DNA from: Aureobasidium sp. EXF-3400
Lineage: Eukaryota > Ascomycota > Dothideomycetes > Dothideales > Saccotheciaceae
Direction: 5' to 3'
NCBI GenBank assembly: GCA_024195585.1
Contig: SWBL01000042.1
Span: 146,844-210,843, forward strand
Length of the DNA: 64,000 nt
The translations under genes were made by a program, and so were the position numbers. Positions 1 through 64,000 of the stretch are shown in pieces. Positions within the stretch are counted from its first letter, which is position 1, and each line of letters opens with the position of its first letter. The notes beneath the pieces are model-generated. The model was given only the letters and a program-made list of their open reading frames with translations, had not been told where the DNA came from and made no database searches.

Positions 1-107
1 TACGAGTATTGGCTTGATGCCTGTTCCTATCTTCTTTTCTTACTCTTCAATTTGTACGGCACACCAAGAAGCTGAGCGCAAGTATCATTCAAACCAACAA
101 ATGAACA

Positions 108-632
108 ATGAGACTTAGATCAGGACTTGTGACAGGTCCTCCAGGGCCCGCACAAACAGAGGCCCAGCAACCTACCATATCCAACAACAAGCCCAAGTGG
201 CCCATTAGAGACGCGACTTTCTTTTGGCCTCCGGACGTGGCAATCGTCATCCGCCGTCGCTGCGGTGTAGAGAGCGACAACGAGGATGTCCCTCACATGC
301 CCGGCCATTACACACGAAGACAAATCCTAAAGAAACCAATACTGTCGACGTCGTCGAAGCTTTTCACCACCCTTCCGTACGAACTTGTATACAAAATCTT
401 GGGCTTCATGCAGCCAAAGGAATATACAGGACTTACTTGTACTTGCCGACTCGCCTTCCACCTCACGAACACTCAAGTCGAAACCGAGCGACCTGGTCTA
501 GGTAGAGAGTACAAGATGTTCGTCAGCTATACCGGTATTTACACCGCATTGCAAGAGGTTGAAGCTAAGCGAGAACGCGATGGCAACCCTTTGTGTTATC
601 CCCCTCTTCTGGAGGAGGAACCCGATTTGTGA
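108..632 (+). CDS. F-box-like domain protein, small
   Basis: Intronless 174-residue ORF. Residues about 85-120 read like an F-box: a Leu-Pro-Tyr-Glu-Leu-Val core, then Ile-Leu-Gly-Phe and a Cys-x-Cys-Arg-Leu-Ala-Phe stretch, the usual helical pattern that binds Skp1 in SCF ubiquitin ligases. No C-terminal substrate-binding repeat is visible, and the protein ends soon after the F-box with an acidic tail, typical of the many short F-box proteins of Dothideomycetes. The ATG at 108 is preceded by an overlapping upstream ATG at 101 that makes only a five-codon ORF ending at 118. The substrate cannot be guessed. The F-box call is from pattern only and a longer spliced form is possible. Confidence 0.6.
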   Translation: MRLRSGLVTGPPGPAQTEAQQPTISNNKPKWPIRDATFFWPPDVAIVIRRRCGVESDNEDVPHMPGHYTRRQILKKPILSTSSKLFTTLPYELVYKILGFMQPKEYTGLTCTCRLAFHLTNTQVETERPGLGREYKMFVSYTGIYTALQEVEAKRERDGNPLCYPPLLEEEPDL

Positions 633-1184
633 AGATTTGGGCTGGTTGTGAGGTCTTGTGGCTGGAAAGAATACGAACTCGAAAAATCACTCTTGTTTGG
701 TCAGTCAGTATACTCATCAGACATACCATATGTATGTCACACGTTCCGTTGAACATATCAGGGTCTACTCTATCTGCTACTACTCTCCCCTTATACTGAA
801 GTATGTGATGCGCATAGCGATAGAAATGCACAATAGTAACAGCAATCAAGACAGTATCCACTGAGAAGCAACAAATTGTCGACTCTCAATAGACACGCCT
901 CTACCTCGAAGACAATTATGCCTTTTGATAGTCTCCATCTTGTCCTTGGCTATAGTCGCAATCGGTGGAGTTACAGAATCTATCATACAGGGAGGACAGA
1001 TGATCAAAACGCTGGCACTCACATTTGGAACTTTCAAGGGAGTATTCATTTTGGAAAAATCGACTTCATGATGATTACAGATAAGAATACATTAGATATA
1101 AGAGAGATACGAAATATGTCATCAAAGACCAATCAACCCCGATTGAGTCTCTGGAAGAAAATCACCCCAAGATAAGAGATGCAT
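633..1184. other. intergenic, holds element copy 1
   Basis: 3' flanks of two convergent genes. Apart from the repeat at 784-995 I see no gene or RNA here. The 996-1184 part is A-rich and probably 3' UTR of the minus-strand ferritin-like gene. Confidence 0.6.
784..995. repeat. MITE-like element, copy 1 (full length)
   Basis: About 212 bp. The outer inverted repeats are CTCCCCTTATACTGAAG at the left and the complement of CCTCCCTGTATGATAGA at the right. The inner inverted repeats start at 818 (CGATAGAAATGCACAAT) and end at 931. The centre carries TATCCACTGAGAAGCAACAA, shared with the copies at 26.1 kb (inverted) and 59.9 kb. It has no coding capacity and lies between the F-box gene and the ferritin-like gene. 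Confidence 0.75.
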
Positions 1185-2156
1185 TTAAACAGCAAGAGGC
1201 ATAATCTCAACAACAGCGGGGCCAGCAACAGTGTTGTCATCGGAGACAGCAGTGGAGTTGGTGGTCAAGATAGCGAACGACTCGCCAGCAGGGCCATCAA
1301 TGCTAACAGGGACTCTGACAGTGATCATGCAGTCCTGGACAATGGCAGCTGAGAACATGGTGCCAGTTGCCAGAGGGAAGGCAACGAACAGAGGACCAGC
1401 AGGGACCTTCATGTCAGCGGCGACCTCGAAGGTGATGAACTCGCCCTGCATGACGGGCATGGTGACGTTCTTGGCCACGCTGAGTGTGGGGAAGGCCTTG
1501 ACGGGGAGCATAGGGTTGGAAGCAGGGCAAGACTTGATGAAGGGAGCGGCAAGCGAGTAGACCTGGTCGAAGTCGAGGGGAACGTCGAAAGGCTGGGGGA
1601 AGGGCGACTCATCGATGTTGCCGCGGATGAAGGCGTCGTGGCGGGCTTCGACGGTCAGAATGCTGCCGGCTGCGGTGAGGTAGGCCTTGTTGGTGATGAG
1701 AGCGGCGGCGCCGAGGTAGGCGCTCACACCGACACCCTCGATGATGGATGCGGTGGCCAGGAAGGATGCAGGAGTGAGGTTGCCAAAGTCGTATGTGCAC
1801 TCTTCGACGGGTGTGACGCCAGCTCCCTTCAGGGCGGTGGTCAAGAAGTCGACGTGGGTCTGCTCATCGCGGGCAATCATTTGGAGGTTCTTGTAGAAGT
1901 CGGTCTCGTTGAAGCCTGCAGCAGCGAAGTCTTGTGCGGTGAAGTTGGCAAGTGCCTCGCGGTAGAAGGTGGCCTCGAGGTGCTCAAGGGTCAGGGCGTA
2001 GTTCAGGATAGTGCTGCAACAGTTAGTCAAGAGCTCACTGATATCTTCAATCGATGTTTCTTACCCATCAATGTCAGAGCTCTGGCGCTTGACGAGAGCA
2101 GGTGCAGCAGAAGCTGCGGTGGCCAGGACGGCGGTGCTGATGATTGAGGCCTTCAT
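1185..2156 (-). CDS. secreted ferritin-like domain protein (Rds1/desiccation-related type)
   Basis: Two exons, 2156-2065 and 2013-1185, joined over a 51-nt GT-AG intron, give 306 residues. The N-terminus (MKASIISTAVLATAASA) is a signal peptide followed by a Lys-Arg Kex2-type site. Residues about 30-165 form a four-helix ferritin-like fold: Leu-Glu-His-Leu-Glu-Ala-Thr-Phe-Tyr in helix 1, Ala-Arg-Asp-Glu-Gln-Thr-His in helix 2, and Glu-Ala-Arg-His-Asp in helix 4, which place Glu and His where the family has metal ligands. The C-terminal half is a beta-rich segment common in fungal members. The S. pombe relative rds1 responds to nutrient and stress signals; the role here is inferred only at family level. 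A TATATA-like AT stretch lies about 110 bp upstream. Confidence 0.85.
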
Positions 2157-4956
2157 TGTGAATTGGAGGAGATGTTTGAAGGGATTTGAAGGTAAGGATA
2201 GTAGTAAAGCTGTGAATGTAACTGAGCTGGATGATCAACAAGATGAGGGCGAGCTCTATGTTTATATAGCTACGCTCTCGCCCTGGCAGTCCAAAACATA
2301 ACAGCGATCGACCATTCCTCCAAGAGAGCCTCAGGCCGTTTTCCATAGCTTTTTGTCATTCTTGGAGCAAGATGTTGTGACGGTGATAAGCCACCCACGC
2401 TTTTGTGTCTCAGAACGGGAAGTGTCAACATAATTTATTGGCCCGGTTGAATTTTGAGGGTCATGCGCCAATTCAAAGTTAAGGTAGTTCTTAAGGTTAA
2501 ATACGATCAGCAAACGGCGCATACAAGTTGGAGATGATCGGGCTTAGTGGCAGTTCTGCCAACCATGAACTCTGGCTGATTGACTCAGATAAGATCGTAT
2601 CTCGGATTGATTTTAATCCTGCGGTTGGCCATAGGGTCTGGAAGTCATAGCTTCCATTGTCGATGCTCCAGTCTAGCAGCGGCCAAGAAGGTTTAACGTT
2701 GTTGTTAAATGGCGGACGAACGATGCGATGAAGAAGCTGGAGAAACGACGTCAATCCGGGTGCGCCGGAAAGTGAGTCCAAACGTTGCAAGCAGGTACAA
2801 CATTGGTCAATAGCTTCGTGGAGCTCAAGGACCAGAGGAATACAGCTCTGCGACGCGCTCAGATGGCGGCGATTGAGTGCAGCACAATCAACAGTGGTTA
2901 GATTTGATTGTATAGATCTGCAGAGGCAGAGCTCCAGGCTCGACGCTACACATGTCGTGGCATGATTTTGAGTTCCATAAGCTCCGCAGGCAGGGTCCGT
3001 GGAGCAAGCTTGCCTTGTACGAGCTACGAGCACACCGCTAGTGAACCTGTCTGAGCGGGTGCATGACGATCAAATTTGAGGCACGACGGAAGTGGAAGAG
3101 CGAGAGAAACGGGGAACGAAATACGCAGCGCTTTCTGGTGCGTAACAGACCCCATGTCTTGAGGAAGCTTCATCGCCGGCCAACGGTCGAAGGAGTCTGT
3201 GCTGTGCCTCGGGGACTTTGGAATTCTCATGACGTGCGAGGCTCCTTACAATTCCCATGTTCAGCAGCACAGCTTCTCTTTTTGTCATTTCCATTTTTAT
3301 TTCCATAGTTGAATGTCACTTGCTTGCGTGGCCTGTAGTTGTTTGACTCTTTCTCGAACCATGCCTCCGAGGACATTAACAATCCATCTCTGTCCATAGC
3401 CGTCTCCCGAGCGCTTCACACCCTCGTTCTTGTCAAGAGGCTAGATGTTGCATTGTCATCGAATCCAAAGACATTGGCTCGAGTCTCAAAGTCTCCAGCT
3501 CTTGAGCTTGTGAAGGATTTACCCTGGACATGGCTACCATAAAAGTCAAAAGCGTAACTCGTGCAATTCAGTCACTATACCAGGACTTGTGCGTGAGAGA
3601 AAGGAGGAAGTAGGACAATTCAGGATAAAAGATGCTCAAACATAAGCAAGGCAGAGGAGACCGAAACTCTTTCACTTTAGGTCCGTGAGCGCAAGCACCT
3701 GCGCCTCCGACTTCAGATCATGACACACGAGCTCAACTACATACACTTGCACAGGTGCTCGTTTCTCTAGGTCTATCTCAGATCTTGGTCATATCGTTCT
3801 CGCACACACCTTCATTGAGCCCTAGACCAGCCCCCCCTGGCACTTGGTAAACATCTGTTGCTAATTACATCCAGTGCGCACGACACATCGTTTCTGAACC
3901 TGAAGCGCGCTCGGCGCAATATTCTGGACCGCCTCGACAGATGTATAAACATACGATCCATTCGCGATCACACCTCCAACTCAAGAAACTCTTCTTCGAT
4001 CCCCAGCTGTTGCAGCAGCCAGAAAAGACCAATGAAAAGAAAAAGAAGTATTCGCGTCAGCTCGAGGTAGTGCAATACAAGCGACACTGTGCCAGAAGAT
4101 GGTGAGCAAGCCCAGAGCATCTTCCAGCCTCTGTTCCAAAAAGAAGAATAATCATTGAAGACGGCCCGTAGACCGGTCACAGCGATTAAACTATGAAGAA
4201 CAGATACTACACTTGATCTAAGCAATAAATTGCAAGAGACTTGAAGAGGAAAGAAGAGAGGAAAGAGCGAGGAAGAGGAGGCAGCTTATATAGTAGTGAG
4301 AGCAGGACACGGATTATGTAAGCATGTTTATGTTGTTTGGCTGGCAGGAGCCTTCCGCGGTCTTCTAGGGCCTTCCAGAGGGCTCTTGAAATCTCTCACT
4401 CAAGTGATTGTGAGACTGTGTTGTGTTTGCTGTTTGTTTGGTGGGATTGCAAACGGTATCAATCTGATAGGTGAAGTGGTAACCCTGTCTTCGGGTCCAA
4501 GATTAGTACTTCTACTCGAGTCGTAAAACTTCAAGTGGATTCTTGATGAGATATTGATCAATGCCGTAAATTGACAGTGATCAAATCCCAAGTCTCTCTG
4601 AGTACGGGTTTGCGGCTGACAGTCGCGAGTGAATAGTGGTTTGCTGCAAGGTTGAATTTGCTAGAGAAGCCAATGATCTTGTAGCCTGGATAGAGGGGTT
4701 GCAGAACTGTCAAAACACGATTGATCTAAAAGTAGAAATGAAAACAGAGTGTATAGTAACAACATGTACACGTGGATATCTCTTCTCTCATGACTCTTGA
4801 ACCACAAAGCAAAAACTCCCAACCCTTCCAATACCCAGAAACAACCAAACCCACCACCAAAGAACGGAAGGACAAGAAAGATCATCCACAACATCAAACC
4901 CAACTGACAATACGAAAAAGACATCCGGCGAGGAAGGCAAGAAGACCAACCCTCTC
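2157..4956. other. long intergenic stretch, no supported gene
   Basis: 2.8 kb without a gene I can defend. The longest open frame (minus, 3033-2497) starts on GTG and resembles no family I know. A plus-strand open frame at 3875-4105 follows a plausible branch point and acceptor (GCTAATTACATCCAG) and is Lys/Gln-rich, but no matching donor or start was found. The rest holds CT-rich and AT-rich tracts. The part from 4300 to 4956 is probably the 3' flank of SMC2. Confidence 0.4.
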
Positions 4957-7900
4957 TTACTTCAAATCCCCTGGCGTAAGCACCTGTACCACCGACGTAC
5001 CATCCGAGAACCTTGTCTTGAAGATCTTGTTGGCATTCTGGAACATGCCGTCTTTCAAACTGACGACAATGAACTGACTGCCCTTGAACCTTGTCTTGAT
5101 CAAGCGACCAATATTTTGTGTGTGCGAAAGATCCAACGCGGCATCGACTTCGTCAAGAATGTACATGGGTGCAGGCGAATATTGCAACAGAGCGAGGATG
5201 AGCGAGAGAGCAATAAGCGAACGTTGTCCACCAGAAAGCTCAGTCAGAGATTGTTTCCACACTTTGCCCAGGCAGACCTTGACCTCCAGACCCTTGGAGA
5301 TGTCGCCGCTGTCCTCTGGTGGATCGAGCTTTGCTGTGTTGCCACCTGGTAGCAGATCGTTGAAGATGTTGCCAAAGTCGACGTTGACTTTGCTCCAAGT
5401 CTTGTGCAAGGCTTCTTTCTTGTACTCGTCCAATTGAGCAATGGTTTCCTCGATCTTCTTCTTGTCACGGATGACTGTGCGCATCATGTTCTTCAGGGAT
5501 GCTTCCTTCTTCTCAACACTGTCGATCATGTTCATGACCTTAGGGTTGATCTTCTTCTTCATGCCTTGGAAGCGTTCGCTTAGGCCAGCAAGCGAGCGTT
5601 TGCTCTCTGCCATGTTCATACCGTTGAAGTCGTATGGAGTGTTGGGTCGGCCGAAAGAGTCGACTTCGTCAGCGATCCATTCGTGTTCCTTCTCCATGGT
5701 TTGTAATGTTTGATTGGCCGCTTGCTGTTGCTTTGCAAAGTTCTCGATCTGGTGACCAAGCTTCTGTGCCTCAAGCGCTTCCTCTGTGATTTGTGCGGAT
5801 TTGGATCGTGAGGCAGCTTCGAGATCTGCGAGCTCGGTATCGTAACCAGAGAGTTTCTTTCGCTCATCATCCAATTGTGCTTGGGCGTAGTCGTGTGCGT
5901 TCTTGACAGCTTGTCCTTCAGTCATCAATGACTTCAGCTCTTCTTGTTGCGTCTTGAGATTAACTTCTGCATCCTGGAACTGCTCTTGAGCGGCTGCAAG
6001 ATCGCTGCCACATTGCTCTGCCTCAAGCATGGCATCTCTCACTTCTTGCTGTAAAGGCCTGATCGAAGCAGAATTCTTGCTGAGTGACTTCTTGAGTTTG
6101 TCAAGCGCCGTTTGGAGTTCGACAAGCTTGCTATCCTTGTTATTGTTGAAGTCATGCATATCCTTTTCGATGCGTTTAACCTCTTTTGCTGCCTCATCTT
6201 GGCGTACTTTGGCTTCGACAATGCTTTGTTTAAGCTCAACAATACCGGCTTTGGTGTCAGCAATGGCTTGAATGATCTGTGTACTTATGTCAGTAGAGAG
6301 TCCATGATCATTACTCGAATGATGACTTACCGAGGACGACGAGTTGCCGTTGATTTGCTGCTCAGCAAGCGAGATCTCATGGCTCTTGAGATCGAACTTT
6401 TGCTTCAAGCTCCTCGCAGCATCGAGCTTCTGCTTCTCTTGTGCCATAATGGATTGTAGTTGATGCAGAGCCGCCTGTCTTGAGTCGAGTTCTCGTGTGA
6501 TTTCGTTCAATTGCTGAAGAGTGACCAGTACACCGCTTGTCTTCGGTGAGCTACCACCAGACAGAGTACCGGAAGGATCGTAAACATCACCCTCCAGTGT
6601 GACACTCTTCATGCGAACAGCAGGGTCGAAGGTGACCTTCTTGGCAGTTGCAGCATCCTCGCAAATGAGTGTGTTTCCGAACACGTACTCCATTGCGGCG
6701 TTGACCTCGTCCTCGTATCCAATTAGGTTGAGCGCAAGATCGCATTTGTTGTTTGACATGTTTCTGGCAGCACCAATTTTCTGCGATCAATTAGTACCAT
6801 GGTTTTCCAAAGCGTGTACGACTCAGAATTACCTCAGAAGCAGCGCGGAAGGCAGAGATTTTGTTTAACGGAATAATCGTCACTCTCTTCTTCAACTTGC
6901 CGTTTTGCAGTAGCTGTGTACCAGTCTGAGCTGTATCAACTACAACGTTGTACAAGCGACCTCCAGCGCAAATCTCAAGAGCTGTGCCTGCTTGTGTGAA
7001 GTTTTTGTCCAAATTGAACAGCTGTGCCACCAAGCCCTTGACCTTTGAACGATCGAAATTAGGTGTTGGATCGCTGTAGCTAAAGTCAATGTTCGCTACT
7101 CTTCTCTTTAGACCATCGGCCTGCTCTTTCAATTCTCGGATACGTTGTTGTAGCTGAGATTGTTCTTTGCGCATAGCCTCTTCACGTCCAGACTCGTAGC
7201 CGATCTTTGCGAGCTCAGCCTCCAGCTCCCTTGCCTGAGAGCGAAGGCCATCGAGTGATTTCAACAGGCCAGCGTTCTCCTTTTCTGCCTTTTTGGCACG
7301 AGGCTCATCTTCCTTCAGGCGTTTTTCCAGATGCGAAATTTTGAGTTTTGCTTGTTCTTGTTCGGTTGACGCAGCACTCAGTCGGTTGCGGGCGTCCTGA
7401 AGTTGGCCTTGGTATCCACCTTCCTGACCTTCCTTGGATGCGACACCTGTTTGTAATGTCTGGAGAAGTTCCTCTTTTTGCTCGACCTCTGCTGTCTGCT
7501 TCTGAAGCTCGGCGTTGGCAGCATCGTAACGTTCCTGGAGTTGCTTGTGTAGGTGGGACTTTTGTTCGAGCTGTTTGCTCAATTCTTGCACGGTTGCCTG
7601 GCTCTTTGCGCGGTTCTCGCTCTCCTCAGCCATGCTTGACTTCTTCAGATCCAAGACTGTGGTCAATCTGACCAACTCATGAGAGTGTTCCTTGACTTTG
7701 TCCTCCAGTGCCTGGAATTTACCACCCTTTCTCAACTCCTTATCTCGTGCAGCTTTGACCTTGTCCATATCTTCCTGCAGGAAGGCGATCTCGTTCTTCA
7801 GCTTCTCGGCGTTGCTCTCCAGGAACATGGCTCTCTGTCTCTTGTCGTTAAGATCCTTTTCGCTCATGCGAAGCTTCTCCTTGCTCTTGAGATAATCATA

Positions 7901-8660
7901 TGCCACAACAAGTCGTGTCAGGCGCTCCAAGTCATTCTGCGTTTGTTGGAAGTCGAGGAAGGCTCGTTTTTCTTGTCGCAATTTGTCCAGCTTGGGCTCA
8001 ATTTCGTCTCGCAGGAGCTCCATAATCTCTTGTACCTTCATTTCTTTCTTTGCCATGGTACGGAAAGCTTTGTCTCTGCGATCCTCAAACATACGTGTGC
8101 CTGCAGCCTCCTCGACCATTCCAAGAATTTCCTCCTTCTTCATGTTCAGGACTTTGGTGATGCGCCCCTGCATAATCAAGAAATTGGGATTGTTGATGTT
8201 GAGTTGGACGGATTGGAAAAGGTTCTGTACGGTGGTTTGCTGAGCACGGTGGCCGTTGATGAGGTATTTGGAAGTGCCACCGAGGACGATTTGGCGAGTG
8301 ACGGAAATGGTAGGGTAGTCCTCAAAACCGATGGGCGACTTTGCCTTGTCCTTGTTGTCAAAGACGATGGTCACCGAGGCTTTTGTGACACCGGCCTGAC
8401 CGCGCTTGTAGATGAGGTCCTGCAGGTTCTGGGCGCGGACGGTCGTCATGTTGGTGATACCGAGAACGAAACATATCGAGTCGAGGATGTTGGACTTGCC
8501 ACTACCGTTCAGGCCGGTGATGGAGTTGAAGCTCTCGTCCCTTTGCGCAAGTCAGTCGTCTGTCAGTACAGGAAGCGTACAGGAACACGCACCAGCCAGA
8601 GATGACGGTGCGGACGGCATACGACTTGAAGCCGTCGATGATGACTTCGATGACCCTCAT
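4957..8660 (-). CDS. SMC2: SMC2, condensin core ATPase subunit
   Basis: Four exons (8660-8593, 8540-6833, 6780-6331, 6276-4957) give 1181 residues, the normal length for SMC2. It pairs with SMC4 in condensin, which compacts mitotic chromosomes in the nucleus. The Walker A motif GLNGSGKSN lies at about residues 32-40, long coiled coils flank a central hinge near residues 520-680, and the C-terminal head has the signature LSGGQRSLIAL and a Walker B ending in ILDEVDAALD. Introns are 52, 52 and 54 nt. The 52-nt one at 6781-6832 has a perfect TACTAAT branch site. The 54-nt one at 6277-6330 is a multiple of three with no stop, so its retention would add 18 residues in the coiled coil. The gene lies 238 bp downstream of the Rab GDI gene on the same strand. 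Confidence 0.97.
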
Positions 8661-8898
8661 CTTGTCGTTGCTGGCGCTGGGCCACTGCGTGTATGTTGTA
8701 TGGTCGTCAAGAGTGTTTTCTGCGACGGGCTTGTTTACGATCACTTTGTTTACCACCGACGCCCGACGGGCAGCTGCAGCCGACCGAACCCCTCCCGAAG
8801 CTTCATCACATGTCAAACATGCAATTAATTCGAGAAAAGAAAAAACAAATATAACATTCACGCTGGTGACTGTTTGCTCTCTAAGTGACTGCACTCCA

Positions 8899-10677
8899 TT
8901 ACTCCTCAGCAACCAGGTTCTGTCCCTCGCGCAGACCCTCAACCACCAACTCGTGGCCCTCTGCTCTTCGGTAGATGTCACGAATGTCGTCTGTGCAGCC
9001 GTGTTAGCATACTCGCAACTCATTGATTCCAGAATCATCTTACCTGTGGTGGTCTCGAAGTGACTGGTTGCGTCGTAGCTTCTCGAGATGAAGATGTTGT
9101 CGTTCTCTCCGCTCTCAAGAGGCTCGTAAATGGGGATGGGAGGTCCCATGAACTTCTCCTCGATCTTGCCGAGACGATCGAATCCAGCCTGCAGCTCGAG
9201 GTGGTGGTTGCTGTCGCCCTCGGCAATGGTTGAGACAATAGCAATGTAGTAGCCCTTGGGAGCTACGTTGTGTGCCCACGAAACCATGGCAACGTACACG
9301 TCTGTTACTTGTCAGCTCTGTGGTTGACTTGCCATAGTTTTCTCATCGACTTACCGTGCTTTCTGCCAATCTGCGACTGAGGGATGATAAGCTGGACAGA
9401 GTCCGAGTTGTCGGTCTTGTCGATGGGGTGGTTCAGAATGCAGATAGCCTTCAACAGGTGACCAACGGGCTTGACCTTGTTGGGGAAGTACGAGGGGTCT
9501 GCCAGGATCTTGCTGCACTTTGTTGTGAAGGTCATGCCCTCACCCTCCGCATCACGCTCCTTCATAGTTGCCTTGATACCGACAGCCTTGCCATTCTCGT
9601 AAAGCACTTCGTCGACATCAGTGTTGAGCATGTAGGTTCCGCCGTAGATGGCACTGAGACGAGCGAAGCCCTGAGGAAGTTCGCCCAGACCGTAAAGAGG
9701 GTAGATGTAGGGTGACTTTCCGTATCTGGCCATCGAGTTGACGTAGAGTCTGATACGCTCGATGGCTTCCTTGGCAGCACCCTTCTGGTTGATGTAGTCA
9801 TCGGTTGTGTACAGAGCCATGCTGTGACCGATGAAATCTCTTGTTGATGCCTCGAGACCGAATTTGTCGTAAACCTCCTTCATGGTGGACTGGTTCAAGT
9901 TCATGCCTATCCCAGATGTCAGCCTGTGGTCCATTCCGCCAGACATGTTGTAACGCACCATTGTGAGTGGCCGGGTCCTCCTCCTTGTATGCGCCAACGA
10001 ACTCCAGGAACTTCTTTGCTCTTCTCTTCTCGAAAAGACCCATCAGGGGACTGCGGAGAGCCTCTGCGGCATCCGAGGGGACCTTTGCGACGTTGGCTTT
10101 GTTTCCAGCGCCAGTCTGGACGTAACTGCCAGCGATCTGCTTAAATTCGAGGTATCTGGTGACATCGGTCGAGACAAGAATGTTGGTGAGTTCTCCGTTG
10201 GACATGAGGAGCTTGGGAACAAGGTCGATGTTCCAGTCGTTGGGGCGGCCGTACTTCTTCCATGGCTCGCTGCCGTTGTCGTTGCCGTACTTCTTGAAGA
10301 GCTGCGATAACAGAATAAGTAAAGTGTGGTGAAAGCATGGTCGAAGGAATCATACGGCTTCGATGTTGATGGATGCAGCCTCACTGCGCCGCGGTTAGCA
10401 TGGTAGATCATAAGGGAGAGGAGGAGGGGTACACACCCGCCGTAGTGGTCGTTGCGGTCGATGTGCAGCACCTTCTTGCCCTTGACACTCAGCACACTGT
10501 CGGCTGGTTAGCTTCTCTTCCCACATCGCACTGTCCATGACTTCTCACCCAGAGAGCACACATTCGGTAAGACCTTCATGGCCATGGTTAGCTCTGTTGA
10601 CCGCTACAGGGCGAGTGCGGGGTTACCATACCTGTGCCAAGCACAACGACATCGTACTCGGGGGCGATATCCTCCAT
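8899..10677 (-). CDS. GDI1: Rab GDP-dissociation inhibitor
   Basis: Eight exons: 10677-10632, 10573-10549, 10496-10437, 10383-10356, 10301-9959, 9906-9355, 9301-9044 and 8990-8899. Together they encode 467 residues, matching fungal GDI. The protein extracts GDP-bound, prenylated Rab GTPases from membranes and recycles them in secretory traffic. The N-terminus MEDIAPEYDVVVLGTGLTEC is the FAD-fold dinucleotide motif of the GDI/REP family. The sequence-conserved regions follow, including MSNGELTNIL, YMLNTDVDEV and the HNPIDKTDN segment. The seven introns are 52-58 nt, and the 5' half holds two microexons of 25 and 28 nt. All phases close, and the last exon ends in an acidic VAEE tail. This is one of the surest calls in the window. 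Confidence 0.96.
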
Positions 10678-10973
10678 GTTTGTTATGAGATGGGGTATCA
10701 AAGACTACAGTGTTTGGGGGAAAGAAACAAGACAATCGGACGGTAAATGGTGGTAGAAAGTTGTCTGGAAGAGAGCGAGGCGGGAAGCTCGTCTAGTGAC
10801 GTTGGTTTGTTTCGAGAGATTAACAGGGGCTTGGCCAAAGCCTCCGCCTGCAATAAACTACTGCCATTTATTTGACCTTTATATTGACTTTTGAATCCAT
10901 TCATTTTCCTTAAATTTTGTTGTACAACTTGTCATAATACACTCGGTTAAGATATAGATACAGGGGGTTGTTT

Positions 10974-11844
10974 TCACACCCGCGTCTCTTGCTGTGCCTT
11001 GGTCTGCTCAGGCATGATTTGTGATTGACCGTCTGGTAGAGACTGTTGCTCGGCCTGTGTTGGTTGAGGCTCTTCATACTCCTGCACAAACAAAGTCAGT
11101 TGATACCACTAGAATTGCATGTCGCGCAACGTACCATGAAATCTACCTGCTCGGGCGTGTACGACGGCTCGCCTTCAGCAGCGAAAAGGTTGACACTGGG
11201 GTCAGACTCAGCAAGCATGCGAGCATCTTCCCAAGCGTACCAGCGCTCAGTAAGAACGTGCTTAATTGCCCTTTGGGTGAGTTTGACCTTGAAGGCGTCA
11301 GAGAGCTTGTACTTCTTTGTGAGTGCACTGGACCTACCTGGAATTCTCTTTCTTCAGACTCGTAGTCACCGTAACCTGGCTTCGCCTTTTTTCTTGCATA
11401 TCTTTCGGTCGCAAGCCTGTTCCTTTCCCGGACACAGACCCACCACAACTTGTGCAAATCCTCAAAGTCCTTCGCTCTCAGCTCAACAATAGTCCATGCT
11501 CGTCCGTGGCTGCTGTCATAATCGGGAGTTGCAAATGGGTATCTGTCGCGGTTGAAGAAGCCCCATAGACCGTGATCGGGGTCTACATCGACCTGGGAAC
11601 GCTGTTTGCTATCGGTGACGGGCTTAGGCAGGTCCTCGGGCTTGACAGAAAGGGTCTGGCGAGGGCGAAGACCAGTGCGACGAAGGGCAGATACACCTCT
11701 GATCCTGTTGCCGTCACGACGAGCGGATGCCGGGCTCGTTGTCGAGAATGAAGAGGTGAAGAGAGATGGGAGGAGGAATGGCGGCGGTAGGCTCGATTGG
11801 CGAATCTGCAAGCCCTGCGAGAAGAGTCTGCTCGGAACAGACAT
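10974..11844 (-). CDS. MRPL4: mitochondrial large-subunit ribosomal protein uL29m (MRP-L47)
   Basis: Three exons (11844-11338, 11287-11135, 11081-10974) encode 255 residues. The first 45 or so are Arg/Ser/Phe-rich with almost no acidic residues, a mitochondrial presequence. The conserved core [20 protein letters not shown], continuing into a Trp-Trp-Val-Cys-Val-Arg-Glu-Arg-Asn stretch, is diagnostic for uL29m, as is [18 protein letters not shown] after the first intron. The 50-nt intron at 11288-11337 was placed by a CTCTGAC branch site and removes a stretch that family members lack. The 53-nt intron at 11082-11134 separates a Gln-rich tail. The protein sits at the mitoribosome tunnel exit. 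Its promoter region faces the KH-protein gene about 900 bp away. Confidence 0.93.
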
Positions 11845-12749
11845 TGTGAAGTTGTATGAGGGACGGTTGTGACAGACCGAGGGCTTGACGACGAGTATAG
11901 GCCCTTGTCGCGAATGCAGGCGATGAATTAACATTTCCAGCCAGCGCTCTGCACGCCAAGTCTGCGGTTTTGTGGCCCTTGCACCCTCCTCCACCGACTG
12001 CCCTCCGCCGGCTACCCATCCAGCTCCATGTCGTTTCCTCAAGGCCTGTGAAACTCAGGTGATGGATGCAGTCACTATTGTCATTGATGTAGAGCATGAT
12101 ATGAGAGCAGTTTGAATTGTCATTGATGTTTGTTTCTAGCATCTGCAGAACCTTCATGAACTGTCATTGTAGATGTCTCACTAGAACAGCTCAAGCAAAC
12201 AAGAGGACCGAGACAGAGATAGACAAGAGGTCACAGGTCTCGAGGAGCGCAACGTAGATACAAGGCAACAAGGCAAACACAAATGGATATGCAGTAAAGG
12301 CGGTCGTGCGAGAAGCACAAGATTGACTTTGATGTTTGCGCTGCACATGGCACTTGCGACCAACCACATGCGGACAACAGTGGGGTTCGCTCGCAGCTGC
12401 CGCCGCGAACCTCCTCACTCTGCGTCCTTTGCTCATCCTCCCCTTCCATCTTGTCTCGCCATAATCCGCCCTCTCTCTCGACTTGTGTGCACCTCGCTCC
12501 TCTCGATCGCCCCTTCCTCCTCACTACCTCTTCTCCTTCCTCGTACGCAAATTCTCAATCATCCACCTTCTTGATTGCGCCTGCTAATCGGCCATACAAA
12601 CACAGTCGCACCTCCTCACGAACCCGCTTTCTTCCACATCTCGACCTTCCTGTCACCCACCTCACATCCACTCTCATCATCCCACGTCTTGTCTTCGAAT
12701 CGCCTAGCACCTCGTGTCTCGTCATTCATCGCTCGACCTCTATATCAAC
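11845..12749. other. divergent intergenic region, pyrimidine-rich
   Basis: Shared upstream region of the minus-strand uL29m gene and the plus-strand KH gene. From about 12430 to 12749 the plus strand is strongly C/T-rich, the usual look of a fungal promoter and 5' UTR before an expressed gene. A short direct repeat, ATTGTCATTGATGT, occurs at about 12077 and again at about 12116. No gene is supported. Confidence 0.5.
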
Positions 12750-13853
12750 ATGTCAGACGAACAGCACATTGATGCCGCCCTCGACGGTCTCCACCTCGAG
12801 AACAACGAAGATGCCCCTCCTCGCACCGACGACGAATACGCCCTCGCTCAGCTTACTCTGAGAGCTATCGTCTCCTCTAAGGAAGCAGGCGTCATCATTG
12901 GAAAAGCTGGCCAGAACGTCGCCGAGCTCCGCGACAAGACTGGTGTCCGCGCCGGCGTCAGCAAGGTCGTCCCCGGTGTTCACGACCGTGTCCTGACCGT
13001 TCTCGGCCCCTTGGATGCCGTCGCTTCTGCCTACGGTCACGTAGCTGATGGCTTGCTCAAGGGCGTCCCTCAGCTCGGCATGGGCGGTGTCGCCTCTAAC
13101 CCCAACACCCACCGTACGTCGCATCACTTCTGTTCCATGTCTCCAACTAATCCCCTTCTAGCTGTCCGTCTTCTCATCTCGCACAACCAAATGGGCACTA
13201 TCATCGGTCGCCAAGGTCTCAAGATCAAGCAAATCCAGGACGCTTCTGGAGTTCGTATGGTCGCCCAGAAGGAAATGCTTCCCCAGTCAACCGAGCGCAT
13301 TGTTGAAATCCAAGGCACACCTGACGGCATCCAGAAGGCTGTCTGGGAGATCGGCAAGTGCCTGGTCGACGACGAACAGCGTGGCTACGGCACCATCCTC
13401 TACAACCCTGCCGTCAGAGTCTCCGGTGGTGCTAGTGGTGCCCCTGCTAGCAACGGCTCTTCGTACCCCTCTGGTGGCCGCTCTTACAACCGCACCGGCA
13501 ACGGCACCGACTTCAGCGATGCCCCTGCCGCCTACACACGTCGCGACTCTGCTCCCCGCGCTCCCGCACCTATCGCTGCCGAAGACGATGAGGACATTCA
13601 AACCCAGAACATCAGCATTCCTGCCGACATGGTTGGTTGCATCATTGGTCGTGGAGGCAGCAAGATCTCTGAGATCCGCAAGAGCTCCGGCGCTCGTATC
13701 TCAATTGCCAAGGCCCCCCATGACGAGTCTGGCGAGAGGATGTTCACTATTACTGGATCCTCAAGTGCCAACGAGAAGGCCCTTTACCTGCTTTACGAGA
13801 ACCTTGAAGCCGAGAAGATGAGAAGAAGCCAGATGCCTCCTCAGGATGCTTAG
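12750..13853 (+). CDS. triple-KH RNA-binding protein (Rnc1/PBP2-like)
   Basis: Two exons (12750-13113, 13162-13853) encode 351 residues. There are three KH domains with the Gly-x-x-Gly loop visible: GKAG at 51-54, GRQG at 137-140 and GRGG at 284-287. A Ser/Gly/Arg linker lies between KH2 and KH3. The layout matches the PCBP/hnRNP K-like fungal proteins (S. pombe Rnc1, S. cerevisiae PBP2/HEK2) that bind C- or U-rich mRNA and affect mRNA stability. The 48-nt intron at 13114-13161 falls just before KH2, has a CTAAT branch site, and is a multiple of three with no stop, so the unspliced frame stays open. The start at 12750 is preferred over an in-frame ATG at 12714 because the protein then starts as MSDEQH and the extra 12 residues look non-conserved. 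Confidence 0.93.
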   Translation: MSDEQHIDAALDGLHLENNEDAPPRTDDEYALAQLTLRAIVSSKEAGVIIGKAGQNVAELRDKTGVRAGVSKVVPGVHDRVLTVLGPLDAVASAYGHVADGLLKGVPQLGMGGVASNPNTHRTSHHFCSMSPTNPLLAVRLLISHNQMGTIIGRQGLKIKQIQDASGVRMVAQKEMLPQSTERIVEIQGTPDGIQKAVWEIGKCLVDDEQRGYGTILYNPAVRVSGGASGAPASNGSSYPSGGRSYNRTGNGTDFSDAPAAYTRRDSAPRAPAPIAAEDDEDIQTQNISIPADMVGCIIGRGGSKISEIRKSSGARISIAKAPHDESGERMFTITGSSSANEKALYLLYENLEAEKMRRSQMPPQDA

Positions 13854-15093
13854 TTCGCCCATGTCTCTGCACCTGCGCATGCTTGATTTATTGTCTTTGG
13901 GGATGCGCTGTCTTGTGTCTTTTCAGAAAAGTTTCTTTTCAGTCACATCACCTTGCGCCTCTGTCCTCTATCACCCATGGTTGCTCGCCACGACAACTAA
14001 TATCTCAATTCTCGCTACTCTTTCTTACCTTTCTTAACCCCGACATCCCTTGTACGTGGCCGCTTCTTCCTTCTCCCGAGGGTGCACCAGTCACTGCCTC
14101 ATCCGATGACGATTTGACGAAATTCGCTTTTTCTTCTTTTGACTGCAACCACACAAGCATTTCTGTCTTGCCGGACCGACCCAAATCCTTTCTTACTCCT
14201 CGTCAGATGGAAACATCGCATGAGATCCAGAGGGTTTGAGGAACGGTTTGGGTGTACTAGGGATGTTCTTGTTGTTTTTCTTTTTCCCTTTTTCCTGCAT
14301 GCGGAGGCGATTGCTTCGATTATAGCTCGATACCATTTCTATACTTTCATGTAGAAAAAAGTCATTCCCCGAAGAGGGAAAAGTGCTACGTTCACCTCAT
14401 GCTTTACACAACCGTGATTCGGTGACGCTGACTGTGGTGCAAGTTTTAGACATGTTGAGATCTTCTCGAGCACCCGTCTGCTGAAATGTCGCTACACGAA
14501 GATGAAGGCAACACAACCAATGAAGCTCTCAGGTCATAGAGACTATGCGTAGACGTATCGCACTTCCTCCCTCTCTCCTCCTTTGTTTTTATTCGGCGAT
14601 CCCATGTCCCTTCAGTCACATTTGTACCGTCCCAAGATGGTGTTGCTGAGCCAGCTTTCCAGAGACCACTTCATCATTTCTACATTTTGCGATCTAGTAC
14701 ACCACAACTCGCTGCTGCGCACACCGAAACAATACGGCATATATAGTCCATGAGCTTCCTTACTATAGTCTGTTTAGATATACAAATTTGTCGATGTGGC
14801 TGTCGTTTCTGGCGAAATGGTGCTTTGAGGCATTGATAATGGTATCACCCTGTCACACACGCTTCAATAACATTGCTCGACAAAGAAATCGATGAGAAGG
14901 ACAAAGGCTTTACGGCAATGGTCTACTACTATATCAATACTGCTCAAACAACCATCTCTACTCCCTTCTATAGTTTCCGAACAAATGAAGACACACATAC
15001 AACATGGACATAAATCCGCCACAATCTGTGGTATCGCAAAACCTTTGATACAGAATAAATGACATACAAAAAAACAAGAACACTACTAATTCT
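13854..15093. other. convergent intergenic region
   Basis: 1.2 kb between the 3' ends of the KH gene and PAN1. It probably holds both 3' UTRs. I see no gene, structured RNA or repeat; only T-rich stretches near 14270-14340 and AT-rich sequence near 14740-15070. Confidence 0.5.
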
Positions 15094-18000
15094 CTAACCC
15101 AAGACACGACCGGCAGTGGCCGAAGTACTCCTATCCTTCGTGACTGTCTTCTTAAGTCCCTTACCCAGCTGGATCTCTCCCAACAAGCCAGAAATGTTAG
15201 GTTTGGCACCGCCTCCAGCTGCAGGAGCCGAAGGCATGGGAGGAGGTGGGGGCGCGCCGCCAGCAGGCATAGGAGGTGGTGGAGGAGCACCGCCTGTGGG
15301 CATTGGAGGAGGAGGTGGTGCGCCAGTAGAAGGCATTGGCGGTGGTGGTGGGGGAGCAGGTGGCACAACGCCGCCTTCTGGCATGGGTGGTGGAGCAGGC
15401 ACGTCGGGTGTTGGTGGAGGGAGCGGTGGCAAGGTTGCAGGAGGCACGGGTGAGGCAGAAGCAGGCGAACTGTTCTCCATGGCCGATAGTGGGCGTGGTG
15501 GTGCCATAGTTCCAAAGAGCATTGAGGCGAGTTGTTTCGCGCTGCCACCAGTGGGACCATCGTCGTCCTCGTCGTCAGAGGACTCGGAATTGACAACAGA
15601 CCAATCATCGTCATCTGCTGGTTTGGCAGTGCGACGCGCCGACGGCGCTGCGGGCTCAGGTAGGGCAGTCTTGTTGGTATCCTGCTGGGTGAAACGGTGG
15701 AAAGGGTTGGTATCAGCGGCAGCAGGCGCTGCTATAGGTGCAGAAGGAGCCGCGGGCTGGTTCATGCTTCTGAAGAACGGATTCTTCGATTCCTCTGGAG
15801 GACTGATGACCGTGGTGGGCACCGGTGGAGGGGCAGGAGCGCTCGGAGGTGCAGGTGCAGCTTCGACTGGAGGTGCGGGAGACACTTCTCTCGGGAGCTC
15901 CTGGCTAGCAGCGGGCGTGCTTTCCATAGGAGTAATGGTCTGAGGTCCATCGTCATCGTCCGAGCTGTCGTCGTTCATGCTCTCAAGCTGCAGCTGTAAT
16001 TGTCGCTCTCTTTCCCTAGCAGCTTCGATTTCAGCACGTTGAGCAGCAAGACGAGCTTCCTTCTCTTCGGCCTCCTTGGAAGCTGCTTGTCTCCTTTTCT
16101 TCTCCTCTGCCTTCTTGAGTTTGCCCTGACGGACTTGCTCTTCGAGTGCGCGAAGACGTTCAGCAGCAGCCTCGCGCTCTTTGCGGAGCTCTTCTTCTTG
16201 ACGACGCTCCTCATCCTCAAGTTCCTTGGTCTCCGATGCTTGAGCTGACTGTTGCTCTTTGATGGCCTGCTCCATTTGCTGCTGCTCGAATCTGTGAGCC
16301 TCGGCCTTGGCTTGCTGCTCCTCTTGCTTGCCAACAGAGTCGCCACGGTTCTTGCGAGGTGCAGGAGCAGGAGGTGCCTTCTTCCCGAGAGACTTCTCAG
16401 GGGTTGGAGGTGCAATACTTTCTCCAGCCAGTCTCTGCTGTCTCTCCTCCTCTCTGCGGGCATCTTCCTGTTCCGCCTGGCGCAAGCGATCTTCACGTTC
16501 CTTACGCTCACGCTCCTGGCGCTGCTGTGCAGACTCGCCAGGCTTGGTGGGTGCTCTCAAACCCAATGCAGCAAGACGTTCGGCCATGCGTTGCTCAGCT
16601 TGTTGCTTGATGAAAGCGGCGCGATCCTCTGCAGTCTTGTAAGTGTTGTAAGACCCTCCACGAGGTGTTTCACTTCTAGGTGCGGGACTCTCGACACGAG
16701 CGCTACCACTACGGCTGACCTCTTCTGCGCGTGGTGACGCGACACGATCACGAGTGCTAGGAGTCCTGTGGAAGGTCAGAATATCCACCAAAAGCACGAA
16801 CCTAGCAACTTACTCGTCCTTTCTAATGCGAGCAGTTCTGCTGCTTCTTTGCATCTCGTAGATGAAATCCTTCACCTCATCTTCAACGCCAAGACCATCT
16901 TCCCATCTTCTTCTCTCATGCTCGGTCGCAGCGTCTTCGACGCCTTCCTTCAGACTAGCCTCGATAGTTCTGCTGAATTCAGTGACAGAGTCCTCGACAT
17001 CGCGCACCATTCTCTCGTTCTCTTCTCTTTCAAGGCGGACACGGTTACTCTCATCTTCCAATCTCTTGGCAGCACCAGCACCATCATCACCCGAAGCAGC
17101 AGCAGGAGCAGGCTTGCCTGTGAGCGCGGCAGAACGAGCTTGCATCATTGCCCTGGCTCTTGCCTTGAGGCGATCAGATTCAGTCACAGCTCCTCCAGGT
17201 CCAGTACCCACAATAGCAGGAGCTGAGCTGGGGTTAGCCTTAGCATCCTTGAGGCGGAACAATTCTAGCTGAGCATCTGCAATGGCCCTCTCGCAGCGTC
17301 GCACGTGAGAAGCCAACTCAGGTAGGCGATCGGATAAGGTCTGAAGTTGTCTCTTAAGCGCTCTACGTTCAGCATCCGAGTCGGTAGTGCGGAACCCAGA
17401 ATTTGGGTGGCCATCGATATCTTCTTGAATGCGACGAATGCGTCTGTAGAGCTCATCTGCTTCCTTGCGATCCTTGCGATCAAGGGCATCCTCCTCGTCG
17501 GCTCTGCCCTCGTCCTCGAAGTCCATGGCGTCAAGGAGGACCTGTTTCTCACGAATGGCCTTCTTTAATTGATCAACCGACATCTCTTCCGCAGGCTTCT
17601 CTTGAGCAGGAGAGGCAGTACGACCAGGATCGCCTGTGCGGCGACGTGCAGATGAGCGGTAGCCAACGTCCTCATCGTTGTTCTTATAAACGGTGGCATC
17701 CTTGCGAGGTCCGGCAATGCTTGCACCTGCACCTGCGAAAGAGTGGTTCTTTAGGTAGCTGACACCAGTCTTCTGAGGCTGCAAAAATGCGCCAGTGCTT
17801 CTTCTTGATTGTGCATCATGTGAGAGATGCGATTTCATGGTTCCAATGGCATCGTTGAGGTTTCGAGTAGAAGGAGGCACAAGCTCAGCAGGGAGCTTGG
17901 CTGGCACAGGATAACCGTTCAGTCTGCGGTAGATCAAATGCATGGCTACAGCAAATTCGTCAAGATTGAGCTTGCCTCTGTTATGAGGGTCTGACAGGGT

Positions 18001-19407
18001 CCAGATGCGTTCGAGGTCGTCCTTCTCGAGACCACTCTGACCGAAGATCTCGATTGCTGTGGCACCGCTAATTGCGCCTTTGCTCAAACCATCCCAAGCC
18101 TTGAACATGTCATCGTAGATTTTCTTCTCATCCTTGGTGATAGCCCATGGAACTGTGGCATTACCACGGAGTCCAGCAGTGCTGAAGCCCGTCTCGCGAC
18201 CAGGTTGAGGCATCATTTGTTGTTGAAGAGCTTGCAAATTGGGCAGACCAGAAGCAGGGGCATTGACAAGACCCCACTGACCAGGACGACCGGTGGGCTG
18301 AGCATTCAAAGGTGCGATGGGGAAACCAGTAGGCTGTGGCGACAAGCCCTGACCAAATCCAGTGGGCATGGAAGGCATAGGAGGACGAGGACCAGTGTAT
18401 CCCGTGGCTTGAGGTTGGAAGCCAGTCTGTTGAGGCTGGAGGCCAGTAGGCTGAGGTTGGAAAGGTTGCGACTGGTAACCGGTGGGTTGAGGCTGGAAGC
18501 CAGTGGGTTGAGGGTTCAGTTGCGACAGAAGCTGGCTATTCGAAGCCTGAGGCTGAGGTGCCTGGATAGTGGGGACTTCGGGGAAGCTGGGTGCATTGCT
18601 TGCAGGCTGCGAGGCGGGCTGTGCATCGGCAACACCGAACGAGATGATATCGACCATGCTAGAAACCTCATTCAAAACTCTTTCAGGAAGCTGGGCAGGG
18701 AGGTCCTTTCCGGTGAGCTTCAGGTTGCACAAGTACATGGCCAAGGCAAACTCTGGGAAGAGCAATTGACCAGACTTGGTGGTATCCGAGAGCATCCAAA
18801 TCTGGGACAAGGCGTCGCCGGGAAGTTTTGAACGAAGGAGAAGGTCCTTGGCCTTGTCACCAGATAGAGCCTTGTCATTTCCAACGGCAGATTTGAAGAG
18901 CTGCTCGAACTTGGACTGGTCCTGAGCGGTGATGAAGGACAGACGGATGTTCGGGATCTTGGAGGATTGAGACGAGGTCTGGGTAGGTTGGGACTGTTGA
19001 CGAGCAGGAGTGGTACGGAAAGAGTCGGCCATCTGTGACGAAGTCATGCTGGTAGGCTGAGGTCGCTGCGGAGGGGCGGCAGTCGGCTGGGGCGATTGAA
19101 ACTGCTGCTGCTGCGGCGGTTGCTGCTGTTGCTGCTGAGGAGGATAGCCGGTATACTGGGGCATGAGACCACCCTGGAAATGGTTCTGCTGAGGCTGCTG
19201 CTGTTGCGGTGGGTAGCCAGTGGCCTGTGGCTGTAGAGACTGTTGCTGCTGCTGCATGGGAGGCATGCCGGTGTATTGCGGCTGCATGTAACCTGTAGGC
19301 TGAGGGCCGAAGCCACTGAAAGACTGCTGGGGTTGCTGGCCATATTGCTGCTGGCCTGGACGGCCTTGATTGGTACCGCCCAGGTACGAGTTTGAGCCCG
19401 AGAACAT
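15094..19407 (-). CDS. PAN1: PAN1, actin cytoskeleton and endocytosis scaffold
   Basis: Two exons (19407-16814, 16765-15094) over a 49-nt intron, 1421 residues, the family's usual size. PAN1 works with End3 and Sla1 at endocytic actin patches and activates Arp2/3. In order: a Gln-rich N-terminus; EH domain 1 (about 150-255); a run of QPTG repeats that fit the LxxQxTG sites phosphorylated by Ark1/Prk1 kinases; EH domain 2 (about 420-520); coiled coils; a long Glu/Lys/Arg-rich region; an acidic patch; a Pro-rich tail (PPPPPMP repeats); and a WH2-like motif [14 protein letters not shown] near the end. The start at 19407 opens with [11 protein letters not shown], close to known fungal PAN1 starts. 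Its divergent neighbour begins 206 bp away. Confidence 0.96.
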
Positions 19408-19613
19408 GGTCGTTGACCGTCGCGTTCAAGAGGAAGTCGAGATTGGGCAACGCAACCTCCGCGTCCGCAACTGCCACGAGGAAGGAGCAACCATTCTGGT
19501 CCGTGCACGACCCATGTCAAGGGCCCACGTCACCGATTGTTCGAGGGCTTGACTTGCATGTGAAGGCCGACCCTGGTCTACTCCTACAAGCAGTCACAAC
19601 TACCACAATCACC

Positions 19614-19909
19614 ATGCCGCCCAAGCAGAACGGAGAGACAGAGCACGACCTGCAGGATGCCGACTTTGCCAAGGTACGAGAACATGCAGTCAGGCCATCT
19701 TCTCTGACCTGACTGAAACGACTTTCCAGGCATTCCAGGAACTCAGCCGCGGCGAACAAACTGCCACCGCTCTCGAGAACCACCTTTCTGCTCTCGAAGC
19801 AAAGATAGACGAACTCCTCGCTGCCACCGGTCAACAAGATCATTCCGATTCTTCCTCCACACAATCCAATGGCACAACTCACAACCCAAACACTCAATCT
19901 GGCTCATGA
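19614..19909 (+). CDS. small acidic coiled-coil protein, unknown
   Basis: Two exons (19614-19673, 19730-19909) over a 56-nt intron give 79 residues. The middle (FQELSRGEQTATALENHLSA and on to about residue 50) is a predicted amphipathic coiled coil, followed by a Ser/Thr/Asn-rich tail. I do not recognise the family. It is too short for casual gene finding, but it is supported by a good ATG context (ACCATGC), a canonical donor GTACGAG, a CTGAC branch site and an acceptor that closes the frame. It shares a 206-bp divergent promoter with PAN1. A short adaptor or complex subunit is possible but unproven. Confidence 0.65.
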
Positions 19910-20123
19910 TCTGCCCGCCTGTCCCACCTCAACTCAAGCCAGCTACACATAGCAGCCTAACAACAATAAAATTGGGGCCACATCTCGTAGACGTCGTCAA
20001 AAACATCATTCCTACAGTACTAAGAGCCAGATGGCCGGTACCAGTCTCGTAGAGACGTCATGTATATATAAAGAGCTCGGTCTATGTCGAATCTGCGCGC
20101 GTTTGGGTATCATTTGTCGCCTT

Positions 20124-21363
20124 TCAAAGGCCTCCAACAGTCGTGGGCTTCACCTCAGATCCAGAAGCCGCAAAGATATCCTCGAAATGGAACACTCCAT
20201 CTGCTCCCTTCTCTACCACTCCCTTCTCAGTCACGACTCCATCGATCAATTCTGCCGGCGTAACGTCGAAAGCAGGGTTCCATACGTCAATCCCATTGGC
20301 AGCAATGCTGACCGTCTCGATCTGCTTCAGATCAAGCGATGCTCCCTTGACGCAGGGGCCCTTGATCATCGTCATCTCCTTGCCTGCTCTCTCTTCAATC
20401 ACAATGTCTGCTCCAGACTTGGTCTCAAGATCGATGGTAGTGCGCGGTGCTGCTACCAAGAATTTGACTCCGTGGTGCTTGGCCAAGATTGCCAACGAGT
20501 AGGTACCGATCTTGTTGGCAGTGTCTCCGTTGGCGGCGACGCGGTCGGCTCCAACCACGATAGCAGCAATGTTCTCAGTAGGTCCCTTGAGACGGAGCAA
20601 TGCAGCAGCCATCGAGTCTGTCACCAGAGTTGCAGGGATCTTGTCATGAACCAGTTCAAAAGCAGTCAGACGTGATCCTTGGTTGTAAGGTCTGGTTTCG
20701 CTGCAGAAAGCTCTCTTGAGTGATCCTCTGGCGTGAACAGAACGGATGACTCCGAGAGCAGTACCATAACCAGCAGTTGCCAGAGATCTCAATTAAAATC
20801 AGTATGTGAAGTGCATGATTATGTGTAGTAAAAACTCACCCAGTGTTACAATGAGTCAAGATGCTGACCTGGTCCTTACCTCCAGCAGCATTCTTGAGAA
20901 TCCAGTCGGCACCGTGCTCACCAATGGCCTTGTTATCCGAAACGTCGTCAACGAGCATCTGTTCTGCGGCCTTGACATACGCGTCCTTGACAGAAGGACC
21001 CGAAGCATCTTGTGCTCTGGCAGCACTCTGCACAATCTTCTGCAGTTTTCTGGCAGCGTCTGCCAAGTTTACAGCAGTAGGTCTGCTAGTGACCAGGTAC
21101 TCAAGCTTCTCCTTGATGAAGATCTCAACCTCTTCGGCAATTTTTGAGAGCTCGTTCTTCCCAGCGATGAGTTCCAGTTCGACGGCCAGACCAAGGGCAG
21201 CAACGATAGCAATGGCTGGAGCGCCACGAGTTCTCATCTCCTTGATGGCGTGCCATGCATCCTGAGCAGACTTGACCTCATCGTAAACTTCTGTATGAGG
21301 CAGCTGGAGCTGGTCTAGAATGTCCAGCTTGCCGCGGCTGTACTTGATTGCTTCAAGAACCAT
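20124..21363 (-). CDS. MRI1: methylthioribose-1-phosphate isomerase
   Basis: Two exons (21363-20840, 20787-20124) over a 52-nt intron encode 395 residues. The enzyme isomerises methylthioribose-1-phosphate to methylthioribulose-1-phosphate in the methionine salvage pathway, in cytosol and nucleus. Family marks are [17 protein letters not shown] near the N-terminus, the catalytic Cys in SILTHCNTG (about residue 172), the catalytic Asp in [17 protein letters not shown] (about 256) and the C-terminal NPAFDVTP motif. These separate it from the related eIF2B subunits. The gene is divergent from an aldo-keto reductase 363 bp away; no functional link is implied. Confidence 0.96.
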
Positions 21364-21726
21364 GGTTGATGTGATTGTTATGGGATTTTGTTAAATGGAT
21401 GAGCAGCGCGTTTGCCGAATTTCTCTGCCCCGCCAAAATGTTGATTTCTGCCCCGCTGAATGGACCTTGACAAGCACTCGTTGCCTTCAGAGACAACCAT
21501 GGTTGCCATCAAGGCTAGTCATGATTGCCATCAGATGGCATCTCCAAATGGTCCACGATGGTCCCACACCTTACCGCGCGCTTAGTGTCGTCATTACTTT
21601 GTAGCTAGCTCCAATATTTGTTGACCCCTCATGCATGGCTGAGAGGCCATGTCGCCTCTACATCGTCTCTCAGCTCTTTCAAATCACTTACTTGGTTCTA
21701 CAAAGCTTCAGACTCGCGCCTTCACC

Positions 21727-22687
21727 ATGTCTTCCCAATTCACTCTTCAGACTACCTTGCCTCTGCCAAACTCGTCGGTCAAGATCCCCGCCCTCGGTTT
21801 CGGTGTCTACCAGTCGCATGGCCCTACTTGCAAGAAGTCGTGTTTGACTGCCCTTGAGGCCGGTTACCGTCACATTGACAGCGCACAATACTACGCCAAC
21901 GAGCAGTTGGTCGGTGATGCTGTCAAGGAATCCAACGTTGACCGCAAGGACGTCTTCATTACCACCAAGATCCTGACCCCAGGCAAGGATGAGGAGGAGA
22001 CATACCAATCGCTCGTCGAGAGTGTGAACAAGATCGACCAGGGCGGCTACGTCGACTTGTTCCTGATCCACAGCCCTAGCTCTGGTCCCCAGGGCAGAAA
22101 GACCATGTGGACTGCTCTCGAGAGATTGTACAAGGAGGGCAAGGCCAAGGCTATCGGTGTCAGCAACTTTGGCAAGGGCCAAATTGAGGAGTTGAAGTCG
22201 TTCGCCAAGGTCTGGCCGCCGCATGTCAACCAGATCGAGGTATGTTGAAACCAAGACATACTATTGGTTTGTAGAATGCTAATAGGCCTTCTAGCTGCAC
22301 CCCTGGAACCAGCAACGTGTGGCTGTCGAGTACTGTCAAGCCAACAACATCATCGTTGAGGCCTACTGCCCCCTGGTCCGCAACCAGAAGGCCGACGACC
22401 CCACGTTGAACTCGCTGGCCCAGAAGTACAAGAAGTCAACTGGTCAGGTCTTGATCCGTTACTGCTTGCAAAAGGGATGGGTAAGTCAATTTGGGATCAT
22501 CTATTGCGCACTTGAAGGGTGATGCTGACGAGCTTTTCAGGTTCCTCTTCCCAAGAGCGACACTCCCAGCAGAATCAGGGACAACGCCGACATTTACGAC
22601 TTTGAAATTAGCAAGGAGGACATGAGCAAACTTGACGATCTAGACCAGGGCGCTGCAGGCGCCATCGTACAAGCCGTGGACAACTAG
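21727..22687 (+). CDS. aldo-keto reductase (AKR3/AKR5-like)
   Basis: Three exons (21727-22239, 22295-22480, 22541-22687) encode 281 residues, an NADPH-dependent carbonyl reductase of the TIM-barrel AKR superfamily. The catalytic tetrad is visible: Asp51 and Tyr56 in HIDSAQYYANE, Lys81 in FITTKI and His115 in LFLIHSP. The IGVSNFG motif and the late VLIRYCLQKGW motif are also present, and LPKSDTPSRI contributes the Lys-Ser cofactor loop. Introns are 55 and 60 nt. The ATG at 21727 has the better context; an in-frame ATG at 21649 would add 26 Arg/Leu/Ser-rich residues that could act as a mitochondrial presequence. The natural substrate is unknown. Confidence 0.92.
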
Positions 22688-23899
22688 AAAAACAAAGCAT
22701 CAGATCTGCGTCCTCAAGCGATGACAAAAGGAGATTAACGAGTTCATGCAAGAAATCCGCATGACAGCAACAGCAGTTACATCTTTGCATGCAGGAACAA
22801 CACACCCTAAAGGCGTTCGCAGCGTTGAAGAAAACAATACACAAAAGTCAAACTCCTATTTTTCTCAGCCCTTTCATGAGGTTTCAGATGCGTCGTTGCG
22901 ATAGAACTGTCAAGAAAAACGGTTGTTGCGACGCTCAAAAGTGATGCGCTGAGCCGACGCATATATGTACTGTACAAAGAACCTTGAGGCATATAGCCCT
23001 CATTAAATATAGATCGGCGCTGATCACATCTCGTACTCTAAGTTTAATGACATCTCAGGTCGGCAGACGGCATCGTGCGCCATACTCGTATACGAGAGAT
23101 TTCAGCTTCCAACCCCAGTTCGCCGCAAAAGGTTGTTGGCTGTGCTCGTGTAGCCCTGAGCTGAGAAAGCCACGGCATGCATGCCCTGGTGTCACTTGAT
23201 CTGTCGCTCGTTCGATCACCTGGTCCGTTGCTTTGAGTATACCATAGCAGCTGAATCGCATTGTTCTACGATAGCAAATGCAATCTGCTTGCTCGCCGGC
23301 GCATCTAGAATGTAAAGCAAACGGCGTTGTGTCTTTGAAGCGACTTGTTTCTGGTACTAATTTTGGCGTTTTTGTTCCTGCAAGCCCGCAGCCTCGCCGA
23401 CAGCCTACAGGTCGACAGGTGCCAGGAGTTCCCTGTTTGTAGGGTTCTTTTTGGGTGGGGTTGCTGAGAGGATCACAATCACCGTTTTCTCTCAGGTGCA
23501 CACGCTTTTTGACTTTGCTGCCACATTGGCTGCCGCTTCGCTCCGCAGTAAGCACGATGGTACAAGACGTTAAGGAAATAAGCCCAATCCTTCTTCGTAT
23601 CGCCTAAACAGAGAAACAAACTCTGTATCTGAGAGGAAATGGACAAAGGTACGGTAAGGGATCAAAAAAGCCACTTGATCCACTCCCTAACTCTCTCGTA
23701 TTCAGTCTCCTTGCTTTCAGACACAATATTGTGTGCGGCTCTACTAATGTTATAATCCTCTTCCCGTCCCTTCCGCATACACGCCGCCCGCTCTTGCCTT
23801 TGTCTCTTCACCAACCTCTGAAAACAAAATTTCCCTGTGCGACAGTGACTTTTCTTCTTCTTCGGTTAGCTTGCAGTCTCCAAAGAACAGCAGAACAAG
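22688..23899. other. intergenic, no supported gene
   Basis: 1.2 kb between two plus-strand genes. The minus ORF at 23555-23055 has an odd Cys/Arg/Gly composition and no recognisable motif, and I do not count it. The last 200 bp are C/T-rich and are probably promoter and 5' UTR of the transporter gene. Confidence 0.45.
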
Positions 23900-25209
23900 A
23901 TGGGTTCAGAGATTTTGGATGAGAAGACGGAGCAGAACGCACCATTATTATCGCCGGACGAATACGCAAACGAAGCCAGCGAGAGCGAGAGTGTGCATAG
24001 CGAAGAGATGGCTGCCGAGCCATCAGCTGTGTCGTCGCTGCATCCTGCGTTTTTCATAGCGTGAGTTGTCACCCAAGCACATTACCACGTCACTCGACTA
24101 ACATGCGAGATTCTCAGACTATGGATTGCCATGAGTTCTCTGGTTATCCTCTTCAACAAATGGATGCTCGACAAAGCCAATTTCAGATACCCCATCTTCC
24201 TCACCTCATGGCATATGTTCTCGTCTGCTTTGGTTACACAATTCATGGCTCGCTATACTGGATACCTCGACTCCCGCCATAAGGTACCCATGACAAAGCG
24301 AACATATATGCGCGCTATCGTCCCTATCGGTCTATTGTTCTCGCTATCTCTGGTCTGCGGCAACGTTACGTACCTCTACCTCAGCGTCAGCTTTGTGCAG
24401 ATGCTCAAGGCCGCAGGACCCATCGCTGTTCTTATCGCTACTTGGATGTTCGGCCTTGCCGAGCCCTCCCTGGCCGCTTTCGGAAATATCTGTATTATTA
24501 CTCTTGGTGTTGTCATTTCTTCCCTGGGCGAAGTTCAGTTCAACGTTCTCGGCGTCGCCTACCAACTCCTGGGCATTGTGTTTGAAGCTACACGTCTGGT
24601 CATGATCCAGCGATTGTTGTCTGCCGAATTCAAGATGGATCCCTTAGTTTCGCTCTACTACTTTGCTCCTGTGTGTGCTGTCACAAACGGCATCCTAGCT
24701 CTGATCTTCGAGGCTCCACGCATGACTTGGGCAGACTTTGAGCATGTGGGTGTGTTCATGCTGCTTTTGAACGCGGCAGCGGCTTTCATGCTCAACTTCG
24801 CGTCGTTACTCTTGGTACGTTTCTCACCCGGATGCAGCAGCAAAACAAAGTCAGAGATGCTAACATTAAACCATAGATTGGCAAGACCTCTTCTCTTGTC
24901 CTCACCCTCAGCGGCGTGTTCAAGAACATCATGATCGTCTTCGCATCTATGCTCTTCTACAACGACAAAGTCAACAGCATCCAATTCATGGGCTTCTCAA
25001 TCGCTCTGGGCGGATTGGCTTACTACCAACTCGGCGGCGCACCTGCTGTCCGTGGTCTATTCTCTCAAGCTGCAAACAGATTCTCAGAATACAGGAGACC
25101 GAGTGAAGCAGACCCTGTATCTGCTATTGAAGCTCAAGAGACTAGTGTGCCGAGGAAGAGCGAGGAAGAAGTCAAGAGTCCTGGACTTGCTAACGTCAAG
25201 AATGCTTGA
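23900..25209 (+). CDS. DMT-superfamily transporter, triose-phosphate transporter (TPT) domain
   Basis: Three exons (23900-24060, 24118-24814, 24877-25209) encode 396 residues. About ten hydrophobic segments follow a 50-residue acidic cytosolic N-terminus. The features LFNKWMLDKANFRYPIFLTS (segment 1), SFVQMLKAAGPIAVLIATW and the late segment with Ser-Leu-Val-Leu-Thr-Leu-Ser-Gly-Val-Phe-Lys-Asn belong to the TPT/nucleotide-sugar-transporter group (PF03151), usually in Golgi or ER membranes. Fungal members include many without a proven substrate, so only transport of a phosphorylated sugar or nucleotide sugar can be suggested. The C-terminal tail has Glu/Ser/Lys clusters. Introns are 57 and 62 nt. 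Confidence 0.9.
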
Positions 25210-25979
25210 ACTAATGTTTCTCGGATAGCTGCTTTTTGGCTCCTATGGTATATAATGCCCTGATTGTTTTCTTCTTCTCTTCTTTCGAACAATATTCATA
25301 CACTTTTTGACGATCTTTCATCAATCTCTGGTGTGCATCCATCAACCGCGATCGATATCGTGAATCTCTACAGTAGCTTCTATGCCTCAGAAGCTGCGCT
25401 GAGGCCCTATCTCGGCCAATATCGCCCATCACGGACCTGTTCTCGTATCGTTTTAGGGCTGCTATTTAACGGCTCGGATCTTGCTTGGGTTTGAGCAATA
25501 AGTGTCTAACGGCTCGTTATCGTAAGTCGACTGGGAGTTTGCTATTGAGAAAAATCCCGAACAGGACGGCAGAATTGATCTGGGATTTTATTCGAATGGA
25601 CTGGGTCTGGTATGCGAGAAGGGATGGGCGGGGGGAAGAAGCGAAGCTCGTGTCACCTCAAAAGAAAAAAGAAAGAAAGAAAAAGAAAAAAGTTACAATC
25701 CATCATCTTGTTTTGCTATCTCTTTTGAAGCGCGACCAGTGGATTCGTCTTTGTATCAGAGCTCCGTACCATCACAATTCATCTCGATACGTGAAGAATC
25801 CATCACCGAAGTCAGGCGTAATTTCCTGGTAGATTGGAGTCTTTCCTAAGCAGCACTCGACAAATGCCTCTTGAATTGGCAGGAGTTGATTCATGACAAT
25901 GACTCTTCGATTTTTTCTGTATTGCAATGCTGAGATACTTGAGCTTTTCCCATCCATGCCTGAAGAGTGGAAGGACTTT

Positions 25980-26205
25980 CCTCGCAATGAGGGGTTGCAT
26001 CTCAATTACAAAGAGTGGCCTTTACCCTATCGCTAGTACAACAAAGAGCAAAGTATATACTATGAAAAGGCATAATTGTGTTCGGAAGCAGAGATGTGTC
26101 TACAGAGAGTTGAGTAAGTTGTCGATTCTCAGTGGACACTATCCTGTCTCCTGATACTATTGTGCATTTCTATAGCTGCATAACATGTCTCAGCATACGG
26201 GGGAA
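25980..26205. repeat. MITE-like element, copy 2 (inverted relative to copy 1)
   Basis: The core runs from 26060 (CTATGAAAAGGCATAATTG) to 26175 (ATTGTGCATTTCTATAG). The right outer repeat ends near 26205 (CAGCATACGGGGGA). The left outer end is degenerate and placed only roughly. The inner part contains the complement of TCCACTGAGAATCGACAACT, the same centre as copies 1 and 10, in reverse orientation. Confidence 0.65.
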
Positions 26206-26342
26206 ATGTGGCTAGGAGATGCACATATGTTTCTAGGGCAGATAAATGGTCATTATTAAACACTTTCTCCATGAGAAATCTCTTTTTTCCTGGAAAGTAT
26301 TGTGAATTGCTACAGTGATAACATGACTTCAAATCGTGGGAG
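26206..26342. repeat. MITE-like element, copy 3 (degenerate, abuts copy 2)
   Basis: The right half TCTCCATGAGAAATCTC, then TATTGTGAATTGCTACAG, matches the right half of the copy at 30.1 kb. It ends in CGTGGGAGG near 26342. The left end merges with copy 2. It lies 15 bp from the stop codon of the coiled-coil gene, so it is probably inside that gene's 3' UTR. Confidence 0.5.
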
Positions 26343-26357
26343 GAGAGACTATTTAAC

Positions 26358-27476
26358 TCAATATGCTGGAGGAGGGACATACTGCGCAGTAGCCTGCTGA
26401 AATGGTGGAGGAGCACCTTGGCCAGCGAATCTCTCAAAAGCCTCTGCTCTAATCCGTTGCAGCTCGAAACGAGAGCTGTTCAAAGCCTCCGCAGCCTGGG
26501 TATTTTGAGTAGCGGCTTCGTGATACGTGCGTTTCTGTTTGTCGAGTATCTCTCTGCACTGCTGCAAAGCTTTGTGCAATTGCATAGCCGAGTTCTTGAT
26601 ACGATCGTGTTGAGCCATATCAGTGAAGATGTTGTCGAAGAGCACATCACTGATGAAATGGCCATTGTCAATGTTGATTTCGGACAAAGGTGGAATGGCG
26701 GGTTGACAACGGCGGGCCTCATCCATATGGCGCAAGGACTCTGAAACACCGACTTGAGCTCTAGAGAGAGCGTCTCTTTCCATCATGTCGGTAAATGTGC
26801 CGCCGCCCCACATGTCCCAGCGAGACATGTCAAGAGCGTCGTCCATGTCCTTTGCTGCACGCTCTAAGTGTTGCAGTGTTGCATGCAGTGCCTCAGCAGC
26901 TCGTCGTTGTAGGTTCTGGTGTTGTGTGGAGCTGTCGACCCATTGCTTGTTGTTCTGCAAACTCGACTCCAGCTGGTCTTCGCCAGGTACTTCAGGTGTG
27001 GGACCGTCAAAGATGGAAGAATAGAGCCTATCGAGCTCAGATTGTGCTTGGTCGTGCCTGGTTGCTTCGCCTTGCAGACGTTGGTGTTCTTGCTGAGCAT
27101 CTGCCAAAGCTCTGGTGAGTTCAGCATGTGACTCTTGAGTTTCACGCTCCTTCTGCCATGCCTCGACGAATTCCTTCTCTTCCTTGCCTGCCTTTTCGGC
27201 GAATCTGGCTTGGCCTTTCTTGCCTCGCATCTTGTACATGTAGCGGGTAAAAGTGCTTTCTTCATACTTGATATGGTCTTTGCGTTCGTCCTCGGTAATC
27301 CGGTGGAGTCGTTTGATTTCTTTGTCTGTGGCTGCAATCTGATTTTGCAAATCTGAAATATATGTCGAGTTTTGCTTGAGAGCTGTGGGAGCATTGTCTG
27401 TTTGCGAGAGGACTGCAAGCAACTCTTGGTTCTTTCCCGCCGCGTGTTGGAGTGATTCGATAAGTCTAGAACTCAT
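26358..27476 (-). CDS. coiled-coil protein, conserved fungal type, unknown
   Basis: Intronless, 372 residues from the ATG at 27476. Residues about 40-185 and 215-345 are heptad-rich and charged (for example SDLQNQIAATDKEIKRLHRI and AEALHATLQHLERAAKDMDD) and should form long coiled coils. A short segment between them holds SRWDMWGGGTFTDM, and the C-terminus is Pro/Gln-rich (PPPFQQATAQYVPPPAY), which could bind WW or SH3 domains. I do not recognise a named family. The start at 27476 is chosen over an upstream in-frame start at 27644, which is not preceded by coding-like sequence. Confidence 0.75.
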   Translation of the reverse strand: MSSRLIESLQHAAGKNQELLAVLSQTDNAPTALKQNSTYISDLQNQIAATDKEIKRLHRITEDERKDHIKYEESTFTRYMYKMRGKKGQARFAEKAGKEEKEFVEAWQKERETQESHAELTRALADAQQEHQRLQGEATRHDQAQSELDRLYSSIFDGPTPEVPGEDQLESSLQNNKQWVDSSTQHQNLQRRAAEALHATLQHLERAAKDMDDALDMSRWDMWGGGTFTDMMERDALSRAQVGVSESLRHMDEARRCQPAIPPLSEINIDNGHFISDVLFDNIFTDMAQHDRIKNSAMQLHKALQQCREILDKQKRTYHEAATQNTQAAEALNSSRFELQRIRAEAFERFAGQGAPPPFQQATAQYVPPPAY

Positions 27477-28526
27477 TGTTGTGTGTGACTCTGATGTTTT
27501 GATAATTGATTTCAAGTCCGATACAATCGAGTATGATAAATTTCCAAGTGGAAGGTGCTGATGACTGTACGGGAGATAAATGTGATATTCAACAGATTGA
27601 CACCTACCTGAGGCAGGAAATCCGTCCTTATATGTGCCCCTCATCCTACCTACATCACAGTGCTACTCATGTCTTAGGCCGAGCATTGCTTAGTGGCAGT
27701 GTTAAATCCTTCCCGATTGATTGGGTTGAAGATGAGGATTCAACCGGGCTGTGTGGACATTCAGCCTTGTGCCAAGCTGCCTGCGCGACTCGTGATTGTC
27801 GATCATAACCTCATCTTGTTTCTTCCACTCTTCCTTCCTCCTTGGCTGTTGTCATGTTGTTCTGCCTCCCTGTGTGCTAAAGACAGTCACAGTGTAGCTA
27901 TTGGAATGCATAATACTTTTGAGAATGATGTAATTTCCATAGAGAGGACCCCATTATAGGTCATCTCAATGGCTAGCCTCACATTTTAATCGCAACTGTG
28001 CATTTTAATAGCTTATAATAACCCTTGTACCTCGGTATGGAGAAGGTGTCATTTGCAAAATTGTGTGTCTACAGCACACGGGGAGGTGGTATCAATGTGG
28101 CTGAGGGCTTGTGGCTTTGGTTCGACGAGGACCGGAAATAAGATTGATCGCAATCAGATAGGCGAAGTCATTCAGAAGTTGCGAATATCCGTAGAGGACT
28201 TTGTTCGTTCCTTCTGAACACTACTCCTTCATACCACTATTCACGAGTTAGAGAACGGGTCAATCCAACCAAGCCCGACTATGAAACTCTGCCTCGTGTC
28301 TTCACCGAGTTCTCAACTGGTCAATCGTGCAAGCTCTCAGGAAATATTGTGTGCAGCCCTTCGTGGAGCGCGATATTGGGTATCTCAACTGCTTAACTTT
28401 ATCTCTCCCCTATAACATGGAAGACGCCTCTGACTCCAAACATTTACTTCATGAGAGAAACGAAAAGACCCTGCCCTAGAACCAGCAACCCAATGCAAAA
28501 TGCGAGAAAAGACAAGACAAGGCTGT
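27477..28526. other. intergenic, element copy 4
   Basis: About 1 kb between the coiled-coil gene and BUD23. It holds one full MITE-like element (27865-28086). No gene is supported in the remainder. Confidence 0.55.
27865..28086. repeat. MITE-like element, copy 4 (full length, best-kept outer repeats)
   Basis: 222 bp. It begins CCTCCCTGTGTGCTAAAGAC and ends with the near-exact complement (GTCTACAGCACACGGGGAGG). The inner repeats are CTATTGGAATGCATAAT and AACTGTGCATTTTAATAG. It is closely related along its whole length to the copy at 61941-62148, including the ATCTCAATGG centre and the ATGGAGAAGG arm. No target-site duplication is obvious. Confidence 0.85.
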
Positions 28527-29390
28527 CTAGAAAGCAATCTTTCTCTTTCTGCCAGTGTACTTGGAGTTCGGCTTGACAACCTTGCCTTGCTTCTCCATCT
28601 GATCCTTCTTCCTTGTGATCCAAGCTTTGCTGCCCTTGACTCTTGACATGTCCTTGCGCGAACGTTGATCTCTTTTGCGACGGGCATCTTGAATGTCAAC
28701 ATCGGTCAAGCCATTCACAACACCAGTGATGTCTCTACTCGCCGCTTCTTGCTCTCTTCCCAAATCACCACCACCAACTGTGAGGACAAGGTACAACTTT
28801 TCACTCTTGGTGCCTGGGTCGTCCTCGAGAATACCAGCGCCGAAGCCAGCCTTGACTGCAGCGGCACTGATCATGTTCCTCTGCACCTTGTTTTTGGGGT
28901 AGAACTGGCAGACTGCACGACCACCACGGCGCAGCGAAGCATACAAGCCATCAAAGAAGCGCTTCAGACGACCTTCAGGTGTGACGTCGCTCGACTCTGC
29001 ATTACACAACCATTGAATAGCCGAGATACTGATGGCAGCATCGAACGAGCCAGGACGGAAGGGAACACCTTGTCCAATATCTGCCAGCATCAAATCTCCA
29101 TCGACGTCTCTGTCAAGTGCTTGTCCCAGCATAGACGCTGAAATGTCCATGCCAATCCAGGTGTGTGGTCCTCCCTCTTCTGGCTCGACTTGCGAGAGGA
29201 TCTCGCCGGACAGACCGCTACCGCATCCGAGATCGAGAATCAGAGAGGGTGATCGTAAGTCGAGAAGTTCGAGTGCGCGGTTCGTCATGGATGCTTGAAT
29301 GTTCTTGATACGACTGTTGGTGGTGTATTTGCGACTTTCGACATCGTTGTAGAAGAGGTCGGGCGGCAGCAAGTCTTCGGGGCGCGACAT
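28527..29390 (-). CDS. BUD23: 18S rRNA (guanine-N7) methyltransferase Bud23
   Basis: Intronless, 287 residues. Bud23 with its activator Trm112 methylates one guanine in 18S rRNA (G1575 in yeast) during 40S subunit maturation in the nucleus. The N-terminus (RPEDLLPPDLFYNDVESRKY) is the conserved family start. The SAM-binding loop is LILDLGCGSGLSGEIL at about residues 50-65. The acidic GMDIS strand, a DIGQGVPF post-II segment and SISAIQWLCNA follow. The C-terminus is strongly basic (KYTGRKRKIAF), as in the WBSCR22/Bud23 domain. All expected parts are present. Confidence 0.96.
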   Translation of the reverse strand: MSRPEDLLPPDLFYNDVESRKYTTNSRIKNIQASMTNRALELLDLRSPSLILDLGCGSGLSGEILSQVEPEEGGPHTWIGMDISASMLGQALDRDVDGDLMLADIGQGVPFRPGSFDAAISISAIQWLCNAESSDVTPEGRLKRFFDGLYASLRRGGRAVCQFYPKNKVQRNMISAAAVKAGFGAGILEDDPGTKSEKLYLVLTVGGGDLGREQEAASRDITGVVNGLTDVDIQDARRKRDQRSRKDMSRVKGSKAWITRKKDQMEKQGKVVKPNSKYTGRKRKIAF

Positions 29391-29770
29391 GTTTGCGGTT
29401 CGGAGTGCGCAGTAGGTAGTTTGTCTGGTTCACGTGCGTTTCCGAGGACGGTTTCGTTGTAGTATGTCGCAAATTGAGAAAGGTTGCTTGGTCAAATAAT
29501 TTTTGAGAGGCTGAAAGACGGAGGGCTTTGCTGCACAAGATTATGCGCAGTCGCACAATTGTGTGGGGAAGCCGAAAGGGTCCAGCGACTTGACCCTCAA
29601 CGACATGTCCTGTTGCTTCCTCAAGTCCAGTTCACATATCAAAGGCAAATAAGTACAACTGTCAAGATATACAGGAATTGCTTGAACCGATGATGACTTT
29701 GAGCGAGACATGATAAATTAGTTAAAGAGGAGGAACATCGTGAGCAAAACACCCACTACAACCACAAGAC

Positions 29771-29951
29771 CCTCTCTCTCACAATGTCACACTGCGATGG
29801 TTCGACCCATCAAAATGCACAATTGCTTTCCAAACGGATGTATGGCCATGGAGATGTCCAAAGTTGTCGCTCTCTCTGTGGATCTCACTTCTTCTCGGAA
29901 AACATTGTGTATTTTTATAGCTGCATTAAGACGGTGTTGACACAGGGGAGA
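29771..29951. repeat. MITE-like element, copy 5
   Basis: About 181 bp. Inner repeats ATCAAAATGCACAATTG and ATTGTGTATTTTTATAG; right outer repeat TGTTGACACAGGGGAGA. The left outer repeat CCTCTCTCTCACAATGTCAC is diverged. The centre has ATGTCCAAAGTTGTC and CTCTCTGTGGATCTCAC. Confidence 0.7.
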
Positions 29952-30032
29952 TCATTCTTCGACCAGCAACCCGCTTTTCGACGACGAATTCTCTCCTTAT
30001 GTACTGGCCTGTCACAACCTCACAGTTAACTT

Positions 30033-30210
30033 CTCTCCCACAGTGTTGTACAGTGATATTCAAGCTGTCGAAATACACAGTTGCTTTCTGGACACAAGTG
30101 TAGCCAAAGAAATGCTCCAAGAGACCACTTTCTCTCATGAGATTTCTCTCTCTAGACAGTATCATGCATTTCTATAGGTACATTGGAACAGTTCTCGGCA
30201 TACGAGAAAG
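30033..30210. repeat. MITE-like element, copy 6
   Basis: About 178 bp. Left outer TTCTCTCCCACAGTGTTGTA; inner TGTCGAAATACACAGTTG and TATCATGCATTTCTATAG; right outer CTCGGCATACGAGAAAG. It shares CATGAGATTTCTCTCTCTAG with copy 3. It lies 300 bp upstream of the orphan gene at 30511. Confidence 0.7.
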
Positions 30211-30510
30211 CCGCCCTTTGACGACTAAGCGTCCGCTCGACGATCAGCCTCTCATTCGACGACTGACCCGGTCCTCTGGGACGAACCTCCTCGTCGAGGC
30301 GGCCGGCCCCTCCTATCCAATCACTTCTACCCCGTCGACGGGGGGTTGAGTGAACGTCGAGACTAGGGCTCTCGACGGATTTTCCTTCTATATCCGTGAC
30401 CTTCCGTCTCGAGTTTGCTCGGCAAAGCAACACTATATCTTGCCAACACGAGCCTTCACAACATTATCAAGCAAACATACGACGCTGGCTCTGATCAGCA
30501 CTCTGTCAAG

Positions 30511-31465
30511 ATGGCGAGTCAGCCGGAGCACCACAACTTATATATTACTAGTACAACCATTACCACCTATGATCATTATACGTATGTGGCAGTCTGTTTT
30601 TTTCTGTCTCTCTACAGTTGGGTGTACTTACACATTCAGGGGCGTCATTATCATCGACACCGTTTGGACTGGCACCTGGCTCGGACAGCAGATCTTTCAA
30701 GACGTCGAGCACCAGGTCATCCACCCCGAGTCAGCCCCTGCTCCCGAGTCGGCCCCCTCGACCACACCCAGACCTCCTCCGTTCGTCTATCTGGGCCCGG
30801 GTGAACTCGTTTCCGTCGCCCGAAGAGACCCGCCTGCCACCGGAATCCCGGAGTCGCCAGTGCTGTCCCGTCAAAGCGGTCTAGCAGCTCGTGTACGCAA
30901 CAATGCTGCCTCGACCAGAGGAAGAGAACAAGCCCCTCTGAACATTCCTTACACACTCGGTCAAACCCGTCAATTGACCCCTGCCGAACGCCTTTTGGAA
31001 CGCGCTCGTGCCGATGTGGCTCGCTGGACACATCTGAATCGCACCTCGATCAACACCGATTCTCGTGGTCGTACTACACTCCGCCCTCAACTCCTCGATG
31101 GTGTGCCAGAAGTCCTGCAGCGCGATGCTTCTTACACCTACATCCGCGAAGGCCGTGTCATCAGACGTGTGCCCAATGATATCATGCCCAGTGCCGAAAG
31201 AGGCAACAACAACACTTCAACCACTCACCGCCACAACAATCGCGATGAAACAGCTACAACCACGCCCAATCTTGCAGACTATTCTCGACGCAGAACCCGC
31301 GCAATGCTCAGACGTCGCCATGGCAGTGTTGATATTGGCGATTCTTCACTTCTAGATGGCGAGATTGCAGAACTCGAAGGTCATGCTGCTTTGCGTCCTT
31401 CAACTGCTCGTGGTTCTTCGGGTTCTTTGGACGAGGATGAGAGTGCTGGACAAGATGGTGCTTAG
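30511..31465 (+). CDS. hypothetical protein with N-terminal hydrophobic segment
   Basis: Two exons (30511-30581, 30640-31465) over a 58-nt intron encode 298 residues. After a Thr/Tyr/His-rich start, residues about 24-44 (GVIIIDTVWTGTWLGQQIFQ) are hydrophobic and may be a weak membrane or signal-anchor helix. A Pro-rich stretch, an Arg-rich region with LTPAERLLERARADVARW, and an acidic Ser-rich tail ending DEDESAGQDGA follow. I do not recognise the family. It is bracketed by MITE-like copies at 30033-30210 and 31557-31734. The splice sites close the frame, but the start exon is less certain than the second exon. Confidence 0.6.
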
Positions 31466-31556
31466 AAAAAGGTAGCATCACAATGGTCGTTTCAGAGAAG
31501 GATGACATTCACTTAATCATTAATTGCAAATTTCTTTCCCTGCCATGAACATGGTA

Positions 31557-31734
31557 TCTCCTTCGTGACTCCATGTCTGTGGTATAGGTACAGAAATGCA
31601 CGGTATAGTTTGAAAAAGTAAGATTGTCCACTGAGAGCCCATGAGTACCTCTGCTCTCTCTGGACATAACTCTGAATCTAGAAATGATTTTGCATTTTTA
31701 CAGCATATCCATAATTGTGGTGCTAACCTGGGAG
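31557..31734. repeat. MITE-like element, copy 7
   Basis: Core 31587-31703: left GTACAGAAATGCACGGT, centre TTGTCCACTGAGAGCCCATG and CTCTCTCTGGACATAA, right ATTTTGCATTTTTACAG. The outer repeats are weak (right: GTGCTAACCTGGGAGA), so the ends are approximate. Confidence 0.6.
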
Positions 31735-31750
31735 ACTTGCATTAGCTTGA

Positions 31751-31828
31751 TTTTTATATGTTTTTATATGTTTTTATATGTTTTTATATGTTTTTATGTT
31801 TTTATATGTTTTTATATGTTTTTATATG
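31751..31828 (+). repeat. 10-bp minisatellite (TTTTTATATG)n
   Basis: Seven perfect 10-bp units TTTTTATATG in a row, with one 8-bp variant unit (TTTTTATG) after the fourth. It is very AT-rich and lies just outside MITE-like copy 7. The shorter unit suggests slippage. Confidence 0.95.
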
Positions 31829-32073
31829 TTTTTAATTTGATCACAAGGCATATCAAAGACACTGTCATAGTCACATCGATGAATATAAGGCACGAGTGAC
31901 AGTCTTCAATCAAGTCAGATCAAATGAGGATATTTGTGTATTCATGTCTTCCAATAAAGTGGCTGCTTTCTACCAACTTGAAGATACTCATCTAAGAGCG
32001 AGAACGATCTCTTCATCTACGATATACAGTGCCCGAGCACTTTTCTTCCAATTCATAGACATAATGCAAAGCT

Positions 32074-34485
32074 TTAACCCCAGTTGAACAAGACCTGCTT
32101 CTTTCCCTGTTTGCCTTTTCTGACAACGGTCTGTTCTGGCGACTCTTCCACAGCAGGTGGACTTGTCACGCCATTGCTGGATCCAGCAGCCCATGCGGCA
32201 GTCGAAGGACCAGGTGTATTGATTCGTCGTACGCCAGCTCCGGTGTAGCCAGGGCTGAAGACTGTGCTGGTTGGCTTTGGTGCCTTAGGTAGGGAAGGGA
32301 AGTTGTCTCCACCACGACCTGGCGGCTTGCTGTTGCTGGGTGTCGCAGAACGCGAAGGTTGAGGAGTTGGACGTGCAGATGCGGGTGCTGAGTTGAGCCA
32401 AGTTGCTTGTGTGGGGTTCACGCGAACAGGAGGTGCGGCGGGAGTTGATGATCTCGATGAAGCTGACAAAGGAGGGAAGGACAGACCTCCAGCACTTGCA
32501 GGGTTTCCACTCGAGTGTGGAGCGACAGCAGATCCATACGAACGAGTATTGTTAGAACGCGAACTTTGTGCGGTGCTCGACTTGAGATTTAGAATGCGCT
32601 TGGAACCAAGACCATTGCCCAACACCGATGCTGCGCTATTACTGGGACCAGATTGGCCACCAGAAGCCTGAGGAAGGGATGGGTAGTCCTCGTTAATGGA
32701 TCTCCAATTGTTCCAAGCCTTCAGCAATTGGTCTCTCTTGGTAGCAATCTCGAAGATGTCGGCAAGCTCCTTGATCAGCTTTCCCAGCTCTGTCGAAGAT
32801 GTATCGAAGAGTGCGAAGAATGCATCAATGAGATGGTCAGCAGTCATGGCGCCCTGACGGTAGAGCGAGACCTTGTTACGGAACTCTGCCAGTTTAGTCT
32901 GGTCGTTGCGCAGGAGATTGGCAGCACGTTCGTTGACAGCATTGTGACGAAGACGGCGAGCCTGTTCTTGCGGAGTCAAGCCAGCCATAGAACGGTCTGG
33001 GGACGATGAGCGAGGAGTAGCTGATGATGGTTGGAGGCTGAGAGAACCAAGTGATGGGAAAGAATCTTGTACAGGTCGAGGGGCGGTGATAGTGGCAGGC
33101 TCAGGAGCGTTGGCAGGAGCTCTGGCAGCATATGTCTCAGTAGGCTGAGTGAGCTGGCCGCCGAAGCTGCGTGTAGTCACAGACTGAGCGCTCTGAATGG
33201 CCATTTGGCGCTGGTAGGCCAACTCTGCTCGACCCATGGGTTGAGCAGATGAGACTGGCAATGGATCGGCATTTGGGTCACGTCCACGACCGCCTCCACG
33301 ACGCTCCCTGTTGTTGCGCTGAGGACGGTCTTGCTGGTGAGGAGCACGGTAGTCGAAGCCTGAGATGTCGACTCTGCGAGCATCACGACGAGCATCCTTG
33401 GTCAGGCCGTTGGGATGAGCCTCGAGCTGATGAGCCTTCAGATCCATTTCTGAATCGAAGACGACGAACTTCTTCTCCAAGCACTCCTGATCCGGGCAAA
33501 CGAAATGGTCCTTTCGGAAGTGGACTTCGAGGGCATTGTAGTCGACGTAGTATTGAGGCTGTCTGCCGCCATCACGACGATCACACAAATGGCATCGTTC
33601 GTGGCGATCACGACAATGCGAGAACAGCTCGTCATCGCCATAGAAGCGTTGGCGACAGAAACCACACTCAGGGTGACCCTTGAAACCAGACTGGTTCTCA
33701 GCACCAGGGATGTCGTCTCCGTGCTTCTCGTGTCGACGCAGTTCTTGAGGGGTGAATAGATCGTGTTCGTGGGTAAAGACTTTTTTGTTGCGTGTACAGA
33801 GATCGCACATTTGTTTGTGGTGGACGCTCTTAACGTGACGGTGAAGGTCGGGCCAGCCTAGACAGGCAGCATCGCATGAGGGATCAGGGCAGTTGTAGCG
33901 TAGTAGAAGGACAGTGTCTTCGAAGATGTCCTGGCTCTCGTAATGGATGCCCAGGTTGTCGTCGTTGTGAGCAAACTCTTGAGCGTTGTAGTCTTCGAAG
34001 CGTTTGTTGGCATCGTCGGTGAAGATGACTTCTTCAGCACTTGTTCGACAGTGGGCGCAGGTCTTTGTCTTGTAGAGAGCACGCAGTCTGAGGGAGCAGA
34101 TGTGGCAGGTGCGGTGGTTACAGGGAGCGACACTTTGGTGGACGACTGGCGAGGCGCAGATGAAGCAGACCTCGGCCTCAACATCATCACCGTCTTGGGT
34201 TTGCGGTAATATGGCAAGGGCCTTTCCTTTTGCTTGGATCTGTTGTTCGGTGGTGGGTTGGTCTTTCGCATCCTGGGGCTGGTGTGCCCCTCCTGCCCCT
34301 CCTCCTCTGCGTCCACCACGACCTTTGGCTCTGCCAGCATTTCTATTGCTGCCTTGCGGTTGTTCACCATCTTGGCCTTCGCGCGGCGCTCTGTTTCCTC
34401 CTCTGCCTCCTCTGCCGCGATTGTTCCTGCCGCGATTGGATGACTGATCGTTCTGTGCTGAGGTGGGGGCTGATGAGTCGGCCAT
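32074..34485 (-). CDS. HEL2: HEL2/ZNF598-type E3 ubiquitin ligase, ribosome collision sensor
   Basis: Intronless, 803 residues. Hel2 ubiquitinates 40S proteins on collided ribosomes and starts ribosome-associated quality control in the cytoplasm. The N-terminus is RGG-like (residues about 18-65). The C4HC3-like RING starts at Cys107 (CFICASPVVHQSVAPCNHRT) and ends near residue 150. A series of C2H2-type zinc fingers follows (for example CPDPSCDAACLGWPDLHRHV, CDLC, CGFC, CHLC and HFVCPDQECLEKKFVVF), ending near residue 365. The second half is Ser/Pro-rich and low complexity, with a helical region around 540-610. Length and order match fungal Hel2. The gene is divergent from the plus-strand gene that begins 269 bp away. 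Confidence 0.94.
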   Translation of the reverse strand: MADSSAPTSAQNDQSSNRGRNNRGRGGRGGNRAPREGQDGEQPQGSNRNAGRAKGRGGRRGGGAGGAHQPQDAKDQPTTEQQIQAKGKALAILPQTQDGDDVEAEVCFICASPVVHQSVAPCNHRTCHICSLRLRALYKTKTCAHCRTSAEEVIFTDDANKRFEDYNAQEFAHNDDNLGIHYESQDIFEDTVLLLRYNCPDPSCDAACLGWPDLHRHVKSVHHKQMCDLCTRNKKVFTHEHDLFTPQELRRHEKHGDDIPGAENQSGFKGHPECGFCRQRFYGDDELFSHCRDRHERCHLCDRRDGGRQPQYYVDYNALEVHFRKDHFVCPDQECLEKKFVVFDSEMDLKAHQLEAHPNGLTKDARRDARRVDISGFDYRAPHQQDRPQRNNRERRGGGRGRDPNADPLPVSSAQPMGRAELAYQRQMAIQSAQSVTTRSFGGQLTQPTETYAARAPANAPEPATITAPRPVQDSFPSLGSLSLQPSSATPRSSSPDRSMAGLTPQEQARRLRHNAVNERAANLLRNDQTKLAEFRNKVSLYRQGAMTADHLIDAFFALFDTSSTELGKLIKELADIFEIATKRDQLLKAWNNWRSINEDYPSLPQASGGQSGPSNSAASVLGNGLGSKRILNLKSSTAQSSRSNNTRSYGSAVAPHSSGNPASAGGLSFPPLSASSRSSTPAAPPVRVNPTQATWLNSAPASARPTPQPSRSATPSNSKPPGRGGDNFPSLPKAPKPTSTVFSPGYTGAGVRRINTPGPSTAAWAAGSSNGVTSPPAVEESPEQTVVRKGKQGKKQVLFNWG

Positions 34486-34754
34486 GGTGCAAGTGTTGCC
34501 AGAGATGGGTCGTCTGCGAGAACGAAGATGCTGGCAGCAGGCGAAAGAACAAGTAATGACAGCGACAGGCTCGAAACACAGCGAAAAATGGTATGTTATT
34601 CAGTTGGTGGGTTGACAAGAATATTGAATGCCCTTTGCGGGCCATGACGGCATTCAGAGAGCAGCTCTGTGATTGGCTGGGCTGCTTGGGCCTGCCCGCC
34701 AGAGGGAAATGGCAGTGGCACCCCCGTAATCTCTTGACCGACCATGCAGCAATC

Positions 34755-35108
34755 ATGAACTCTCTACCACGCACTTTCCCTCGCATTCCAGTTCCTCGTT
34801 CCTTCTCTACATCTGTCCGCCGTCTTGCTCAGGAACCCTCCCCCGTCGACCCTCAAGCCGCCAAGAATACAAAGGTTTCGGCCAACTACAGCAGCCCTCA
34901 GATCCCCAAGCCCCGCAGAGGTCCTTACGCAAACTCCCCCTTGCCCGTCTTCCCTCTGCTCGCCATCTTCTTCACCGGCTCCTTCCTCTTCTACCAACTC
35001 TCAAAGTCAAGAGCAGGCCAAGGCAAATCCCACTACGTCTTGCCCCCTAGAGACAAGAAGCCTCCACCCGCCAAAGAGTTCAACTCCAACCTCCACTCCG
35101 AACACTAA
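34755..35108 (+). CDS. small mitochondrial-type membrane protein, in frame upstream of URA6
   Basis: 117 residues. The first 30 are Arg/Ser/Pro-rich without acids (NSLPRTFPRIPVPRSFSTSV), a likely mitochondrial presequence. One membrane helix follows at about residues 68-88 (PVFPLLAIFFTGSFLFYQL), then a basic tail. The stop TAA at 35106-35108 is followed by one codon (ACA) and then the ATG of URA6 in the same frame, which is most unusual for two separate fungal genes. It may encode its own protein, be a leader read through or reinitiated into URA6, or be the N-terminal part of a once-fused kinase. The function is unknown. An in-frame start at 34593 is less likely. Confidence 0.6.
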   Translation: MNSLPRTFPRIPVPRSFSTSVRRLAQEPSPVDPQAAKNTKVSANYSSPQIPKPRRGPYANSPLPVFPLLAIFFTGSFLFYQLSKSRAGQGKSHYVLPPRDKKPPPAKEFNSNLHSEH

Positions 35109-35111
35109 ACA

Positions 35112-35777
35112 ATGGCTCCCACCAACCTTCCTACCATCCCCGCCATGAACCGCGACCAGCCTCTCTTCCCTACTGGTGATGCAGAAGGTGAGGCTACTGT
35201 CATTTTCGTCCTGGGTGGTCCTGGTGCTGGCAAGGGTACTCAATGCGCCAACATCGTCCGCGACTACAAGTTCAAGCATCTCTCCGCTGGTGACTTGCTG
35301 CGTGAAGAGCAAGACCGTAAAGGCAGTGAATTCGGCGACCTGATCAAGGAATACATTCGCGATGGCAAGATTGTCCCCATGGAGGTCACCATCCAATTGC
35401 TCGAGAACGCCATGCAGGCCACCATCAAGAACGACCACATCAACAAGTTCTTGATCGACGGTTTCCCTCGCAAGATGGACCAGGCTATTCAATTCGAGAA
35501 GTCAGTCTGCAAGAGCGTCTTCACTCTGTTCTTTGAATGCACTGAGAAGGTCATGGAGGAACGTCTGCTCAACCGTGGCAAGACCAGTGGCAGAGCTGAT
35601 GACAACGAGGAGAGCATTCGCAAGCGTTTCAGAACCTTTGTCGAGACCAGCATGCCCGTTGTCGACTACTTTGAGAAGGAGGGCCGTGTCGTCAAGATTC
35701 AGGCCATCCAGACTCCTGACGAGGTTTACGAGCACGTCAAGGTTGGCTTCACTGAGCGTGGTATTAAGCTCGTCTAA
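35112..35777 (+). CDS. URA6: UMP/CMP (uridylate) kinase
   Basis: 221 residues, an adenylate-kinase-fold enzyme that phosphorylates UMP (and CMP, dCMP, AMP to a lesser degree) with ATP. The P-loop GGPGAGKGT is at 35-43, the HLSAGDLLREEQ NMP-binding motif follows, then the IDGFPRKMDQA motif and the short-lid RGKTSGRADDNEESIRKR motif. All match S. cerevisiae Ura6. The 27-residue N-terminal extension before the first beta strand is Pro-rich. The start lies three bases after the stop of a membrane-protein ORF in the same reading frame, with no room for a promoter between, so the two are probably on one transcript. Confidence 0.96.
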   Translation: MAPTNLPTIPAMNRDQPLFPTGDAEGEATVIFVLGGPGAGKGTQCANIVRDYKFKHLSAGDLLREEQDRKGSEFGDLIKEYIRDGKIVPMEVTIQLLENAMQATIKNDHINKFLIDGFPRKMDQAIQFEKSVCKSVFTLFFECTEKVMEERLLNRGKTSGRADDNEESIRKRFRTFVETSMPVVDYFEKEGRVVKIQAIQTPDEVYEHVKVGFTERGIKLV

Positions 35778-36089
35778 ACCTCCTGCATTTTGCATTATAG
35801 ACTTCTAATGAACATTTTCATCTCTTTCCTCTTCACGTTGTCACATATTGTAGAAGTATGGAAGGAAGATCTGGCGGACAATAGCAATTGTTCAACATTT
35901 TGGTGAGCTAGGGTAGACAGCGCTTGGTAAGTTCTCTCATCTCGGCGGAACTCTCTTCTTTCCCCTTTTCGTTGTGCAATCTGATGGATGCCCTCCTCGA
36001 AGTTTCTTCCTAGGAGAGTCGTGTGGTTATCTTCCTCAATTAGAGAGCTTCAAGTCAGGAAGGCAGTGGACGTCTAGGAGTGATGTCAA
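35778..36089. other. intergenic, convergent 3' flanks
   Basis: About 310 bp between the ends of URA6 and a minus-strand gene. Nothing beyond T-rich sequence is seen. Confidence 0.5.
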
Positions 36090-36494
36090 TCAGCTGCCAG
36101 AACTTGGAGAAAGTGCACTTGACTTACTGTCGTTTCTGACCACAAAGAGCTGGATGGTCTTCTTGTTTGCAATCATGTGATCAAGGACCGCGGCGGTGAA
36201 CGAGTTCTTGGAGTTGACGAACGCGATCTGGTTGGTCTCTGACATGCGCCAGACAATGGAAAGGTCGTCCTTGTCGGTGTTAAGACGAGCGCACAAAATA
36301 GCCTTGAGACCAGAGATAATGGCCTGGTCAGTGCGTTTGGACTCGAGACTCGAGAGGGGAAGTTGATAAGTGTAAGTGACATCGGTGTCCGAGTGTCTGT
36401 GGCGGGTGATTGAGATGATCATGTCGTCCTCGCTGGGCTTCTCAGTAAGCGCACTGGTGGTGATCGAGACCGCGTCTGTAGAGATTGTGCTCAT
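36090..36494 (-). CDS. hypothetical protein, 134 residues
   Basis: Intronless. The predicted protein is mixed alpha/beta: two Thr/Ser-rich strands, then IISITRHRHSDTDVTYTYQL, a helix with QAIISGLKAILCARLNTDKD, a strand LSIVWRMS and a C-terminal IANKKTIQLFVVRND strand. There is no signal peptide or membrane segment. I do not recognise a family. The regular strand-helix pattern and good hydrophobic spacing argue for a real small domain. The start at 36494 is chosen because the upstream extension is T-rich and non-coding in look. Confidence 0.5.
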   Translation of the reverse strand: MSTISTDAVSITTSALTEKPSEDDMIISITRHRHSDTDVTYTYQLPLSSLESKRTDQAIISGLKAILCARLNTDKDDLSIVWRMSETNQIAFVNSKNSFTAAVLDHMIANKKTIQLFVVRNDSKSSALSPSSGS

Positions 36495-36861
36495 CGTTGC
36501 TGATTTTTTGATGTAGATGAAGGAAAAGATGACTTGGGTCGGCAAAAAGGTTTGATGTAGGATGTCGAGCAAGGTAAGAGGTACCCGTCAATTGCACTTT
36601 CACTTTTTGTTTCGATTCACACTCACTCCGAATCACTGTCTCATGTTCACCAACACTTCACCCATAGACTTGTTCTAGATCGACTTGCCGAGAAGGCAGG
36701 CTCTCAATCCCTGAAGAGATCTCTACAATCCTCCATGTACTGATTAGCCTTGTAAACAGATATACAAACGCACGGTACTATCCCAACATGAATACTGATT
36801 CTGGGATCAAGCTGCCTCTCAGTAAGCTCAGGTCTGGTCGAGACGGCTTTCCAAGAGGCAT
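36495..36861. other. intergenic, no feature seen
   Basis: About 370 bp between two minus-strand genes. It probably holds the promoter of the 134-residue gene and the 3' UTR of the next one. Confidence 0.4.
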
Positions 36862-37548
36862 TCAACGATGTTTCCAAGCTATGGAAATGCACAATCGTAG
36901 TAGTTCGTGGACACTCGTCCAAGAAGAGTTCTCCAGACTCTCGAGTCTCAGTGAATATTGTCTTGTTTCTTGGACATGTTTGGTGTTTCGATAGTGTAGT
37001 ACATCGTCACATGTCACGCGGAGAGTAATCGACACCACCGTCTCTTCTTCAATGACTCGAGTTCGCTGATCTTTCCTGATTCCAAATCCTACACACCTGG
37101 CATAGAACACTTGAACATTATGCCAATTCTGAATGACATGTATAGCCACACACGCAGATAGCGAATACACAATAGGCTGTAGACAACAATCCACAAACCA
37201 AGCAGCCCAGGATTCTTGTGCTTGTCTCTCCTCTTCCAACAAGCTTGCTGCTTTCCTCTCCTCTTCCGTCAATCTTGCTGCTTCTCGAGCTCTCCTTTCT
37301 TGGTATCTACGGCAAAACTTTTCGCTATGCTCTTCTGCTTCCTGGTGTGTCCTTTCGCGGCGTTGATGAGCGTTTTCCAAAGTGATGATTGTATGTGTGG
37401 CTGTAGGTAGGATTGTCGAGGTAAAGATAGTTGTCGTGATGGTTGTTGTGGCTGGGTTGCACGGAGCACAGGGACTCAACAGCCAGGATCCCCATATGGG
37501 CCATGATAGTAAAAGAGGTATGACTGTGAGGACAAAGTATTGAGGCAT
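36862..37548 (-). CDS. hypothetical signal-anchored coiled-coil protein with repeat-derived C-terminus
   Basis: 228 residues from the ATG at 37548 (an upstream in-frame start exists at 37638). It starts with a hydrophobic helix (FVLTVIPLLLSWPIWGSWLL), then a Thr-rich stretch, then a charged Glu/Arg coiled coil (residues about 65-120), then a second hydrophobic segment with a Cys pair (FVDCCLQPIVYSLSACVAIH). The last 44 or so codons lie inside a MITE-like element (36879-36994), which supplies the C-terminus and stop. Another copy lies 134 bp upstream of the start. I do not recognise the family. The gene may be lineage-specific, or a decaying gene with an altered 3' end. Confidence 0.45.
   Translation of the reverse strand: MPQYFVLTVIPLLLSWPIWGSWLLSPCAPCNPATTTITTTIFTSTILPTATHTIITLENAHQRRERTHQEAEEHSEKFCRRYQERRAREAARLTEEERKAASLLEEERQAQESWAAWFVDCCLQPIVYSLSACVAIHVIQNWHNVQVFYARCVGFGIRKDQRTRVIEEETVVSITLRVTCDDVLHYRNTKHVQETRQYSLRLESLENSSWTSVHELLRLCISIAWKHR
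36879..36994. repeat. MITE-like element, copy 8 (core)
   Basis: Inner repeats CTATGGAAATGCACAAT at the left and TGGTGTTTCGATAG at the right. The centre has TCCAAGAAGAGTTCTCCAGA and CTTGTTTCTTGGACATG. Outer repeats are not clear. It overlaps the 3' end of the minus-strand ORF at 36862-37548. Confidence 0.6.
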
Positions 37549-37681
37549 GCTTGGTATTTTGGGTCTTGAGAGGAGTGTTCTTTGCAGCTTTTGTTGGTTT
37601 ATGTACAGGCGAGATTTGGTCATGCCACCACTTCTCACGTGGCATCGACGATTCTTTTAACCTCTCCCAGCTCATTGCATA

Positions 37682-37850
37682 TCTCCAAGTGTCAAGGTCA
37701 ATCTTATTGAAATTGTCGAAATGCACGACATGTTCAAGAAACAGACAGTTATCAGTGGGAGTTGGAAATCAACAGGCTCCCACTGGATACATGTCTACAG
37801 TGAATACAACTGTGCATTTCGACAAGTATATTGCGACAGACATTGGGACA
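37682..37850. repeat. MITE-like element, copy 9
   Basis: The inner repeats are nearly perfect: ATTGTCGAAATGCACGACA starting about 37712 and AACTGTGCATTTCGACAAG ending about 37825. At the centre a perfect 9-bp inverted repeat, CAGTGGGAG (37753-37761) and CTCCCACTG (37777-37785), could form a hairpin with a 15-nt loop. Outer ends are approximate. It lies between the orphan gene and the acid phosphatase gene. Confidence 0.7.
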
Positions 37851-37915
37851 TGGATATGTGTAATATTTTTCGAGGACCTGTCTTATCAGAGCCCTAGCCA
37901 CGACGCTCTCTGCAC

Positions 37916-39205
37916 CTATTTACATGCAGCATCCCAAGTGGCATCACCGTCTGTAATGTTCATGGCCACCTGCACATGTTTGGTTGCCACAAAGTCGGCA
38001 AGTTTGCAGGTGCCATAGTAGTCTGAGGTACAACCCACTGGACTGAGATCAAAGTTTGCTCCGTTGAGCTCGAGTTGGATCCTGGTTTCATTGCCGCTAC
38101 AACTCAAACGCTTGAACAGCATTTGAGCTGCGAAGGGGACTTGAGTACTTGTTCGCCAGTTGCGGGAAGGATTCGGGGGGCCCGTGGCAGGATATTGCTC
38201 ATCGTAGGCAAGACCAAGTGCAGTGAGGCCGAGATCAATGGTCGTATCGTGGGCGAAATTCAAGGATAGGTTTTGGCCAGCTGAGCTTTGTAGGAAGGTG
38301 GTAACGTTGCTGACGAGCAGGCTTCCAAGAACGGGACCTTGGTTGTTAGGCAGTCCGTAGCCGAAGGCACCTCTCATAAGAAGGTCAAGTTCGTACTCGA
38401 ATTGAAGAATTTCTTGAGGCTTGAAGACTGCACACCATGGGCTGCGGCCTACACCATACACTGCGGTACCATAGGCACAAGCCCAGAGAGCTCCATGGGC
38501 GTGTTGTGCTGTGAAATTCACACCAGGATAGGCGCTCGAGAGGGCATTGTTAATGCGAGCGGCAATACCAGGCAGATAGACATTGCCCCACTCTGTGACC
38601 AGATCATTGCCTGAGCTATATTCCCAAGTCTTGCAGGTATCTGTTGAGGTGATCCATGAAGTTGTTAGATTGTCCTCTGCAATCTTGTTCAAAACAGCTA
38701 CATCTTCGACATAGCGACCATAGTAGCCATCCATAAACCATTGAGCACTTTCAACCACGCGGTCTTGATCGCCGGCTAACACTGTATCGGTATACAGAGA
38801 GGGATAGTCCAGACGGAAAGTCACACCATGATCGAACAACTGTTGGCGGCCAGGGGCAGATAGATTGTTGAGCGTGAAACTGCTTGACCATCCATTGGTG
38901 AGAAAGGAGAATTCTGAGGGCAATTGGCCACGAGGGTTTTTGAACAGGGCAGTATTGTTGTATATGTAGTATGAGAGGTTCTGGATTGTAGGCAGTTCTG
39001 CTGAGATGGGCTGACGAGAACCATGTCTATGAACCAAAAAAGCACGATCGACAGAGCAAGACTCTGGGATACCAGACAGTAGAGATTCTGGGGTATTGGC
39101 AGGCGTGAAGTACGGCGAGAGGTTTCCTAGATGTTCATAGAGGTTGAACGCCTGAGCAGCAGCAGGAACGAGGGCCAATTGGACCAAAGAAGAGAGGGAA
39201 GGCAT
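37916..39205 (-). CDS. secreted histidine acid phosphatase (phytase-like)
   Basis: Intronless, 429 residues. A signal peptide (PSLSSLVQLALVPAAAQA) is cut near residue 19, so the enzyme is secreted or in the cell wall. The histidine-phosphatase motif RHGSRQP is at 60-66, where the first His is phosphorylated, and the distal acid/base His-Asp pair is in NFAHDTT near residue 319. Many N-x-S/T sites (such as NLSYY, NNTAL, NVTTF) and paired Cys residues fit a glycosylated, disulfide-bonded extracellular enzyme. Substrate range (phytate or general phosphate esters) cannot be told from sequence. A MITE-like element lies about 170 bp upstream of the start, inside the promoter. Confidence 0.93.
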   Translation of the reverse strand: MPSLSSLVQLALVPAAAQAFNLYEHLGNLSPYFTPANTPESLLSGIPESCSVDRAFLVHRHGSRQPISAELPTIQNLSYYIYNNTALFKNPRGQLPSEFSFLTNGWSSSFTLNNLSAPGRQQLFDHGVTFRLDYPSLYTDTVLAGDQDRVVESAQWFMDGYYGRYVEDVAVLNKIAEDNLTTSWITSTDTCKTWEYSSGNDLVTEWGNVYLPGIAARINNALSSAYPGVNFTAQHAHGALWACAYGTAVYGVGRSPWCAVFKPQEILQFEYELDLLMRGAFGYGLPNNQGPVLGSLLVSNVTTFLQSSAGQNLSLNFAHDTTIDLGLTALGLAYDEQYPATGPPNPSRNWRTSTQVPFAAQMLFKRLSCSGNETRIQLELNGANFDLSPVGCTSDYYGTCKLADFVATKHVQVAMNITDGDATWDAACK

Positions 39206-39377
39206 AATGGTTGTGGTCAAAAGGTACAATGCTCTGTTTCCTGGAAGAAACAGAACTTTATATGCATGTACAGGGCTGTACTGCAGGCGATCGCCGGAGG
39301 GTTGGTGGTGGCTCGCAGGTGGGACCTGACTAGCGCTATCGCTAGTGTCGATAAGCAAGAGGTTTATCACTTCCAAT

Positions 39378-39563
39378 CCTCTCTCATATGGGATGTAGAG
39401 CGACATCAGAGCTATGAATCTGCACAGTCATTTTCAAATCAGGAACGGAGTAGAGTAGGTGACAGTTGATGAGATGGAAGATCTTTTGGTGGGATCTATG
39501 ATTTCCCAGAAACAGTGTTGTATTACAGGGCTGTATGCGCTATAATCAATGGCACTCGGAGAG
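39378..39563. repeat. MITE-like element, copy 12 (degenerate)
   Basis: About 186 bp. Left outer CCTCTCTCATATGGGATGTA, inner GCTATGAATCTGCACAGTC, right inner AACAGTGTTGTATTACAG, right outer GGCACTCGGAGAG. Each part matches the family at about 60-80% by eye. It lies in the promoter of the acid phosphatase gene. Confidence 0.55.
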
Positions 39564-39905
39564 TCAAAGTATACCTACTTGGCAACAACTCCGCCTTGTG
39601 CCATGGCACGAGTCATTGGAACACAAACAAGCTCCGAATGTGGCAGGTGGTCGCGTGAGAACGATAGAAAGGCATCACCGAACACCAAGCTCATAATGCT
39701 CAAATGATCGTGGACGCATATGTGAAACAATTCCTCTGAATTCAAGAAGGCTTCTTACATACGATTGGACTCAGAAGTCAGAGCACTTGTTGAGGTGGGC
39801 TAAGATGGAGCAAGCTCGTGGTGTCCACGGTGGGAAGGAGCGAGGTCGGGGCAAAGGTTAAAGCTTATCGATAGCGCCTGCCGTTCTGAGACGTGCCAAA
39901 GTGCA

Positions 39906-39920
39906 ACGCGTCTCACGCGT
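39906..39920. promoter_or_regulatory. paired MCB boxes (ACGCGT) upstream of MSH6
   Basis: Two exact ACGCGT hexamers, at 39906-39911 and 39915-39920, lie about 80-95 bp before the MSH6 ATG. In yeasts the MBF complex (Mbp1/Swi6) binds MCB boxes and drives G1/S transcription of replication and repair genes, MSH6 among them. The sites are seen directly; regulation is inferred. Confidence 0.6.
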
Positions 39921-40001
39921 TCGCTCGAATCGAAGGCGAGGCTACATCACTTTTTGGTCAACCATCGTTGTCTGTATAACACCAGCCATATTGACTGCAC
40001 A

Positions 40002-43000
40002 ATGGCTCGAGGCATCGAAGGTAACGAGATTGCTACACCTCGTGTCCCTAAACTTCAGAAATCTGCCTCCTCGGCATCACAATCAGGAAAGCAACAGAAG
40101 AGCATCCTAGGCTTCTTCCAGCGAAAGACGGCGCCTGCTTCATCACCTGCTGCTCCGAATGAGACTGCAGCTGCTTCAAGCCCTCCACCACAGTCTTCAC
40201 CTGCTCCTGCCAATTACAATGGTAAAGAGAATGGTGTGCTGCGCCACAACTCCACCGGCCTATTCAATAGCTGACATCCACGCCTACAAGCAGTACCGCT
40301 AGAGAAGCCATCAATCCCCTCCTCGAGTCCTGTTCGCAATGGAAAGAAGAAGGTCAACTATGCCGAGTCCGATGACGAGCATGACGAGCCCGTCCTTCGA
40401 CAACGCTCCAGCAACACCACCGCACGCTCTACCAAGAGGAGGAAGTTGGACGATGATTCTGATGATGATTTCGCCATGGATGATGCTACTGAAGCTCTCA
40501 TGGCTGCTGCTGACGAGGCCGATATGCAAGACTTTGTTGTCGATGATGACGCCTCGGAAGACGACGCTCCTGTCAGACGTAAGAAGTCCACTCAGCCGCG
40601 GAAGCCTTCCAAACAACCTTCTCCCATCGCAGAAGATGAACCAAGTCAAAGTCCAGAGATGCCTTCCACCTCGACGGCTCAGCAGTGGAACTTTGATCCA
40701 GACACCGTCCAGCCGTACGCTTCCAGAAAGACGCCCCAACGCAAACCACAAACTGGCCCACCAAAGAAGCAGAAGGCTCACATGTCAGAGCCTGATGCTC
40801 GTTATCCCTGGTTAGCCAATATCATGGACGCAGAGCGCAACAGGCCTGGTACCCCAGACTATGACCCACGCACTCTCTACATTCCTCCATTGGCATGGTC
40901 CAAGTTCTCTCCTTTCGAAAAACAGTACTGGGAAATCAAGTCAAAGTTCTGGGACACCATTGTCTTTTTCAAGAAGGGAAAGTTCTACGAACTGTACGAG
41001 AACGATGCTACCGTTGGTCACCAGTTGTTTGACCTGAAGATGACTGATCGTGTCAACATGCGCATGGTCGGTGTTCCTGAGGCATCACTTGACCACTGGG
41101 CCAATCAGTTCGTTGCCAAAGGTTTCAAGATTGCCAGAGTCGACCAAATGGAAACTGCCCTTGGCAAAGACATGCGTGAGAGAGATGAAAAGACCGGCAA
41201 GGGCGGTAAGCCGAAAAAGGAAGAGAAAGTCATTCGTCGTGAGCTGGCCTCCGTTTTGACTTCTGGTACTCTCGTCGATGGTGGCATGTTGCAGGACGAC
41301 ATGTCAACCTATTGTGCTGCTATCACAGAACGTGAAGTAGATGGATTGCCGGCCTTCGGTATTGCTTTCGTTGATACTGCAACGGCCCAGTTCCAGCTCT
41401 GCGACTTTGTTGATGATGTCGACATGACCAAGTTCGAAACTCTTGTCGCTCAAACAAGACCTGGTGAACTGCTCCTCGAGAAGTCGTGCATCTCTTCCAA
41501 GGCTGTACGTATCCTGAAGAACAACACCAGCCCCACATGTCTTTGGAATTACCTCAAACCGGAGAAGGAATTCTTGACCGCCAACAAGACTGCACTCAAG
41601 ATTACTGGAGAGCACTACTTCAAGTCTGATGATAACGATGCCGATGATGCTTGGCCTACTGTGCTCAAAGAAGCTAGGGAAAAGGAGCTGTGCTTCTCTG
41701 CCCTTGGTGCCTTGATCTGGTACCTTCAGATGCTAAAGATTGAGCGTGATCTTATATCGCTTGGCAACTTCAACTGGTACGACCCGATCAGAAAGGCATC
41801 CAGTCTTGTACTCGACGGACAGAGCTTGATCAACCTTGAGGTAAGCCAAACTTGGTCTTTTATTTACGACTCCACTGACCTTGGATTAGATTTTTGCAAA
41901 CAGTTACGATGGCGGCATCGAAGGCACACTTTTTGCCATGCTTAACCGCTGCATCACGCCTTTTGGTAAGCGTATGCTACGCCAGTGGGTCTGTCATCCT
42001 TTGGCAGACACTGTTAAGATTAATGCAAGACTTGATGCCGTAGAGGCACTCAATGCCGACCTCACCATCACCGACCGCTTCACTGCATCTTTGTCAAAGA
42101 TTCCCGATCTCGAACGTCTCATCTCCCGCATTCACGCAGGTAGATGCAAGGCTACAGATTTTGTGAAAGTTTTGGAAGGCTTCGAGCAAATTGAGTACAC
42201 CATGAGCTTGCTCTCAAGCTTCGGTGAGGGCGAAGGTGTTCTCGGACAACTCATCTCATCAATGCCCGACCTTGCTGGAGCACTTGCTCACTGGACTGAT
42301 GCCTTCGATCGTGATCATGCAAAAGACCAGAATCTGCTTGTGCCCAAGCCAGGCGTTGAAGAAGACTTCGACGAGAGTCAAAACACAATTGAGCAGATTG
42401 AAGGACAGTTACAGTCTTTACTCAAGCGTTGTCGGGATGAACTAGGCACTTCGGCTGCCAAGTATGTTGACAACGGTAAGGAAATCTACCAGATCGAAGT
42501 CCCAGTCAAGACCAAGAACATTCCAAAGAACTGGAAGCAGATGTCGTCGACTGCCAAAGCAAAGCGTTACTACTTCTCTGAACTGGAGAGTCTGATTCAA
42601 GACTTGAAAGAAGCGCAAGAAACACACGGACAAATCGTCAAGCAAGTTGCTGGTAGATTTTACGCTCGCTTCGACCAGGACTACGCTATCTGGCTTGCTG
42701 CAGTGAAGATTGTTGCTCATCTGGACTGTCTCATTTCTCTGTCCAAAGCATCTGCCTCGCTAGGAGAACCAAGCTGCAGGCCTGAGTTCGTTGACTCCGA
42801 GCGTAGCGTGCTCGAGTTCTCCGACCTTCGTCATCCGTGCATGCTCAACACCGTCTCAGACTTCATTCCTAACGACATTGCCCTTGGTGGCGATAACCCG
42901 AGCATCGATCTCTTGACTGGTGCAAACGCGGCTGGTAAGAGTACCGTCCTGCGCATGACCTGCATTGCTGTCATTCTGGCTCAAGTCGGCTGTTTCGTGC

Positions 43001-43653
43001 CCTGCGTTGCAGCACGCATGACTCCTGTTGACCGTATCATGTCTCGTTTGGGAGCCCATGACAACATTCTGGCTGGCCAGAGTACGTTTATGGTGGAGTT
43101 GAGCGAGACGAAGAAGATCTTGTCTGAAGCTACACCTCGTTCGCTGGTGATTCTCGATGAACTTGGTCGTGGTACGAGCAGTCACGACGGTGTTGCAGTT
43201 GCACAAGCAGTACTTCACCACGTCGCCACGCACACTGGCTGCATTGGTTTCTTTGCCACCCACTACCATTCTCTTGCAGCAGAGTTCAGCTTGCATCCAG
43301 AGATCTCACCCAAGCGCATGGCTATCATGGTGGATGACACTGAGCGTCGCATTACCTTCTTGTACAAACTCGAACCTGGTGTGGCGGAGGGCAGTTTCGG
43401 TATGCACTGCGCAGCTATGTGCGGTATTCCAGACGCCGTCATCCAACGTGCAGAGGACGCAGCTAAGGAGTGGGAGTACACGGGACGCCTTCAAGTACGC
43501 GCAGAAGAGCGCAAGGATGGAGAGCTGCCCCTCGGCTTGCTCAGCGATATTGCGTGGATGCTCAAGACTGCCGACGATGCGGTGCCTGAAGGTGAAGAAG
43601 GTGTCTGCGAGCGTGGTCTCGAGGTGTTGAGAAGAACCATTGCTGCATTGTAA
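40002..43653 (+). CDS. MSH6: MSH6, DNA mismatch repair MutS-alpha subunit
   Basis: Three exons (40002-40221, 40294-41840, 41890-43653) encode 1176 residues. Msh6 pairs with Msh2 to recognise base mismatches and small loops after replication. A PCNA-interacting PIP box, QKSILGFF, is at residues 32-39 in a disordered N-terminus with acidic and basic patches. The mispair-binding Phe-x-Glu is in FFKKGKFYELYE near residue 305. The ATPase core has Walker A GANAAGKST near 935, the ST motif DNILAGQSTFMVELSE and Walker B VILDELGRGTS near 1012. The introns are 72 and 49 nt; the first was placed because it removes the stop in the upstream frame and restores the conserved basic/acidic region. Two MCB boxes precede the start. 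Confidence 0.96.
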
Positions 43654-44079
43654 ATGTGTGGCAGGAGTCGAATGAGGGGCATTGCTTGCTTGTATTTTCT
43701 TGCTAGGGTTGTACGGAGTATGGCTTGAGATTGTATTTGCTAGATTGATGATGAACCGACAATGGAGTTTGCTGAGCGGACTTGCATATTTTCCTATATA
43801 TACTTACCTCTTCTACTGACACCCTCTTGTCCCTGTTCCCGCCTTTCTTTCTTATGACCACATGCCGTCGCATCGCTCCTTCCGTGTTCCCTACGATGAG
43901 AGATCAAGCTACGAACAGTTAAGATGGAATAGAAACCCATTTTCGTCTGGAATTTATCCTCGATTTCAGCACACATGATAAGACATGAAAAAATCAAAAA
44001 AGAACAACAGGAATCCCATTTTTGTGAACCTCATGATATAGAACTAAAAACAAGACATTGCAAACACTCGTTGGTAGGT
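43654..44079. other. intergenic, convergent 3' flanks
   Basis: 426 bp between the 3' ends of MSH6 and the eIF3m gene. AT-rich with no gene or repeat seen. Confidence 0.5.
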
Positions 44080-45409
44080 TTACTCAACCTCAACAGCGTT
44101 TCTGTACTGCTTGTTAGGTCTGTAACCATTGCCCTTGTCACGGTTCTCAGCGTCACGGAGCTCGGCCTCACGATCACGGATGTAGTTTTCCTTTTCCTGG
44201 CGGACGACGCGGAGAACACCCTGCAGAGAGGTACGCCACATATCCAGACGGGAAGCAACTTCGCGCCACTGGTTCTCGCCGAAGACGCGGTAGGTGGTGC
44301 GGTGGATCAGGAAGGTCTTTTCTTGCTGCGAGAGTTTGCCTTCGACGAGACCGACACGCACGGCATCGATGGCCCACATCTCGACGTCTTCGGAGGGGAT
44401 TTGGAGGGCCTTTGTGATGGCGTCGTAGGGCAGGGTGCGGGATTGCGAGGCAGAGGCAGCGATGCTGGCCAGAGTGAGCAAACGCATCTTGCGCTCGAGG
44501 GCGGTAGCGTCCATGTCAGCCTTGGCGATGAAATCAGGGTTGGCCTCGTTGAAGTCGCGGAAGTCGTCGAGTTGCTGGGCGTTGAAGATCTCAAGCAACT
44601 CAAACCAGACGGACTCGGAGTTGCGCAAAGCCTGAACGGAATCCAATTGGGTCAAGTCGTGGAAGTCAAAGTGGGAAGGCGAGACAAGGGCTTGCTTGAG
44701 AGCGCGGATAGACAGGGCTTTGGCATCTTCAGAGGAAGCATCTGCTTGCGACTGGATGGTGCGCAGGGCCTTGAGCAGGTATTGGTATGCTTGTTCGTCC
44801 TCGCTGGCTTCGGTGGCCACATCGCTGACGGCAAGGTACAGCTTGCGCTGGTCTGCGGCATCCATGTCCCATTCCTGCAGCCATGACTCCAGCTGGGCGA
44901 GTTGAGGGGTCAACTGGTCGAAAGTGCTGTTGTTGCGCACAATCTTGAGGATAGCGAGCAGCACGTGGTACCGGCTGTCTTGCTCAGGCGAGAGGGTGTT
45001 GAAGATTGTGGAGAGGACGTTGAGGGCGAGACCGGTGCCGTTGTATGGCGAAGAGGTGATGGGAGCAGAGACGTTCTGGCAGAGTTTGGGCAGGAAAATG
45101 TCGGGGCTTCCAGACTGGTGTACGAGGTGCACGAGGAGGTTGTATGCGGCGACGAATTCTGGGTGGGAGCAAAGTTAGAACTTGATGAGTTTCCAATGCA
45201 GTAAAAGAGCGCAACCTACCTCTCTCGGGGGCGCTGTTCAAGGCGCTGCTGGCAGTGACAATCTTCTTGAGCGCATCCACCTTGTTGCCCTCCTTCAACA
45301 GCGGCGCAATTTCCGACTGCAGCGACGACTGGCTGAGTCCGTCGATGTAGACGGCGAGCTCCTCGCTCAGCTCCTCGAATGAGCCTTCGATCAAAAGTGT
45401 GTTGGCCAT
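44080..45409 (-). CDS. translation initiation factor eIF3 subunit M
   Basis: Two exons (45409-45220, 45158-44080) over a 61-nt intron encode 422 residues. eIF3m is a PCI-domain subunit of the eIF3 octamer that supports 40S recruitment. The N-terminal half is helical repeats (for example EELSEELAVYIDGLSQSSLQ). The PCI winged-helix region lies at about 230-370, with LTLASIAASASQSRTLPYDA and SEDVEMWAIDAVRVGLVEGK, the family signature, followed by the TYRVFGENQWREVASRLDMW segment. The splice site was fixed by restoring the conserved junction PEREFVAAYNLLVHLV. The highly charged C-terminus is normal for fungal members. Confidence 0.94.
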
Positions 45410-45710
45410 GGTTGTGTCTGTGGTTACGTCTACCCTCGCGCGCAAATGCTCGTCGTCAATTGCTCGCGTTGAAATTCGTCGCTTGGCACAATTATGTTCC
45501 CTTATCGATTGTCTTTGTGCCTGCACGCCAACTTTATGCACCTCCGCCTTTTGTGCACCCCGCCCTCGATCCACTCCACGATGCAACTTACAGACTTCAG
45601 CACAAAGGCAAGATCAAACCAATCAAAGCGCATCTCATTTTCTATTTATTTACACGCTCTAGTTTCCAGTTACACTTCTAATGCTAGTGACGATGCCTGC
45701 GCCATCTACC

Positions 45711-48700
45711 TTACTCTGCCTTGGGCTTGATATGCTTGCCCGGCTTCTCCATGACGAATGCGCGCTCGAGGAACTTCAATCCCTCGTCAATCAAAATGAT
45801 AGGCGCACTCCAAGCAAGTACCAACTTCCACTCCTCCATACCAAGAGGCACAATACCAAAGATGCCTTGCAAGAAAGGAATGTAGAGTAGTGCAAAGTGC
45901 AATGCCATACTTAAACAGATGGCATACACGAGCATCATGTTCTTCCAGAGGGGAAGAGTTAACAAGCTCTCCGACGAAGACAAAGCGTTCATGGCGTTGA
46001 GCATCTCAATGACAACCAGAATCGACAAGGAGATAGTCGATGCTGTCTTGGCTCTGTAATCGGTGAACATGAGGCAGTCAATCGGGTGCTCAAAAATGCT
46101 GCAAGAATGGAAGTGAGTCTATCAAAAATTAGCATATAGTCAAGACGCCATACGTATTCGAAATCCGTTCTTACCAGGGCGTGGAAGCTGACCTTAGGTC
46201 CAGCCTCACTGAACATAAAGTACCATGCGTAACCTCCAACAGTTGCGATACCAACGTATGTGCCAATCACCATGTATCTGAAGAAGAGCCAGCCCCCAAT
46301 AAGAGCTTCATCACGCTTGCGAGGAAGACGCTTCATGATATCATGATCAGCAGGGTTGAAGGAGAGCGCAGTAGCCGGAAGACCGTCGGTAACCAAGTTG
46401 ACCCAGAGAAGCTGAACAGGAATCAGAGCCTCAGGCATACCCATAGCGGCAGTCAAGAAGATGGACACGACCTCGCCAATGTTGGACGAGATCAGGTAAC
46501 GGATGAATTGCTGAGTGTTGTTGTAGATGCTTCTGCCTTCTTCAACAGCGGCTTCGATGGTTGCAAAGTTGTCGTCTGCGAGAACCATGTCTGCAGCGAG
46601 CTTGGCAACGTCGGTACCACTACCCATAGCCACACCAATGTCGGCCTTCTTCAAGGCGGGGGCGTCATTGACACCATCACCAGTCATAGCGACAACTTCG
46701 CCGGCAGACTGAAGAAGGTCGACCAACTTGGACTTGTGAGTGGGTTCAGTACGGGAGAAGAGAGAAGCGTTCTTGGCAGCCTTGAGCTTGTCGGCCTCGC
46801 TGAGATCATCAAACTGGCGGCCAGTGAAGCTCTTGCCGGTCAGGTCTTCGTCGGTGCCAAAGACGCCAATCTGGCGACAGATGGTTTCAGCAGTGTTCTG
46901 GTTGTCACCAGTGATGACAACGACACGAATTCCAGCCTCACGGCACTTGCGGATGCTGTCGGCTACCTCAGGACGAGGAGGGTCGAGCATACCAACAAGA
47001 CCGATCAAAGTCATGTTCTGTTCGAGTTGGGCATATTCAGAGCTGGTCTTGGCCTGCTTCAACAGAGGAGAGGTGATGTTATCAACGCTTGCAAGAGCCA
47101 TGATGCGGAGTCCACGGTTACCATAGTCAACAACCTCCTTGGAAAGCAAGGCAGAGATGTTGTCAGTGAGAGCCATTCTGGTGCCCTTGGTTCCAACCAA
47201 GACGTATCTACATCTGGCGATAATGGACTCAGGAGCGCCCTTGACAAGAAGACGCTGGGACGAACCATCCTGGACCAAAACAGACATACTCTTTCTGTCG
47301 CGTGCAAATTCAAAGGTAGCCAAACGAGGAGTGCTGGTTTCCCAGTGCTTGCTAGCGTGGTGGATTCTTTCTTCAGGTGCGAGGGAAGATCTTGCAGAGT
47401 TGACAGATGCGTCTCTGGTGCCGATCTTCTCGGCGAGGACTCTCAGAGCACCCTCGGTGGCTTCACCGACATTGTTGTAAACATCCTTTTCGCTGTCGTA
47501 TGAGAGACGTGCATCGTTACAAAGAGCGGCGACTTCGGCAATCTGTGCAATAGTAGAGGAAGAAGCGGCTGCATTTTCGAGAGTTTCGCCGGTCGAAGTG
47601 GTGATTGCGCCCTCAGGAGCGAAGCTTGTTCCCTCGACAGTAAATTCCTCGAGACCAGATCCTTGCTGGTTAATGAAAACAACCTTGTTGACGCTCATTT
47701 GGTTGGTGGTAAGGGTTCCGGTCTTGTCTGAGCAGATGACGCTGCAGCTACCAAGAGTCTCGACAGAGGGAAGACTGCGAACTACAGCGTTCTTAGCGGC
47801 CATTTTGCGGGTTCCGAGCGCGAGACAGGTAGTAATGACGACAGCGAGACCTTCGGGAATGGCAGCGACACCGAGCGATACAGCAATCTGAGTCAATGGT
47901 CAGTCAAGTGCTTGGAAAAGCCATGGACAATGGCGGCTTACCTTCAAGTAGTAAATTGCACCCTTGGTGAGAGAGCCATGGGCAGGATCGTTGAAGTGGG
48001 GAATGTTGATGAGCCAGACAAGGATGCAGATGACAGTAATAACCTTGGCCAGAGTGTCTCCGAAATCGTTGAGCTTTTCCTTGAGAGGAGTAGGCTGCGA
48101 AATCTGAGAGGTGATGTTCTCGTGGATGTCGCCAATGGCAGTGTTTGAACCGGTAAGGACAACGACAGCGGTGGCATTTCCAGTGACAACCGTGGTTCCC
48201 GAGAAGAGCATGTTAATCTGGTCCTGCTTGACGGCGTTCGCATCCTTGATGGCGTCTGTATCCTTGCCGACACTTTCGCTCTCTCCGGTCAGAATACTCT
48301 GGTCAATACGGAAGCTGTTGCTGTGGATAGAGAGGACTCTGCAGTCGGCAGGTACGCGATCGCCTACAGCGACCTTGACGATATCTCCAGGAACCAACTC
48401 GTCTGCCTTGATGCGCTGGACCTTGCCATTGCGAACGACCTTGGCTTCATTGGCCGAATATTCTTGCAGTGCAGCGATTGCCTTTTCGGCCGATGACTCT
48501 TGCGACACACCAACGACGGCGTTAAGAACGAGAATGGTGAGAATCTGGGAGATGTTGGTTAGGAGCTGCGCTCAAGACGATGGGGGCGAGATAAGACATA
48601 CTACGACAGGATCAACGAAGACAGTCCAGTCGTCGCTGTCTTCGAACAGAGCGAGAACAAAGGATACGGCAGCAGAGGCGAGAAGGATGATGACCAGCTG

Positions 48701-48936
48701 GTCTTTGAATTGTTCTAGGATGAGTTCCCATAGTGGTGTCGGTGGGTCTTCAGGGAGAGCTGGCAACAGAATTAGCGAACATTCAGAGTGCTTGTAGAAA
48801 GCCACAGGAAGAGCATACCATTGCGACCATGCTTCTGTCTAGACGCGGTTACGGAAGTCTTGTCGAGACCTGAGGCTTCCTGCACATCAAAGTGCTTCAG
48901 CACGGCAGATGTCGATTGCACGTAGGCGTTGTCCAT
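45711..48936 (-). CDS. SERCA-type Ca2+-transporting P-type ATPase, ER
   Basis: Five exons (48936-48819, 48759-48602, 48544-47942, 47887-46175, 46118-45711) encode 999 residues, the SERCA length. It pumps Ca2+ from cytosol into the ER. Key marks: [16 protein letters not shown] near the first membrane helix; the TGES motif in the actuator domain; PEGL in helix 4; the phosphorylated Asp in [14 protein letters not shown] (about residue 347); the [18 protein letters not shown] hinge; and NIGEVVSIF with [14 protein letters not shown] in helices 5 and 6, which carry Ca2+ ligands. Introns are 54-59 nt. The last intron was placed at TGATAG to restore the conserved luminal THFHSC loop. The closest known relative type is N. 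crassa nca-1; budding yeast has no SERCA. Confidence 0.95.
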
Positions 48937-49621
48937 GTTGGCGACTCTGGAGCAATGCAACCTTGGTCGAGAAAAAGGAAGATCTTACTTCCCACGTCCC
49001 TTCCTAGTCTTATTGTACCTTGATCCAAGAATCCAGAAGTTTCCTTGATATCGAAACGTGTCTTCGATCATATGCCGGCCGCGCCAAGAACCAGGTGGCC
49101 GTCCCCAGAAAGCCAACCCACTCCCACTTGGTCCATGCTCGCTTCTTACCTTGGAATCAGATACAACAACCCGCAAGATACGAGCAACAATATCACTTTG
49201 AGTCAGTCGTTGGCCCTACAGACCCACTATCGCATTGCGCGTACAACAAGCTTGTCGCTTGCTGCTTATTGAGCAACGCTGTTGTACCTGACTCATGGTC
49301 TACTACCAACGGGAAGGATGCGAGGGTTTGTCAGCTCGCTTTTACGTCACATTATCCAGGCCTCCATCAAGGTTGTTGGACAATTGTATTCAATCGTGCA
49401 GTGCAACTTGCCTCTCTGTCCTGCGCCAACCAGCCAGGGCAGTCCGAGGGCCTCTCTTTGTTAAGGTATCGTACAATTCAAAAGGCGTCTGAAAACCATA
49501 TTCCATGCAAACCTGAAGAAAGAAGCCCCTCCTCCGTTTTTTGTTCCTTCCTGGTACGCCAACCATGCATGCTCTTTCCTTCACGTAATATACAACAGAG
49601 CTTTCCTCTTTGATTAATCCC
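48937..49621. other. intergenic, no gene seen
   Basis: 685 bp between the SERCA start and the SET1 end, both minus strand. It probably holds the SERCA promoter and the SET1 3' UTR. The plus-strand open frames here have no conserved features. Confidence 0.5.
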
Positions 49622-52600
49622 TTAGTTCAGGAAACCTTTACATCCCACGGAACCGCAAAGACAAGGAATGCGATCGTCACTGCCGTACTCGCGCTCGAAC
49701 TTGTAGTCGTATGTGAGCTCGTCGTCTGTTTCTAGGTTAGCAGTGTATTCCGATTAATGCTCTTCTTAAACTCACTCTTGGTAATGTCCTTGAGCGCATA
49801 GATGACGATTCTCCTGGTGCCATCGACCTTGATGATCTTGGCCGTGCAGTTGGGTGTACAACTGTGGTTGATGAAACGCGCAATACCACCCTTCTTCGTG
49901 GCATCGATGATCTCGTCGTCTGCCATACGGAAAAGGTAACTGCTTCCAATGCCCTGCTTGTCGTACTTGATTTCGCGAAGGTCGGCCACCTTCTGACGTA
50001 CTTTTTCGCCGACATACTCGATGATGAGATCGTTCGATGCGATGTTTTCCATAGCATACAAGCCCCAGCCGTGGATAGCCGATCTGTCGAACTTGACATG
50101 CTTCTTTCTCTTCTTCAGTGCATTGAACTTGATAGCATCGGTATCACCACCAGTAGTAGTAAGGTTCTGCTTCTGCAAGTTGATGTCATTGACCAAGCGA
50201 CGGTTGTTAGCACGGTTGCTGCGAGATGTAGCGACAGATGCAATCTTGGCTGCTGCGGCTACCTTTGCGGCTTCAGCTGCCGCTTCGGCAGCAGCGATAG
50301 CATTGGGGTTCTCCCGTGCCTGTGCCTCGCGAGCCTCGCGCTGCTTCTGGACGCGAATGCGGTGAGGCAGGTACTTTGACTTTTCGGACTCCAAGATCTT
50401 CTTGACGCCCTCAGTGCGGGCACAGCCTGAGGGGTTCGGAACGTAGTATCCTTGAATCTTGGCTTCGTCAGTTGCTCCACGCGAGTTAAGCGCCTTGATC
50501 TCTTTCTGTTTCCAGGCCCACAGGGTAACATCTCCAACCTCTGCAGGGGCCATATCTTCCAAAGCTTGACGCAAGAACCGCATGTCTTCTTCATCCTTGA
50601 TAATGTGCTTCCAACCATCAATGTCCAAGAAGGTATCGTCATCGTCTTCGACGGTTTTGCGTGGTTCTCCAGTGGACACAGCCCACTCGACCTGCGGTCT
50701 TTCGGCCTCTTCCTCTTCTTCGATAACAGGTTCAGCCATTTCAATGTCAACATCGACGTCTGCGTCAACGTCTCTATCTCCAATCTGGCTGTCGTCTTCC
50801 AGGGCTTGAGCATCTTCAGCGGCCCTTGCTGCGGCCCGTTCTGCTTCGCGCTCCTCAAATATTTGCTTCTTTGACTTTGATCGCTTGCGTTTGGTGTCTT
50901 TCTTGGTGGGCTTGACAGACAGATCTCCTGATTGGGACATAGCCTTGTCGCCAACGGCTTCTGCTTTGGTGCTATCAATGGTTGGAGCAGGCGTCTCTTC
51001 GCTGTCGTATTTGGCGCGCTGTCTGGAATGAAGTTCTGTTCGTGCGCGTTCTTGGAACTTTGAGTCTCGGGGGAGGGTGCTAACAACCAGCTCGAGTTCG
51101 CGTGTGGCCATAAGTTCCGGAATCTTCTGAATGAGATCTCCAAGGAGCTCCTTGTGATGCGGTGCAAAGATTTCCTGCTCTTCCTCTGGGATTGTCTCCT
51201 TCTCTTTGTGAACCAGCTTTCTCTTCTTGGGAGCAGGCGTCGGCAAGTCAATAGATTCTGGCACGCTGAAGGGTGTTGAGTTACGGCTAGCGCGACTCAT
51301 AGGTCTGCTCTCTTGATCTTCCGTGTCGCGCGTCATTGGCGTTCTACGATCGTCGTCGGAATCGTCTTCGTCCTCATCATCATCCATATGCTGCAGACGG
51401 TAATGCAATGGGCGTGCGTGAACAGGACGTGCAGCTGGTCGCTTCTTGAGCCGGCGCTCGTCGACATAAGCGCTCATTGGAATTTGTCGTCCGCGATTGG
51501 GATCGTGTGGGCGCAGCGGCTTGCTGTGAGACAAAGGACGTCCGTTTCGGGTTCGAGCAGTTGTCGACGTGGTGTTGGCGGCTTTGTTCAGTAACAAACT
51601 CGGGGGCTGGTTTTCATTGTCAACCGGATCTGCAATATCGAGCTTGCGTCGTTTCGCGACGTGTCTGGCAGGGTCAAGACGGTCGTAAAGCTCGGGAATG
51701 ACAACTCGTTTCTTGATGTCGTCCATGATCTTGTTGCGCAACTCGAGTTGCAACTGCTCGAGCGCGCCCTTCACAGGGTCCAAATCCGCAGCTCGCTCTT
51801 TCTTCTCTTCCTCTAAATCCTCAGCAGCCCATCTCTCCATGCGATCTGCTTCTTCTTTCTGTCGGCTCTGGACAGCCTGGGTCTCGGGGCTCGGACTGCG
51901 CACGTAATCGGGATTGCCGTACTGCTGACATTCCATTGCCATGTTGTACGTGAACATAGGTCCATTATTGCACTCCTTGAAACATCTGACTGTCTCATCT
52001 TCACCGCGCTTCGAGTCATCAAAGATGACATAGTATCCTGTCTTGTCAACCCGAATCTCTCGCCAGTCGAAAGCCTTGAACCTCTTCTTAAGATGGGGCA
52101 CAGTGGACCCCAACACAGGCACGCTATCACGAGAAATAAAAATGTACGGCTTTCGTTTGATCTTGGCCAATATCGGCTCCAGCTCAACAACCGAGCGACC
52201 TGTGTCGCGTTCCTTTGTGGTCGATGGTGCTTGTTCTGGTGCGCCTGCTCGCTCTCGCTCGCGCTCGCGGTCCCGCTTGGAAGCCGGTCCTTTTGGCGCC
52301 TTTGGTACATCTACCGGTACAGCGGGCAATTCTTCGGGAGCACCAGGTGGCGGCGGAGGAGGCGGTGGTACAGGCGTCGAGGAACCGGGCGAATCTGCTG
52401 CTAGCGAAACAGTGTGAGAGGCATGTCGAGCCGCTTCTTTCTCCATTTCGTGTCGCGCCTTCTTAAGCGTGTATTCGACATATTTCCTACACTTGCGCCC
52501 CTCGCGATCAAGCTCGACCTTGACCTTGGTCAATCCAATGCGCTCGTTGTGCCCTTCCTTTTCGGCCCGTTTTGCAGCATTGGCGGCGGAAACGGAGACG

Positions 52601-53542
52601 CCCTTGATCGGCTTGCTGTCTTTGTACCTGATCAAGCAAATTCCCAAGAAACTTCCAGTATTCGGATCGGTTTGATTGCGGAATTCAGCAATGTCTCCGA
52701 AGCTCGCGAAAAAGAATTTGAGTTGGGATTCGGGCGTAAATGGATCAAAACTGTGGACGACAATTTGTTTTGGCGGACCAGGCCCAATTGTCGAGTTTTT
52801 GTCGTATGCATACGATTTCAGCATGTAAGGTGCAACTCGCAGCTTCCTTTTCGATTTCGACAATTTATCGGTTACAGCTCCACCAGAGGTGTAGTTTGCG
52901 ATGGCCAGTCTGGGGTCTGGGGGCGCAGGGTGTGACTATTATTTCAACCCATCAGCTTCAGGGTACAGAACGGTTTATTTTGTGACAGGGTATCAACAAG
53001 CTCAGCAATCATGTAAAAATATCCAAACGTACCTCGGTCCCGAAAGACCTTGTCTTGATTTTTCCGCTTCTACGTTTCTTCTCTTTCTCGCTGAGCTCAT
53101 TGTCGAGTTCGGGGTCATAAACCGTTCTGTACCCTTTCGCCTTGCCAGGTGGTGGCATGATTTGCAGGTTTTCTGCTGGGGGAGAAGGCCGGGGAGTGGC
53201 ATTTTCGTAAGGACCTCGAGTGGTGTTTGCGACAGGAAGACCAAGAGGAGATGGCTCTGGTTGGGTCGTATTGAGCAGTGGCTTCGAGGAAGCTAGTGGA
53301 GAATGTGATTTGACTGGAGATGAAGCAGGATATGTGAGGGGAGTAAGGGCGGCGATGTTGGTCGAAGAGTGACCATTGGTCTTTGGGGCTTGAGTGTTAG
53401 CACTGAAGACCGAAGAGACTGTGCTTGCAAGAGAGCTGGTGGAACCGACGGCATTCAACAAGTCTCCCGAGTCGCGTGCTTCCGAATCGGATGAAGACAT
53501 GTTGACCGAAACATCGGCAGGCCGACCTAGTGGGTGGGCCAT
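49622..53542 (-). CDS. SET1: SET1, histone H3-K4 methyltransferase of COMPASS
   Basis: Three exons (53542-53033, 52935-49776, 49731-49622) encode 1259 residues. Set1 mono-, di- and trimethylates histone H3 Lys4 at transcribed genes. In order: a Ser/Pro-rich N-terminus ending in the conserved [20 protein letters not shown] segment; [16 protein letters not shown]; an RRM at about 225-285 ([20 protein letters not shown]); a second RNA-binding-like region; a long charged middle; an n-SET region with the [25 protein letters not shown] start near residue 870; and a SET domain ([31 protein letters not shown]) with the post-SET Cys cluster [14 protein letters not shown] 44-nt intron (49732-49775) splits the SET domain just before ELTYDYKFE; without removing it the protein would lose its post-SET end. 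The first intron is 97 nt. An alternative start is Met15. Confidence 0.95.
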
Positions 53543-54378
53543 ACGAGGCTAACAGCAACAGGCGAGAGTGGCACCTGAATCAACAGCCAGGCATCGGAGA
53601 TACAAAGCCGAGGCGAGGTCAGCAGTGCGAGTTTGTTTTGCTGATGGTGGGCCGAGCTTCTTCAGCCCGGATGGTCAGAAGGATAGCGGCGCAGATGCAG
53701 CAGGACAAAGACAGCGACTGGCGGGTGGAAGGATGGGGGATATGGGTGGTGATGGTGAAAAGACGAGGCAGGTAAGTGGCCTTTGGCGAGGACAGGGGCC
53801 TCGAGGGCGGAGACAAGGGCCGTGTCAAGGCGCAGGCCAGAGGGGTGCGCTGTGGACGAAGAGGCAAAATCTCATGCGCCGAGGTTCAGTGAAAGCAACA
53901 AGAAGGCGGCAGATGGACAAAGTGAATAAAGGAATGGTTGAAGGGATGGTGAACAGCACTTCCATTCCTCAGTCAAGAAGACGCTCAGTGTCGCAAGTGT
54001 CGCAAGAAGTTCCACGTCTGCGGGACCGTGCACTGATGACGCGCGCTAGAAACACGAGAATTGGAGGAGTGCTCTGTGCATGCCCATACACAGTCACCAT
54101 GTCTGGACCGAGATCCATCTTGAGAGAGAACAGCCATGTGCCAGTCGTCATCTGGCTCGTCAAGGCAATGCGTCTTTGTAACAATTCAGCTGTATCGTTC
54201 AAATCATCCTGGACGCGAGCAGAAACACGTCGTTTGATCAAGCAACAAACGAAGCTATCAGGGCAGACGATGGGCATCCAAGACAGCTTGTATTCTTCTC
54301 GACTCGTGCCATTCTTGTGTGACTTTGAGCGAGCTTTATCGTATCTTCTATCTCCTTAACACACTCTTTCTTGTTGAT
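53543..54378. other. intergenic, SET1 promoter side
   Basis: 836 bp upstream of SET1. A long plus-strand open frame here starts on GTG, has a biased Gly/Arg/Gln composition and no motif; I treat it as chance in G-rich promoter or 5' UTR sequence. Confidence 0.5.
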
Positions 54379-55118
<740 letters not shown>

Positions 55119-55707
55119 GGTGTAATATCGATTGTGTGCCTGTTGTTGTTGTGTTGATCAAAAGTGTCAGGATTCTACCAAGTGGTCACTGAACGTCAGA
55201 GAGTGGGGGTGGAGAGGGGAGCTTTGACTTTCGCGTACCTGACTTGCCTTGACTACACGTACGAGTAGGGTCATCACATCAACGACTGTTTTACCGCTTT
55301 GAAGATACAGGAATAGAACCTCTTGATTCCAGAGCAACACTCGATGGTGTCAAAATATATGTTCTGGTGAACGATTGAACGTATGGTCAAATTTTCTTGA
55401 GCTTATCATTCGTATAGCTCAGACTCGGACTAGATGCGAAATAATCACCGCACAGCATCTTCACATCAAGCTTGCTCTGCGAGAACGCACGATATGCCTC
55501 AATCATATGGCTACGGACCCAATCCTTGAGGAGATAAAAGGGGAAGACTATCTAAGACATTGCATGAACACATAGAGACCCTTTGTTGTGTCGTCGCTCG
55601 TAGTCGCGACTATCCGTTCCAGGAATCTTGAATTTGGAATCATTTTCTACCAGAGCTGCCGTTTAAGGAACCAACTGAAGGACATGGTGAGATGAGGTTG
55701 GACCGCC
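55119..55707. other. intergenic, no feature seen
   Basis: RIB4 promoter side plus the 3' flank of the next minus-strand ORF. No gene, tRNA or repeat found by eye. Confidence 0.45.
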
Positions 55708-56106
55708 TCACTCAATCGATGGAAGTGCACGCTTGGCGAGCCATACAATGAGAATGACGCCTATTAGAGCTGCTGCGACAAGCATGATCGCTACTTCTTC
55801 CCTTATATTGAGTGCGTCCGAAACGGTGAGCTTGGCCATCTTCCTGTGCTTCTTGTGTGTGTACCAGTGATCTGTATTCACCGCAGGAACCGGGACGCTA
55901 CCATCTGCACCCTCCGGCGAGTTGGTAGCTGGTACAGCATGTTGCCAGGTAGAGTCGTGTGGCTCTTGATAAGGTTCTGCGTTCCACCACGTCCAAGGCG
56001 ATAATTTCTTCCACCACGGCCATGGCTCGCTGTCGGCTTGTTGCGCAAGGCGCCATGCACGTTGCTGGCTGTCAACGACACAAAGAGAAAGTAAGAAGGA
56101 GATCAT
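55708..56106 (-). CDS. hypothetical small membrane protein
   Basis: 132 residues. It opens with a hydrophobic segment (MISFLLSLCVV), has a Trp-rich middle (WPWWKKLSPWTWW) and ends in a clear membrane helix of about 22 residues (EVAIMLVAAALIGVILIVWL) with basic residues after it. The topology suggests a secreted or luminal Trp-rich domain with a C-terminal anchor. I do not recognise it. It stands alone in a gene-poor area, and an extra upstream exon is possible. Confidence 0.45.
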   Translation of the reverse strand: MISFLLSLCVVDSQQRAWRLAQQADSEPWPWWKKLSPWTWWNAEPYQEPHDSTWQHAVPATNSPEGADGSVPVPAVNTDHWYTHKKHRKMAKLTVSDALNIREEVAIMLVAAALIGVILIVWLAKRALPSIE

Positions 56107-58159
56107 TGTTAGAGGCCCTAGGATGATCTAGACAATCATGTAAGTCGCGTGCTGGTGAGATGGTGCAACGCGCCCAGTCAGCATACCCGTGAAAGCAAGG
56201 TGTCAGGCCCTGCTGAAGATAGCTGCTCCGCTTCGAGCTTAACTGCATCGTCAGGCACTTCTGCTAGCGGATCTGAATCTCGCTTCCTATGCCTCCTTGG
56301 GTTTTGCGGTGTTTCCATAGTTGTGCGATGAGTGCGTGAGGCTGATCAAGTTCCGGGGAGAGCGTATGCAGATTCGCGTGGCGCTGCTAATGCATGCTTG
56401 TTTGGTCGGGGGTTGATGTCGTCTTTCGATAGTGTCTGTCAGCTGGAGGTGACAGAAGATGCAGCTTGTTCTTTTCTGACAACCGCTGCTCATGTGTATG
56501 TATTTCGAGCTTGTGACGTAGTCCCCACGACCACCCGCCCGGTATGCTTGCAGTTCCCAAGCACACGACGGGATCTCCTGTATTCCGACCGCTCGGGTTC
56601 GGCAAGTCGCTCGCCCTTGATGTTCTGCGTGCACCTGTGAGACAACGACCATATACGTGCATGATTACTCAACATTCTTGCATCCACTGCAGTCTGCTGG
56701 TTCATCATGCTGGCCATCTAGCCCGGTTACTGGGTTCTGTCGACTCCCAAAAGCTTTTGGCCTGTCAGGACCCGAGCCCCGGGTTTGTCTGTGCGGAGGC
56801 GGGAAGCGATAAAGGACGCCATGAACTTCTACTATCGAACTTATCGCTCTTCTGGTGTAGATTGTATAGAAGTCGATTGACTGGTGAGATACACAAGCGT
56901 AATCCGAGGTGCACCCCGGCAAAGGGAAGCTCACCTAAGCATATTTGTATGTTCATGACCTGGTAGACTTCCATGGTAACGCTAAGGATAGAGAGTCACA
57001 GAGCAGGTGCATGTCATGCGTTCGGAAAGATGGGCCCGCTTGCTCGGTAGGTGTTTCTCTCGCTGCGGCTGTGCCTGGCAGGATCTTGGTACAAGGCGCG
57101 TCCATTCCTTCTGCTGCATCTCAATCTCTAATAGAGGCTGCATGCCGTCCATGGATTATACCCGGCAGACATGCGCAGATGATTCGAAATACTCAAATAC
57201 CAGTGACCAACTACTCCTTTATGTTGCGCTGCTGCCCCAAGGTCTCTTGGTCGATTAATTCGGCTTCATGCAGCAGCCCTTCTAGACCGAGACTGTGTCT
57301 CGCTGGGTCACAAGAATAGATAACCACCGGGTGTGGCTTTCTCCAGTGGTCTGTCAAACACAACCTACCCAGGTACCGGTAACCTCTCAGAGCCTTAGCT
57401 CACCCTTTCTGGACCATGAGCCTGAAATATAGGGTCTTGACAACTACATGCTGCAGACCAGCCGCTCATGATGATGGTGGTTCTTCGAAAAGGGAAGACA
57501 AGAAGCAAAGCGGCCTGCGCGAATTCGTTCCCAAGTCCGCTCATGTGGCTTTAAATGGCGCCATCAATGAGCACAACCTATGCGGCCCCAGGAGAGGCGT
57601 CAGCTAGGTGGTCGATTATGACAGACAAGGCGGCCGCTCGATCTTGTTCCCGCCCCATATTCAGAGCTCTTACTTGACTTGATCCTCGGATTCGCATGCA
57701 ACCAACGTACATGCATCCGAAGGCATAGAGTTCCGTATTTGTTTTCAAATCTTTGTCAGTGGTCTTAGCCACTACTCAAGGACCATCGAGACATTCTCAG
57801 CACGACCACCAAGCTGGCTCCGTTATGTGCACATGATTGCCTTTTTTGGACGTACGCCCAGACATTTTGCCAACGAACACCTGCAGCCAAATCTGCATTG
57901 TTGCAGTACCATGAATAGCCGTCGGAAAGATGGTGGCCATTGCTTGTGTTGATGCATCTCCAATCTGCTAACCAAATTCCTATATATCTGACAAACATGC
58001 CAGATCGTCAAAGTACCAGATCTCACCAACTGCACTCGTTCCTGATCTACCAGCTACTCGGTACAAATCTCGACTTGTCTCTCTCGCTGAGCTTGTGGTT
58101 CTGGCTTGCCTTCGCCCAATCGTTCTGACCTACCCGCCATACACTGGATATAAAACGCA
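56107..58159. other. gene-poor stretch, no supported gene
   Basis: Two kilobases with only short overlapping frames on both strands and no recognisable protein. Candidate exons have Cys/Ser/Arg-rich, noise-like composition. No MITE-like copy is evident here, unlike in the flanks further right. A short distal gene or decayed sequence cannot be excluded. Confidence 0.4.
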
Positions 58160-59122
58160 ATGCCAGGCAATTCATCCCCTGTTTCTCCAGGATCTTCTGA
58201 TCCGCCGATGTCGTTCCAGTTTGTCAATCTCACAGATCCTAGCGATACCAAGGATCAAAAGGTTCGACGAGCCATTCGAAGTCATGTCACGAAGCAACAG
58301 CATCAAAAAGCAGAACAGCTGGCAGCAGCTCGAAGGTCAAACAGTGATCCGCAATTGCTCGGTACATCATCAGCGCAAATTTCGCAAGGTCGGGCGCATG
58401 CCGCATCATATCCTATGTCAAGACCTACTTCCTCGGACCAGCAAAGCCCAGTTTCTCCGACTAGTGGTTCTGACGTGTCTTCGTTCTCATCGACACCCCA
58501 ATACCCCATGATAGACGTATCACAGGTCTACCCGGCTCAGTGGCTTCCTTATCTCAACCAGATCCTGGAGCATTGTAAGTGTAATACCAGACCTCTTGGT
58601 TTAGCTTCAGATGCTAACACGCGCACTCGAACAGATCTTACTTTCACAGCCAAAGAAGTACTGCAATCAGATGATGCATCTACAATGGCTCTCCTGAGAT
58701 CTACCTGGATGCCATTTGTCATGACTGATGTGGCACTGCTTCATGCTGTGCTTTTATTCGCTGCATCCCTTTTTCGGTCCTCCATGGCTGCGCACGCCCA
58801 GGTCGTAGATCTGTTTCAGCTTAAAGACATGGCTATCCAAGCCATGAACGAAAACCTTACGACCAAGGATTCCATGATAGCAACTATGGCAACCATGGCT
58901 CAGTATGAGGCCTTTTGGAGAGATGCAGATGCATTCTCGACGCACATGAGTGGTCTACGGCAATTTGTTGAGATGCGCGGTGGACTCGCGGCACTGGGAT
59001 TAGAAGGCTTTCTCGAAAGGATGTTGGTAGCCATCGATTTCAACTTGGCTAGAACTACTGGGCACGAGCGATTGTTTGATCCAAGCCGACAATCCCTCCG
59101 CCGGCAAGGATCGCACGGCTAA
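58160..59122 (+). CDS. fungal transcription-factor-like protein, no zinc cluster, short C-terminus
   Basis: Two exons (58160-58574, 58635-59122) over a 60-nt in-frame, stop-free intron give 300 residues. The start MSFQFVNLTDPSDTKDQKVR, with the following AIRSHVTKQQHQK, is the conserved N-terminal motif of a large group of fungal-specific transcription factor domain proteins (PF11951 type) that often lack a Zn2Cys6 DNA-binding domain. The helical regulatory domain is recognisable up to LEGFLERMLVAIDFNLARTT. Family members normally continue for another 100-250 residues, but here the frame stops soon after HERLFDPSRQ. A further coding-like frame lies at 59300-59599. It may be a truncated gene, a pseudogene, or one with introns I could not place. 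Confidence 0.6.
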   Translation: MPGNSSPVSPGSSDPPMSFQFVNLTDPSDTKDQKVRRAIRSHVTKQQHQKAEQLAAARRSNSDPQLLGTSSAQISQGRAHAASYPMSRPTSSDQQSPVSPTSGSDVSSFSSTPQYPMIDVSQVYPAQWLPYLNQILEHCKCNTRPLGLASDANTRTRTDLTFTAKEVLQSDDASTMALLRSTWMPFVMTDVALLHAVLLFAASLFRSSMAAHAQVVDLFQLKDMAIQAMNENLTTKDSMIATMATMAQYEAFWRDADAFSTHMSGLRQFVEMRGGLAALGLEGFLERMLVAIDFNLARTTGHERLFDPSRQSLRRQGSHG

Positions 59123-59299
59123 TAATGCAGTCATGATGCTTGCATCAACTCAAACCCTGCATTCTACCAACATGTTCGCCTGGTTCATTTCGCCCATATA
59201 TATTCTCAAGAAGTCTACTACCATGACAAAAAATAATATAATGTTTTGGCTGCGGGACGCTCTATTTATCCACCAATACTGTGATATTAACATCATTAG

Positions 59300-59599
59300 G
59301 CAGGTAGTACACGGTTAGCAAGCCCTAGAGCGGCAGGTAATATATCGCAAGATCCGGCCGATTACCGAGCTCGCATCGATCTACGAATAAATTCTTGCCT
59401 ATATAGGAAGGAAGTCCGGGTACAACCGCCGTGGCATGTTTCGGTTGAACTTCAACTCTTGCTGCGCATCTGTTCACCCACCAGCATCGATAATTTTGAC
59501 AGACTTCTAGGGATTATACACATCGAACCGAACTTCTGCAAGCAGTTAATACCGATCATCCGCGCGTGCGAGGAACAACCATCAGCACAATTGGACTGA
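59300..59599 (+). pseudogene. coding-like fragment downstream of the transcription-factor gene
   Basis: A 99-codon open frame without an ATG start, opening right after an acceptor-like ATTAG and ending in TGA. The translation contains QDPADYRARIDLRINSCLYR, PPWHVSVELQLLLRI and FDRLLGIIHIEPNFCKQLIP, with protein-like helix periodicity and low noise. It is in the same frame register as the upstream gene, but 177 nt with stops separate them and no good donor was found. It may be the gene's displaced 3' exon or part of a different broken gene. Confidence 0.35.
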
Positions 59600-59808
59600 C
59601 TGCAGAGAACCGCTGTGCATACGGACCCCAACCACTGGTACCGCTAGCGACACCGCCGACAAGAAAGGTCGTGCTCGACTCATCAACATGTGCCGAGAAC
59701 TGCAAAATCGTTTATTCAACCAGGATAAGGCAGTGCATGTCCCGTCATCCGTCTGATGAAACGTGATCGCGTGGTAGAGAACGGGCGAGTCACAGGTGAG
59801 GGAGCTGT

Positions 59809-60022
59809 CCTCCCCATGCTCTAAAGAATTTACCGCGTGTAGCTATGAAAATGCACAATACTATCAGAAAATCGGACGATATCCACTGAGAAACAACAAC
59901 TTATTGGCTCTCGATGGACGCGCCTCTTCTCCAAGAACAGCTGTGCCTTTTTATAGTGTAAACTGTGCTTGTCGCTGCAGGCGGAGTACAATGGAAGTTA
60001 CAGACTTTGGATCACGGGTAGG
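59809..60022. repeat. MITE-like element, copy 10 (full length)
   Basis: 214 bp, very close to copy 1 in length and order. Left outer CCTCCCCATGCTCTAAAGAA, inner CTATGAAAATGCACAAT, centre ATCCACTGAGAAACAACAAC, right inner GTGCCTTTTTATAG ending 59956, and a right arm GGAAGTTACAGACTTTGGAT parallel to copy 1. Confidence 0.8.
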
Positions 60023-61940
60023 GTGCCAGAGGAAATGCAAGATCGACGCAGCGAAGAAGTTCGCGATCAGCTGGTGCATTGGAAGAACCAGAGGGGAGTG
60101 GTTCAACTCCACCCTTTCCCCTCGCCCAGCAGTCCGACTGGCTCCACTCAGCGCTGTTCAGATCCCATGATCAATAGAGGTGCATGGCAGGGTAGATATC
60201 GGGCTTGATTCGTCGGCTTTTGATTTCAGTTCTGTCACTTCCATGTGCCGGCTGCCCTCGAACCTTTCTGCCCCAAAACATTTGAAAGAATTGACTTGCA
60301 TAGCCTTGCTTGGAGTCTGGTGGCTTGTGGCATAACAGCCATGTATCCAACACAGCGCATCACACGCACACATCTCGCTTACGTTCAGGCCTACTCAACC
60401 ATTTTCAGCAATGTGAAGTCTTCACTTGGCTGACGACAAAGCTGTCGAATCACCATCGTCATCAATCGGGCCAAGACAATCATGCAGAGCCCGTGTAAGT
60501 ACATAAGAGGTGCAGACGTCTAGACCGTAGCACAGGTTTTTGCTCGAGCACCAGATCGCAGATTCTCGATTGCTACGAGGCATGATTTGCCGCAAACCCG
60601 TGTTGTTTTGGTGATGCCCAACCAAGCTGCCGGGTCTAAAGCAAGCAACGCGGCGTGTGAATGATTGACAGCAAAGCATAGTTGACGAGTATTTTCCTAG
60701 CCATCTCTTTGCTTGCTGCGGACTTTGGGCCTTGACTCGGGGTGAATGTTATCGCTTCTCACGCTGCAAGTCATGTATTTCCGAGCGTTGTGCGTCTGAA
60801 ACACGTAGAAAAAGTGATCAAAAGACAATCTGCAGGTCCGGCGAAGGCTCCTTCCTCCAACAACCATTGGTCTCTCCAATAAGCGCTTCGGGTGGGAAGG
60901 CACAGGATGCTTGAGGTATCCAACGGAACCGTGCGTTGCTTGCAGACTGCCTATCTCGACATCTGGTAACGCTATTTGCTGCGGGCTCTCAACATGCACA
61001 CGCTTGAATGCGCGCGTTTTCGAATGAGATGTGAAAAGAACATGTACAGAGTGCATGAACACTGGTTGTCCAACACTCTGGTGTTTCCTCGCTGCAGGCC
61101 TCACGTACCGTTACTAGTAGCAACCAACCACGTATCGCTCTTGCCCATGTATACTGCATGACCAATTCTGAGGACGACCCTTTGACAACACAAGCAAAGA
61201 TCGGAGAGTCTCACCGACCGTTGCACTATCACTTGATCGATTACTCATCGAGCTTCATCTGCTTGTTCTTTCCTTCGATATACTACGGCTGCTCCTACCC
61301 TCCCCGTATTCCGGGATCTTTCATTTTATCACGTTCTCCTCTCGCTACGATACCAAATCACCCGGAGAGCTTCGAGAACACACACTTCGAGAGGGGGACA
61401 AGTCCAACGTGAGGCAACGAAATCATGACTTTTTGCAATCGCTGCTCTCTTCTATGTCAGAGCTGTACACCTCTGCAAGTATCATGTAGCAAACTTCGGC
61501 GTCCATGAGGAGAATGCTCACCAACCGTCCTATCGACTGTTCATCCAAGTAGTATGTTTTATGGACTCGACTGACCATACACCATTACCAGGCTCACCAA
61601 TCAGCCGATAGAAATCTGTAAGCCATATCATAGACCGCTTGCTCCCTCCACCGCTTCTGAGACTGTCAGTTGTCGACGAGGGTCGAAGCAGTCGATCAAT
61701 ACGAGACTGCGTCATTACGATCAGCCGGAACAAACCCAACCAGGAACATCGATTCTTTCAATTGAAGCCGCACTCTGCATGGGATGCGGGCGATGAAAAG
61801 AGATGGAACACAACATTATTTGCCTTACTTGGTCTCGTCCAGTCTCTGCCGATTCATGGAAAGGTTGGTTGAACATACCTGACCGTCAAAGTCGATCCGC
61901 ACAATGTGAGAAAAAAAACACTATCAAGTCAAAGTCATGT

Positions 61941-62148
61941 CCTCCCCGTGTGCCAAAGACAGTCACAATGTAGCTATAAAAATGCACAATTCTTTTATAA
62001 AGAATGTGATTTCCTTGGAGAGAACCTCGTTGGAGGCTATCTCAATGGCCAAGCTCATTTTCGAGTTGTAACTGTGCATTTCGATAGCTTATGACACCTT
62101 ATATCTCGGGATGGAGAAGGCGTCAATTCGTCTTTAGCACATGGGGAG
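61941..62148. repeat. MITE-like element, copy 11 (full length)
   Basis: 208 bp. Left outer CCTCCCCGTGTGCCAAAGAC and right outer GTCTTTAGCACATGGGGAGG are inverted repeats with two mismatches over 20 bp. Inner repeats GCTATAAAAATGCACAAT and ACTGTGCATTTCGATAGC. Sister of copy 4 along the whole length. Confidence 0.85.
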
Positions 62149-62395
62149 GCTGAGGATGGATAAAACTTTCATGAATTCTGGTATATTTGTCGTTGTAATA
62201 AACAAAAAAGGTCTGTAGGCAGTATGTGTAGATTATGCTAAAAAGGTCCTGGTAACCACATCAGGACTGGGAAGAAAAATCTCAAGACATCATGAAGAGA
62301 TGGTGAAGAAATAATAAAAGCCATCAATCGCTCGCTAATAAAAAAGAAGAAGCTCGCTAATGTGAAAAGAAGAGAAAATCAAAAAATTGGCCTTT

Positions 62396-64000
62396 TTACC
62401 AACGACGAGCAGAAGCTGTGCCATTGTTAATGTAGACCAAGATCTTGTTAGATCCACCACAAGCCTCGGTCTTATTGCCGTTGCAGGGGTAGTTGCAACC
62501 AGCAGCCAGAGGGTCCGAACCAGCAATCAAGCTGCTACTAGGGGCAACCGAACCTCCGTAACACTCTTGGTAGTACTCGGCACCGCAAACGGTGAGGCCG
62601 CTCTTTGCGCAGGCGTCCAGGCAGTTGGCGATGGTGGCGTTGTTGGCGCCGCCGGTCATGCTCATGGTGTTGGGCAACACGCGACCGTTGGTGTTGTCGG
62701 TGTAGCAAGCCATCAAGTTCCAAGTACCATAGCTCTGGCGAGCGTTGAAGGTGCTGACCCAGTTTTTGTTCACGTAGACGGAGAGGCGGTTGCCAGCTCC
62801 GCAAGTCTGGGTGCTGTCGCCGCTGCAAGCCATGTTGCAGTCGCTGGCACTAGCGCTGGAGGTAGGTGCGCTGTTAGAGCACCAGCATTCGCGTCCGTAC
62901 TCGGTACCTGCGTACTTGTATCCTAAGCTCTGGCAGGTAGAAGCGCACTTGTAGGGAGTGTTGTCGCTTCCTGAGTAAGCATTGTAGGGCAAGGCGCGGG
63001 TGCTTCCGTCAATGAAGCATCCGTAGGATGAGAAGCCTGTAGGAAGCGAGAGGGCGGTGGACGATGAAGCTGAGGCGGATGCAGTGGATGTAGAAAGTGT
63101 GGTTGCCAAGCTGCTGGATGAGGAGGCTGAGCTGCTCGAAGAAGACGAAACAATGCTGCTGCTCGACGAAGAAGAAACAGCGCTCGACGACGAGGAAGAG
63201 ACAGTGCTTGACGAGGAAGAAGCAGTGCTGCTCGATGATGAGGTCATGCTGCTGCTCGACGAGGAAGAAGAGACGGAGGAGCTTGTGCTGCTGGATGATG
63301 ATGAAGAAGCAGTGGTGCTTGAAGATGTGATCATGCTGCTGCTCGAGGATGTGGTGCTGCTGCTTGACGAGGAGACGCTCGATGAAGAAGAAGAAGAAGA
63401 GGAAGAGGAAGAGGAAGAGGAAGAAGAAGAAACGCTGCTGCTCGATGAAGTGGAAGCGACACTGCTAGTGCTGCTCGACGAGGCGGTCGACGAAGAGGCA
63501 GTCGATGATGAAACCGAGCTGCTCGAGCTGCTAAGAGACACAACGTTAGAGTTGGAGTTGACAACCAAAATAGCCGAGATGTAGTTGTTGCCGCTAGCAG
63601 TGTAAGTACCCATACTTGTCTTTAACCAACAGGTGCCTGAACCAGCGCCGTAGGCACCTCCTACATAAGTGAAACCCTGGCAGCCAGAAGAAGAGGCGGC
63701 ATCACAGGCTGTCATGCAGTCAAGGTAGGAGGAGGAAGCTGGTGCGTTTGTGTAGGCGCCGACATTGTTGTCCGAAGAACATGTAACGTTGTACGTCTTG
63801 CCGTTGGCATCAGTGACAATCTGTCCATTTGCTTGGGGGCAAAGACTGGCAGAAGAGCTGCTCGATGCTGCTGCTGATGACGATGAGACAGTGGTAGACG
63901 AAACGGTGCTGGAAGTTGCTGAGCTTGAAGTTGCTGAGCTTGAAGTTGCTGAGCTTGAAGTTGCTGAGCTTGAAGTTGCTGAGCTTGAAGTTGCTGAGCT
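62396..64000 (-). CDS. Ser-rich WSC-domain cell-wall/secreted protein (5' end beyond window)
   Basis: At least 530 residues, open at the right edge and read toward lower coordinates. The visible N-terminal part is (Thr-Ser-Ser-Ser-Ala)n repeats, then a Cys-containing PAN/apple-like region (from LCPQANGQIVTDANGKTYNV through CSSDNNVGAYTN, CQGFTYVGG and CWLKTSMGTY). A nearly pure Ser tract of about 150 residues follows, then two WSC carbohydrate-binding domains, one starting YGCFIDGSTRALPYNAYSG and one starting ACYTDNTNGRVLPNTMSMTG, each with the conserved Cys set and a CWC/ECYGG motif. It ends SARRW with no membrane helix or clear GPI signal. A role in binding wall glucan or as an adhesin is inferred from the family. 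Confidence 0.85.
   Translation of the reverse strand, partial: SSATSSSATSSSATSSSATSSSATSSSATSSTVSSTTVSSSSAAASSSSSASLCPQANGQIVTDANGKTYNVTCSSDNNVGAYTNAPASSSYLDCMTACDAASSSGCQGFTYVGGAYGAGSGTCWLKTSMGTYTASGNNYISAILVVNSNSNVVSLSSSSSSVSSSTASSSTASSSSTSSVASTSSSSSVSSSSSSSSSSSSSSSSSSVSSSSSSTTSSSSSMITSSSTTASSSSSSSTSSSVSSSSSSSSMTSSSSSTASSSSSTVSSSSSSAVSSSSSSSIVSSSSSSSASSSSSLATTLSTSTASASASSSTALSLPTGFSSYGCFIDGSTRALPYNAYSGSDNTPYKCASTCQSLGYKYAGTEYGRECWCSNSAPTSSASASDCNMACSGDSTQTCGAGNRLSVYVNKNWVSTFNARQSYGTWNLMACYTDNTNGRVLPNTMSMTGGANNATIANCLDACAKSGLTVCGAEYYQECYGGSVAPSSSLIAGSDPLAAGCNYPCNGNKTEACGGSNKILVYINNGTASARRW
63912..64000. repeat. 15-bp coding tandem repeat at window edge
   Basis: Five exact units of GAAGTTGCTGAGCTT (63912-63986) plus 14 bases of a sixth, continuing past the edge. 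Read on the minus strand they encode Thr-Ser-Ser-Ser-Ala repeats of the WSC-domain protein. Confidence 0.95.

Follow-up and report, generated by a model that had tools for sequence, protein, structure and literature searches.

A MITE family with nested inverted repeats and a 2-bp target-site duplication in the genome of Aureobasidium sp. EXF-3400

Results

The window, the whole 64,000-nucleotide stretch analysed here, corresponds to C42:146844-210843 in an assembly of 53.4 Mb and 717 contigs. Pfam domains identified in the ten open reading frames scanned indicate genes for SMC, EH-domain, ZNF598, histidine phosphatase, MutS, P-type ATPase, SET1 and WSC proteins. The MutS-domain protein matches MSH6, at 81% identity for the best matches and 72% for the best named ones, and the best named match of the WSC protein is from Aureobasidium melanogenum (78%, with 62% of the query covered); protein matches carrying names are mostly from ascomycete fungi. 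A U2 snRNA gene is located at 4046-4243 on the minus strand (Rfam covariance model, 113 bits). The WSC-domain gene region, 62418-63958, has a second copy at C353:15072-16639 which is 73% identical and was not usable as a homologous locus for empty-site comparison.

Dispersed in the window are members of a repeat family, of which the initial annotation had counted about 12. Profiles of two subfamilies, A and B, detected 10 strong members (E<=1e-4) and 2 weak ones, with no match in the reversed window up to E 0.5, in agreement with that count, although both outer ends are present in four copies only; three further matches at E 0.03-0.21 were excluded. Because the first profiles contained these four complete copies, they were rebuilt without them (34 A and 33 B rows), and again 10 places in the window were detected at E<=1e-4 and zero in the reversed window. 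The complete copies, all on the plus strand, lie at 784..995 (subfamily B, flanked by AC/AC; profile B 1.1e-44, and 1.3e-36 with window copies left out), 27865..28086 (A, TG/TG; profile A 6e-64, 1.1e-61 left out), 59809..60022 (B, GT/GT; profile B 5.9e-55, 2.5e-48 left out) and 61941..62149 (A, with a short internal deletion; profile A 1.2e-63, 2e-62 left out), the last being flanked by GT/CT and hence without an exact duplication. Full-length copies had been annotated at essentially these places, the sole correction being an end at 62149 rather than 62148.

The remaining strong members are decayed or partial, at 26020..26202 (minus strand, subfamily B; profile B 2.5e-37), 29770..29948 (minus, nearer A; profile A 5.2e-21), 29996..30208 (minus, near full length and nearer A; profile A 2.6e-23), 31583..31710 (plus, the inner part of a copy nearer B; profile B 1.7e-13), 36859..37021 (a decayed fragment with no strand assigned; profile B 1.3e-5, A 1.7e-4, and B 5.6e-5 left out) and 37682..37853 (plus; profile A 3.6e-8, B 3.5e-6). 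Both weak fragments are doubtful, 26253..26345 (plus; profile A, E 0.009) and 39362..39563 (minus; profile B 5.5e-4, 1.4e-4 left out). With a 20-mer of the outer repeat, eight places are observed at up to 6 mismatches, seven of them ends of the copies beginning at 784, 27865, 59809 and 61941; the eighth, 45593-45612 with 6 mismatches, is unsupported as a copy, and the left end of copy 784, which exceeds 6 mismatches, was recovered by profile. A 17-mer of the inner repeat gives 26 matches at up to 4 mismatches, eight unpaired and 18 forming nine pairs whose outer edges are 113-116 bp apart: 818/931, 26060/26175, 27898/28011, 29807/29920, 30065/30177, 31588/31703, 37713/37825, 59843/59956 and 61974/62087.

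The family extends across the genome, the outer end being found 209 times at up to 2 mismatches compared with 0 for a reversed-pattern control. This is not the handful of copies at random similarity levels that, together with identification as a known named repeat or as an RNA gene family, had been named initially as grounds for abandoning the family; none of these outcomes was encountered. A DNA search with copy 61941 returned 55 matches with 40 of 114 candidates scored, 15 of the 55 rows being second-strand matches of the repeat arms. From fetched stretches and the window, 71 full copies were collected, 36 nearest A (consensus 223 bp) and 35 nearest B (consensus 215 bp). At a cut of 0.33, 72 rows (one of them spurious) had been clustered earlier into two groups, with 34 and 32 members, leaving six outliers; two main subfamilies plus six diverged sequences fit the three or more sequence groups first proposed. 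The alignment used below comprises 62 rows, after removal of nine of the 71 copies that were short or of odd length. Copies cluster, as five strong members and one weak one lie within 5.7 kb of the window (26020-31710) and another family match occurs within 150 bp of 8 of the 71 copies, one of these (L084) being doubtful. In 201 kb around known copies 11 further copies were found, one pair counted twice, a density of ~5 per 100 kb which is biased upward by the double-counted pair and by at least one stretch having been chosen for holding two; the 10 strong copies of the window amount to ~16 per 100 kb. As a rough guess, the genome may hold hundreds to a few thousand copies.

As originally noted, none of the copies encodes a protein: stop-free stretches in the 71 copies reach 75 codons at most, and any single frame is the longest one in 20 copies or fewer. 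The claim that the family is undescribed is supported only within the open literature, Rfam and viral contigs, with Repbase and Dfam outside this scope. Viral contigs gave 0 matches, and among 5.39 million open papers one of four words of family sequence matched, in a single muscle-biology paper, no such family being named in the titles or abstract openings of the papers found.

The nested design was largely upheld, with an altered spacing. Outer repeats of 26-27 bp are 92-96% identical and end in CCTCC..GGAGG. The inner inverted repeat, initially placed 25-65 bp inside the outer one, lies 31-34 bp inside the left end and 66-74 bp inside the right end in the A and B consensus sequences, which makes the elements of both subfamilies asymmetric. 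An additional, innermost third inverted repeat is short, CCATAGAGA/TCTCAGTGG in A and CCACTGAGA/TCTCTGTGG in B, and completes a three-step hairpin. The two consensus sequences differ at a single base of their first 18 bp, and both contain GTGTAGCTATANAAATGCACAATACT, which starts at position 28 in A and 29 in B. Outer ends and subterminal motif agree far more than the remainder, the stretches between them differing.

Insertion is recorded in the sequence directly outside the outer repeats. An exact 2-bp target-site duplication flanks CCTCC..GGAGG in 48 of 71 copies (22/36 in A, 26/35 in B), compared with a mean of 6.0 and a maximum of 15 in 2000 shuffles. Fourteen different dinucleotides occur among the 48, AT (8) and AA (6) being the commonest and TA accounting for 4. 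In a near-identical set of 71 rows, which includes one spurious row and lacks copy 784, the duplication was found in 47, six shifted 2-bp registers gave 1-7, and other lengths gave 0/71 for 3 bp, 0 for 4 bp and 17 for single bases. The 23 copies without an exact duplication include one-base differences and ends apparently misplaced by ~1 base. Two groups of MITEs were rejected on these observations. Stowaway and mimp MITEs, of the Tc1/mariner and pogo groups, duplicate TA only, which is contradicted by the 14 dinucleotides with TA in 4/48, and a PIF/Harbinger (Tourist) MITE of the 3-bp kind is contradicted by the absence of 3-bp duplications (0/71).

A filled and an empty site were observed where a B copy, L046:7208-7421, is inserted within an A copy and bordered by TG left and right. 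When its flanks are joined, one A match runs across the junction (model 3-187, 87.7 bits), interrupted 8 bases from the junction by an 11-base gap. Of the 71 flank pairs joined in this way, this is the sole clear case; the joined flanks of L084 also span the junction, weakly (E 8.7e-5), and are doubtful. Two chimeric copies, L047:7577-7799 and L066:155-376, combine an A-type left tip with a B-type right tip and lack an exact duplication, a pattern compatible with one copy having recombined with another and seen in these two cases only. A further copy, L012 at ~1500-1719, lies between two imperfect ~50-bp repeats of other sequence.

The assembly itself breaks inside family copies, at ends of contigs C152, C154, C235, C527 and C552. 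A copy is cut off by the end of C152 and another by that of C154, C527 and C552 start inside one, and C527/C152 overlap by 96 identical bases and C552/C154 by 99, such that joining them would restore duplications of AA/AA and TA/TA, respectively. The same 96 identical bases are shared between C152 and C235, yet the flank of C235 is CC and not AA; the contig joins are therefore inferred, and C235 represents a further copy. Of 134 readable bases, a single one distinguishes the C235 copy from the C527 copy, and their flanks are unrelated over 3 kb. This near identity suggests recent movement, though both copies are at contig ends.

The inverted repeats also generate a hairpin, and the two-stage hairpin suggested in the initial annotation is correct in its geometry. 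The RNA fold of 61941-62149 is very stable (z -8.1, 0/200 shuffles as good). A stable fold raises the alternative that the copies are structured RNA genes, or hairpin RNAs under selection for their fold, and several values exceed shuffled controls in its favour. For a three-helix structure scored over 62 rows and 3513 cells, 81.4% of cells are paired as opposed to 80.0% in shuffles (0/500 as high) and 35-50% when the structure is slid; the covariation score is 0.161 versus 0.130 (0/500 as high), and 126 cells are changed on both sides versus 96.7 (1/500). However, the pairing excess is 1.4 points in a structure taken from the consensus of the very rows scored, and neither the pairs with two-sided change (25 versus 22.1, 80/500) nor the number of additional pair types (83 versus 79, 64/500) is remarkable. 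As 96 of the 126 two-sided cells fall at four pairs which separate A from B, few events are involved, and the covariation is explained as well by two transposase sites changing in step as by a fold. RNAalifold's own prediction comprises 13 pairs at -4.5 kcal/mol, the copy at 59809-60022 folds modestly (z -2.3, 3/200 shuffles as good), and at gathering scores the U2 gene is the only Rfam match in the window. Together with the 2-bp duplications, which call for transposition, these results make an RNA gene family extremely improbable. The hairpin is real and needs no function of its own.

A full-length transposon sharing the outer ends, a partner that even accepted MITEs do not always have on record, was not found in the stretches read, which represent part of the 209 end neighbourhoods. 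Twenty-one ends that at first sight had no mate were followed further; 20 of these continue in family sequence, in some cases cut off where a contig ends, and one, L059:112 (C112:19011), runs into gene-like sequence without a mate and was rejected as the end of an autonomous element and taken as a fragment. Behind AAAGTC-type ends, 18 stretches were retrieved, of which the readable ones show short copies and three, L043-L045, are cut by contig ends. RIP-like ends (GTATAC/GTGTAC) number 128 by pattern, and three stretches read behind them likewise revealed no autonomous element, L095 and L097 being complete short copies and L096 a short copy whose far end is lost. In domain searches of the same genome, Transposase_21 and Plavaka (PF02992, PF18759) each gave 0 matches with the positive control silent in both searches, and MULE gave 0 matches with the control positive in 3 genomes. 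DDE_1 (Fot1/pogo-type) gave 12 matches, 7 without an internal stop, and DDE_Tnp_4 gave 2; compared by eye with the ends listed, which are part of the total, none of these 14 is near one, the one shared contig (C11) separating them by ~230 kb.

Destruction of a partner by RIP is plausible but unproven. RIP is expected to leave TAG or TAA stops, and 36 of 37 stops in broken transposase frames on contigs C41, C11, C158, C62, C621, C626 and C386 are of these two kinds. The family copies themselves do not indicate RIP. C-to-T change at CpA/CpC/CpG/CpT is 0.105/0.078/0.119/0.108 in A copies, with no CpA excess, and 0.155/0.099/0.149/0.087 in B copies, in which CpA exceeds CpT and is similar to CpG. 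A length of 220 bp may be insufficient for RIP to act.

Discussion

The copies constitute a MITE family moved by cut-and-paste, a reading in which we have very high confidence because of the exact 2-bp duplication of any sequence and the insertion of a B copy into an A copy. Non-coding elements of ~220 bp with long terminal inverted repeats, a duplication of fixed length, many dispersed copies and a filled and empty site are what defines such a family, and the initial designation as MITE-like is thereby substantiated. Counted against the reading are the partner not found, the 23 of 71 copies without an exact duplication, the single clear nested case and the inferred nature of the contig joins. 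Mechanistically, the site recognised by the transposase would be bipartite, composed of the outer repeat plus the conserved subterminal inverted repeat, and A and B would share these two parts because both form that site. The gene for this transposase may have been lost, be mutated beyond recognition, lie among sequence not read or share only the very tips of the elements, and some of the movement was probably recent.

An extension of the MITE reading is that hairpins formed by read-through transcripts could, as a side effect, enter small-RNA silencing or influence genes nearby. The fold stability of 61941-62149 would be compatible with this, as would the position of the copies near genes, as MITEs often are: by eye, the 10 strong copies overlap none of the ten Pfam-scanned reading frames. 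However, inverted repeats produce such a fold anyway, and the strong fragment at 36859-37021 overlaps a 258-aa reading frame (36862-37638) outside those ten. We consider such an effect unlikely. MITE origin by cut-and-paste stands irrespective of it.

The element is of an ordinary kind, well supported as a MITE family and without a match to a named one in the sources covered; the point of interest is which transposase moved it. The ends and the duplication, taken together, fit no superfamily compared, and Tc1/mariner, Tourist and typical CACTA were set aside on this account. One candidate for the mobiliser, which otherwise leaves the MITE reading the same, is a CMC/CACTA-like transposase (EnSpm, Mirage, Plavaka). 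CMC/CACTA transposases produce short duplications without sequence specificity and use subterminal repeats, and the family possesses paired subterminal motifs and a 2-bp duplication without fixed sequence. In excerpts from PMC12730594, duplications of 2-5 bp and mostly CA..TG termini are given for the CMC clade, so that the duplication found here falls in the range while the termini, CCTCC..GGAGG, are neither CA..TG nor the TGT..ACA of PlavakaA. Also against this candidate are the 0 matches to Plavaka and Transposase_21, each with a silent positive control. On this evidence a CMC/CACTA-like mover is possible, if somewhat unlikely. We regard it as quite unlikely that the mover belonged to a transposase superfamily or lineage so far undescribed, whose hallmarks would be CCTCC..GGAGG termini, bipartite ends that include an inverted subterminal site, and duplication of any 2 bp. 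The two profiles, the 2-bp duplication and the shared subterminal motif provide a searchable signature by which the missing transposase could be sought in related genomes.

Among known systems, Stowaway and mimp elements resemble the present family in size, structure and a 2-bp duplication, but theirs is TA only whereas TA accounts for 4/48 here. Tourist elements, as PIF/Harbinger MITEs are generally named, are alike in size and structure, and 2-bp duplications occur in that group; in the excerpts from PMC12730594, however, the canonical Harbinger duplication is 3 bp and that of PHISTA is TA, as opposed to any 2 bp in this family. Plavaka shares fungal occurrence and, for PlavakaA, a 2-bp duplication, and differs in its ends, which according to the same excerpts are TGT..ACA in PlavakaA and CATCA..TGATG in PlavakaB. 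The viral CACTA MITEs described in part of PMC6004678, for example CMC-NA_1 and CMC-NA_2, are likewise short and non-coding, with terminal inverted repeats and a 2-bp duplication, but start with CAC and end with GTG, whereas the family described here starts with CCTCC and ends with GGAGG.
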